IMG/VR virus record: IMGVR_UViG_3300022885_000045
Location: 1-36,638 of that record
Origin: a virus
DNA: 36,638 nt
Reading direction: 5' to 3' (one strand)
The translations under genes were made by a program, and so were the position numbers. Shown one piece after another: positions 1-36,638 of the stretch (position 1 is the first letter of the stretch; every line of letters begins with the position of its first letter). Under the pieces are notes generated by a model. The model saw only the letters and a program-made list of their open reading frames with translations, was not told the origin of the DNA and made no database searches.

Positions 1-392
1 AAAAAACCAACGAGAATATAATTATTTCTATTATTTGTATATCTTAAATCAAAAATTTCTTTTGAATTAGATATTAAAGTTTCATAAGATCCATTATAAG
101 ATATTATATCATCTTCTCCTTCGTCAAATTGAATGGAATGTTGTATCTCATAATTTATTGAAAAAATTACACCCTTTATATTCCAAGAAAAATCTACGAC
201 CTCTTTGTAAGAAAGATCTTTTGATAAAGAATAATTTGAACTAGAAGAATTTTCATCGTCAAAATTTTCGACAATTTGGGTTCTAAGTTTTAATAAATTA
301 TCTTTATATTCCGCCTGTTTCAAAACTGGGAGTATTAATTTATTAGTGTTAAATTTATCGGCGTATATTTTCCCGTCTTCTTCTCTGGCCAT
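1..392 (-). CDS. Partial virion-associated protein, 5' part only (function unknown)
   Basis: The gene starts with ATG at 392 (protein begins MAREEDGKIYADKF) and stays open to the left edge, so about 130 N-terminal residues are present and the C-terminus is missing. It starts 5 nt after the TAA of the upstream gene. The spacer contains AGGA about 10 nt before the ATG, a modest ribosome binding site. The visible part is acidic and polar with a Ser-rich patch around residues 48-54, then a beta-like stretch rich in aromatic and Ile residues. There is no signal peptide, membrane segment or catalytic motif. As the last visible gene of the tail operon it is probably a tail or baseplate component or an adhesion-related protein. 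That is inferred from position only. Confidence 0.7.
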   Translation of the reverse strand, partial: MAREEDGKIYADKFNTNKLILPVLKQAEYKDNLLKLRTQIVENFDDENSSSSNYSLSKDLSYKEVVDFSWNIKGVIFSINYEIQHSIQFDEGEDDIISYNGSYETLISNSKEIFDLRYTNNRNNYILVGF

Positions 393-397
393 TTTTA

Positions 398-892
398 TTA
401 ATCCTGTTTTTCTTGAATAGGGTTGCTAGACAATATTATAAAATAAGCAAATTCCCCATTGCTGCAACCCGCTACTTTTCTCCACCTTAATTGCAAAACC
501 CCGTCAATATCTCCCTCTTCTTCGCTGCTATTTTTTATTTCGTAATTGCTATTTTCTTCCTCAACTAATTTATCCTTTATAGCTTTTATATCTGGGCAAT
601 AAGCCATAAGATTTATATCTTCATCTATTTCAGCAAATAAATTTATGTTATTTACTGACTCTAATGTTTCAAAATTTGTTGATGTTTCGTCTTCTAAATT
701 TTCATCGATGGTAAGAAATGTTTTGTCTTTTTCTGTTAATCTATTTGTGTAATTGTCATTTTGTCTTGCTTTTACAGAACCAATGTTTATATCGTTTGTG
801 GCAGTAGCGTTTTCATCAGAATTTTGCGCGGCTGTTTTTTTTCTAAAGGTTATAAACGGTATATTAGAAATTAATGTTTTTATTGTTGCCAT
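398..892 (-). CDS. Hypothetical protein in tail operon (164 aa)
   Basis: A 164-residue acidic protein that I do not recognise. Residues 1-30 are basic and hydrophobic, the middle (about 35-125) is rich in Asp, Glu and Asn and looks poorly ordered, and residues 130-160 (around LQLRWRKVAG and FAYFIILSS) look like a small folded beta unit. The start ATG lies 1 nt after the TAG of the 1176-residue tail gene, and a GTGTAAA element sits 8 nt upstream inside that gene's last codons. It could therefore be both co-transcribed and separately expressed. Likely a small tail or baseplate accessory protein by position. Confidence 0.65.
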   Translation of the reverse strand: MATIKTLISNIPFITFRKKTAAQNSDENATATNDINIGSVKARQNDNYTNRLTEKDKTFLTIDENLEDETSTNFETLESVNNINLFAEIDEDINLMAYCPDIKAIKDKLVEEENSNYEIKNSSEEEGDIDGVLQLRWRKVAGCSNGEFAYFIILSSNPIQEKQD

Positions 893-893
893 A

Positions 894-3800
894 CTATGTG
901 TTTACACTAATTCCAGTATAAAAGTTTGCGCCAGATATTTCTAAAAATAAATTGTCAGATTGAAAACCCCTAATTTTATCTAAAAATATAAATAAATTGT
1001 CATTTCCAGTAATTGGTTCTGTTGACAAATATTTTATTCCAGTAGTATTATAAACACCAGTATATCCTAAATCATAAAAGTTTTTACCATTACCAGTAAA
1101 ATTATTTTCATAAGACACGAATATATTGTATTCGCCAGTAAAAGTTTTTATATAAGAAATACCAGAAAATATTCCAGTTAAATTCTCAAGGTTTATGTTG
1201 TATTGTTTTTCTTTTAACCCAGTTGGAATATAATTTCCATAATACCCAGTAAATTCGGAATATGCAGATTCATTCATCATTCCAGTATTCCCATCAATTC
1301 TAAAAATATTCTCTGGTTCACCTGTTATATAATTAAAATCAAAATAACCACTGTTATCGTTTATTGTTATATTCTTTAACCCCGTTATTTGTCCAGTTGC
1401 TTGAAATAATCCATTAACATATATAGAAGATGTTTTTGTGTATTGGCTAGTTGAGAAATTTACGCCGCTATCATAATAACCTGTAGAAGCGACGTTTTCA
1501 TTCAATTTTAAAAATTTTCCTGTTACTTTGTTAGAATTAACTGTAGAACCAATTCCAGATTCTAAATAATTATCTGATAAAAAAAAAGTACTTGAAGAAT
1601 TATAGTTGTATCTGATGCCACCATTTAAATAATTATTGTATTTTATAACAAAATCTCCATTATCTTCAAATCCAGTAAATCCATATCCAGTATATACATC
1701 ATTAAAATTTTCTATATACGCTCCAGAATCAAAATTTGGGAAATCTATACCGGGAACCCTATAATTTATATTTCGATCTATTACTATATAATTGCCGCTT
1801 ATTGATTCAATTAATACTCGCATTTTTGAATCGCTTGCATTAAATATGTTTGAAAAACTTATTTTCCCACTTTTATAACCCGAATAAATAATTGGATCTA
1901 TCAAAATATCTTTTTCTATGCCATATTGTGATCCAGTAACTATCCCAGTGAAATTATTGTATCCACTTATTGGGTTTGCTTGTTCAAATCCAGTAAAATT
2001 TGTTCCAGTTGTTTTGTTAGAATTTTGTTTTTCAGTAAAAAGATTATAATAAATATATTCAGAAATTTTATTTGATAAATTATTTCCAGAAATATTTTGA
2101 TCATCTATTAACTCCGTGGAAATTCCAGTAAATTTAAAAGTTGGGGAAATTGTATTATATAAAATTTCAAAAGATTTATCTAATCTAGCTTGTGTAGCAA
2201 ATTTTTTATATTGTATATTAAAAAATCCAGTATCATTTGTACTATTAGTTGATAAAGAAATCGCATAATTTTGCCCCATAGAAATACTCATTGAAAGTGT
2301 ATCGGAATCGCTATCCAACCTATTTGAATCAAGTAAACCGGAAATTATTTGGTCATTTCCGCTGCCACTTAATAAGTAATAACTTGCATATATATTAAAA
2401 TCACCATCAGCCGAAGATGTTAAACTATTAGTTTTTTTATCATAATACATCCTGTCAAAACATTTTAAATATATTGTATCATCGAAAAAGCTAGAATATT
2501 TTAACCAGCAGACATTATTTGGCTCATCTATTAAGCTATTATTTGAACCACTGAATAATTCTTTATAATAATATAAATTTTTTCTACCAATATTAGAAAT
2601 CGGCATAAAACCGCTCAAACCACCCAATATACCAGAATGAATAAAATCTATTCCTGTAGTTTTTTGATCTTGCCCTATTGCAGAATATATTGTTATATCA
2701 GTATTATTAACCAATCTAGCCGAATTTGGAATCATTTCCGAGACTTCTCTATAATCGATTGTATGATTTGATTTGTTTTTTGAAATCAATGGATAACCAG
2801 TTATGGAATAACCAAAATATTCTTCTCCCGAAATTTCTCCGAAAAGCCAAAATTTATGATCTGATTGAGTGTAACCAGAAAAATATAAAAACCCACTATC
2901 ATGAAAACCACCAACTAAATTATTTATACCAGTAGTATCTCCTTCGGCATTTTCTGCAAAACCATAAAATCCGCTTGTATGAGAAACTAATTTCCTAAAG
3001 TCTGTAAATCCATCTACATTAGAAACACATTCTAGACCAGTATAGGAATCATTTCTTCCTGTTAAAACCCCCCCCTGATCATTATAATAAGTAGAATATA
3101 ATGTAAATTCGTTTAATGAATTGCTTCCAGTATAATAACCAGTTGCATTTCCAGTATAATAATAATTTATTTGATTATCAGCAAATATAAAATCAGAAAA
3201 TACTTCATGACTTTCTATTCCAGTATATAAATTTCTATATGTCCCCCAATAACCACTTGTTTCAAAGTTTTCATATCTAGATAATTGGCCAGAACCAGTA
3301 ATATACCCAGTTCCAGAAAAAGTTCCGCCAGTGAAATGTCCAGTTCTTGAAAAAGCTATATTTACATCACCACTTCCTATCCCTGTTGATAAAAGATCAT
3401 AAGAAACTGCGTAATTACCAGTTAAAAATTCTGTTCCAGTTATATATTTTAATATTGTTGAGCCAGAATCAACACCAAGCAAATAGCTATTATATCCAGA
3501 TAGGTTTGTATCGATATTTCCAGTAATATTGCCAGATCCATTTAAATAACCAGAAAAATTTACCAATTGAAATCCAGTGTCTATTGATAAACCAGCTATT
3601 TCCAATTCTTTTAAATTGCTAGGTCCGCCCGTTTTTTCTAGGGAAATATATAAATTAGAAACATCATTTGTAGCAGTCAAACCCCTTCTATGAACATAAT
3701 CAAAAGAAAATAAATTTTGCCCAGTATTGTCAAAAAAATTATCATATGATAAATTAACGTCTAATGTTAGTGTTAATAAAGAATCAAAAGTAAGTGGTTT

Positions 3801-4424
3801 ATTTATAATTCCGTAATCAGTATATATTTCTGCCGAAGTAGAATATTCTCCAGTATTCAAGTCTATCGGGAACAAAAATTGAAATTCTTTGCTAGAATTT
3901 CCAGTAATTGTTTGATAAGAAGAAATTATTAAAGGTTCTTCTAAATTTTTGTCTTCCCCACTGAATATAATATTGCCGCTAAATACGGTGAAATATCTAT
4001 CAGAACTATTACTTATTGTTAAAGATCCAGTTTCATTATTATCAACAAAATCTGTTCCTGATAAAGTAAAATCATTTTCATCTCCATAAAAGAATAATTC
4101 GTAATCAGCATTAGAATTATCAAAGAAAAATTTATCCAAGGAAATGTTTTGTCTTGTTAAAGAGTTTGTTTTTAAATTTCCATTTATAAAAGAATTTGAA
4201 TAACCAGTGAAAGCGTTACCAGAAATTCTTACTGTTGTATCTTCTTGATAATGACTCAAGAAATTTCCATCAGAATCAGTAATCTTTCCATTATTAAAAT
4301 TGTAAGAAAAATTTAATCCCCCAGAGCCACTAAAGCCAAAATCAAAACTATTAGTATTATTCGTTGGCGTAACATTTATAGAATAAATAAAATCGCCTGT
4401 TTGTTCTGCAATTCTTCTAAACAT
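894..4424 (-). CDS. Large Thr-Gly/Ser-Gly-rich tail or baseplate structural protein
   Basis: 1176 residues. The protein is studded with Thr-Gly and Ser-Gly dipeptides: by hand count about 48 TG and 35 SG, roughly one per 14 residues, often followed by an aromatic residue (FTGY, YTGI, FSGY). Asn, Tyr and Phe are abundant and Lys/Arg scarce, which suggests a very beta-rich extracellular-type structure. No enzymatic motif was recognised. The same signature appears in the 604-residue protein two genes upstream (6613-8427), so the two are probably related. The ATG overlaps the TAA of the preceding hub-like gene (TAATG), indicating translational coupling. An 8-G run lies within it at 3068-3075. Likely a distal tail, fibre or host-contact protein; the family is unknown to me. 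Confidence 0.7.
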   Translation of the reverse strand: MFRRIAEQTGDFIYSINVTPTNNTNSFDFGFSGSGGLNFSYNFNNGKITDSDGNFLSHYQEDTTVRISGNAFTGYSNSFINGNLKTNSLTRQNISLDKFFFDNSNADYELFFYGDENDFTLSGTDFVDNNETGSLTISNSSDRYFTVFSGNIIFSGEDKNLEEPLIISSYQTITGNSSKEFQFLFPIDLNTGEYSTSAEIYTDYGIINKPLTFDSLLTLTLDVNLSYDNFFDNTGQNLFSFDYVHRRGLTATNDVSNLYISLEKTGGPSNLKELEIAGLSIDTGFQLVNFSGYLNGSGNITGNIDTNLSGYNSYLLGVDSGSTILKYITGTEFLTGNYAVSYDLLSTGIGSGDVNIAFSRTGHFTGGTFSGTGYITGSGQLSRYENFETSGYWGTYRNLYTGIESHEVFSDFIFADNQINYYYTGNATGYYTGSNSLNEFTLYSTYYNDQGGVLTGRNDSYTGLECVSNVDGFTDFRKLVSHTSGFYGFAENAEGDTTGINNLVGGFHDSGFLYFSGYTQSDHKFWLFGEISGEEYFGYSITGYPLISKNKSNHTIDYREVSEMIPNSARLVNNTDITIYSAIGQDQKTTGIDFIHSGILGGLSGFMPISNIGRKNLYYYKELFSGSNNSLIDEPNNVCWLKYSSFFDDTIYLKCFDRMYYDKKTNSLTSSADGDFNIYASYYLLSGSGNDQIISGLLDSNRLDSDSDTLSMSISMGQNYAISLSTNSTNDTGFFNIQYKKFATQARLDKSFEILYNTISPTFKFTGISTELIDDQNISGNNLSNKISEYIYYNLFTEKQNSNKTTGTNFTGFEQANPISGYNNFTGIVTGSQYGIEKDILIDPIIYSGYKSGKISFSNIFNASDSKMRVLIESISGNYIVIDRNINYRVPGIDFPNFDSGAYIENFNDVYTGYGFTGFEDNGDFVIKYNNYLNGGIRYNYNSSSTFFLSDNYLESGIGSTVNSNKVTGKFLKLNENVASTGYYDSGVNFSTSQYTKTSSIYVNGLFQATGQITGLKNITINDNSGYFDFNYITGEPENIFRIDGNTGMMNESAYSEFTGYYGNYIPTGLKEKQYNINLENLTGIFSGISYIKTFTGEYNIFVSYENNFTGNGKNFYDLGYTGVYNTTGIKYLSTEPITGNDNLFIFLDKIRGFQSDNLFLEISGANFYTGISVNT
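901..907 (-). promoter_or_regulatory. GTGTAAA start-proximal element
   Basis: The minus strand reads GTGTAAA, 8 nt before the ATG at 892. It lies inside the final codons (Ser-Val-Asn) of the upstream 1176-residue tail gene, so the element is kept although it overlaps coding sequence. Proposed phage late promoter element. Confidence 0.45.
3068..3075 (-). repeat. G8 homopolymer tract inside the tail gene
   Basis: Eight consecutive C on the plus strand (G on the coding strand) encode part of Asp-Gln-Gly-Gly-Val. It is the longest G/C homopolymer I saw in a region of about 25-30% GC, where Gly is usually GGA or GGT. One slipped base would truncate the protein. Confidence 0.9.
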
Positions 4425-6613
4425 TATACTCTAATTTTTATGTTATTACTTGAACCCCTTCTAAATTTAATATCTTGCCAACTTTGTGTTGGGTGAATAT
4501 TAAAGTAAGTTTGCTGTATGTATGAATCAGAAGGCAATTTTTGCAATGAAGTTCCAAAGCTATAATTTATATCCATACCACTACTGGAAACAGAAACAGA
4601 CATGCTTTCCAAACCGTCTGAAATCAACAAATCATTCGCGGGAATTTCTGACAAAGAAAAGTTTATTTTCTCGTCTGGATTTTTGTTTTCTATGGCTTGT
4701 CTTTTTATAAGATTTTCGTAAAGTTCTTCTAAAGAACCACCATTAATTTCCACTTGTTCAGCGGTTAATTCTTTGAAGTTTAATTTTATTTTTCTTGCGT
4801 TTTTAGCTCTAGCATCATTAGTTTCGCCGATTCTACCCCAAATTTGCTCTTCGTTATCAGAATAATTATTAGTCACAAATCTAGAACCATTCATTTCAAT
4901 AAAACTTTTCGATTCAACTCCAGAAAAAGAACTAAAATTCAAATCATTTGGCAATTCAAAAGAGAATACTGTAACTGGGATAGAAAAATTTAAATTTAGA
5001 TTTGCGATATCCCAATTTCTAGATTGCAAGCTATTATAAAACTTTTTAACTTTATTTATATCCTCTTGATTTTCATCTGAAGATGCGACCCAATGATTTA
5101 CAGAGTCTAATAAAATACAAGATAATGGTTCTACTTGAAATTCCCCATCACTCCCAGTTCTTCTTAATCTCTGAATTCCAGCTCGGGCAATCGTTTGTTC
5201 TATTGTCTCGTTTTGTTGCCCTAATCTTTTTAATTCTGTATTTTTTGTTGGTTCATTTACTGGAATTGTTTTAAATGGTTGATCCCAATTATAAGCATTC
5301 AAATATTGAGAATTAACAGTCCGAACGTAATATCTACCAGCAACACTTAAAAAATCTAAGAAATCGTTAAAATCACTAGAAAAAACTTTTAAATCATTTA
5401 TTACGACATTTGAAACCGCTGCAACCCTATGTGTTTCTGGTATTATATTATTTGTTCTAAGATAATTTCCAATTTCTTTTATTTTTTCAGAGCCTTCTCC
5501 TTTAAAAATAATTTGATCATTATCAGATGCACCATATATAGCTTTAAAAAGATCTGTTTCCTCTCCTTTGCTTTGGAATAATTTAAACCACACATAAGCC
5601 ATGGCCATTTGTATTCCGCCAGCCAAAGAAGCTTTTAAAAAACTAAATAATTCTCCTTCCTCCGCACTACCTATCAAAGATTCTGGAATTTGATATTGAT
5701 TTCTTGCGATTTCAGCTATTTTTTTTAAATCTCCAGAAAAAGCTCTCTCTAATGTCAGGTTTTCAGTATCTAAACTTTGATAACTTGAACCACCATTATT
5801 TCCCGCCGAAGCGGTTATAACATTTCTACCAAATTGATAATACCCATTAACAGCATTAACATATGTATCTTCAATAGAAAAAGAGCTTGTGATCTCTTGT
5901 TTTTTTGTTATACTGTTTATTTTGGATTTGTTTATTGAAATCGGAGATCTAGCGTCTACAAAAACCAATTTATTATCTTCTGACCAATAATAAGAAAAAG
6001 ATAAATCCTCAGATAATTGGCGCAAAACATCATTAAAAGTCCCGATATAATCTACATAATAATTAGTAATATTTAATACCCCAGAATTTTTTATATTTAC
6101 CTTAGTTTTTAGAATATCCAAGAATTCCTTTGGGGTGTAAAGGATTTTTGCGTCTGGGTCAAATTTATCAAGTTTTTTTACATTTGTTTTTAGAGTATAT
6201 TTCTTTGTGATTTCTTTATAACTTGGGCCACTTATAGATTTATAGGCACTCCCCAGATTAAAACAAGAACCCCCATTTGGATGTTTATATTTTTGTGTAA
6301 CAGCATATTGATCTAAAATCACTGATCCATCCAAGTATTTTATTCTTATAAATTTGCCGCTAGAAGAATTTTTATTATCAAAAGAAACCGGATACATTTG
6401 AAGCTCTTTTTTTCCAAATACTATAGTGGTTGTATTTTTTACAGACAAATTAGCTTTTGTAAAATCATAAGATCCACTTTCATTCACCAATGTAATAGAA
6501 AGAGACGATGGTGTTCCATTAAAACCTATGTCATAAGACATATCGTAAATATACCCACCAAATGGTTTGGTAGATCCGCCTATTTTAATTTGGTCTATTT
6601 CTATAAAAGCCAT
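4424..6613 (-). CDS. Putative tail hub / baseplate hub-like protein
   Basis: 729 residues. The N-terminal about 130 residues are beta-rich (starting MAFIEIDQIKIGGSTKPFG). A segment around residues 195-225 (YVDYIGTFNDVLRQLSEDL, then SYYWSEDNKLVFVDAR) resembles hub proteins of the gp27/gp44/late-control-D type, where a helix follows a loading strand and a Tyr-Trp beta hairpin. The C-terminal third holds further beta segments. There is no clear lysozyme or peptidase motif. It follows the tape measure and distal tail genes, which is where a hub gene would lie. Both ends are coupled by TAATG overlaps. The hub call is a structural analogy from sequence style and position, not a firm family match. 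Confidence 0.5.
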   Translation of the reverse strand: MAFIEIDQIKIGGSTKPFGGYIYDMSYDIGFNGTPSSLSITLVNESGSYDFTKANLSVKNTTTIVFGKKELQMYPVSFDNKNSSSGKFIRIKYLDGSVILDQYAVTQKYKHPNGGSCFNLGSAYKSISGPSYKEITKKYTLKTNVKKLDKFDPDAKILYTPKEFLDILKTKVNIKNSGVLNITNYYVDYIGTFNDVLRQLSEDLSFSYYWSEDNKLVFVDARSPISINKSKINSITKKQEITSSFSIEDTYVNAVNGYYQFGRNVITASAGNNGGSSYQSLDTENLTLERAFSGDLKKIAEIARNQYQIPESLIGSAEEGELFSFLKASLAGGIQMAMAYVWFKLFQSKGEETDLFKAIYGASDNDQIIFKGEGSEKIKEIGNYLRTNNIIPETHRVAAVSNVVINDLKVFSSDFNDFLDFLSVAGRYYVRTVNSQYLNAYNWDQPFKTIPVNEPTKNTELKRLGQQNETIEQTIARAGIQRLRRTGSDGEFQVEPLSCILLDSVNHWVASSDENQEDINKVKKFYNSLQSRNWDIANLNLNFSIPVTVFSFELPNDLNFSSFSGVESKSFIEMNGSRFVTNNYSDNEEQIWGRIGETNDARAKNARKIKLNFKELTAEQVEINGGSLEELYENLIKRQAIENKNPDEKINFSLSEIPANDLLISDGLESMSVSVSSSGMDINYSFGTSLQKLPSDSYIQQTYFNIHPTQSWQDIKFRRGSSNNIKIRV

Positions 6614-8427
6614 TATTCAAAAAATGTTTGTTCGTTATTATATATTACACCAGTTTTGCTCAAATATGCGTTTTGATTGGTTAATAGGCTATTCTGATGA
6701 GAATGTTGGATAAACATCTCATTTTTTTGTCGAACGCCATTTAAATAATATTCCAGAGAATCGATAATATACAAAATTCCAGTATAATTAAAAGAACCAG
6801 TTTCCCTATTTTTTGGCTCAGAAAGTTTGTAAACAAAAACATCATCCCCAGCTTCTAAAATGCCCGTATCATAATAAATACCAGTTTCATTTTTGAAATC
6901 ATAATTTTCTATTAATTTTTGCCCGTTTAAAAATACATAGTCGCCAGTTTCTATATTTATATCTGGTAAATAACCATTTACAAAACCAACAACACCAGTA
7001 TTAGAGAAAGAAGATGTTATTGTATATTTTTTAAAAGTAATTTCTCTAAAATCGTGAATACCAAAATCATTTTCTTCGGCGAACCCAATTGTGTTTGCTA
7101 TCTTACCATCTTCTAGCCAATAGTCTTCATTTAAAAATAAAGACGGGGCATATATTGTTCCGCTATCGCCAAACCCACTTTCTACAAAAAACTGGCCATT
7201 TAGAAAGAATGTGTTTTCGCCAGAAGAAGTATTGTCTATCATATCAAATTCTTCATACCCAAAATTAAAAATTGAATCTTGATTGTATGTTCCGCCTTTT
7301 AGACCAGTTTGTAAATAAGTCAATTCTGATATTGAATTTAAGTATTGTTCTCCTATGTATAATACTGAATTATAATTTAGGTTTTCAAGATAATCGTAAT
7401 TTTTTGTTATTGTGTAGCCAGTTTCCGCTCCAGAAAGAACTGAACCAGTTCCATATAGGGGAATAGAACCAGATAGGTTCTCAATTTCGCCAGACAAAGG
7501 AGTTTCAACATAACTGGTTTCGTAGCCAGTTGTTGTTCCAGATAATAAATTGTAGCCAGTAACGCCAGTATATGAGCCGCTTATGTCTATCCATTTATAT
7601 ATGATGCCGTTTTCGACATCGGTAAAGCAGTCTCCGGTCCATATTGGTACTTTTACTGTTCCTGTTATGTTTGACAATATGCCAGTTAATTCTTCGGTAT
7701 AAAAATAATTAGAGATGCTTGGAGTTTGTATTTCTGCCAATTGATAACCAGTCACCCCACTAGAATATGTATAAACATTTTCATAACCAGTTATTCCACT
7801 AAAGTTGACAGTTTGGCCAGAACCACCAGATGTTACATCGTAAGCAAAACCACTAAATACACTTTTTATTGATTCGAAAGACAATCCAGTATTAAAATAA
7901 AGAAAATTATAAAAAGTTCCAGTAAACATTGGGTAATTTTCGCCACTACCCAAATACCAGTTATCAGATCTCAAAATATAGTCAGAGTCGATAGGAAAAG
8001 ATTCTGAGTTTACAGAAAGATTATTGCTAAATACGTTGAATGTTACAAGATTATCTGTTAATTGAACATTTGCTAAATTTCTTTGTGACAAGTTATAATG
8101 AGAGGTATAAACCACTGGCCCTTCTATATCATATGACTCAAAAAACAAAGAATTTGAGTCTGTTATGCCAATCGCAAACCCACTTGGATAAGCACCGCCA
8201 GATTCGTAATTACTAAACAGAATGCAATCTCCATTTCCACTTTTTTCAAAATCAAAAAATAAAGAACAATTATCAGAAAAATCCCCATCAGAAACTGTTA
8301 ATTTTTGATTCCATAACCCAGTAGACGGAGATTCCCCGCTTATATTATTAAAATTATAAAAAAAATTCAATGTTCCTGTATTAATAAAAGATTTATCAAT
8401 AAAATAATATATGTCTTTTTTAGCCAT
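6613..8427 (-). CDS. Thr-Gly/Ser-Gly-rich tail protein (604 aa)
   Basis: 604 residues with about 20 Thr-Gly dipeptides and many Ser-Gly ones, concentrated in residues 200-350 (units such as VTGYNLLSGTTTGYE). The N-terminal part (about 15-200) reads like a concanavalin/LamG-type sandwich: alternating strands with Asn/Asp turns, FYNFNN and a YLGSGENYPMFTGTFYNF stretch. That fold is common in phage appendages that bind surfaces. The C-terminal about 250 residues repeat a Phe-Leu-Asn-Gly-Gln style (FLNGQFF, FLNGQKL, YYLNGVRQ), suggesting tandem beta units. It is coupled by TAATG to both neighbours. Likely a tail-tip or adhesin component. Confidence 0.55.
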   Translation of the reverse strand: MAKKDIYYFIDKSFINTGTLNFFYNFNNISGESPSTGLWNQKLTVSDGDFSDNCSLFFDFEKSGNGDCILFSNYESGGAYPSGFAIGITDSNSLFFESYDIEGPVVYTSHYNLSQRNLANVQLTDNLVTFNVFSNNLSVNSESFPIDSDYILRSDNWYLGSGENYPMFTGTFYNFLYFNTGLSFESIKSVFSGFAYDVTSGGSGQTVNFSGITGYENVYTYSSGVTGYQLAEIQTPSISNYFYTEELTGILSNITGTVKVPIWTGDCFTDVENGIIYKWIDISGSYTGVTGYNLLSGTTTGYETSYVETPLSGEIENLSGSIPLYGTGSVLSGAETGYTITKNYDYLENLNYNSVLYIGEQYLNSISELTYLQTGLKGGTYNQDSIFNFGYEEFDMIDNTSSGENTFFLNGQFFVESGFGDSGTIYAPSLFLNEDYWLEDGKIANTIGFAEENDFGIHDFREITFKKYTITSSFSNTGVVGFVNGYLPDINIETGDYVFLNGQKLIENYDFKNETGIYYDTGILEAGDDVFVYKLSEPKNRETGSFNYTGILYIIDSLEYYLNGVRQKNEMFIQHSHQNSLLTNQNAYLSKTGVIYNNEQTFFE

Positions 8428-10385
8428 TATATGTAAGATGAAACATTAACTGTTGTGTAGTCTGTATTATGAATTACACTATTTTCAAAACTCCATGAAA
8501 AACTATAATTCCAGTTTTTATCATCGAAAGAATTTTTTATATTTTTAGATTCCAAAACCTCTCTTGTGGGTTTTCCGTATTCGTTGAATAAATTTAACAC
8601 CTTTGATTCAATATTTGATATAACCGTTGCTTTTGATACGCCTTTTTTAGAAGTTGCGGACCCACTTATGCTTATATTACATCTATTGTAAGAATTCAAG
8701 TTAACCACAAGTATTTTGTTGTCTATATAAGTTTTTTCGGCAAATTTATTTGTTGCTGGTGTTATTGAGGCGCTGGAGTTAAAGTTTTTGAATATATTGT
8801 CCTCGTTTGTTTTATTGTTTTTGTATGTGTAAGAAAATTTTATAGCTTTATTAAATGGTATTTCTGTTTTTGATTTTTGTATTATGTTTGGATATAAAAC
8901 ACCTTTATTATTAAAAATTGAAACATAAGTATTAAAAACATCCAAAGCATAAGGGAAAGGATTAAATGTATTATACTTATCTTGTATTTCTTGAAAAGTA
9001 ACTTTGTATTTTTTGTTCCCCTTAATTTCCCCATAAACAGTTGTTTTTATCGATTCGAGGCTTTCATCTATAGCTACTGAAAATTTTACATAGATATTGC
9101 TTTTTTGTTGATTGTCGAAAGTATAATTAAAGTTTATAACCCTGTCTTTTTCATTCTCAGAAATTGATTCAGAGATGGGATTTGGGTTTAAATATTTACT
9201 ACCATCTATATTGTATACCTGATTAGCCAGAGAAAAGATTGAAAGAGTGTTGAACTCTGTTCTTAGTTGCTCAAAATTTAAATTTTTGCACCCTTTTAAG
9301 TCGCCACTGATTGATACGGATACGATTCCATCCCCGCTATCAGATTCATCAACTGTGTATCTTAAAATATTAGTAGTTTTTTTGTTTATGTCGGCAATAA
9401 AGCTTTGGTTCAGAGAATATTCGCCAGTGATTCTATTTATTGTTTCAGAAGAATTTTCCAAGCAAAGATTATAATCGCGGCACAAAAAAGTCGGGGAAAT
9501 TTTGTTGATTTCTTTTTGCGCAAGAACAAAGCTTTTTGCATTTTCAATACCTTGTTTTCCATCTCTTAAACCTTTCGCACCGATTTGTCTTGTTACATTT
9601 AGGGTTTGGTTTTTGTTTTCTGTAAAAACCCAAGAATCGACTGGATTTATGACATAATAGTTTGATTTAAAAAAGTCTTTTGGGTAACACTCTAATGTTA
9701 TAGAGAAAGGTAATATTGACGAGTAATTATTTTCTGGAAAATTTATTGATAATACTTTACAAAAGTCTCTTGACCAAACTTCCTCAACATTTTTTATACT
9801 AAAATTTACGATTTCTATTTGACCGACAACAGAAAATTCTTGGAAAATTTCTAAATCCCCAGAATCTGTTGCTGTAAAAGTTAAATCATAGTCTGTTTGA
9901 AAAGACAAATTTGTTATAATTTGTGAACCAACTCTAAGAGCGAACTCATTACTCCCTCCTCCTTGATCTGTTCTAAAAATTATTCTATATCTTTTCCCAG
10001 AAACAATTGGATAACCACTTAATTCTACTCCGTCCCCAATCAAAGTTGCTCCGACCAACATTTCAGATTGGATAATTGACTTCGCCCCCGTACCAAGGAC
10101 CACCCAATTAGAAAAAGTATCATTTGAATTATAAAAATCTGTTTCTTGATCAATTTCTAAAGTTTTATAATCAGCGTTGAATCCGTTAATTATCTGCCTC
10201 TGATACTCTAACAGCTTTGAAAATCCACCACAAGCGTGTACAGAGCCGTTTAAAACATAACGGTCAACAGAGTTCCACCTTTGATCTAACTGAGTAATAG
10301 TTGTATCCCTTGATATTAAAGGGCTATATTGCTCAGAATCAAATAAGAATGGATTTTTACCATTATATTTTATAATTGTGGACAT
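8427..10385 (-). CDS. Distal tail protein with CBM-like domain and repeated beta modules
   Basis: 652 residues. Residues about 85-198 read like a carbohydrate-binding-module type sandwich: strand, GYPIVSGKRYRIIFRTD, strand, TDYDLTFTATDSGDLEIFQ, strand. C-terminal to this are two to three copies of a module of about 95-105 residues (about 322-425, 433-525 and a shorter one at 568-635). Each contains a V-x-I-S-G-like strand, a helix with Phe and Tyr, then a paired-aromatic strand such as INFNYTFDN, IKFSYTYKN or YSFSWSFEN. The neighbouring 548-residue protein carries the same modules. The start lies 15 nt after the upstream TAA, with GTGTAAA 8 nt before the ATG. A distal-tail or tail-tip role fits the position; carbohydrate binding is a hypothesis. 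Confidence 0.5.
   Translation of the reverse strand: MSTIIKYNGKNPFLFDSEQYSPLISRDTTITQLDQRWNSVDRYVLNGSVHACGGFSKLLEYQRQIINGFNADYKTLEIDQETDFYNSNDTFSNWVVLGTGAKSIIQSEMLVGATLIGDGVELSGYPIVSGKRYRIIFRTDQGGGSNEFALRVGSQIITNLSFQTDYDLTFTATDSGDLEIFQEFSVVGQIEIVNFSIKNVEEVWSRDFCKVLSINFPENNYSSILPFSITLECYPKDFFKSNYYVINPVDSWVFTENKNQTLNVTRQIGAKGLRDGKQGIENAKSFVLAQKEINKISPTFLCRDYNLCLENSSETINRITGEYSLNQSFIADINKKTTNILRYTVDESDSGDGIVSVSISGDLKGCKNLNFEQLRTEFNTLSIFSLANQVYNIDGSKYLNPNPISESISENEKDRVINFNYTFDNQQKSNIYVKFSVAIDESLESIKTTVYGEIKGNKKYKVTFQEIQDKYNTFNPFPYALDVFNTYVSIFNNKGVLYPNIIQKSKTEIPFNKAIKFSYTYKNNKTNEDNIFKNFNSSASITPATNKFAEKTYIDNKILVVNLNSYNRCNISISGSATSKKGVSKATVISNIESKVLNLFNEYGKPTREVLESKNIKNSFDDKNWNYSFSWSFENSVIHNTDYTTVNVSSYI
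8481..9422 (-). repeat. Coding repeats: three divergent beta modules
   Basis: Approximate span of three protein-level repeats in the 652-residue tail protein. Each ends with an alternating aromatic strand of the form N-[FY]-[ST]-[FYW]-[ST]-[FYW]. Boundaries are estimates made by eye. Confidence 0.45.
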
Positions 10386-10393
10386 TTCTAGTT

Positions 10394-10400
10394 TTTACAC
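10394..10400 (-). promoter_or_regulatory. GTGTAAA start-proximal element
   Basis: Minus-strand GTGTAAA lies directly after the stop codon of the 548-residue gene and 8 nt before the ATG at 10385. No Shine-Dalgarno sequence is present here. Confidence 0.5.
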
Positions 10401-12047
10401 TTAATTAGTCCATTTCCAAGATATATTTGCGTTTAAACTATTATTGTTTTCGTTGTAACCGTAAGTAAAATTTTCTATGAATGCGTCTGTTTCGCTTGGC
10501 TTGCGTGCGTTTAATTGTGATTGCATTTCTGTTAATATTTCAGAGTATGTTTTATCCTTTTTTGCTGTAAAATTTAGAGAAACATTTTTTTTCGGCAAAG
10601 TCTTTATTTCTATATTTCCAACACTTTGGTATATAGATTTTTGTCCTAATATCAAGAAATCATTTTTTAATAATACAGGGTAATCTATTGATATTTCAAG
10701 GTTTTTTGTTTGTATAACATCATTTGCGCCGATATCCTTATCAGAATAAGAGTATGAATAACTTACTGAATTATCTAAATTAGACTCTTCGTATGTTTTG
10801 CTGTTTGCGAATAAATCATACAAAACGCCATATTCTTCAAAATACAAACCAGTCATTCTGGTAAAAGCTTTGCCAGTGGTAGCTAAATCGTTGTATCCGC
10901 TTTTCGCATATTCAAATGCATTGTCGCCTTTTCCAACAAAATTTCCATTTTCTGAAATAGTAACAACTTGGTCTTGGTCTTCAGAAATAACTGTTTCATA
11001 TGTAAAAGTATAATGTTTGTTTAAAGATGGGTTGTTTGTAAAATTAGCAGAGTAAGTTGTATTTCCGTCAAATTTGTTTTTGTTTATTGATTCGGAAATC
11101 TTTGAATTTATCAAGCCACTTATAGTTGTGCCGGAATAATATTTTTCAAAAATACCAGAAGCAACATGATAAGCTCCAGTTTTTGTGTAACTTAAAGCGC
11201 CAGAAATATCGTCTTCGTAATTTGATGTTAAAGATTCTATGGACGCATTATATACCGCATCTAAATACCCATTATCCTGAGTTTTTAATGAAACACTTTC
11301 TACAATCCCATAATTTTTTGATGGATTAAAATTTTGCGAAGAAAAAGACTCTGATATAGAAAATGTTCCATTGATTATATCTATGTTTTGGTTTTTTAAT
11401 CTTTTGTAGTTTGCGCCAAATAAACCATAACACCCAGTTTCTAAAAATCCAAAGTCTATATTTTTTTGAAAAATTTCTTTGGTAATTTTATGAGCCATAT
11501 TAACATTTGGATATAAATTGCCACTTCCCACATCAAAAGAAACATCTAAATCATGGTTATAAGAAAAATCGCCCAAATTTCTATTTCCCAAAGAAACACC
11601 AGTATCTATTGAAGATCTAGAAACAGATATACTTTCAGAAAAATCTTTGATAAAAGTTGATGGATTGGCCACTTCTTCGAATATACTTTTTAGGCCGCTA
11701 AAATAGTCTCCAGTTATATATTCTAGATTTCCAGTATCCCTTATTTCTATTTCTAGGTTGTAAGGGGCTTGTTGGACTTGGATTCCCTCTGGAAAAGAAA
11801 AAGATGTTATTTTACCTCTTCCAAAATTATGACCGTTCATATATATGTATTGATTATCACCAGTCAAGCCGCTCCTAAAAACTTCTATCCCAGAAGTTAT
11901 TATTTTTACCCCGATTGTTTGGGTGGTATCATATATATTACCTTGTATAGAAAGCGTTTTTAATTGATTAAGTCTAAATTCCGAATCAAAAAACTGGTTT
12001 TCTATATTGTAATCTAATAGTTGCGCGTCATTTAATATAAGGTTCAT
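10401..12047 (-). CDS. Distal tail protein sharing repeat modules with its neighbour
   Basis: 548 residues. The N-terminal about 120 residues are beta-rich (starting MNLILNDAQLLDYNIENQFF) and look like the start of a distal tail or tail-tip protein. Residues about 226-340 and 346-440 are two copies of one module: a V-x-x-S-I-E/T-I-S strand, a Tyr/Phe-rich helix, then an alternating aromatic strand (for example NSVSYSYSYSD). A third half-copy (478-548, ending NANISWKWTN) closely resembles the C-terminal unit of the next protein. It is the first gene after the tape measure, with TAATAATG (2-nt gap) giving tight coupling. In long-tailed phages this position usually holds the distal tail protein. 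Confidence 0.5.
   Translation of the reverse strand: MNLILNDAQLLDYNIENQFFDSEFRLNQLKTLSIQGNIYDTTQTIGVKIITSGIEVFRSGLTGDNQYIYMNGHNFGRGKITSFSFPEGIQVQQAPYNLEIEIRDTGNLEYITGDYFSGLKSIFEEVANPSTFIKDFSESISVSRSSIDTGVSLGNRNLGDFSYNHDLDVSFDVGSGNLYPNVNMAHKITKEIFQKNIDFGFLETGCYGLFGANYKRLKNQNIDIINGTFSISESFSSQNFNPSKNYGIVESVSLKTQDNGYLDAVYNASIESLTSNYEDDISGALSYTKTGAYHVASGIFEKYYSGTTISGLINSKISESINKNKFDGNTTYSANFTNNPSLNKHYTFTYETVISEDQDQVVTISENGNFVGKGDNAFEYAKSGYNDLATTGKAFTRMTGLYFEEYGVLYDLFANSKTYEESNLDNSVSYSYSYSDKDIGANDVIQTKNLEISIDYPVLLKNDFLILGQKSIYQSVGNIEIKTLPKKNVSLNFTAKKDKTYSEILTEMQSQLNARKPSETDAFIENFTYGYNENNNSLNANISWKWTN
10404..11372 (-). repeat. Coding repeats: two full and one partial beta module
   Basis: Approximate span of the repeated modules in the 548-residue tail protein, homologous by eye to those at 8481-9422. 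The two genes probably arose by duplication and internal repeat expansion. Confidence 0.45.
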
Positions 12048-12049
12048 TA

Positions 12050-15000
12050 TTATCCAGCGGGTGGAGAGTTAAGACCATCGTCTGGTAAATTGTTGCCCCT
12101 CTGATCTGTAAATGTGTTCATTTGTCTTTTTACTTCTGCTTTAATGACGTCAGCTAAAGCATCAGCTTTTAATTCATCTGGAACATTAATATCGATTGTA
12201 AAATCTTCTATGCTCACAATAGCATTTAAATATAAAAATGCTTGTTGCAATATTCCCGGTAAAGAATTAAAAACATTTTTTATTTCGTCTAGTATTAATT
12301 CATTTTTGGTTTCATCTACAGCGCCTCTTCTTTTTCTTTGTAATTCTTTTTCGGCGTCTGTGAATTCTATATTATTTGGATCAACATTTTCTAATTGGTC
12401 GAAAACATTACTTCTTTGTCTTTGTTCTACAATAGAAACCGCTTCTTTGAAATCTTTGCCTTTTCCAATCTCTTTTTGTACTTGCTTAAATAAATCAGTC
12501 GGAACAAGTGTCTCTCCTAGTATTTTTTCATATTCGGCTAAATTATCTTGTAATTTTGTAAATAATTCCTCTTCGTTATCTGTTTCAAGCAAATCGGATT
12601 GAAATTTTTTGGAATTTTCAACTAATTGATTTTGCAATTCCCCAGAAACAAGTTTAGAACTATCATTTTGTAATTCCTCTCTAGTTTTTTCTTCAATACC
12701 ATATTGATTTTGAAACCCACCATCATCTACAGAAGCATCTTCTGGTTGGGCTTGCAGTATATTTGTATCTATTCCGCTAATACCTTCTCTAACTTTATTA
12801 TAAAATTTTAAAGCACCAACTAACGAATCATCATTTACTCTACCAGATTCTCTTGCTAATCGGCTTCTAGACGCATTCCTTGATATTCTAGCAGAAGATT
12901 TATTTTTAATAATTTCTCTTTCGCCACTATCATTAATAAAAACACCAGAATCAACTTCCTCATCTGTTAACGAAGCCCTTTTTACAAGCAATTCTCTTCG
13001 AGCCTTTTCTTTCCTTCTTTGTTCTTCCCCTATATCTGTACCGCCTTCTGGTAATTGACTATTAAAAAATGAATTTGATAATTCTTCTAAACCATTTTCT
13101 TTTGTTAATCTCGCTTCCGTAGCAACGTCTTCTTCACCAAGCAAACTTACTCCATATTTTGATCCAACATCTCTAAGTGCTTTAAATTGATTTCTTGCCG
13201 CGTCCAGATCATTGACGCCAGATTTTCTTTCTGTAGAATCAAAAAGGCCAGAAAAAGAGTTATTCAATTCTTCATCAGAATTACTAGATAAAGCTCTTAC
13301 TTGTTGAATCGTTTGCTCTTTTAAAGCCCTTTGAATTTCTATAGAATATTGTTTGAAATTTTTCTCGCTTCCTATTATTAATTCATTTATTTTATCTTGC
13401 AATTCTCTTGTGTCGAATTCTTTATTGAAATCAGACTCTTCGATTGCTTTTTTAAGTTCTTCTACCCCGCTAATATCCCCGTCAACCAAACCCCTAGTTA
13501 TGTTTTCAGCAAATATCTTACCTCTTCCCCCTATTTCAGATTCATTTGCTTTGACTTCAACAAATTTTATCAATTCATCTCTTACATCAGAATTTAAATT
13601 TTTACCAACTTGTGATTTTTTATTTTCTAAATTTATTATATTCGATTGTTCAGAAGTTAAACTTCCCGAAGAAACCCTAAAAGATCTTTGCTGTTCTTCT
13701 CCAAATGAAGAAATTTGATCATTTAATTCAGACCTTCTAATTTTATTTGTAAAAAATCGGAAAGAATCGTCCAAGAAATCTTCTGTTCTTTTTCTAAATT
13801 TAGCTATTTTTTTAGCTATCTCACTTTCTATTTCAATAGACTCGTTAGAGAATTTTATTCCATCTATACTACTAGAAATAGATTCAACTATTTCTTTTGC
13901 TAAACGGGCAGCGGCTTCTGGGCCTTCATTTCTGAAAATATCATTAACTCTGTTTATTAATTCCCCTGTAGTTTCAGAATTTCCGCCTGTTAATTCATAA
14001 AAAACACCCGACAAAGAATCAATTACATTTTCTGAGTCAAATGATCTATCTATAGAATCTTTTAGAGCGTCTAAATTAGAACCAGCCGTAAGAGTCGAAA
14101 GAGATCCATTTATGCTTTTAATGAAAGCATCTATTCCAGATTTTGAACCAGTTGTATCTCCTTCGTTGAAACCATTTATTTGATTCACTAAATCCAATGA
14201 AATAGATTTTTTTTGGCTTACTTTTTGAAAAGAACTAATGCTTTCTGATAGATCTTCTAAATTTTTACCAGATTTTTTTAAACTATCAACAAGCTTTTCA
14301 TTCGAAATTGTACTCAAAAATGAGTTGGCTTCATTCATTAATTTTTTAGCTTTCCCAGCATCACCATTTTCGATTGCCCTATTATATTGTTCAATAGTTT
14401 TTAAATATTCCCTACTTGCATTAAAATCTTGTTCTCTTGTTTTTAATTCTTCAGAAGCTTTTTGATTGAATTGGTCTAGTTCTTCATCTGATTTTTTATC
14501 TTCCCCTTTTGTTGTTCCAAAAAAGCCATCTGAAATAAAATCTATAGCTCCCCCAGCGACCCCAGACCCAGCAATAGCCCCGATAGCACCGCCAACCACT
14601 GTCCCGATTGGACCCAAAAGAGAACCGAAGGAAGCTCCAGCGGCGAAACCACTCAAGCCACCGCTAACAGATTCATTTTCTACTTTATCGGCAAGAAAGC
14701 CAGCCCCAACGGACAAAAGTAAACTTCCCCCAAAAATTTTACCTGCTCTTCTTGTTTTTTGGTCTTCATTTAGATTTCTTCCAGTAATAAAATTAGAAGC
14801 GGCTCCAGCCCCCTTTTTAACATTTCTTTTTATAAAACCTTGCGACAACAATTTTTGTGTTTTTGGGATTGATCTATTTAGGCTTTCTCTTTGTCTTCTT
14901 TCTACAGATAGTAATTTATTTCCTTCTTTTTTTAAACTTATTTCTTTTTCTTGAAGCGCATTTAAATCTTTGATATTTTCTTTATTTTTTATTTCTGTTA

Positions 15001-17686
15001 CATTAGTTATCTTTTTGCCGAAAGCTTTAGATTCATTAAAATCATCTATTTCTGCTTGTTTTAATTTTCTTTGTAATTTTACTGTTGCTAAACTTGATGC
15101 GTTTAAAGATCTTCCTTCTTGGGTGTTTTTTAAAGATTGTGTTCTTCCAGTTAATTCTCTTAAAAATTTAGGGTCAGCTTTTAATTTGCTTTCATCTTCA
15201 AGACTTATATTTCCTTTTAAAATATTAGATATTGATTCAGAATTTGGATCAAATTTTCCAAGATTTGATTCTATTCTGTCTGTAGCCCGTTTTACGTTAT
15301 AATTTTTAAAATTTTCATCAGATCTTTGGCTAAAATTATTAAAGCCTCCGCCAGACAACCTTTCCCCCGATCTTGATATTTGTTCATCACCAGATGTTCT
15401 CGTGCCCAATCTAGTTATTCCTATATTCCCTAATACTTTTGTTTTTGTAGATCTTCTTATTTGTTCTTCCCTATCTTTTTTATCTTTTGCTCTCTTTCTT
15501 TTTAATAATATTCCTCGGGCTTCAGATCTTCTAGTCTCGCCAGAAACAAGCGGGTTAAAACCCCCTTTTACGGGTCTATTTTCACCGCCAGTTGGACCAA
15601 ATGGCAAATTTTGTCTAAATTTTTCAGAATAATTATTATTTATTCTAGATAAAGCTTGCCTTGTATTTGTTGGGAGATTTTTGTAAAAATTTCCATTTGT
15701 CGATACAGAATTATTTAATTTTGATATCTCGCCTTTAGTTAATGTTTGACCCACTTTTTCTTTTTCTATTATTCTTTCTACGTCATTAGAATTTAAAAAT
15801 CCACCAGCCATATTTTCAACAATATTAGACATATTACCAAAACCAAAATTAACCTTTTTTGCACCAATCGGGAAACCCATTTTTCTGATCATGTCTCTAT
15901 TGAAAACAGCATCAGCCCCAGTCCCCTTATAATTTTTAACTATATATTCGTCAGTATTGACAACAGCAGTACCTTTTTTATTTTTACTGTAATTAAAGTC
16001 TTTTATTATTTTTGGCATAGCAGAATTTCTAGCTCCGCCTACGCCAGCTTCGATTGCAATTAATTCTTCCACAAGTGGATTTCTCCCAGCGGCAAAATTA
16101 GAACCCCCACTAACTCTTCCCCCTCCAGCTACCCTTCTCCCAGTGACAGATCCAGCTATACCAAGAGTTAAATTAGACATTCTTTGCCTTACCAATAATT
16201 GTTTTTCTAATTCAGAACTAATTAATCTGCTTTGGGCTAAAACATTTCCTTCTAATTGAATTATTTTACTGTATAAAGCTGGATTTTCAGCCAATAAATT
16301 ATTTATTTGTTGCTGTACATTTCTTACTTGTACTTGCCTTTTACCATATATAGAAAATGATGTTACAATTTTTTTTATGAAAGTTACAGTTTTATATAAT
16401 ATATTTATAGCCAAAGAAGAACCAATACCTAAAATTAGTGGCCCCAAAGTACTAGTTATCAACCCCGCATTTTCCGATAAAACGCCAAAAAGACCAATCG
16501 CGGCTTTTGTTATTGTTTTTAGCAAATCTCCTAATCCGCTTTCACCTATTTTACTAAACAATTCTCTTATTTGGTTGAGCAATATTGTTCCCAAAGATTG
16601 AATTGTTTTATTAAGTTCCGCATTTCTTTTTTGAGCCTCATCTGTTGCAGAAATAGATTTTTCTAAAGCCCCATTGTAAGAACTAAATTCATTTTTTAAG
16701 TCAGAAACCAAAGCTTTCAAGTTGTTAATTTGGAAAAGACCCGCAATTTGCTCATCAGTATAAGCCCTTGTTTGGTCGCTAAGAGTATCATATATATTAG
16801 CGTAATCTCTTAAAATGTCTATACCATTTCTAAGACTTCCGTTTGTTTCTGTAGTCGCGACCCCCAATCCCTCAATTACTTCTCTAACTCTAGACCTTTG
16901 CAATCTTGTAAAAATACTTTTTAATGAGTTACCAATAACATTACCACCACGAGCGGTTCTTTCTTGGATTGCTGTTGTCGCGGATAGCAATTGGTCAAAA
17001 GATATTTTGGCCCCTTCAGCAGCGGCGGCAGATCTTTGAATAGCTTGTGCCAAGTCAGCAGAACTAACAGCAAAAGCAGCATCAACAGCGGCGAATTTAT
17101 TTACTATCGTGGTTGCATCAAGAGCTTCATTTTTAAAAGTGTTTATTGCGGCAGTAACAGTTTGAACAGATTTGGCGGCATCTAATCCAGATAGTCTTGT
17201 TAATATCAAAGCTTGCTCTGTTCTTTTTAAAGTTTCTACAGCGCTCAAACCTTGACGAGAAAATTCTGTTGCGGCCTCGCTAACAACAGTAAAAGATTGC
17301 CCAGTATTTTTAGCTACATCAAAAAGACCTTTTTTGAACTCTTCTAATTTTTGCGTAGGCAAGTTAAAAACAACTTGAATATCCGCGATTCTTTGTTCTA
17401 CGTCTACAACTGTAACAAGCAATTCTTTAAAGGCTCTTTGTATCGAATAAATTATACCGACAGAAGCCCCAAAAGCAATAACACGAGCGTTCGAAGCATC
17501 AAGAGATTTATTAAATTCATCAACGCTAGAACTTATTCTACCCAATGGTTCTGTAAACTTTCTAGAATTAATAGATAGATTAATGGGATTAACCCTAGAT
17601 TGCAAACCTCTAAGCTTGGCATCAACCCTAGCAACACTAGCTGAAGACAGGTTTAAAGAAGTATCAAGTATTATATCATTTGGCAT
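12050..17686 (-). CDS. Tail tape measure protein
   Basis: 1878 residues, the largest gene in the window. Residues about 70-350 match the TP901-type tape measure (PhageMin_Tail) style: helical and Ala-rich, with VAKNTGQSFTVVSEAATEF, then GLDAAKSVQTVTAAINTF, a middle segment ASADLAQAIQRSAAAAEGAK-like, and IGNSLKSIFTRLQRSRV. Two hydrophobic stretches follow: about 390-450 (LLKTITKAAIGLFGVL and ILGIGSSLAINILY) and a Gly-rich one at about 985-1060 (LGPIGTVVGGAIGAIAGSG), possibly a membrane-inserting segment released during DNA delivery. The rest is polar and strongly helical, consistent with a rod. Length times 0.15 nm predicts a tail of about 280 nm. GTGTAAA lies 8 nt before the ATG. Confidence 0.93.
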   Translation of the reverse strand: MPNDIILDTSLNLSSASVARVDAKLRGLQSRVNPINLSINSRKFTEPLGRISSSVDEFNKSLDASNARVIAFGASVGIIYSIQRAFKELLVTVVDVEQRIADIQVVFNLPTQKLEEFKKGLFDVAKNTGQSFTVVSEAATEFSRQGLSAVETLKRTEQALILTRLSGLDAAKSVQTVTAAINTFKNEALDATTIVNKFAAVDAAFAVSSADLAQAIQRSAAAAEGAKISFDQLLSATTAIQERTARGGNVIGNSLKSIFTRLQRSRVREVIEGLGVATTETNGSLRNGIDILRDYANIYDTLSDQTRAYTDEQIAGLFQINNLKALVSDLKNEFSSYNGALEKSISATDEAQKRNAELNKTIQSLGTILLNQIRELFSKIGESGLGDLLKTITKAAIGLFGVLSENAGLITSTLGPLILGIGSSLAINILYKTVTFIKKIVTSFSIYGKRQVQVRNVQQQINNLLAENPALYSKIIQLEGNVLAQSRLISSELEKQLLVRQRMSNLTLGIAGSVTGRRVAGGGRVSGGSNFAAGRNPLVEELIAIEAGVGGARNSAMPKIIKDFNYSKNKKGTAVVNTDEYIVKNYKGTGADAVFNRDMIRKMGFPIGAKKVNFGFGNMSNIVENMAGGFLNSNDVERIIEKEKVGQTLTKGEISKLNNSVSTNGNFYKNLPTNTRQALSRINNNYSEKFRQNLPFGPTGGENRPVKGGFNPLVSGETRRSEARGILLKRKRAKDKKDREEQIRRSTKTKVLGNIGITRLGTRTSGDEQISRSGERLSGGGFNNFSQRSDENFKNYNVKRATDRIESNLGKFDPNSESISNILKGNISLEDESKLKADPKFLRELTGRTQSLKNTQEGRSLNASSLATVKLQRKLKQAEIDDFNESKAFGKKITNVTEIKNKENIKDLNALQEKEISLKKEGNKLLSVERRQRESLNRSIPKTQKLLSQGFIKRNVKKGAGAASNFITGRNLNEDQKTRRAGKIFGGSLLLSVGAGFLADKVENESVSGGLSGFAAGASFGSLLGPIGTVVGGAIGAIAGSGVAGGAIDFISDGFFGTTKGEDKKSDEELDQFNQKASEELKTREQDFNASREYLKTIEQYNRAIENGDAGKAKKLMNEANSFLSTISNEKLVDSLKKSGKNLEDLSESISSFQKVSQKKSISLDLVNQINGFNEGDTTGSKSGIDAFIKSINGSLSTLTAGSNLDALKDSIDRSFDSENVIDSLSGVFYELTGGNSETTGELINRVNDIFRNEGPEAAARLAKEIVESISSSIDGIKFSNESIEIESEIAKKIAKFRKRTEDFLDDSFRFFTNKIRRSELNDQISSFGEEQQRSFRVSSGSLTSEQSNIINLENKKSQVGKNLNSDVRDELIKFVEVKANESEIGGRGKIFAENITRGLVDGDISGVEELKKAIEESDFNKEFDTRELQDKINELIIGSEKNFKQYSIEIQRALKEQTIQQVRALSSNSDEELNNSFSGLFDSTERKSGVNDLDAARNQFKALRDVGSKYGVSLLGEEDVATEARLTKENGLEELSNSFFNSQLPEGGTDIGEEQRRKEKARRELLVKRASLTDEEVDSGVFINDSGEREIIKNKSSARISRNASRSRLARESGRVNDDSLVGALKFYNKVREGISGIDTNILQAQPEDASVDDGGFQNQYGIEEKTREELQNDSSKLVSGELQNQLVENSKKFQSDLLETDNEEELFTKLQDNLAEYEKILGETLVPTDLFKQVQKEIGKGKDFKEAVSIVEQRQRSNVFDQLENVDPNNIEFTDAEKELQRKRRGAVDETKNELILDEIKNVFNSLPGILQQAFLYLNAIVSIEDFTIDINVPDELKADALADVIKAEVKRQMNTFTDQRGNNLPDDGLNSPPAG

Positions 17687-17694
17687 TTTTATTT

Positions 17695-17701
17695 TTTACA
17701 C
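17695..17701 (-). promoter_or_regulatory. GTGTAAA start-proximal element (tape measure gene)
   Basis: Minus-strand GTGTAAA lies 8 nt before the ATG at 17686, inside a 45-nt AT-rich gap that holds no Shine-Dalgarno sequence. Confidence 0.5.
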
Positions 17702-17731
17702 CAAAACACTATATTAGGTTAATATTTTTTA

Positions 17732-18640
17732 TTATAAATCATTTGCATTTTTAACTTTTGAAAAATCAACTTGATTTATATTCATTTCTTGAGAATCTTT
17801 GTCTTTCGGCGACATTTTCCTTTTTTCCTTATTATTTTTTGCTTTTATGTATTTTATTAATTTATTTGGGTCTTCCCTTATATAATTTGGGGTATCAGCT
17901 TCTATGACACCATTATAAATTTGCCAATAATATGTAAAAATATTTTGAAAATAGGTTCTATCTTCTTGTTTTGTAGAAAAATAAAAAGGGATACTTTCTT
18001 TTGTATTACTTCCAAATATAGGTTGAAAGTAGTTAGACAATATCAATAACTCAATTTTTTTTGCAGAAAGACTTCTTAATTCTGAATATACGCTTATTTT
18101 AAATTCTGTTATTTCATTTATATTCAAGCAGTTGAAATCTTCTTCTGTTTCGAAATATCTTTCTTTAAAATTTTTATCATTAAAGCATAAATAGAAAAGC
18201 TCATATTCTTTTACTTTTTTTTCAACGTAATTTTCCAAAGAATCAGAAAATAATTTGTCCTTTTCATTTAATAAAAGAGAAATTTCTCTATCTGTTTCTT
18301 TAATATTTTTTTCTATTATTTCTTCTTCTTGTTTTGTTTTTGCTTTTTCAAGATTATCTTTTAAGCCCTCTAAATAATTTCTTTTTTCTTTTATTTTTTT
18401 TTCTTGTTCGATCCCCCAAAGGCCGTTTTCTTTAAATTCTTTTTCTAGTTCTTCGTTTGTTTTCTTTTCAGCAGATTTAGCGCGATTTAAAAAATACAGA
18501 TATTTTTCTTTTAACTTCGCGATATCAAAACAATTTGGGTGCTTATAGAAGATTAATTTTTTCTGGAAGTTGAATTTAGTATATCCGCTACATATTTCAG
18601 ACAGCATTATAGAATAATATATTTCTTTTTTTGAATGCAT
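17732..18640 (-). CDS. Putative tail assembly chaperone, second of two (302 aa)
   Basis: 302 residues, rich in Lys and Glu. A long charged helical segment at about residues 45-140 is likely coiled coil (for example ELEKEFKENGLW and KTKQEEEIIEKNIKE). The C-terminus is Lys-rich and polar. No known domain was recognised. It lies between the tail tube and tape measure genes, the position of gpG/gpGT-type chaperones that keep the tape measure soluble. It is coupled to the preceding gene by TAATG sharing one base. The reading frame carries a TGA six bases before its ATG, so a classical minus-one fusion with the previous gene is essentially excluded. It is larger than most tail chaperones. Confidence 0.55.
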   Translation of the reverse strand: MHSKKEIYYSIMLSEICSGYTKFNFQKKLIFYKHPNCFDIAKLKEKYLYFLNRAKSAEKKTNEELEKEFKENGLWGIEQEKKIKEKRNYLEGLKDNLEKAKTKQEEEIIEKNIKETDREISLLLNEKDKLFSDSLENYVEKKVKEYELFYLCFNDKNFKERYFETEEDFNCLNINEITEFKISVYSELRSLSAKKIELLILSNYFQPIFGSNTKESIPFYFSTKQEDRTYFQNIFTYYWQIYNGVIEADTPNYIREDPNKLIKYIKAKNNKEKRKMSPKDKDSQEMNINQVDFSKVKNANDL

Positions 18641-19476
18641 TATTCATTTTCTTTATCAATGCCTTCCGAAACTTTGTTGTCGAATTCTTCTTCTCTTTCG
18701 CTTTGTTTGTTGAGGTCGTTTATGGCATCATCCATTTCTTTTCTATCTGTGATATTATGCAAGAAGTAAAATAAAGCCACAGTACTCATTCTATCGAAAA
18801 TAGATTTAAATAATATGCTTTCGTTAGTCCCCTCTTCTTCAAAAGAATTGTCTTCCATTTGATAAAAAGAAGATTGTTTTCCATCAAAATCCCTTCCCTT
18901 GAAAAAGCTTTTAAAATCCTCGTCTTCACCCTTTTCATAAGTAAAGAATAGAATGCAGTAAAGTATAGTTTTGTTTCTTGCTTTATTATCAGCAGTATGA
19001 TTAAATATGTTATTTTTGATTTCTTCAAAAGCCACAAGCTCTCTTCTTAAAATATAAATTTTATCAAAAAGTTCTTCTTCTCTTTTTTCTTCTATTTCCG
19101 TTTTTTCATCTTTAGAAGCTATTAAGTAATATTCGTTTTGGACCTCGAATAATTCTTTTGATTTTTCAAGATACTCCATTTGTTCTTTATCTGATAATTC
19201 TCCGCCATTATCCAGATATTGCTTCATTATCATATCTTTAGTCATTAATCCCTTTTTTACGAATTCATTGACCTTTATAGAATAAAACATTTCTAAATCT
19301 TCCATTTCTAAACGATTCGGCAATTTAAAAACAAATTCTTTTTCGACTGGAATCTTTTTTGTTTCTAAAACTTTTTTTTCGGAACCGTCTTCTTGTTTTT
19401 CTATTACAGTTACTTCTTTTTCCTCGAAGTCTCTGTGAATATACTTGTGGAGTATTTGTTTATCTTTTAATTTCAT
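18640..19476 (-). CDS. Putative tail assembly chaperone, first of two (278 aa)
   Basis: 278 residues, strongly acidic overall. A beta-like N-terminus (residues 10-55) is followed by helical segments containing VNEFVKKGLMTKDMIMKQYL and KIYILRREL-like stretches, with an acidic tail. The order tail tube, this gene, 302-residue gene, tape measure matches the tail chaperone pair of long-tailed phages. It follows the tail tube terminator and has its own GTGTAAA element 12 nt before the ATG, so it probably starts a new transcription unit that runs into the tape measure. Function is assigned by position only. Confidence 0.55.
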   Translation of the reverse strand: MKLKDKQILHKYIHRDFEEKEVTVIEKQEDGSEKKVLETKKIPVEKEFVFKLPNRLEMEDLEMFYSIKVNEFVKKGLMTKDMIMKQYLDNGGELSDKEQMEYLEKSKELFEVQNEYYLIASKDEKTEIEEKREEELFDKIYILRRELVAFEEIKNNIFNHTADNKARNKTILYCILFFTYEKGEDEDFKSFFKGRDFDGKQSSFYQMEDNSFEEEGTNESILFKSIFDRMSTVALFYFLHNITDRKEMDDAINDLNKQSEREEEFDNKVSEGIDKENE

Positions 19477-19488
19477 AATTTATATATT

Positions 19489-19495
19489 TTTACAC
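19489..19495 (-). promoter_or_regulatory. GTGTAAA element downstream of the tail tube terminator
   Basis: Minus-strand GTGTAAA lies 12 nt before the ATG at 19476 and about 40 nt after the end of the tail tube terminator. A gene isolated by a terminator needs its own promoter, which favours reading this element as transcriptional. Confidence 0.55.
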
Positions 19496-19534
19496 TAGTT
19501 TACTATAAATAAAAAGAATTTAAATAAAATACAC

Positions 19535-19564
19535 AAAAAAACCCCGCCTTTTGAGCAGGGTTTT
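19535..19564 (-). terminator. Intrinsic terminator after the tail tube gene
   Basis: On the minus strand AAAACCCTGC, a 7-nt loop and GCGGGGTTTT form a 10-bp stem (one G-T wobble) followed by more T. It lies 35 nt past the stop codon of the tail tube gene. Confidence 0.9.
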
Positions 19565-19568
19565 AAAG

Positions 19569-19587
19569 TTGGGGCTATTTTCCCCAA
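19569..19587 (-). other. Second hairpin preceding the terminator
   Basis: TTGGGG, a 7-nt loop and CCCCAA form a 6-bp stem between the tail tube stop codon and the main terminator. It has no T-tract of its own. It may protect the 3' end of an abundant transcript or back up termination. Confidence 0.6.
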
Positions 19588-19598
19588 TTTGGTGTTAA

Positions 19599-20687
19599 TT
19601 ATATTCCAGAAAAGAAGATTCCCTTTCCAGTATCATTAGGACCACCAATTTGAACTGAGAATGAAATATCGACTGATTCATTAGAACCAATATCAAGTGA
19701 AACACTTTGACTGTCTAATTCCATTCCTTTTCCTTCCAATATAAATTGAACTGGACCATTACATGGTTTTTTGAATGTAACGCTCACATCTCTTGATTCT
19801 GTTGTACAAAAGATGCTAGCCAAATTACCAGTAGTGAAATTTGTTACGTCTGCTGTAATATCCAATGTTGCAGTCAAAGGAAAAGTTATTAGTTTTGCGT
19901 TAGGAAAATTACTTCCAATTTTATTTTGGTCTTCTCTATCAAGTGGGACATTCAAAGAAATGCTTTGAACATTCAAAGTATTAATTTCTGGACCACCGAA
20001 AGGAAGGCTCCCGCCCAAACTTAAAACCATATCGCCCGGTCTTAAACAATCAACCATAGCACCAGTTGTTGCAAATGGAATTGTAAATGGTTTTCCAGTT
20101 ACTTGAGATCCGTCAGAAGGATTAATAGCTGGGCTTGCTAGATCAGTAGAACCAGTATAAAAAGCGGCATTTAAAGCATCCCCTCCGATTGTAACTGTTG
20201 GAATTCCGCCGACAGAAGCCTCTAAAGCCCAAGAATTAATAAATCCATTACCAAGAGCGGCAACAATATGGGCATTTCTTTCTGTTGATGTATAATCAGA
20301 TGTTTTCATTGCATCTTCACCCTCGCCGACTTGAAGAATGAAATAATTTTTTTCTTCTTTTGTTCCTCTGATAATATCAGATATGCAACTTTGTGTATTT
20401 ACAGTCGAAAATCCCAATTTTGATTCGTTTGAGCCGTCTGTTAAATAATAAGCAAAGTTGAAACCAACTGTAGCAGGATCGATAATTTTTCTTTTACCAG
20501 CAAGCTCACCCAATTGATTGATATCCTGTCTATTGATAGTGACATCAGTACTAACACTTTGCGCTCTGTGAATTTGTCTAAGAAGGTTTACCCCGCTTGT
20601 TCCGCTGTTAAAGTGATCGCCTGTTGCACCTCCAGAAGAAGCGTAAACAACCGCGTTATTATAATAAAATCTTTTTCTTGTAGCCAT
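19599..20687 (-). CDS. Major tail (tube) protein
   Basis: 362 residues, beta-rich, Gly/Thr/Ser-rich and low in Lys. It has balanced composition and richer codon use than the surrounding tail genes, as expected for a highly expressed structural subunit. The position between the connectors and the chaperone/tape measure genes is that of the tail tube gene. The C-terminal about 90 residues (TATLDITADVTNF onward to QIGGPNDTGKGIFFSGI) look like an added Ig-like or repeated beta domain. The gene is followed by a hairpin and a strong intrinsic terminator, so its message can accumulate separately. Upstream are a degenerate element (TAGTAAA, 8 nt before the ATG) and a TGTAAA about 21 nt before it. No sheath gene accompanies it. 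Confidence 0.75.
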   Translation of the reverse strand: MATRKRFYYNNAVVYASSGGATGDHFNSGTSGVNLLRQIHRAQSVSTDVTINRQDINQLGELAGKRKIIDPATVGFNFAYYLTDGSNESKLGFSTVNTQSCISDIIRGTKEEKNYFILQVGEGEDAMKTSDYTSTERNAHIVAALGNGFINSWALEASVGGIPTVTIGGDALNAAFYTGSTDLASPAINPSDGSQVTGKPFTIPFATTGAMVDCLRPGDMVLSLGGSLPFGGPEINTLNVQSISLNVPLDREDQNKIGSNFPNAKLITFPLTATLDITADVTNFTTGNLASIFCTTESRDVSVTFKKPCNGPVQFILEGKGMELDSQSVSLDIGSNESVDISFSVQIGGPNDTGKGIFFSGI

Positions 20688-20695
20688 AATATATA

Positions 20696-20702
20696 TTTAC
20701 TA
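20696..20702 (-). promoter_or_regulatory. Degenerate start-proximal element (TAGTAAA)
   Basis: It sits at the same 8-nt distance from the ATG (20687) as the consensus sites but has two mismatches. A second CTGTAAA lies about 13 nt further upstream. Confidence 0.3.
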
Positions 20703-20737
20703 ACTTGTTTTACAGTTTTTTTCTTTGTTTGTGAAAA

Positions 20738-21595
20738 TTAAATTATGTTTCTTGGGTTAGAAAGTGTTATATCCACAAAGCCAACATAAAATTTTGGAAC
20801 ACTTTGTTTTGATATAATAGTGTTATCCTTTAATTTTGCAGTATTTATTGACTCGATGAATAGATTTTCGTTGTTTTCTCTTTCTGAAAAATAGGTTCCA
20901 TAATTGAAAGGATATTCGCCAGTTTTCAAGGAATCTGAAAAACCCAAGGGAAAATCGTCAAAATCAATTTTTTTTATACAACTATGCAATTCATCATCAA
21001 AAACAGATAAAACGCCATCTAATTGATATTGATTTTCGCTTAGAACAACAAGTCTAATGTAAGATTTTGTGTCTTTCATTCCCCCTAAAGCAAATCCAAA
21101 ATTTTGATTTCCATCATAACCAATAAAAATAGATGGATATGTATAATCGTATTTATCTTGCTTGTTTAGATAATCAAAGTATGTTTGATCTTGGTCTATT
21201 AAATAAAAGTTTTTATTTATGAGCAAATCGTTTTCTGATTCGTTTGAAAAATATATACCAAATTCTCTTGAGGAAAATTCTCCGCTAACTGATTCGTTTG
21301 AAGAAACCAATGGATCGGGAATCAAAGCTCTACCCTTTTCATTATCGATTATAATGCCAGATTCGCCGAAGTTGACGAATTGATCATCTATGTAAATGCC
21401 TGAATATGAATAACCTTGATCATTATTAAATTTAAAATTTTTATATGGAGCGTAATATTCTGTATAACCATTTCCACCAGAATATTTTTCAAAAATATAA
21501 GTGTCTTTAGCATAGTAACCTTCATTTTCGTTCAAAAGCTTATCTGCCCATAAATAAATGGAACCGGGAATTGTATGTGAATATTGAGTTTTCAT
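20738..21595 (-). CDS. Virion protein between connectors and tail tube (285 aa)
   Basis: 285 residues, acidic, rich in Tyr, Asn, Asp and Phe and apparently beta-rich. No family was recognised. It is coupled to the preceding 197-residue gene by a one-base overlap (TAATG) and precedes the tail tube gene. In long-tailed phages this slot commonly holds the tail terminator or an accessory neck protein, but at 285 residues it is larger than typical tail terminators, so a neck or collar decoration protein is equally possible. Confidence in the gene itself is high, in the role low. Confidence 0.6.
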   Translation of the reverse strand: MKTQYSHTIPGSIYLWADKLLNENEGYYAKDTYIFEKYSGGNGYTEYYAPYKNFKFNNDQGYSYSGIYIDDQFVNFGESGIIIDNEKGRALIPDPLVSSNESVSGEFSSREFGIYFSNESENDLLINKNFYLIDQDQTYFDYLNKQDKYDYTYPSIFIGYDGNQNFGFALGGMKDTKSYIRLVVLSENQYQLDGVLSVFDDELHSCIKKIDFDDFPLGFSDSLKTGEYPFNYGTYFSERENNENLFIESINTAKLKDNTIISKQSVPKFYVGFVDITLSNPRNII

Positions 21596-22188
21596 TATAA
21601 TGAAGCTTTTAATATATCTTGTTTATAATTTTCTAATATTTGTTTTATATAAGAACTTTGAACTGATTGGCTGTCGCCTCTTTGTGTTGTTTTTGTTTGT
21701 ATAGCTGTTCCAGAAATTGATTGTGGAAATGTTTTCCCCGGACTAAATAAATAATTAGAATAATTACCTATTCCCTTGTCTAACATCTCGACCCAACTTC
21801 TTCCGCTAATCCAAGGTAATTGATTGTCTGTGACAGAATAAACATCTTCTATTTGTGGGCCAGTAATTATAAATCTGTATCTGTTTTTAGAATTTATCTT
21901 TCTCCCCTTAGAAACCCTAGTTTTTTTTTCTAAAATAGCTCTAATTGTTGGAATTGGGTTATAAGGAAAACCAAGAAATGAGTATAAATTTCCCGTATTT
22001 AAAATCCTACTCCTAGCAAACCTACCAGCCTCTATTTCTTTTGTGTATGGATTATTGTCAAATGCTTTTAATGCTTTTTTCTGGGCAGAATTAACTCTGC
22101 CAACAACCATTCCTCGAACTTTTTCTTTGCCTTGTTTATTAATATTTCTTTCGAGAGTCGCTTTCAATGTTCCAAATTTGTATTTCAT
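21595..22188 (-). CDS. Putative neck / tail completion protein (197 aa)
   Basis: 197 residues, basic. A helical N-terminus (GTLKATLERNINKQGKEKV, then RVNSAQKKALKAF) is followed by a central beta part with GPQIEDVYSVTDNQLPWISG and WVEMLDKGIGNYSNYLF, and a helical C-terminus. The layout (basic helix followed by a beta barrel-like region) resembles HK97 gp10/SPP1 gp16.1-type tail completion proteins, and it is the third connector-position gene after the capsid. Its ATG is one base past the TAG of the 146-residue gene, and that gene's last codons supply a GAGAGGA sequence as ribosome binding site. Confidence 0.45.
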   Translation of the reverse strand: MKYKFGTLKATLERNINKQGKEKVRGMVVGRVNSAQKKALKAFDNNPYTKEIEAGRFARSRILNTGNLYSFLGFPYNPIPTIRAILEKKTRVSKGRKINSKNRYRFIITGPQIEDVYSVTDNQLPWISGRSWVEMLDKGIGNYSNYLFSPGKTFPQSISGTAIQTKTTQRGDSQSVQSSYIKQILENYKQDILKASL

Positions 22189-22189
22189 A

Positions 22190-22630
22190 CTATTCCTCTC
22201 TTTTTAAATATAAAACATAATACTGAGAATCAAAAGGGCCAGTTCTAGCTGGATCTCCATGTAAATTCCAAGATCTTCCGTCTAATTCGATTCTTTCTGA
22301 TCCATTTATTAAATTATAAGTTTCTTCATCAACTTTTAATCTAACTTCGCCCAAAGGATCTGGTATACCAACATTTGTTTGGGAATTTAAAAATATTTTT
22401 TCTTGCTTTTGGTCATATAAAACCCGCGCAAATTTATCATATTTTTTAACTTGTTCTCTTTGTTGCGGGGAGTTCCTTTCTCTATCATATAAAGCATTAT
22501 AAGTATCATTTGTTGCTATAAATACCACTTTTTCTTTTTTGTATATAGAAATAGGTATTTTGAACGTATTATGAATTTTGTCAAATACGCTTTGGATACT
22601 TGATTTTTGCTGTGCAGTTAACAATGACAT
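22190..22630 (-). CDS. Putative head closure (stopper) connector protein (146 aa)
   Basis: 146 residues. An N-terminal helix (LLTAQQKSSIQSVFDKIHNTF) is followed by a small beta barrel pattern: ISIYKKEKVVFIA, later FARVLYDQKQEKIFLNSQ and GEVRLKVDEETYNLI, ending RIELDGRSWNLHGDPAR. This helix-plus-barrel order and the size fit the SPP1 gp16/HK97 gp7-like stopper family. It follows the adaptor-like gene by 2 nt (TAATAATG) and precedes the tail completion candidate. Assignment rests on architecture and gene order. Confidence 0.5.
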   Translation of the reverse strand: MSLLTAQQKSSIQSVFDKIHNTFKIPISIYKKEKVVFIATNDTYNALYDRERNSPQQREQVKKYDKFARVLYDQKQEKIFLNSQTNVGIPDPLGEVRLKVDEETYNLINGSERIELDGRSWNLHGDPARTGPFDSQYYVLYLKREE

Positions 22631-22632
22631 TA

Positions 22633-23082
22633 TTAGTTTCCATCAACGCCAGCAACTTGTCTTGGCCCGCTTTTATAATAGTTATATTGGAAAACCAAAT
22701 CTTTTAATTCTATTCCAGCGTCTTTGCTTTGTTGAATTAAGGTTTTAGCAACTTCATTTCTATTATTTCTTTTAATTGTAGTATCGCCTTCTGAAAGCGA
22801 TATCCAATCAACTTGGCCCAATGGTGAGGTTATATTTTGTAAGACCTTTCTAGACTCTTTCTTGTAGTATTCTTTTAAAAAGTATTGGGTATAAATTCCG
22901 CTTTCTTCTGCGCAAAAAACAGGCTCAAAATTATCCCCGCTAACCACAAACTCAGTATTTAATAATACATTTAGATTGCCGATATTATTTTGTAACCAGT
23001 AAAAAATATAAGTTTCAGAAATTCCAGTGTTGGAATCAAACTCATTTTCCCAGATTTGATTTGCATATCCGCTCAAAGACAT
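22633..23082 (-). CDS. Putative head-tail adaptor (connector) protein (149 aa)
   Basis: 149 residues, mostly helical: a helix around residues 18-35 (GISETYIFYWLQNNIGNLNV), one at about 62-80 (YTQYFLKEYYKKESRKVL) and one at about 108-125 (EVAKTLIQQSKDAGIELKDL). An all-helical protein of this size a short distance after the capsid gene is typical of the gp6/gp15-type adaptor ring bound to the portal. Two Gly-rich turns precede the C-terminus. The start codon lies 3 nt after the TGA of the 113-residue gene, with no obvious Shine-Dalgarno sequence. Confidence 0.5.
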   Translation of the reverse strand: MSLSGYANQIWENEFDSNTGISETYIFYWLQNNIGNLNVLLNTEFVVSGDNFEPVFCAEESGIYTQYFLKEYYKKESRKVLQNITSPLGQVDWISLSEGDTTIKRNNRNEVAKTLIQQSKDAGIELKDLVFQYNYYKSGPRQVAGVDGN

Positions 23083-23085
23083 AAT

Positions 23086-23427
23086 TTATGATCTCAACCA
23101 GTTTTCCAAATCCCTTCTTTTTTCAACAGGCAAAACACCGTCTTTGTCAAAAAGGTTCCCACCGCTTTCAGATTGATCAATATTAGATTTTGATTTTTCA
23201 GAAACAAAGCTTTTGTTTAGTTTTTCTCTTTTTAATTGATTCGGTAGGCCAATCGAAACCCTAAACTTTGCACATAATTCATCCAATTCGACATTGCTAG
23301 ATCTATTTACCAAATCTTTGAATGAAGAAACTGAATAAGTTAAAAGCCTATTTTTAGTGTTTGTATAAAGAATGGAATCTATTGATTCTTTATCTGAATT
23401 TATTTTTTTGCCAATATTTTTTTCCAT
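23086..23427 (-). CDS. Hypothetical protein after the capsid gene (113 aa)
   Basis: 113 residues, basic and polar, with a central helical part (about 25-70, RLLTYSVSSFKDLVNRS then ELDELCAKFRVSIGL) and a Lys/Ser-rich, poorly ordered second half. I do not recognise it. It is the first gene after the capsid terminator and carries GTGTAAA 7 nt before the ATG, so it probably opens the connector transcription unit. Possible roles are a capsid-associated or connector accessory protein. Confidence 0.6.
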   Translation of the reverse strand: MEKNIGKKINSDKESIDSILYTNTKNRLLTYSVSSFKDLVNRSSNVELDELCAKFRVSIGLPNQLKREKLNKSFVSEKSKSNIDQSESGGNLFDKDGVLPVEKRRDLENWLRS

Positions 23428-23434
23428 AGTATTT

Positions 23435-23441
23435 TTTACAC
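23435..23441 (-). promoter_or_regulatory. GTGTAAA element downstream of the capsid terminator
   Basis: Minus-strand GTGTAAA lies 7 nt before the ATG at 23427 and about 20 nt after the capsid terminator. It is the second case where the element directly follows a terminator. Confidence 0.55.
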
Positions 23442-23461
23442 TTTTTCGGTTTATTAGAGAT

Positions 23462-23489
23462 AAAAAAACCCGCCTTAATAGGCGGGTTT
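23462..23489 (-). terminator. Intrinsic terminator after the major capsid gene
   Basis: The minus strand reads AAACCCGCC, loop TATTAA, GGCGGGTTT, then TTTT: a perfect 9-bp stem with a T7 run, starting about 20 nt past the capsid stop codon. This is a textbook rho-independent terminator. Confidence 0.95.
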
Positions 23490-23510
23490 GTAAATGTTTT
23501 GTTTTTTAGC

Positions 23511-24680
23511 TTAGGAAATAAGTCCAGTAAGAACTCTGTCATCCAAGATAACGTGGCCCGCTTCTCTGCCCCCGTAGAATCCAATCTTACCTCTACGATC
23601 AACGATGAATTGATTGTCAGGTGAAACTGTGAACTGCGAACCCTTATCTGCATCAACGGCGACCATTCTGAATAGTGAGTCTCTTCCCAAGTCAATCGCT
23701 AGGATGATTTCTTCATCACTTTGGATTGCTTGTGCGCTCCCACCATTTTTTGGGGTTGCATAGTTGTCTGCGTATGTTGTCGTACCAGCTTTTGCTACAA
23801 AGATATCATTGAATCTTTGTCCAACACCCAACTCATTGATTTCCATCAAAGAAACGCCCATGAATTCTGATAGACCAGAAGCATTGAACATTTGTTCTCT
23901 AACGCTATCAGGAGCCGCAATTGCGGCGTCACCAGCAGTTGTGTTACTAGGAGTTCCAATCGAAGTGTAAACACCACCTTTAGTGTTGATTGGGTTATAA
24001 GCCATTCCGTAGATTTCTTCGATCATTTCAGGCGAAAGAATCAAATCTGTGAAACCACGACCTACACGAGTTTCTGGTGTACCTCTATTCCAAGCAGAGT
24101 TGATTCTTTTAGAAAGAGTTCTAAGCTTGTTAAGGTCGTCAGGAAGAAATCTTCCTTTGATACCAGTTCTGAAAACGTGTTTTGAACCGTTTGTTGTGGC
24201 ATTAGCCAAAGCGCTCATGATAAGAGAAGCAGTTGTCTTTTCCTCTTTGATCATTACTTCTTGCAACATTCTTGTGAATGTTTTTCCAACAACACCTAAT
24301 CTAGATTGTCTTGCGTATTTCTTTTCGAAACCGTAAGCACTATCAAGAGAGTAAGTCATGAACTTCAACTCTTGTTGAGGGGGAAGTACCATGTTAGTTG
24401 CCAACCCGCCCGGTTGTGTTTGCGACCAAATTCTTAGGTGATCCTCTGTTTCAATATCGGAATAAAGATCCAAAGGAAGACTTGGTGAACTATCTTCATT
24501 AAAAGTTTCTGTCGTAAAAAGATTTGAAACGGTTGGGGCTTTATTGATAACCTCGTTAAGAACTGGTTCAATAAATTCTGCAACAGCCAATTGAGCTTTA
24601 TTAGCAAGAGCAATATCGTTACTAGCCATAGCTTTAACTAGCTCTACATGATCTTTTGTGTGTTTTAGTGTAATATTCAT
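23511..24680 (-). CDS. Major capsid protein (HK97-like fold, inferred)
   Basis: 389 residues. The protein is evenly mixed, with a helical N-terminal region (residues 1-45), an E-loop-like stretch around 60-100 (LRIWSQTQPGGLATN, PPQQELKFMTYSLDS) and a C-terminal P-domain style half with GFTDLILSPEMIEEIYGMAY and FMGVSLMEINELGVGQRFND, ending in strands around FTVSPDNQFIVDRRGKIGF. Order (portal, protease/scaffold, decoration candidate, this gene, connectors) and size fit a major capsid protein. Codon use is clearly richer in GC (about 42% in sampled lines) than neighbours, as for a highly expressed gene. It has a true Shine-Dalgarno sequence (AAAGGAA about 12 nt before ATG) instead of GTGTAAA, and a strong terminator follows. 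Confidence 0.88.
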   Translation of the reverse strand: MNITLKHTKDHVELVKAMASNDIALANKAQLAVAEFIEPVLNEVINKAPTVSNLFTTETFNEDSSPSLPLDLYSDIETEDHLRIWSQTQPGGLATNMVLPPQQELKFMTYSLDSAYGFEKKYARQSRLGVVGKTFTRMLQEVMIKEEKTTASLIMSALANATTNGSKHVFRTGIKGRFLPDDLNKLRTLSKRINSAWNRGTPETRVGRGFTDLILSPEMIEEIYGMAYNPINTKGGVYTSIGTPSNTTAGDAAIAAPDSVREQMFNASGLSEFMGVSLMEINELGVGQRFNDIFVAKAGTTTYADNYATPKNGGSAQAIQSDEEIILAIDLGRDSLFRMVAVDADKGSQFTVSPDNQFIVDRRGKIGFYGGREAGHVILDDRVLTGLIS

Positions 24681-24703
24681 TATTTTAAATTTCCTTTTTT
24701 AAA

Positions 24704-25300
24704 TTAGATGTTCAATTTCAATAGAACCGAGTTGTCTTGTTTAGAACCGCTTTGTGGTGTTGACAAGAACTTGCCGATTACGTTTTCCATTGTTAGTCCC
24801 ATTCCTGTTAGACCAACGTATGTAACAGCTTCTGGTTTACCATCGCCACCTACGATTGCGTAAGTTTCGTGAGTTGGTGTCCCAGCGTAATTACCGCTAG
24901 TAATTTCAAAGACACCTCTTGATGCAACTGGGACAGCTTCACCACTCAAGCAGATTTGATTTTCAATTCTTTTTTGCTTGTAATAAAGGTATTTTTCTCC
25001 GTTTTCGTCAGTATATGCTACTTCGAAAAGTGTGATACCAAGAACGTCTGCTGCTCTTGCCCCACTAGCTGCGGTTGTGAACTTATTAGGAACAACAGGA
25101 TACATGTCTGCACCGATATGCGCGTAATCAGTTTTTCCAAGTTGTGAAGAATCAACATACTCAACAGGATCTTTAGAGCCGTCTGATGCTGAGATAGAAA
25201 CAAGAACTCCTTGATCAAGAGTCTGTGTATCAGCAGAGAACAATCCGTTAATGATGTCTTCTTCCGCTACTTGGCGATATGGTTTTAGTCTTTTACTCAT
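24704..25300 (-). CDS. Putative head decoration / capsid-stabilising protein (198 aa)
   Basis: 198 residues, beta-rich, Gly/Ala/Thr-rich, with balanced codon use like the capsid gene. Segments such as LDQGVLVSISASDGSK, GARAADVLGITLFEVAY and SRGVFEITSGNYAG resemble small capsid-binding beta proteins. It sits between the protease/scaffold gene and the capsid gene and is separated from the capsid gene by only 23 nt with no terminator, so the two are probably co-expressed at high level. The upstream leader is AT-rich with no clear Shine-Dalgarno or GTGTAAA. A decoration role is inferred from position, size and expression style. Confidence 0.5.
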   Translation of the reverse strand: MSKRLKPYRQVAEEDIINGLFSADTQTLDQGVLVSISASDGSKDPVEYVDSSQLGKTDYAHIGADMYPVVPNKFTTAASGARAADVLGITLFEVAYTDENGEKYLYYKQKRIENQICLSGEAVPVASRGVFEITSGNYAGTPTHETYAIVGGDGKPEAVTYVGLTGMGLTMENVIGKFLSTPQSGSKQDNSVLLKLNI

Positions 25301-25332
25301 GATTTTTTATAAATTTAATTTTTTGTGTTTTT

Positions 25333-26028
25333 TTATTTTACGTTTACGTTTTCTGATTTAAGATTTGATACGATCTTATCAACAAGATCGCCTTCTTCTT
25401 CAACCCTTTGTGAATTTGGAAGGTCTGTTCCTTCTTCGCTTGCTTTAGAAAGAATTTCTTCAAAAGTAAGGCCAGAAACTTTTTCAGCAGCAGCTTTAAT
25501 TTTTTCTGTTTCAGCTTCGACTAATTTCTTAGCTTCTACTTTAATAGCTTCGATTCTTTCTTCTTTAGCGTTTTCAATTGCTTCTTTATCAAAAGATGCA
25601 AAAATAACTTCTAAAGTGTCTTTTTTATAGTTTTCGAAATCTTCGTCAGATTCGCCGATTTGTTTGATTTGATTCAAAACTTGTTTTTTAGCGGCAGTCG
25701 ATAATTCGTATTTTTCAAGAATTTCGTCCATTCTTGATGTAACCAAAGCTTCTTGATTAGCTTGAGCTTTTTCTGTTTTAAGAAAATCAATTGTTTCTTT
25801 AAGAGAATCTACTGTGTCTGAAAGTTTTTGTCTTTCAGCTTTTTCATTTTCTCTTGCAGATTTTTCAGCTTCGATTTTTTCTACCCACTCTTGATTTTTT
25901 TCTTTAAGAGTTGATTCGACAACTTTAATTAAATTCGCTTTTGTTTCTTCAGCTTTATCAGTCTTGAAGGCATCTTTGAATTTATCAAGTTCAGACGACA
26001 ATAGTTTGATTTGTGTTTCGAGTTCCAT
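25333..26028 (-). CDS. Candidate nested scaffold protein from internal start (231 aa)
   Basis: This is an in-frame ATG in the protease/scaffold gene (encoding MELETQIKLLSSELDKF) at the exact beginning of the coiled-coil scaffold. The preceding codons form an Asn/Lys linker, and CTGTAAA lies 19 nt upstream in an A-rich context. Many phages express the scaffold separately in excess from such a nested start (for example lambda nu3). There is no strong Shine-Dalgarno sequence, so this is a prediction. Confidence 0.4.
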   Translation of the reverse strand: MELETQIKLLSSELDKFKDAFKTDKAEETKANLIKVVESTLKEKNQEWVEKIEAEKSARENEKAERQKLSDTVDSLKETIDFLKTEKAQANQEALVTSRMDEILEKYELSTAAKKQVLNQIKQIGESDEDFENYKKDTLEVIFASFDKEAIENAKEERIEAIKVEAKKLVEAETEKIKAAAEKVSGLTFEEILSKASEEGTDLPNSQRVEEEGDLVDKIVSNLKSENVNVK

Positions 26029-26970
26029 ATTTTTAGATTTATTGTTATTTACAGTGTTTTTATTATTATGTGAAATATTTTTTTCTGGTTTATCAAAAAA
26101 TTGTAATAATTCTTTATTTTCTTCTTTACAAGAGTCGCTTTTAGCTGTATTAAATATACTTTCTATTTCTTCTCCATCTATGCTTAGTAATGTTTTTTTA
26201 TCTACTAATTCTATCAAATCTTCTTCGCCAATATTTACAGATACGCCTTTAACATTAGCCGCTGGGTTAGTAGTAAAACCAATCCCAACTGGTAAAGCTG
26301 GCCCCAAAATAATTCTCCCCACTGGAGTTCCGTCTCTAAGTTTTCCAGATCCCCCAAATTTCTTCAAATATTTTTTATATTTTAATATGTCTTTTGGTTC
26401 CGTGTATATTTCGCATTCTTCTATGTTTTTGCTGCCAACTGCGATTGCATAATATTTAAAAATAATTTCCCAACTTGCTGATATAGCTTGGTACATTGAA
26501 TCTTCTGGATCAGAAGACCTTTTAATTAAATCAATAAAATTTGGGTTTCCAAGTTTATATAATACAGCAGACGCGCTTAAATAAAAAGGGTCTTTTCTTT
26601 TTTTAATATCTTTTGGCTTTAAGATATCATATGTTTCCATTTCATTAAAAGAAACATCAATCATATGACCAACAACTTTTTGTGGCTTGTGTTCTATATT
26701 TGTTGGTTTGTGTTTAAAGTAATCGATTACTTCTGTTGCAATTGGGCTAATTAAAGCCTCGCCATTTTCATTAATTTGATTAACAACAGTAATTGGGAAG
26801 GCCACAGACAACAAATCGACATTTTTAGAAAAGTCTATTTCATTGCCGACAATTTTTTGTATGTTATCTAAGTTTGCACAAGAAAAATCACACAATTCTT
26901 CTTTCGAATGAATGTCTTCAATTTTTGTGATATTACTTTTAAATACCGCTCTTTGAATTTCATCAAACAT
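25333..26970 (-). CDS. Prohead maturation protease fused to scaffold domain
   Basis: 545 residues in two parts. Residues about 50-260 look like a herpes/HK97/T4 gp21-type prohead serine protease: NIEHKPQKVVGHMIDVSF supplies the likely catalytic His94, and QAISASWEIIF the likely nucleophile (Ser164 or Ser166). Residues about 300-545 are a long, very acidic and Lys/Glu-rich coiled-coil scaffold. An Asn/Lys linker joins them. A Met at residue 315 (ATG at 26026-26028), right after the linker and preceded by an AT-rich TGTAAA-containing stretch, could start a separate 231-residue scaffold. The gene is coupled to the 144-residue gene by TAATG. Protease plus scaffold in one frame is known in other tailed phages. 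Confidence 0.8.
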   Translation of the reverse strand: MFDEIQRAVFKSNITKIEDIHSKEELCDFSCANLDNIQKIVGNEIDFSKNVDLLSVAFPITVVNQINENGEALISPIATEVIDYFKHKPTNIEHKPQKVVGHMIDVSFNEMETYDILKPKDIKKRKDPFYLSASAVLYKLGNPNFIDLIKRSSDPEDSMYQAISASWEIIFKYYAIAVGSKNIEECEIYTEPKDILKYKKYLKKFGGSGKLRDGTPVGRIILGPALPVGIGFTTNPAANVKGVSVNIGEEDLIELVDKKTLLSIDGEEIESIFNTAKSDSCKEENKELLQFFDKPEKNISHNNKNTVNNNKSKNMELETQIKLLSSELDKFKDAFKTDKAEETKANLIKVVESTLKEKNQEWVEKIEAEKSARENEKAERQKLSDTVDSLKETIDFLKTEKAQANQEALVTSRMDEILEKYELSTAAKKQVLNQIKQIGESDEDFENYKKDTLEVIFASFDKEAIENAKEERIEAIKVEAKKLVEAETEKIKAAAEKVSGLTFEEILSKASEEGTDLPNSQRVEEEGDLVDKIVSNLKSENVNVK

Positions 26971-27404
26971 TAACCAACAATGATTTCGCCAGTTTTCTTG
27001 TTTGCCACAGAAATCATTGGCTTATAAACTTCGTATTCCCCTTCTAAACCAAGAGCTTTAATAGCTTTCGATAATTGTTCGTTACTTTTTACGTTCGGCA
27101 GATGTCCTTTCATGTGATTTTGGAGGATTTTCATGAAGTAGCCCATTTCTTCTCTAACTGCGTCAAATTTATAATTCATATGATCGTAAACATAGGAAAT
27201 ACTTCTATCCATTTCTTCGTAAGTTGGAGTAGAAGCCATAACTTCTTCTTCTGTCATGTCAGACGCTTTGTTTTCTTTCCAATAGGAAATGTCATATTCT
27301 ACAGAAGCTTTGTTTAATGTTGGCACGCAACCGAATTTTTCTTTGACCCCATCGGCATATTTTTGAGCCATTTTTTCTGTTAAAAAGTCTGATTTAATTT
27401 TCAT
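26970..27404 (-). CDS. Hypothetical protein between portal and protease (144 aa)
   Basis: 144 residues, mixed helical, with a Met/Tyr-rich middle (DRSISYVYDHMNYKFDA, then GYFMKILQNHMK) and a C-terminal part with Lys and Gly (KTGEIIVG). I do not recognise it. It lies between portal and protease genes, so a head-associated or portal-binding role is possible. An element ATGTAAA (one change from the consensus) sits 10 nt before its ATG and it ends with a TAATG overlap onto the protease gene. Confidence 0.6.
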   Translation of the reverse strand: MKIKSDFLTEKMAQKYADGVKEKFGCVPTLNKASVEYDISYWKENKASDMTEEEVMASTPTYEEMDRSISYVYDHMNYKFDAVREEMGYFMKILQNHMKGHLPNVKSNEQLSKAIKALGLEGEYEVYKPMISVANKKTGEIIVG

Positions 27405-27414
27405 ATCTATATGT

Positions 27415-27421
27415 TTTACAT
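27415..27421 (-). promoter_or_regulatory. ATGTAAA variant start-proximal element
   Basis: One mismatch from GTGTAAA, 10 nt before the ATG at 27404, in the short gap after the portal gene. Confidence 0.35.
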
Positions 27422-29440
27422 TTATTTATCTTTATTGTGAAATTTTTTGCTGTGATATATAATAGCGGAATTGAATATATTTTCATTGTATTTTTCGGCG
27501 ATATTATATATTTCTGGATTGGTATCAAAAGATGTTAACAAATTAATGTCTTTAGAAACTTTCTCTATATTTTTGTGCCAATCTTTGTTTTCACTAGAAG
27601 CGACAACAGATTCAACCATATGATCTATAAACTTTTGATCTTTTTTTGTAATTCTTTTTTTTGCTTGATTTTGTTTGTATTTTTCTTTTCCGTATTTTTC
27701 TAATTCAGAAATTGCAAAAACAACATCAGCAATGTCTTTTTTATAAAGAACTTCTTTTTTACTCGCAGAAGATTTTTGTGCTAATTCAGAAGGTCGGCCA
27801 GAAGATGAAATAGGTGGTTTTTTAGCACCGCTAGCCACCCCATTTTCTTCTTTCCCCACTGGAGTTCCACCAACAATAGGATTATATAGTCCTTCTTCTC
27901 TTTGTTGTAAAAATTCTTTTTGTGATTCTTCTAATTTTTCTTTTGTAGGATAAACCCCTGTTTTTAAGAATTCAATTCCAGTCTCTGGTGTTAATATCCC
28001 CAACTCCATTAACCTTTGTGCGACTCTATTGACAACATTTTCATCTTTTAGGTTCATTTCTTGAAATTCCGCTGTAGGAGACTTTTGAAATCCAGCTTGT
28101 TCACAGATATCATCAATTTCTTGTTGAATAAAAGTTTTAAAATTAGCTCTTGGTTCTTTGATTCTTTCTAAGAATATCTTTGTTTTAATCATTTGATTAG
28201 CGAATTTACCCTCACTAGAAGAACCAGTTCCAAGAATAATGTTTTGCAAGCCCTCTTTAATGTCTTCGTTTACGATCTCGTACTTCTCTTTCCCAAGGAC
28301 TTTCTTTAAATCTGGAATAACGAAATCAGCTTTAGTTGTATAATCAGAAACCAAAACACGGCCAACGCTTTGATTCAAGAAAAGGCTTTGCATAGCTTTG
28401 ATGTGTTTAGGATTAACACCGCCTTTTTCTGGTTCATTACCCATTGTGATAAGCAAAACAATTTGTTCTACTGTTCGGCATATTGCTTGGTCTATTTTTT
28501 TAAGCTCTAATTTCCAGTTTATATCATCCAATACTGGGTAAACAAAAGGGACTCCAAATGGCTCATAGTCTTGTTTCTTATAAAAAGAATACCTTATCTT
28601 TTCTGGGTCCAATTCAATATAAAGGCCATCATCCAACCAAGTTCCTTCTTTGATTTGCCTTTGCGTTTCTTTTGGAAGTGCATCGAAAATTTGTTGATCC
28701 CTGTCTGTTTTTGGATCTCTAAGTCTTTCTAACTCGTATTGAGACAAAGCTTTTTGGTAATTACCATTATGGAAAGAAGACGAGTGATACAAAGAAATTT
28801 CATAAGGGTTTAATAACAAATACCTTATTGGAATATTTAAACTTTTTACATTGTAAATTTTTGAAATCTGTGCGATTTCTTCTAAAGAAAATTTTGCGTT
28901 TATTCTATAAAGAAAAACATTGCCAGAACGGTAAAATTCTCTGAAAAATTGGTCTTTTAAGCTTTCTATGTTTATTCTTTTTAGCCAAGATTTAACAAAT
29001 TCGCGACTCTGTTTTGTTCCACCCTCTAGGTACATTTCTGAATTCGCAAATTCAGACATAATATCGATTGTGTTTCTTACAATAGAAATATTGGCATAAG
29101 CTTTTTGTGTAAGCTCAATAGCCTTTCTCATTGTTATACCATGTTTTGTGGTACTGAAAGGCATATTTAATTGGTCTATATTATGATATCTAGCATCTTT
29201 GCTATCAACAAAAACCTGATTAAATCTTGAACCAGTTGTTCCAGTAGAGTTGTTTCTTCTTGCTTTTGAGAGATTAGAATTAAATAAATTCGGCGAATCA
29301 TCACCCATTGGTTCCCAATCTTCGCCGAAAGACACGGAATGAGAAACTTTAGGTGTATTTGAAGGGGTTTCTTTACCCAATCTCTTGTTCCAGTAATCTA
29401 AATTCTTTTTTTTATAAGGTCTTTTTGTCTTTTCAGGCAT
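27422..29440 (-). CDS. Portal protein
   Basis: 672 residues. A disordered basic N-terminus (about 1-70) is followed by the portal body: a helical wing with KAYANISIVRNTIDIMSEFA, then FREFYRSGNVFLYRI, RYLLLNPYEISLY, a stem/crown part around WKLELKKIDQAICRTVEQIV and LGTGSSSEGKFANQMIKTK, and EPRANFKTFIQQEIDDICEQ. This matches the order of motifs in phage portal proteins (RTVEQ-type central helix and a Lys/Ser tunnel region). The C-terminal about 170 residues are Lys/Glu/Ser-rich and look flexible. It follows the large terminase gene and has GTGTAAA 7 nt before the ATG. It probably forms the dodecameric vertex and DNA entry channel. Confidence 0.88.
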   Translation of the reverse strand: MPEKTKRPYKKKNLDYWNKRLGKETPSNTPKVSHSVSFGEDWEPMGDDSPNLFNSNLSKARRNNSTGTTGSRFNQVFVDSKDARYHNIDQLNMPFSTTKHGITMRKAIELTQKAYANISIVRNTIDIMSEFANSEMYLEGGTKQSREFVKSWLKRINIESLKDQFFREFYRSGNVFLYRINAKFSLEEIAQISKIYNVKSLNIPIRYLLLNPYEISLYHSSSFHNGNYQKALSQYELERLRDPKTDRDQQIFDALPKETQRQIKEGTWLDDGLYIELDPEKIRYSFYKKQDYEPFGVPFVYPVLDDINWKLELKKIDQAICRTVEQIVLLITMGNEPEKGGVNPKHIKAMQSLFLNQSVGRVLVSDYTTKADFVIPDLKKVLGKEKYEIVNEDIKEGLQNIILGTGSSSEGKFANQMIKTKIFLERIKEPRANFKTFIQQEIDDICEQAGFQKSPTAEFQEMNLKDENVVNRVAQRLMELGILTPETGIEFLKTGVYPTKEKLEESQKEFLQQREEGLYNPIVGGTPVGKEENGVASGAKKPPISSSGRPSELAQKSSASKKEVLYKKDIADVVFAISELEKYGKEKYKQNQAKKRITKKDQKFIDHMVESVVASSENKDWHKNIEKVSKDINLLTSFDTNPEIYNIAEKYNENIFNSAIIYHSKKFHNKDK

Positions 29441-29447
29441 AAATATT

Positions 29448-29454
29448 TTTACAC
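29448..29454 (-). promoter_or_regulatory. GTGTAAA start-proximal element (portal gene)
   Basis: Minus-strand GTGTAAA lies 7 nt before the portal ATG (29440), in the 36-nt gap after the terminase gene. Confidence 0.5.
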
Positions 29455-29476
29455 AATTTTACTTTGAAAGTAGAAA

Positions 29477-31402
29477 TTAAAACATAACTGGAGTAAAACC
29501 ACCGTATTCTTCTTCGTCTGACATATTATTCATCTCATAATATAATTGTACAAACCAATTCCCAAGCACCAAAGCAGAGTAGGAGTCTTTACGGGTTTTA
29601 TACTTACCTTTGTCTCTTTTCAAACTATCAGGTAAGTCAAAGCTTCTATTTCCAAGCGCAGAAACTTTTTGTATAATTAAAGCTGTCTCGTTTATGGTTA
29701 AGTCTATATTGTCGCTTTGCTTTTCGAGGAAATCAATCACTTTACTTTGTTCTTCAATTTTGTCGTTGTATTTTAATTCTGTGTCAAATTTTATGTTTTT
29801 TAGATCTATTTTTTTCAGATCTTTCATATTTGTTTCCAGATTGTGTCTAGAAGCAAATAGTATTTTTTGTTTTTCAAAGCTTTTGCATAACATTTCATTT
29901 GATTGTCTTATCCAATTTGAAGAAGGAGTTCTTAAAAACACATAATCTTTATAGTCTGGCTTGTAGAATCTTTTTAATTTTTGCAGCTCTTTTTTTCTCT
30001 CTCTTTTGCCTTCGTCAGAATTGTCACTCTCTGTTTTGACAGAAGGAAATATTCCAAGATTAATATTTTGGTCTTTAAATAAAGCGCTTTCATTGCAAGC
30101 TTTTATAAATTGATCCCCGCCGTTATAGTCGCCTATAATCCCGACAACATTAAAATTTTTCAATAAATACAAGAAGTAATTCATATGGGACTCTAATTGT
30201 TGGCCTCTCAAAGCATAGCTATGGACAACTATCCCCGCTTTTTTTTCTTCTACAAGTTTTATAACATGAATAGCAAAATCATCTGACGTATCATTACCAG
30301 CCCAAGATGGGTCAAAAGCAATAATGTATTTTTCTCCACCCTCCCCTTTTAATTCTACCATTGGATATTCACCTATGTTTAACGCACACTCTTTTATTGT
30401 TTTTAAATTAAAGAATCCAGAACTATCGTCTGTAAATTCAGCGCCGAACTCCCTTTTAAATTGGGCTTCTGTCATTGTTGCGCGGGATTGATTCAAAAGA
30501 TTTTGGTCATGCAAACCTTTTGGTAAAGCATCATGGGCAACTTGAAAAACTGCTCTTGTTGCGGTATCATCGATTTCTTTGTCTGGATTCGCTTCTTTGG
30601 CTTTTTTTAATGCTTCATTAGGATCTTCAATAAAATTTATGTATGTAGAATAAAGTCTATAAAAGAAATCAAAAGTATAACCCGCAGATGATAAACTCAC
30701 TAATTTGTTGTTTTGGAAATCAGTTCTTTCTTCTTCGGTAAGTTGGCCCTGTTCTATCAACTTATCTTCTATTTTTGTGATTCTTTCTCTTTCTCTAGGA
30801 TCGGCTACAACCCCTAAGAAGGGAACTATAACTTCATTGTAAATCTTTTCTGGCATCAACAACATTTCGTCACAGATAATAACATTAAAACGAAAACCAC
30901 GGAGCTTGCCCCCGTCTCCCAACGGCAAAGAAAGAATTTTGCTTCTTCCTATTTCCATTATCCACTGGTCGCTTCCTTTGCTAACTTTTGTTACGCATTT
31001 TTTGAATGGGCCAGCTTTTTTATTGTTCATGATATCCTCTAATTTTGTGAACATCATTTTTGATTGACGAAATGAGGGCGCGAGAATACCAACAGTAACA
31101 CCTTGATTCATCAAAGCATAAAGACCAGCATAAATAGATGACAAGTAAGTTTTACTTCCACCTCGCGAAATAACACCAATAGTATAATCAGTATTAAACA
31201 TCGTTTTAATCATTATTTCTTGTATAGGATACAAATCAACATCCATTATCATCTTTGTTGTCCATCTTATGTTATGATACATGAATTTATACAAGAGAAC
31301 TTTGGCTTTATGTTCTTCTATATAGCCATCGATAGATTCTATTTCATCATTTATATTATGAAATCTTGGGTTTCTTCTTTTCTGTTCTCCTACTACTAAC
31401 AT
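29477..31402 (-). CDS. terL: Terminase large subunit
   Basis: 641 residues. The N-terminal ATPase has Walker A IGVISRGGSKT (about 75-85), a following helix with ILAPSFRQSKMMF, and Walker B NVIICDE (Asp178-Glu179). The C-terminal RNase H-fold nuclease shows Asp364 (IIAFDPSWAG), Asp425 (GIIGDYNGGD) and a third likely metal ligand near Asp606 (RKDSYSALVLGNW). This is the motor that cuts and pumps DNA into the prohead through the portal. The start overlaps the end of the ERCC4 nuclease gene by 7 nt, showing tight coupling in the packaging operon. The length is typical of T4-like and large siphovirus terminases. Confidence 0.95.
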   Translation of the reverse strand: MLVVGEQKRRNPRFHNINDEIESIDGYIEEHKAKVLLYKFMYHNIRWTTKMIMDVDLYPIQEIMIKTMFNTDYTIGVISRGGSKTYLSSIYAGLYALMNQGVTVGILAPSFRQSKMMFTKLEDIMNNKKAGPFKKCVTKVSKGSDQWIMEIGRSKILSLPLGDGGKLRGFRFNVIICDEMLLMPEKIYNEVIVPFLGVVADPRERERITKIEDKLIEQGQLTEEERTDFQNNKLVSLSSAGYTFDFFYRLYSTYINFIEDPNEALKKAKEANPDKEIDDTATRAVFQVAHDALPKGLHDQNLLNQSRATMTEAQFKREFGAEFTDDSSGFFNLKTIKECALNIGEYPMVELKGEGGEKYIIAFDPSWAGNDTSDDFAIHVIKLVEEKKAGIVVHSYALRGQQLESHMNYFLYLLKNFNVVGIIGDYNGGDQFIKACNESALFKDQNINLGIFPSVKTESDNSDEGKRERKKELQKLKRFYKPDYKDYVFLRTPSSNWIRQSNEMLCKSFEKQKILFASRHNLETNMKDLKKIDLKNIKFDTELKYNDKIEEQSKVIDFLEKQSDNIDLTINETALIIQKVSALGNRSFDLPDSLKRDKGKYKTRKDSYSALVLGNWFVQLYYEMNNMSDEEEYGGFTPVMF

Positions 31403-32319
31403 TTTGATATAAAGTATTGCAAATCTACTTTTTTTAAATCTTCGGCAAAATCCAATAACCTTGGTATTAAAAATTTAGATTCTTCTCTACCGCCAGAAAA
31501 AACAAATTGGATATTCTCTCTATATTCATCAGTTAAAGCTCTTATTTTTGCATACACAGCTTTTAAATTAATAGGGAAATTGTTTACTTCGTTATAATTA
31601 ATCAGATCATCAAGCTCGCACTCAACAACTATAAACATATAGCCTTCGTTTTTTACGCATCTGTTTATTTCTTTTTTGAATCTTGGTAAATTTTTGCCAA
31701 GAGTTTGAAGCAAATCCGCAAGATTTTTTCTTTCAACAGAATATTTGCTATCCAAGAAGGAGTAATCCCCATAATCAAGTTTTTCTGAGAAAGATTTTTC
31801 AAATTCCAAAACTAATTGTTCTCTAGTGTCTATTTGTATTACTTCGTTTATTTCTTTTGTGAAAAAATTTTTTGGTAATTTTTTGTCGTAAAATATATTA
31901 AAACCAGCTTCTTCTGCGATTCTCATATAAGAACCAAAGCTTTCTTGGTAAACGCTTAATTGCGGCAACCTTTCTGAAAATTGCAAATCAAGAAAATTAG
32001 GCGCGATATCTGATTCCCGATATTCCCTTTCTTTTTTTAAGACACTGAATAGATATTCTTTTGCTGTTTTATCGTTTTGTTTTTCTAGCCAAGCAAATAG
32101 TTGATCTCTACTATCAAAATCTTTTGCAAAATAAGATTCTAATTTTTTAAATGGCATTGGCTCCCTAGTTAAAAGATTGTATTTGGGATAATGTTTTGTA
32201 TAATAACCAGCCATTATCATATCATGTTCTTTTAAGTGCATATGAAGATCCTTTCTGGAATCAAACTTTTTTCTACATTCTTTGCAGATATTTTCCTGCA
32301 CTTCTTTTGGAACTAACAT
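31396..32319 (-). CDS. C2H2 zinc-finger / ERCC4-type nuclease
   Basis: 307 residues. The N-terminus carries a classical C2H2 finger with C12-x2-C15-x12-H28-x3-H32. The middle and C-terminal half (about 160-240) match the XPF/ERCC4 nuclease: D164-T-R-E, then G184-D185 and E196-R197-K198-x3-D202, the defining GDX(n)ERKX3D signature, with MFIVVE as the following beta strand. All catalytic residues are present, so a structure-selective DNA nuclease is expected. It sits between the putative small terminase and the large terminase. A role in packaging cleavage, branch resolution before packaging, or as a free-standing homing-type element are all possible. The fusion of a finger to this nuclease is unusual in my knowledge. 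Confidence 0.85.
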   Translation of the reverse strand: MLVPKEVQENICKECRKKFDSRKDLHMHLKEHDMIMAGYYTKHYPKYNLLTREPMPFKKLESYFAKDFDSRDQLFAWLEKQNDKTAKEYLFSVLKKEREYRESDIAPNFLDLQFSERLPQLSVYQESFGSYMRIAEEAGFNIFYDKKLPKNFFTKEINEVIQIDTREQLVLEFEKSFSEKLDYGDYSFLDSKYSVERKNLADLLQTLGKNLPRFKKEINRCVKNEGYMFIVVECELDDLINYNEVNNFPINLKAVYAKIRALTDEYRENIQFVFSGGREESKFLIPRLLDFAEDLKKVDLQYFISKC

Positions 32320-32320
32320 T

Positions 32321-33367
32321 TTAAATTAAGCTTGTATCTATTCCCCACAATCTGGCTTTAAATTCATCGATTGTTTCAAGTCTTTGCACCTCGTCTTGTT
32401 TTTCTCTTTCATATATCTTGGCTTGTTTGAGGATATTTTTTCGATCCTCTTCATCTTGAAAAGCCTCGACCAAAGACAAAATGCTTTCATTGGATTGCAA
32501 TTGTTTTTGTTTTCTTTGTGCGCGGGAACCATTGAGTTTGTTGATTAATTTTTCGATTCTATCTGCGCAAGAAGCATATTCCCCACTTTTTGCTTTAAGC
32601 ATTTCCGCCATTTTTACAGAGTGCTCTTTTTCTTCTGCTTCATCAAATAATCTAGTCAGCTTTTTTCTGTGCCTTTCTAAATCTTTAAGCATAACATAAT
32701 CAGCCGATAAATTTAAATAAAGATTTGATTCATCTGCCGTTATATCATGCTGATCCCAAACTGATTTTATTAAATTGCTTTCAAAAATTTCTCTATCCTC
32801 AATTGTTTCATAGGAGTTCATCATATAAACAAATCGCGGCGAGTTCATTGAGTTTAATAAATTTTCAATAGACTTTTTGTATTTTGGCGATAATTTGTTT
32901 TCTTCAAGAGAAACATTCACATATTTGTTGATTTTTTGTATAACTTTGCCCATTGATTTTGGAGCGGAATACTTTTTATCAAATATTTCATTAGAATCTA
33001 TACCCAGTTCTCTTACAACCCTAACAATTTCTTTTTGTTCAAAACAAAGCGGCTTAATATTTTTATTTGGGAAAATTAACGTAGCTATTTCTAAACTATT
33101 CATTCCTTTTCTAGCTTTATCGGTAATGAAATTTATTTGGTCTTGGTTAAATTTTATAGAATCTAGTTTTTTATATTTAGTAGTTTTATAATCAATATTT
33201 CTATCTACTAAAAATTTAGCTATGGCTTTTCCGAGTTTGCTTCTTCCGTCATACTTGCCGCCACTTAATTCTTTTGCCAAATAACTGATGTTTGGGTTCT
33301 TTTTACAATTTGCCAAAACAAATTCTTCTTCTTCTTTTGAAAGAGTATGTTCCTTTGAAGTGGTCAT
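32321..33367 (-). CDS. Putative small terminase or DNA-binding packaging protein (348 aa)
   Basis: 348 residues. The N-terminal about 120 residues hold two helix-turn-helix-like units: one near residues 15-50 (ISYLAKELSGGKYDGRSK) and one near 80-120 (KGMNSLEIATLIFPNKN). The rest is helical and charged with a coiled-coil C-terminus. It lies directly before the ERCC4 nuclease and the large terminase, where a small terminase normally is, and DNA-binding plus coiled coil is the expected layout. It is longer than usual (typical 150-200 residues) and I see no specific family motif, so a different DNA-binding regulator is possible. The ATG is 1 nt after the stop of the sigma-like gene. Confidence 0.5.
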   Translation of the reverse strand: MTTSKEHTLSKEEEEFVLANCKKNPNISYLAKELSGGKYDGRSKLGKAIAKFLVDRNIDYKTTKYKKLDSIKFNQDQINFITDKARKGMNSLEIATLIFPNKNIKPLCFEQKEIVRVVRELGIDSNEIFDKKYSAPKSMGKVIQKINKYVNVSLEENKLSPKYKKSIENLLNSMNSPRFVYMMNSYETIEDREIFESNLIKSVWDQHDITADESNLYLNLSADYVMLKDLERHRKKLTRLFDEAEEKEHSVKMAEMLKAKSGEYASCADRIEKLINKLNGSRAQRKQKQLQSNESILSLVEAFQDEEDRKNILKQAKIYEREKQDEVQRLETIDEFKARLWGIDTSLI

Positions 33368-33368
33368 A

Positions 33369-34097
33369 TTAAATTATTATATCCTCATCTTCCATTATTT
33401 TTTTTGCTTTAATAAGGAAATTCTTTTTTAATTTTTTTATTGTATTATAACCAGCGGGTCTGTTTTTTTCGTTTGTTATGTATCCAAGTTTTTCCGCAAC
33501 TATTTTCTCTGGTAATTTTTGTATAAATAATAAATCATAACATTTATAATCTTTTATCGTCAATGAAAGCCTCATCTTCTTGTGCAAAAGATTTTCAGAA
33601 GCCTCGTAGTCTATATATGTGGTATTTCTATTCTCTATTGGAATTTCCTGTGTTTCGATGGGGACGGGTAATTTAATGTTGTATGCTTGTTTTTTTGATC
33701 TTATCCATTTAGCATACATTGGGCACTCTTCACATTGGATTCCAGATTTTGTTAGTGTACAACCATTTTCTTCTGAATTAAGAACAAATTTACCGCCTTT
33801 TTTGCTGGAATTAAATTCGCATCCCAAACATGGCCTCGCATAATTATAATAATTGTCTCTGAGAATATTTTTTATTCTATTATGGGCTATTACGTTTACC
33901 CAAGGGCCAATTTTTCCCTTTTCTTCGTCCCAAAGGTGCAGCTTTTCGTATATGTGTAAAAATATTAATTGTTTTACATCCTCGAAACTCATCCAAGGGA
34001 TCGCCTTTAGATTCCACTTGTTTCTTTTGGAGGTTACGACTCTATTTATTTCTTCGTAATTTTCCTCGAAGATTCTTTTCCTTTTTCTGTCTTGCAT
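33369..34097 (-). CDS. Sigma-factor-like protein with zinc-binding insert
   Basis: 242 residues. Residues about 36-83 carry sigma region 2 style sequence (SFEDVKQLIFLHIYEKLHLW and GPWVNVIAHNRIKNILRDN), matching the E-D-x2-Q-x2-F / W-x3-I-A-x-N-x6-R spacing of sigma-70 family core helices. An insert with C90-x2-C93, C113, C122-x2-C125 probably binds zinc. Residues about 178-232 resemble a region 4 helix-turn-helix (LPEKIVAEKLGYITNEKN then YNTIKKLKKN). It would direct host RNA polymerase to phage promoters, as T4 gp55 and other phage sigma factors do. It lies between a zinc-ribbon gene and the packaging genes. Confidence 0.72.
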   Translation of the reverse strand: MQDRKRKRIFEENYEEINRVVTSKRNKWNLKAIPWMSFEDVKQLIFLHIYEKLHLWDEEKGKIGPWVNVIAHNRIKNILRDNYYNYARPCLGCEFNSSKKGGKFVLNSEENGCTLTKSGIQCEECPMYAKWIRSKKQAYNIKLPVPIETQEIPIENRNTTYIDYEASENLLHKKMRLSLTIKDYKCYDLLFIQKLPEKIVAEKLGYITNEKNRPAGYNTIKKLKKNFLIKAKKIMEDEDIII

Positions 34098-34106
34098 AAG
34101 AAGGGA

Positions 34107-34499
34107 TTAGGAAATATCTTTAGACTTTGAGGCGGGAGAACAATCTTTTGTCATGTTTTTAGAAAATTCCCCGTAATCAATTATGTCCGATTTGTTTTTC
34201 CTTTTGCCCATCTTAAATTGGCTGTTCCCCTGTTCAGAGGATTTGTTTAATGCTGACTGTAAAGTTGTTCTTTGTTGTATTGTTCCATCTATAATAACAT
34301 TGGCAGATGAAAAATCAATTTTTAAATTATCAATATCAATATCAAATTCATTGTCTTTAATTTCTTCTGATCTAGATGTACTTTTTTGTGTTTTTATTAA
34401 TGTTTCGCCTATTCTGGTTTCACAAAATGGACAAACTTTTGGCTTTTTACTTGAAAATTGTATTTTCTCTGCGCAGTTACTGCAATATATATGACTCAT
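34107..34499 (-). CDS. Zinc-ribbon protein (130 aa)
   Basis: 130 residues. The N-terminal zinc ribbon is C6-x2-C9 ... C23-x2-C26 (IYCSNCAEKIQF, VCPFCETRIG). The remaining 100 residues are polar, Asp/Ser/Lys-rich and probably disordered, with one beta-like patch (SSANVIIDGTIQQRT). It is 9 nt upstream of the sigma-like gene, so the two are likely co-expressed; it could be a transcription co-factor or a single-strand nucleic-acid binder. A GTGTAAA copy lies 33 nt before its ATG, farther than at other genes. Function is unknown. Confidence 0.65.
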   Translation of the reverse strand: MSHIYCSNCAEKIQFSSKKPKVCPFCETRIGETLIKTQKSTSRSEEIKDNEFDIDIDNLKIDFSSANVIIDGTIQQRTTLQSALNKSSEQGNSQFKMGKRKNKSDIIDYGEFSKNMTKDCSPASKSKDIS

Positions 34500-34532
34500 A
34501 ATAAAAATAAATAAAAACTTTTGGCCAATTAG

Positions 34533-34539
34533 TTTACAC
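34533..34539 (-). promoter_or_regulatory. GTGTAAA element, distal position (33 nt)
   Basis: Minus-strand GTGTAAA lies in the gap between the PhoH-like and zinc-ribbon genes, 33 nt before the ATG at 34499. If the element is a promoter this gene would have a leader of about 25 nt, unlike the others. Confidence 0.4.
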
Positions 34540-34545
34540 TATAAC

Positions 34546-35271
34546 TTATTTTTTGTGAGATTTAAGGCTTTTAATAATGAATTTTAATATTTCGCTTCTT
34601 TTAATATCTTCTTCATTAAATTCAAAACAGTGAATCCCCCATTCTTGCGCGTCTTCACTATCAAATATGTTATACATTTTTTCAAAACCACTTTTACTAC
34701 CAATATCAGATTGCATTGGATCTCCACAAAAGAAGAATTTGCTATGCTTTCCTATTCTTGTTATGATAGTTTGACATTCATTGAAAGTCATATTTTGAGC
34801 TTCGTCCACAATAACCACTTTTTTGTTTTGACTCGCGCCTCTAAAAAAATTCACTGGTATCCCAGTTACTCTTTGGCTTTTTAATAATTCTTTTATATCA
34901 TCTGGGCTCAAAAGCTCTTCTAGTTTTTCTTTTAGTGGTAATAAAAATGGATCAAATTTTTCATCTATAGATCCGGGTAAAGCCCCAATACTTTTATCCG
35001 CGCTCTCAGCTAAACTTCTAATATAAACTAATTCTAGTTCCTCATGAACTTTCATTAATTCTAGTGCTGATAATACTGATATAAATGTTTTTGCGCTTCC
35101 TGCAACACCACTTATAAAGAATATATTTGTTTTATTGTTTAGAGATAATTTTAAAAAGTTTTTTTGCTTATCTGTAAGATCAAACTTTTTAATTTTAAAG
35201 TCGCTTTTAATTTGCGGGATTACTATTTCTTCTTCTTTAGACGTATTTTTAGAATTCTTTTTTCTTGGCAT
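34546..35271 (-). CDS. PhoH-like ATPase
   Basis: 241 residues. Walker A is G55-VAGSA-K61-T62, Walker B V-V-I-V-D156-E157-AQN, and a third motif FFCGDPMQSD (about 180-189) matches the PhoH-family sensor. A linker helix pattern around SADKSIGALPGSIDEKFDPF is also typical of PhoH. The role of the PhoH-like proteins in phages is unsettled; RNA or DNA helicase-like activity and phosphate-stress links have been proposed. It is the first gene of the minus-strand module, with GTGTAAA 9 nt before the ATG, and it begins the long leftward operon. Confidence 0.85.
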   Translation of the reverse strand: MPRKKNSKNTSKEEEIVIPQIKSDFKIKKFDLTDKQKNFLKLSLNNKTNIFFISGVAGSAKTFISVLSALELMKVHEELELVYIRSLAESADKSIGALPGSIDEKFDPFLLPLKEKLEELLSPDDIKELLKSQRVTGIPVNFFRGASQNKKVVIVDEAQNMTFNECQTIITRIGKHSKFFFCGDPMQSDIGSKSGFEKMYNIFDSEDAQEWGIHCFEFNEEDIKRSEILKFIIKSLKSHKK

Positions 35272-35280
35272 ACAAATTAA

Positions 35281-35287
35281 TTTACAC
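35281..35287 (-). promoter_or_regulatory. GTGTAAA element, leftward member of divergent pair
   Basis: Minus-strand GTGTAAA lies 9 nt before the PhoH-like ATG (35271), back to back with a plus-strand copy at 35312-35318. Confidence 0.55.
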
Positions 35288-35311
35288 TTTAATTTAAAAA
35301 ACAGAATTTTT

Positions 35312-35318
35312 GTGTAAA
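35312..35318 (+). promoter_or_regulatory. GTGTAAA element, rightward member of divergent pair
   Basis: Plus-strand GTGTAAA lies 8 nt before the ATG at 35327. The 24-nt AT-rich spacer between the two copies would hold the upstream parts of both promoters. Confidence 0.5.
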
Positions 35319-35326
35319 CAATGATA

Positions 35327-35533
35327 ATGGAAAATAAAACCTATTATAAAAAAATGGATATACTCAATAAGCTTTGCGAAGAAACTAGCCCCTATGTAGT
35401 AGTCGAATGGTTGGGTAAATCCAACAAAAAATTAAAAAATAGAAGACCCAGTGAGTTTTTTATTTCTAATAATTTGAAGCCTATTATTGATATACTGGAT
35501 TTAGAAATCAAAAGATTATCGAGAAAAAAATAA
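35327..35533 (+). CDS. Small protein resembling the MbcA/ParS/Xre antitoxin C-terminal domain
   Basis: 68 residues from the second of two in-frame ATGs (35321 and 35327). I prefer the second because it lies exactly 8 nt after GTGTAAA, as at other genes. The core VVEWLGKSNKKLKNRRPSEFF followed by a C-terminal helix (NLKPIIDILDLEIKRL) matches the W-L-x2-x-N-x2-L-x4-P pattern of the MbcA/ParS/Xre (DUF2384) toxin-binding domain. No partner toxin is adjacent, so a lone protein of this type may serve as a regulator, decoy or phage accessory. It is the first rightward gene. Confidence 0.5.
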   Translation: MENKTYYKKMDILNKLCEETSPYVVVEWLGKSNKKLKNRRPSEFFISNNLKPIIDILDLEIKRLSRKK

Positions 35534-35550
35534 TTTTTTGCTTGACTTTC

Positions 35551-35572
35551 CCAATAAAAAATATCTTATTGG
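35551..35572. other. Inverted repeat CCAATAA-N8-TTATTGG
   Basis: Perfect 7-bp arms with an 8-nt spacer in the gap before the tiny ORFs. It lies just downstream of TTGACT (35542-35547), a good sigma-70 -35 box with a poor -10. It may be an operator. The lack of a T-run and of GC argues against a terminator. Confidence 0.35.
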
Positions 35573-35579
35573 ATAAATC

Positions 35580-35648
35580 ATGGTCGAAAATAATAGCGAA
35601 TCAAAAGAAAAAAATCCAAACCAACCTTTGGCAGATGGACTTCTCTAA
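35580..35648 (+). CDS. Tiny ORF, 22 aa
   Basis: ATG to TAA encoding MVENNSESKEKNPNQPLADG plus two residues. It is in the same frame as the downstream methyltransferase but separated from it by TAA and TAG stops, and it overlaps the next tiny ORF by 14 nt. It may be a leader peptide or the broken 5' end of the methylase gene. Support is weak. Confidence 0.25.
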   Translation: MVENNSESKEKNPNQPLADGLL

Positions 35649-35712
35649 GTTTTTTTACGGAAGGCGTTCAAGCCAAAATAGGAAGAAGAAAGAAAAGGAG
35701 TTATCAGAATAA
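35635..35712 (+). CDS. Tiny basic ORF, 25 aa, upstream of the methyltransferase
   Basis: ATG to TAA encoding MDFSKFFYGRRSSQNRKK and a Lys/Glu tail. It is in the +1 frame relative to the methylase. Its TAA overlaps the proposed ATA start of the methylase, and its last codons contain the AAAGGAG that would serve as its ribosome binding site. It may act as a leader peptide coupling translation, or be the real N-terminus joined by a minus-one shift. Confidence 0.3.
   Translation: MDFSKFFYGRRSSQNRKKKEKELSE
35694..35700 (+). promoter_or_regulatory. Strong Shine-Dalgarno sequence (AAAGGAG) before the methyltransferase
   Basis: It lies 8 nt before ATA at 35709 and is the clearest ribosome binding site in the window. 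Its spacing points to initiation at a codon with no ATG, GTG or TTG. Confidence 0.6.
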
Positions 35713-36512
35713 ATACACCATTAATAAAGTGGACTGGCTCAAAACGCCCAATCGCCGCAAAAATAACATCACACTTTCCAAGGGAAATTGAAACTTATTA
35801 TGAACCATTTGTAGGTGGTGGTTCTGTATTTTTCAGACTATTAAAAGATAACGCAAATGTTAAAAAGTTTAGACTCTCGGATAAAAACGATAGCTTAATT
35901 AATATTTTAAAAATCGTTAAAGACGATCCCCGAAAATTAATCCTTTCGTATAGGGAGAAATGGGAGGAACTACAAAAAGATCCGAATTTCTTTTATACGG
36001 AGCGAGAAACTTACAATAAAACCAAAGACCCATTCATTTTCTACTTTCTAACGAGAACCTGCTATAATGGAACTATTAGATACAATAGAAAAGGGGAATT
36101 TAATACGTCACATCATTTCGGAAGAACCGGAATGCAACCCAAAACGGTCGAAGAAGTTATATCGTATTACTCAGAATTAATGAAGGGGAAAGATATTGAT
36201 TTTACTTGCGGTTCGTTTGAGAGTATTTCCCCAAAAGGCGAAAAAGACGTTGTTTATTTAGACCCGCCATATACGAATACCAAGGCATTATATTTTGGTA
36301 ATATATCATTCGATGGTCTTCTGCCTTGGGTAGATGAACTTCCTTGTTCATGGTTTATGAATATTAATGGTATTAATTCTACGGATAACGAAGAGGTAAT
36401 AAATATTAAATATACAGGTAGGGAAATTATATCATCAGGAAACTCTAGCTTTAGTAGAATGAAAGGTAAGAGTGTTAATGTTGGTGAATATTTCTATTAC
36501 AAATTAGTATGA
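35709..36512 (+). CDS. DNA adenine N6-methyltransferase, D12 class (Dam-like)
   Basis: About 267 residues from the proposed start. Motifs in order: LIKWTGSKRPIA (the K-W-x-G-x-K N-terminal signature), YYEPFVGGGSVFF (SAM-binding FxGxG), RLSDKNDSLIN, TRTCYNGTIRYNRKGEFN, and VVYLDPPYTNT with the catalytic DPPY, then CSWFMNING. These identify a D12-class methyltransferase that modifies adenine in DNA. The first ATG in this frame (36132) would lose all N-terminal motifs, so the gene must start earlier. The only codons upstream that a ribosome could use after the last stop (TAG at 35679) are non-standard; ATA at 35709 is 8 nt after a perfect Shine-Dalgarno sequence. A minus-one shift from the overlapping 25-residue ORF is the alternative. 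Target is not inferable. Confidence 0.8.
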   Translation: MNTPLIKWTGSKRPIAAKITSHFPREIETYYEPFVGGGSVFFRLLKDNANVKKFRLSDKNDSLINILKIVKDDPRKLILSYREKWEELQKDPNFFYTERETYNKTKDPFIFYFLTRTCYNGTIRYNRKGEFNTSHHFGRTGMQPKTVEEVISYYSELMKGKDIDFTCGSFESISPKGEKDVVYLDPPYTNTKALYFGNISFDGLLPWVDELPCSWFMNINGINSTDNEEVINIKYTGREIISSGNSSFSRMKGKSVNVGEYFYYKLV

Positions 36513-36638
36513 TTCTCCAAGCCTATAAAGTTCAACTAGATGGCCTGAATCTCTTGGAAAATGGGAATGGTTTCAAAATAATTTTGAAAAAAATAAACCT
36601 CCATTCAGAAACTCGAAAAAAATGTTTATCTATAATAG
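36509..36638 (+). CDS. Partial unknown ORF at right edge, frame uncertain
   Basis: ATG at 36509 overlaps the methylase stop (ATGA) and stays open to the edge (MILQAYKVQLDGLNLL...). However, the +2-shifted frame from about 36529 reads SSTRWPESLGKWEWFQNNF and has more natural residues and AT-rich codons, with a TAA at 36526-36528 just before it. A single-base change in the AAA run at 36527-36529 would join the ATG to that frame (MILQAYK then SSTRW...). No function recognised. Confidence 0.35.
   Translation, partial: MILQAYKVQLDGLNLLENGNGFKIILKKINLHSETRKKCLSII

Follow-up and report, generated by a model that had tools for sequence, protein, structure and literature searches.

GTGTAAA, with the core GTGTA, is probably (at roughly 0.8) a single-element, -10-like late promoter that would be read by a sigma factor of the phage itself and would give mRNAs with next to no leader. 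The word was analyzed in a 36.6-kb tailed-phage contig (the window, meaning the whole stretch of DNA considered here), which has a GC content of ~31% and carries all but a few of its genes on the minus strand, and in the relatives of this phage. The original prediction of a late promoter recognized by a -10 element only and yielding leaderless or nearly leaderless mRNAs is supported by the placement of the word, its conservation, an edge at 9 nt in its distance from the start codon, the loss of Shine-Dalgarno words, the presence of a sigma gene and the properties of the early gene class. We infer the transcription start site, the late timing (from gene content) and the role of this sigma factor as the reader of GTGTA.

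All coordinates and distances given in that prediction were found again (Table 1). The listed sites lie on the minus strand except for the one at 35312–35318. The two strong terminators noted at the outset are genuine on the minus strand, with a GTGTAAA site after each, and the reported lack of a -35 box is borne out, A/T richness being the sole upstream feature conserved over several genes. For the divergent small gene (35321–35533, plus strand), the promoter placement predicts translation from the ATG at 35327 and not from the upstream ATG at 35321. Sister contigs (99–100% identity) retain the window's sites. A tenth GTGTAAA site is found in a sister contig, 7 nt before the ATG of L021:11239-11679 (minus strand). 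This gene is located at the distal end of the early region; its 146-aa product has two hydrophobic segments and may function in lysis or belong to the virion.

Table 1 GTGTAAA sites, terminators and principal genes of the window.
Feature	Positions	Strand	Remarks
GTGTAAA	901–907	minus	8 nt before ATG 892; within the 3′-terminal part of the ORF before it
GTGTAAA	10394–10400	minus	8 nt before ATG 10385; occupies the 15-nt space separating neighboring genes
Tape-measure protein gene	12050–17686	minus	Led by the element
GTGTAAA	17695–17701	minus	8 nt before tape-measure ATG 17686
GTGTAAA	19489–19495	minus	12 nt before ATG 19476; comes right after a terminator
Intrinsic terminator	19538–19564	minus	Followed by a GTGTAAA element
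TAGTAAA, weak variant, doubtful	20696–20702	minus	8 nt before ATG 20687
GTGTAAA	23435–23441	minus	7 nt before ATG 23427; comes right after a terminator
Intrinsic terminator at the end of the capsid block	23466–23489	minus	Followed by a GTGTAAA element
ATGTAAA, one-mismatch variant	27415–27421	minus	10 nt before ATG 27404
Candidate portal gene, downstream of the terminase gene	27422–29440	minus	Candidate by position; 45% conserved
GTGTAAA	29448–29454	minus	7 nt before candidate portal ATG 29440
Large terminase gene	29477–31402	minus	Translation-coupled, without the element
ERCC4-type nuclease gene	31396–32319		Recognizable by family
Phage sigma factor gene	33369–34097	minus	ECF-like region 2 and probable region 4; invariant four-cysteine linker
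Zinc-ribbon protein gene	34107–34499	minus	Directly upstream of the sigma gene, a synteny kept in most relatives
GTGTAAA	34533–34539	minus	33 nt before ATG 34499, the start of the zinc-ribbon gene in the sigma operon
PhoH-like gene	34546–35271	minus	Recognizable; led by a GTGTAAA element
GTGTAAA	35281–35287	minus	9 nt before PhoH ATG 35271
GTGTAAA of the divergent gene	35312–35318	plus	8 nt before ATG 35327, 2 nt before in-frame ATG 35321

The order PhoH, zinc ribbon, sigma, g323, ERCC4, terminase and portal is common to the relatives, and the proteins are mostly 30–50% identical. In a search of annotated phages the terminase reached 20–27% identity at best. The gene downstream of the terminase probably encodes the portal protein, a call made from position and conservation with no family match; 23511–24680 is called capsid by position and conservation alone, also with no family match. 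Contigs from metagenome-assembled genomes were rejected as a guide to the host, as their bins conflict (Flavobacteriaceae, Verrucomicrobiales and Patescibacteria) and they are probably misbinned phage.

The raw count of GTGTAAA is in modest excess, with 12 exact copies on both strands of the window versus 5.3 ± 2.3 expected from dinucleotide shuffles, 2 of 100 of which reach 12. These low numbers are what speaks for an origin of the motif in chance or in the composition of AT-rich upstream DNA, but the positional enrichment is far above that of shuffled sequences, leaving this explanation with a negligible probability. All eight minus-strand copies precede a gene start on the coding strand, and three of the four plus-strand copies are antisense inside genes. 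The word ends 5–12 nt before 8 of the 27 gene starts in the window, compared with an average of 0.03 for shuffled upstream regions (2000 shuffles). It is the top 7-mer at this distance, where the best count of any 7-mer in the 2000 shuffles is 5. The pattern GTGTAAA-N(5-12)-ATG occurs eight times and its reversed control does not occur. Position, more than raw count, is thus the strong result. Equal frequency of the word in coding DNA, which the original prediction had named as evidence against a promoter, was not found.

Conservation at orthologous starts in distant relatives, which the same prediction called for, holds for the first five bases, GTGTA, and not for the full 7-mer. Exact GTGTAAA is confined to the window's species and is nearly absent from distant relatives, a result that looked like a refutation and was resolved once GTGTA was seen as the core. 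The core stands before the portal gene in all 51 relatives, whose proteins are 40–50% identical, before the PhoH gene in 25 of 30 and before g253 in 24 of 35; it is also found before g269 (9/9), the orthologues of the gene starting at ATG 27404, and before g230 (10/11), at starts orthologous to ATG 23427. It is usually followed by A/T, and the flanking bases vary apart from their A/T richness. Six contigs found through terminase similarity alone, and not selected for the sigma gene or the motif, give the same picture. Conservation across contigs with 40–50% protein identity, together with this independent set, again argues against chance. Microcystis phage MaeS and Bacillus phage Slash served as negative controls. 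Their terminases are distantly related, and neither has a recognizable homologue from this sigma family, Slash encoding another, ECF-type sigma; GTGTA is absent from the corresponding interval before their starts, where Shine-Dalgarno words are found instead. One relative, G015, counts against the promoter reading in that GTGTA is not prominent genome-wide (5-mer rank 31).

A separate feature was seen upstream of GTGTA before the portal gene, where 50 of 52 contigs carry the dyad AAGT-N(0-2)-ACTT, often repeated, which occurs almost nowhere else tested; the window has the inverted form ACTTTGAAAGT at 29461–29471. This dyad is a possible operator or upstream activator site.

The spacing between GTGTA and the start codon was surveyed over 986 non-redundant ATG starts in the clade. 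The distance is 9 nt in 40 cases and 10–13 nt in 57, with none at 7–8 nt and a tail to ~30 nt. A start codon must lie within its own transcript, so this hard lower edge with a tail points to a fixed transcript start. Shine-Dalgarno-like words are found at 5 of 97 starts with GTGTA 8–13 nt away, at 13 of 38 with GTGTA at 18–32 nt and at 179 of 816 without GTGTA. The starts with distant GTGTA look like ordinary leadered genes served by the same promoter.

The word could alternatively, as the original prediction had allowed, be a translation-initiation signal that replaces the Shine-Dalgarno sequence, as its distance resembles that of a ribosome-binding site and the genes with nearby GTGTA are those without Shine-Dalgarno words. 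GTGTA is, however, restricted to block-leading genes, and almost all late blocks, here and in dozens of relatives, open with it. The coupled internal genes must be translated as well, yet GTGTA precedes none of them in four ortholog groups (0/263; sigma 0/64, g323 0/67, ERCC4 0/66 and TerL 0/66). A translation signal also fits poorly with distances that break off sharply on the short side and tail out to 33 nt, with the gain of Shine-Dalgarno words where the copy is distant, or with the occurrence of GTGTA after terminators. Furthermore, early genes place a recognizable sigma-70 -10 box at the same spot. Such a signal is therefore quite improbable, and the promoter reading is preferred.

The early genes of the clade carry a TTGACA-like sequence, a 17-nt spacer (65 of 90) and a TANNNT hexamer, which ends 6 nt before the start in 49 of 90 cases, versus 1 of 723 reversed upstream regions. 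These TTGACA-N17-TANNNT sequences are read as host sigma-70 promoters, which would produce leaderless early mRNAs. If the TA of GTGTA opens a -10 hexamer, then in most late genes that hexamer ends 5–7 nt short of the start, matching its position in the early genes. Early and late labels rarely fall on one gene (two cases), and they cluster significantly along the genome in only 2 of 6 contigs. A generic sigma-70 promoter scan was uninformative.

A host primary or alternative sigma factor, perhaps assisted by a phage activator, might instead use GTGTA as an extended -10 element, with the phage sigma reading something else. The GTG-TANTAT of relatives does resemble an extended -10 site, and in three long relatives there is a gene for another sigma-like protein besides this one (G013:85348-85557, G014:70989-71093 and G015:2085-2261). 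Nevertheless, the early genes have a clear -35 element and the GTGTA sites have none, and the G is displaced by one base from the canonical TGn. The phage sigma gene is moreover present in every long clade record tested, and phages without this sigma lack the motif. Recognition by a host sigma is accordingly judged unlikely, though less so than a translation signal, and the phage's own sigma remains the favored reader.

In this reading, host RNA polymerase would carry the ECF-like sigma factor of the phage, which would recognize GTG near positions -15 to -13 and TA near -12/-11 with no need for a -35 box. RNA synthesis would begin about 9–10 nt downstream of GTGTA, at the ATG or a few bases before it, such that most late mRNAs would be leaderless or nearly so.

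The product of the sigma gene matches Pfam Sigma70_r2 above the curated cut-off. The sigma70-ECF model TIGR02937 matches 21 of 21 family members at E ≤ 0.01 (best 1.8e-9) and spans regions 2 and 4; for the window protein the match (5.5e-8, residues 5–225) is below the model's curated cut-off. Both the region-2 and the C-terminal helices are confident in the predicted structure. Three of five relatives match Sigma70_r4_2 weakly, which hints at a region 4-like helix-turn-helix. Among the top Foldseek matches, sigma subunits in RNA polymerase complexes predominate, with E-values of 0.009 and above and none ≤ 0.001, and a sequence search against solved structures gave weak matches alone. An alignment built from relatives found via PhoH was used to search a viral collection, and the TIGR02937 matches above refer to an alignment of 21 members. 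The gene is conserved in more than 70 uncultured phage contigs (71 were found in the viral collection), with no relative among 50,697 phage records and none in a profile search of genome contigs. A search for a T7-type RNA polymerase gave no match, but its control gave none either, so absence cannot be deduced from it.

Four cysteines, C90, C93, C113 and C125, are invariant between the two sigma domains in the 21-member alignment, which suggests a linker that binds zinc and takes the position of region 3. It is tempting to speculate that this zinc-knuckle-like segment itself reads GTG, making the five bases a self-sufficient promoter with the transcript starting exactly on the start codon throughout the clade; this extension is doubtful at present. 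The zinc-ribbon protein, a small protein with the ribbon at its N-terminus, is a possible partner or co-factor candidate of the sigma factor. The promoter of the sigma gene itself follows no general rule in relatives, where GTGTA occurs in 5 of 26 upstream regions and a sigma-70-like sequence in 2 of 26; in the window, the GTGTAAA of the sigma operon lies 33 nt upstream of ATG 34499.

Two further differences between sister contigs were observed. An IS607-like element of ~2 kb (a serine resolvase and a TnpB/Cas12f-like gene; L021:1638-3611) adjoins a DNA methylase gene; its empty site is at 36370/36372 of the window, and a third contig carries a different insert at that position. A GC-richer block (L020, about 3966–6700) is present in sister contig G001 and absent from sister contig G003, which is strain-level gene exchange in the early region.

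Together, the two promoter types make the early and late promoter code of a large phage clade readable from sequence alone. With promoter type, unknown genes can be given an expression class, start codons can be corrected and a sigma family can be tied to a DNA word. If the leaderless placement is true, the leading genes of early and late blocks are expressed mostly without Shine-Dalgarno initiation, which constrains the hosts that these phages can infect.

No GTGTA phage late promoter was found in the open papers searched, an incomplete library; among these sources the promoter sequence, the four-cysteine sigma architecture and the clade-wide placement at the start codon are new. Late promoters of phiKZ have conserved bases near the transcript start as well, namely TATG at the start site (PMC7598289), but phiKZ uses its own multisubunit RNA polymerase, and none was found in eight records of this clade. 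The late promoters of T4, which the original prediction had taken as the model, are short, are recognized at the -10 region alone by domain 2 of a phage sigma and serve virion genes (PMC2988020). The gp55/gp33/gp45 system of T4 thus shares the -10-only logic, the phage sigma and the type of gene controlled. The two differ in that gp55 and gp33 are separate proteins, whereas the window protein appears to hold regions 2 and 4 in one chain, and the T4 TATAAATA-type promoter is not the one seen here, where the core is GTGTA. The gp47 sigma of the phiEco32-like phage 7-11 has a region 4 and recognizes GTAAtg-16-aCTA at late promoters before virion genes (PMC8948821). It resembles the present family, whose C-terminus is region 4-like, in the genes served, but its promoter is bipartite, and no upstream element was found here.

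The sigma promoter of phiEco32 is by analogy a closer counterpart than that of T4. Promoters of its gp36 consist of one element, tAATGTAtA, with no -35 and a start 6–8 bp downstream (PMC8948821). As in that system, a phage sigma on host RNA polymerase would here use a single promoter element without a -35; the sequence of the element differs, and the start in the present clade would lie at the start codon. Additionally, gp36 is without region 4, whereas the window family has a region 4-like C-terminus and the four-cysteine linker. With gp36 there is very weak homology at best: hhalign gave no significant result, and there was no direct profile match. PHROG 1740 matches gp36 and, weakly and via relatives, the window family. 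A phage sigma factor with a single-element late promoter is a known kind of system, and the present uncultured clade probably provides a variant of it.

What the first reader, a model, noticed from the sequence alone, without database searches (positions are those of the whole stretch)
33369..34499. Sigma-like protein with cysteine insert next to a zinc-ribbon protein: candidate partner of the GTGTAAA element
Residues 36-83 fit sigma region 2 spacing, residues 178-232 fit a region 4 helix-turn-helix, and a five-cysteine insert (90, 93, 113, 122, 125) interrupts the usual linker. A zinc-ribbon gene sits 9 nt upstream. T4 gp55 shows that phages can retarget host polymerase to a short -10-like element alone. 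The link between this protein and GTGTAAA is inference.
Basis: partly seen in the sequence, partly recalled or inferred. Interest (0 to 1): 0.75.

Follow-up and report, generated by a model that had tools for sequence, protein, structure and literature searches.

The report
Phage sigma factor with cysteine insert
An uncultured bacterial virus carries its own two-part sigma factor (the protein that tells RNA polymerase where to start) with an unusual probable zinc-binding insert, and its structural genes begin directly behind a short repeated signal, GTGTAAA, that this protein most likely reads.

Summary
The protein at 33369-34097 (-) is a sigma-70 family factor, ECF-like. Pfam Sigma70_r2 hits above its cut-off, a two-region sigma superfamily model spans residues 5-225, and separate AlphaFold models of the N-terminal part and C-terminal domain match sigma region 2 and region 4. 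The five-cysteine insert (90, 93, 113, 122, 125) lies between them. A 130-aa zinc-ribbon gene sits 9 nt upstream.

GTGTAAA is a real promoter-like element. It is the most enriched 7-mer upstream of genes (9 of 27 starts, 0.15 expected). It usually ends 7-10 nt before ATG, so transcripts would be (nearly) leaderless. It heads transcription units, including right after the two best terminators. It recurs on a late-strand gene outside the window and is absent from 12 opposite-arm genes, some with TTGACA boxes instead. No -35 box was found. It resembles both the T4 late promoter and ECF -10 elements.

The gp55 comparison is half right: gp55 has no region 4, this protein does. That this protein reads GTGTAAA is still inference. 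Only near-identical relatives were found, so co-occurrence could not be tested. I rate it a new variant of a known kind: a phage late sigma factor with a probable zinc-binding linker.

The parts
33369..34097 (-). sigma-70 family (ECF-like) factor, 242 aa, with a Cys-rich insert between regions 2 and 4
   Evidence: Pfam Sigma70_r2 over cut-off; TIGR02937 residues 5-225; AlphaFold matches
33849..33995 (-). sigma region 2 (residues 35-83): core binding and -10 reading
   Evidence: Pfam PF04542 residues 35-82; structure matches of residues 1-93 to ECF sigma region 2
33723..33830 (-). five-cysteine module (C90, C93, C113, C122, C125), probable zinc-binding fold in the region 2-region 4 linker (residues 84-165)
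   Evidence: sequence; short beta strands predicted at low confidence; zinc binding is inference
33387..33602 (-). sigma region 4 (residues 166-237), helix-turn-helix
   Evidence: AlphaFold pLDDT mostly 64-85; Z 9.9, 2.1 A to 3hug_E, Z 9.7, 1.3 A to 3vfz_A
34107..34499 (-). small zinc-ribbon protein, 130 aa, first gene of the two-gene unit; possible coactivator or anti-sigma
   Evidence: two CxxC pairs; only weak library hits
34533..34539 (-). GTGTAAA ahead of the zinc-ribbon/sigma unit, 33 nt before ATG
35281..35287 (-). GTGTAAA, 9 nt before ATG of the PhoH-like gene
35312..35318 (+). GTGTAAA, divergent; 8 nt before the second ATG (35327) of a 68-aa gene
29448..29454 (-). GTGTAAA, 7 nt before ATG of 27422-29440 (672 aa, first gene after terminase)
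27415..27421 (-). variant ATGTAAA, 10 nt before ATG of 26970-27404
23435..23441 (-). GTGTAAA, 7 nt before ATG of 23086-23427, 24 nt after a terminator
23466..23489 (-). intrinsic terminator directly upstream of the GTGTAAA at 23435
   Evidence: folds at -16.8 kcal/mol, z -3.65
20709..20715 (-). variant CTGTAAA, 21 nt before ATG of 19599-20687
19538..19564 (-). intrinsic terminator upstream of the GTGTAAA at 19489
   Evidence: folds at -15.0 kcal/mol, z -4.10
19489..19495 (-). GTGTAAA, 12 nt before ATG of 18640-19476
17695..17701 (-). GTGTAAA, 8 nt before ATG of the tape measure gene 12050-17686
10394..10400 (-). GTGTAAA in a 15-nt gap, 8 nt before ATG of 8427-10385
901..907 (-). GTGTAAA inside the end of the upstream gene, 8 nt before ATG of 398-892

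Best explanation
The protein is a phage-encoded, ECF-like sigma factor for late transcription. It joins host RNA polymerase through regions 2 and 4 and directs it to the -10-like element GTGTAAA in front of structural and packaging genes and of its own operon. The element lies so close to the start codon that most late mRNAs begin at or within a few bases of ATG (leaderless), which fits the lack of Shine-Dalgarno sequences. The cysteine insert is most likely a zinc-binding module in the linker that follows region 2.4. There it could steady the upstream edge of the promoter or bind a partner such as the neighbouring zinc-ribbon protein, making up for the missing -35 contact. Shown here: the sigma domains, the insert, the motif, its placement and its behaviour as a transcription-unit head. 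Inferred: that this protein reads the motif, zinc binding, the timing, and the role of the insert.
For: Sigma identity. Motif is a promoter: top-enriched upstream 7-mer; 8 of 12 copies lie in the ~3.5% of the window that is intergenic, all facing a gene; absent from nearly all operon-internal starts, the exception being the copy at 901 inside the end of the upstream gene; the two best coding-strand terminators are each followed within 24-42 nt by GTGTAAA; it recurs 7 nt before ATG of a late-strand gene outside the window (L056 16684). Arm-specific: 8 of 26 structural-strand starts against 0 of 12 opposite-arm starts (Fisher 0.03), where TTGACA boxes appear at 2 of 12 starts and at none of the 26. 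This is the only sigma or RNA polymerase-like gene identified in the sequence held, and its operon carries the motif. Fit of protein to motif: ECF -10 elements are short (GTT for SigH, PMC6411747), and a solved engineered ECF region 2 binds GTAAAA (PDB 5or5 title). T4 late promoters also work through a -10-like element (PMC7892883), and a T4-like phage varies at the -13/-12 positions (PMC2988020).
Against: No experiment or independent relative links protein to motif. ECF factors normally need a -35 element and a rigid spacer (PMC6411747); none is detectable here, although region 4 is present. The phage genome is incomplete, so another transcription factor or RNA polymerase may lie outside. Region 2 and the insert are modelled at low to middling confidence (mean pLDDT 51-55). 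The NCBI sigma model hit is under its curated cut-off. The sigma operon's own motif sits 33 nt before ATG, not 7-10.
Confidence: 0.62

Rival explanations
1. GTGTAAA is a promoter read by another factor (a host alternative sigma, or a phage RNA polymerase or activator encoded outside the window); the sigma-like protein serves another gene set or another phase.
For: The genome is incomplete; other unknown genes lie nearby (32321-33367, 348 aa, no family). No -35 box is seen although the protein has region 4.
Against: In about 44 kb of phage sequence this is the only identified sigma or RNA polymerase-like gene; its own operon carries the motif; TTGACA boxes on the opposite arm suggest host sigma-70-type promoters look different.
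Confidence: 0.25
2. GTGTAAA is a translation-start or mRNA-processing signal rather than a promoter.
For: Nearly fixed distance to ATG in most cases; no Shine-Dalgarno sequences (4 of 26 against 2.1 by chance).
Against: Absent from almost all operon-internal starts; 21 (variant) and 33 nt from ATG in two cases; follows terminators; sits in a divergent pair at 35281/35312; absent from opposite-arm genes of the same phage.
Confidence: 0.08
3. The protein is a sigma remnant or anti-host decoy that binds RNA polymerase but does not initiate; the cysteine insert blocks the RNA exit path.
For: The linker is 82 residues and the ECF linker normally threads the active-site cleft and RNA exit channel (PMC6411747), where a folded zinc module might not fit.
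Against: Both DNA-reading domains are kept, the region 2 W-x4-A-x-N core is intact, and late promoters are present to be served.
Confidence: 0.05

Closest known systems
ECF (group 4) sigma factors, e.g. E. coli sigma-E, M. tuberculosis SigH/SigL
   Same: Region 2 plus region 4, no sigma 1.1 or sigma 3 found; best HMM and structure matches; short -10 element containing GT
   Different: 82-residue linker with a five-cysteine insert; no -35 element found; phage gene with no recognised anti-sigma
T4 gp55 (phrog_234) with gp33 and gp45
   Same: Works like it: phage factor for late genes at a -10-like element without a -35 box; GTGTAAA resembles TATAAATA (T4 consensus from my own knowledge); both proteins end in a short acidic/hydrophobic tail (EDEDIII here; clamp binding untested)
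   Different: gp55 has no region 4 and belongs to another family; no gp33 or clamp seen here
phrog_1740 sigma factors of Bacillus phage Slash and Microcystis phage MaeS
   Same: Sigma gene a few genes upstream of a related terminase in distantly related phages (tape measure also shared with Slash)
   Different: No cysteine insert; sequence link to this protein not significant (E 0.31); their genes use AGGAGG-type ribosome sites, this phage does not
-10 element abutting ORFs in Deinococcus-Thermus (leaderless mRNA; PMC12340547)
   Same: -10-type motif placed directly before the start codon
   Different: There it is the host -10 region; here it is a phage arm-specific GTGTAAA

Membership tests
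ECF / group 4 sigma-70 factor | Region 2 present | tested here: met
   PF04542 26.5 bits over cut-off 24; structural matches of residues 1-93 to sigma factors
ECF / group 4 sigma-70 factor | Region 4 helix-turn-helix present | tested here: met
   Z 9.9, 2.1 A over 73 aa to SigL region 4; TIGR02937 alignment reaches position 163/165; no Pfam region 4 hit
ECF / group 4 sigma-70 factor | No sigma 1.1 or sigma 3 domain | tested here: met
   No such Pfam or NCBIfam hit; region 2 begins near the N-terminus
ECF / group 4 sigma-70 factor | Curated NCBIfam sigma70-ECF score | tested here: not met
   32.6 bits against 42.9; the Slash sigma also misses it at 41.2
ECF / group 4 sigma-70 factor | Promoters with conserved -35 and -10 and fixed spacer | tested here: inconclusive
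   -10-like motif clear; no -35 above shuffles; link to this protein unproven
T4 gp55 late sigma | Domain 2 only, no region 4 | tested here: not met
   Region 4 present
T4 gp55 late sigma | Sequence family membership (phrog_234) | tested here: not met
   gp55 hits phrog_234 at 2.9e-69; this protein does not hit it
T4 gp55 late sigma | C-terminal sliding-clamp epitope | not tested
   Tail EDEDIII is acidic/hydrophobic; no clamp gene recognised in the window
phrog_1740 phage sigma (Slash, MaeS) | HMM match | tested here: inconclusive
   E 0.31, residues 7-81 only; no BLAST-level match in Slash or MaeS
Zinc-binding module | Four or more metal ligands in a folded module | not testable with these tools
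   Two CxxC pairs plus C113; low-confidence beta strands

The most novel reading that the evidence does not exclude
The cysteine module is a zinc-binding promoter reader built into a sigma factor. Placed right after region 2.4, where sigma-70 has its extended -10 reader, it recognises the 5' GTG part of GTGTAAA and replaces the -35 contact, giving a one-element promoter that also sets the start of leaderless late mRNAs.
Probability: 0.2. Interest if true: 0.75.

Novelty: new variant of a known kind. Interest (0 to 1): 0.52.

Why it matters
Outside T4 and a few model phages, few phage late promoters have both a known element and a known factor (own knowledge). Here a single uncultured phage offers a candidate pair that can be tested with two purified parts. 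A cysteine insert in the sigma linker would be a new architectural variant of a very large protein family. Late promoters that abut ATG would show a phage tying promoter choice to leaderless translation.

Tried and rejected
Relatives by peptide patterns (sigma, terminase, 389-aa protein, 1176-aa protein, BCS1-like ATPase) returned only near-identical copies of the same phage, apart from one remote ATPase match. Degenerate DNA patterns for region 2 with or without the first CxxC gave only this phage or chance hits in viral and genome contigs (one search used the wrong lysine codon and missed the query itself). tblastn in the phage collection gave one spurious hit in what looks like bacterial sequence. 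395 genomes from the phylum of a Cyclobacteriaceae contig gave two ordinary ECF sigma genes without the insert. A -35 box was sought by alignment and not found above shuffles. Slash and MaeS upstreams showed mainly Shine-Dalgarno sequences and no comparable motif of this strength. Co-variation of motif and protein could not be tested: the copies found are 98-100% alike and all motif sites that could be read in them are identical. No paper found describes GTGTAAA as a phage promoter. The BFVD search gave only weak sigma-like matches.

Full report
WHAT IS THERE. The window is a 36,638-base virus record, 31% G+C. It is a siphophage-like fragment: tape measure gene at 12050-17686, terminase at 29477-31402 and PhoH at 34546-35271, almost all genes on the minus strand. 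Other contigs of what appears to be the same phage (98-100% alike where compared) extend it by several kilobases past the right end into an arm with genes in the opposite direction: deoxynucleotide kinase, BCS1-like AAA ATPase, methyltransferase.

THE PROTEIN. The 242-aa protein at 33369-34097 is a sigma-70 family factor. Pfam Sigma70_r2 covers residues 35-82 above its cut-off. The NCBIfam two-region sigma superfamily model aligns residues 5-225 to positions 2-163 of 165 at E 5.5e-8, under its strict cut-off. AlphaFold with essentially one sequence gave a poor whole-chain model (pLDDT 51.5), but the C-terminal domain (mostly pLDDT 64-85) fits sigma region 4 (3hug_E Z 9.9, 2.1 A, 73 aa; 3vfz_A Z 9.7, 1.3 A, 62 aa). 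A separate model of residues 1-145 fits region 2 of ECF factors over residues 1-93 (6jcx_F Z 8.0, 3.8 A, 84 aa; 1h3l_B Z 7.6, 2.8 A, 74 aa), and the listed rows are sigma factors or sigma-containing transcription complexes. Z near 8 alone is not decisive, but HMM and structure agree. Between the domains lies an 82-residue linker with five cysteines, C90xxC93, C113, C122xxC125. It begins right after the region 2.4 helix. Zinc binding is inference from the two CxxC pairs.

THE NEIGHBOUR. The 130-aa protein 9 nt upstream has two CxxC pairs (C6, C9, C23, C26) and only weak library hits. By position it could be a coactivator or an anti-sigma; nothing tested decides.

THE MOTIF. GTGTAAA is the most enriched 7-mer in the 40 nt before 27 gene starts: 9 observed, 0.15 expected, binomial 2e-14 before correction for 16,384 words. 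Eight of its 12 copies lie in 1,265 intergenic bases, all facing a gene. In most cases it ends 7-10 nt before ATG. If it sits like the T4 late or ECF -10 elements, the first transcribed base is at or within about five bases of ATG; this register is inference. It behaves as a promoter: it is missing from nearly all operon-internal starts (the copy at 901, inside the end of the upstream gene, is the exception), it follows the two strongest coding-strand terminators, it occurs as a divergent pair at 35281/35312, and it recurs before a late-strand gene in a contig beyond the window (L056 16684, 7 nt). The opposite arm has it at 0 of 12 starts (against 8 of 26; Fisher p 0.03) and shows TTGACA boxes at two. 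No -35 element stands out above shuffles. Shine-Dalgarno sequences are absent (4 of 26, chance 2.1).

THE LINK. That the protein reads the motif is inferred from four points. It is the only sigma or RNA polymerase-like gene identified in the sequence held. Its operon carries the motif. The motif is arm-specific. Its sequence fits what ECF region 2 domains read: SigH needs GTT (PMC6411747), and PDB entry 5or5 is an engineered sigma-E region 2 bound to GTAAAA (title). It also resembles the T4 late element, where a T4-like phage varies at the -13/-12 positions (PMC2988020). Against it: ECF factors normally require a -35 element, and the genome is incomplete.

COMPARISON. It works like T4 gp55 in outline but is not a member of that family: gp55 has domain 2 only (PMC2988020), and gp33, unrelated to region 4, takes the flap (PMC7892883). 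It is closer to ECF sigmas, with an unusual linker. Slash and MaeS, distantly related by terminase, also carry a sigma gene a few genes upstream of terminase (phrog_1740), but without the cysteine insert and without significant similarity to this protein. Leaderless starts from a -10 element abutting the ORF are known in Deinococcus-Thermus (PMC12340547).

LIMITS. The host is unknown.

Noticed in passing
window minus-strand genes 398-35271; L056 9148-14780: Stop codon use differs by arm: structural-arm genes use TAA 23, TAG 3, TGA 0; opposite-arm genes use TGA 8, TAA 2, TAG 2. The structural arm overlaps stop and start as TAATG, the other arm often as ATGA.
   Followed up: partly
L056 9148, 13418, 15731; window ~35560: TTGACA/TTGACT boxes lie close upstream of opposite-arm genes (and one late-strand gene at L056 15731); some would also give nearly leaderless mRNAs.
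   Followed up: partly
L002:5785-7636: One strain carries a two-gene insertion that looks like an IS607-type element (resolvase-like plus TnpB-like protein), absent from the window and L004.
   Followed up: no
L056:10001-11221: BCS1-like AAA ATPase (phrog_7485, E 4e-73), otherwise found mostly in large phages.
   Followed up: no
L003:705-3736: A stretch with apparently foreign composition and coding inside an otherwise near-identical contig; possible chimera or insertion.
   Followed up: no
L013 (Bacillus phage Slash) upstreams at 3123, 6392, 8456, 11601: CTGTATTAAT-like words recur before several Slash transcription units; possibly its own late promoter.
   Followed up: no
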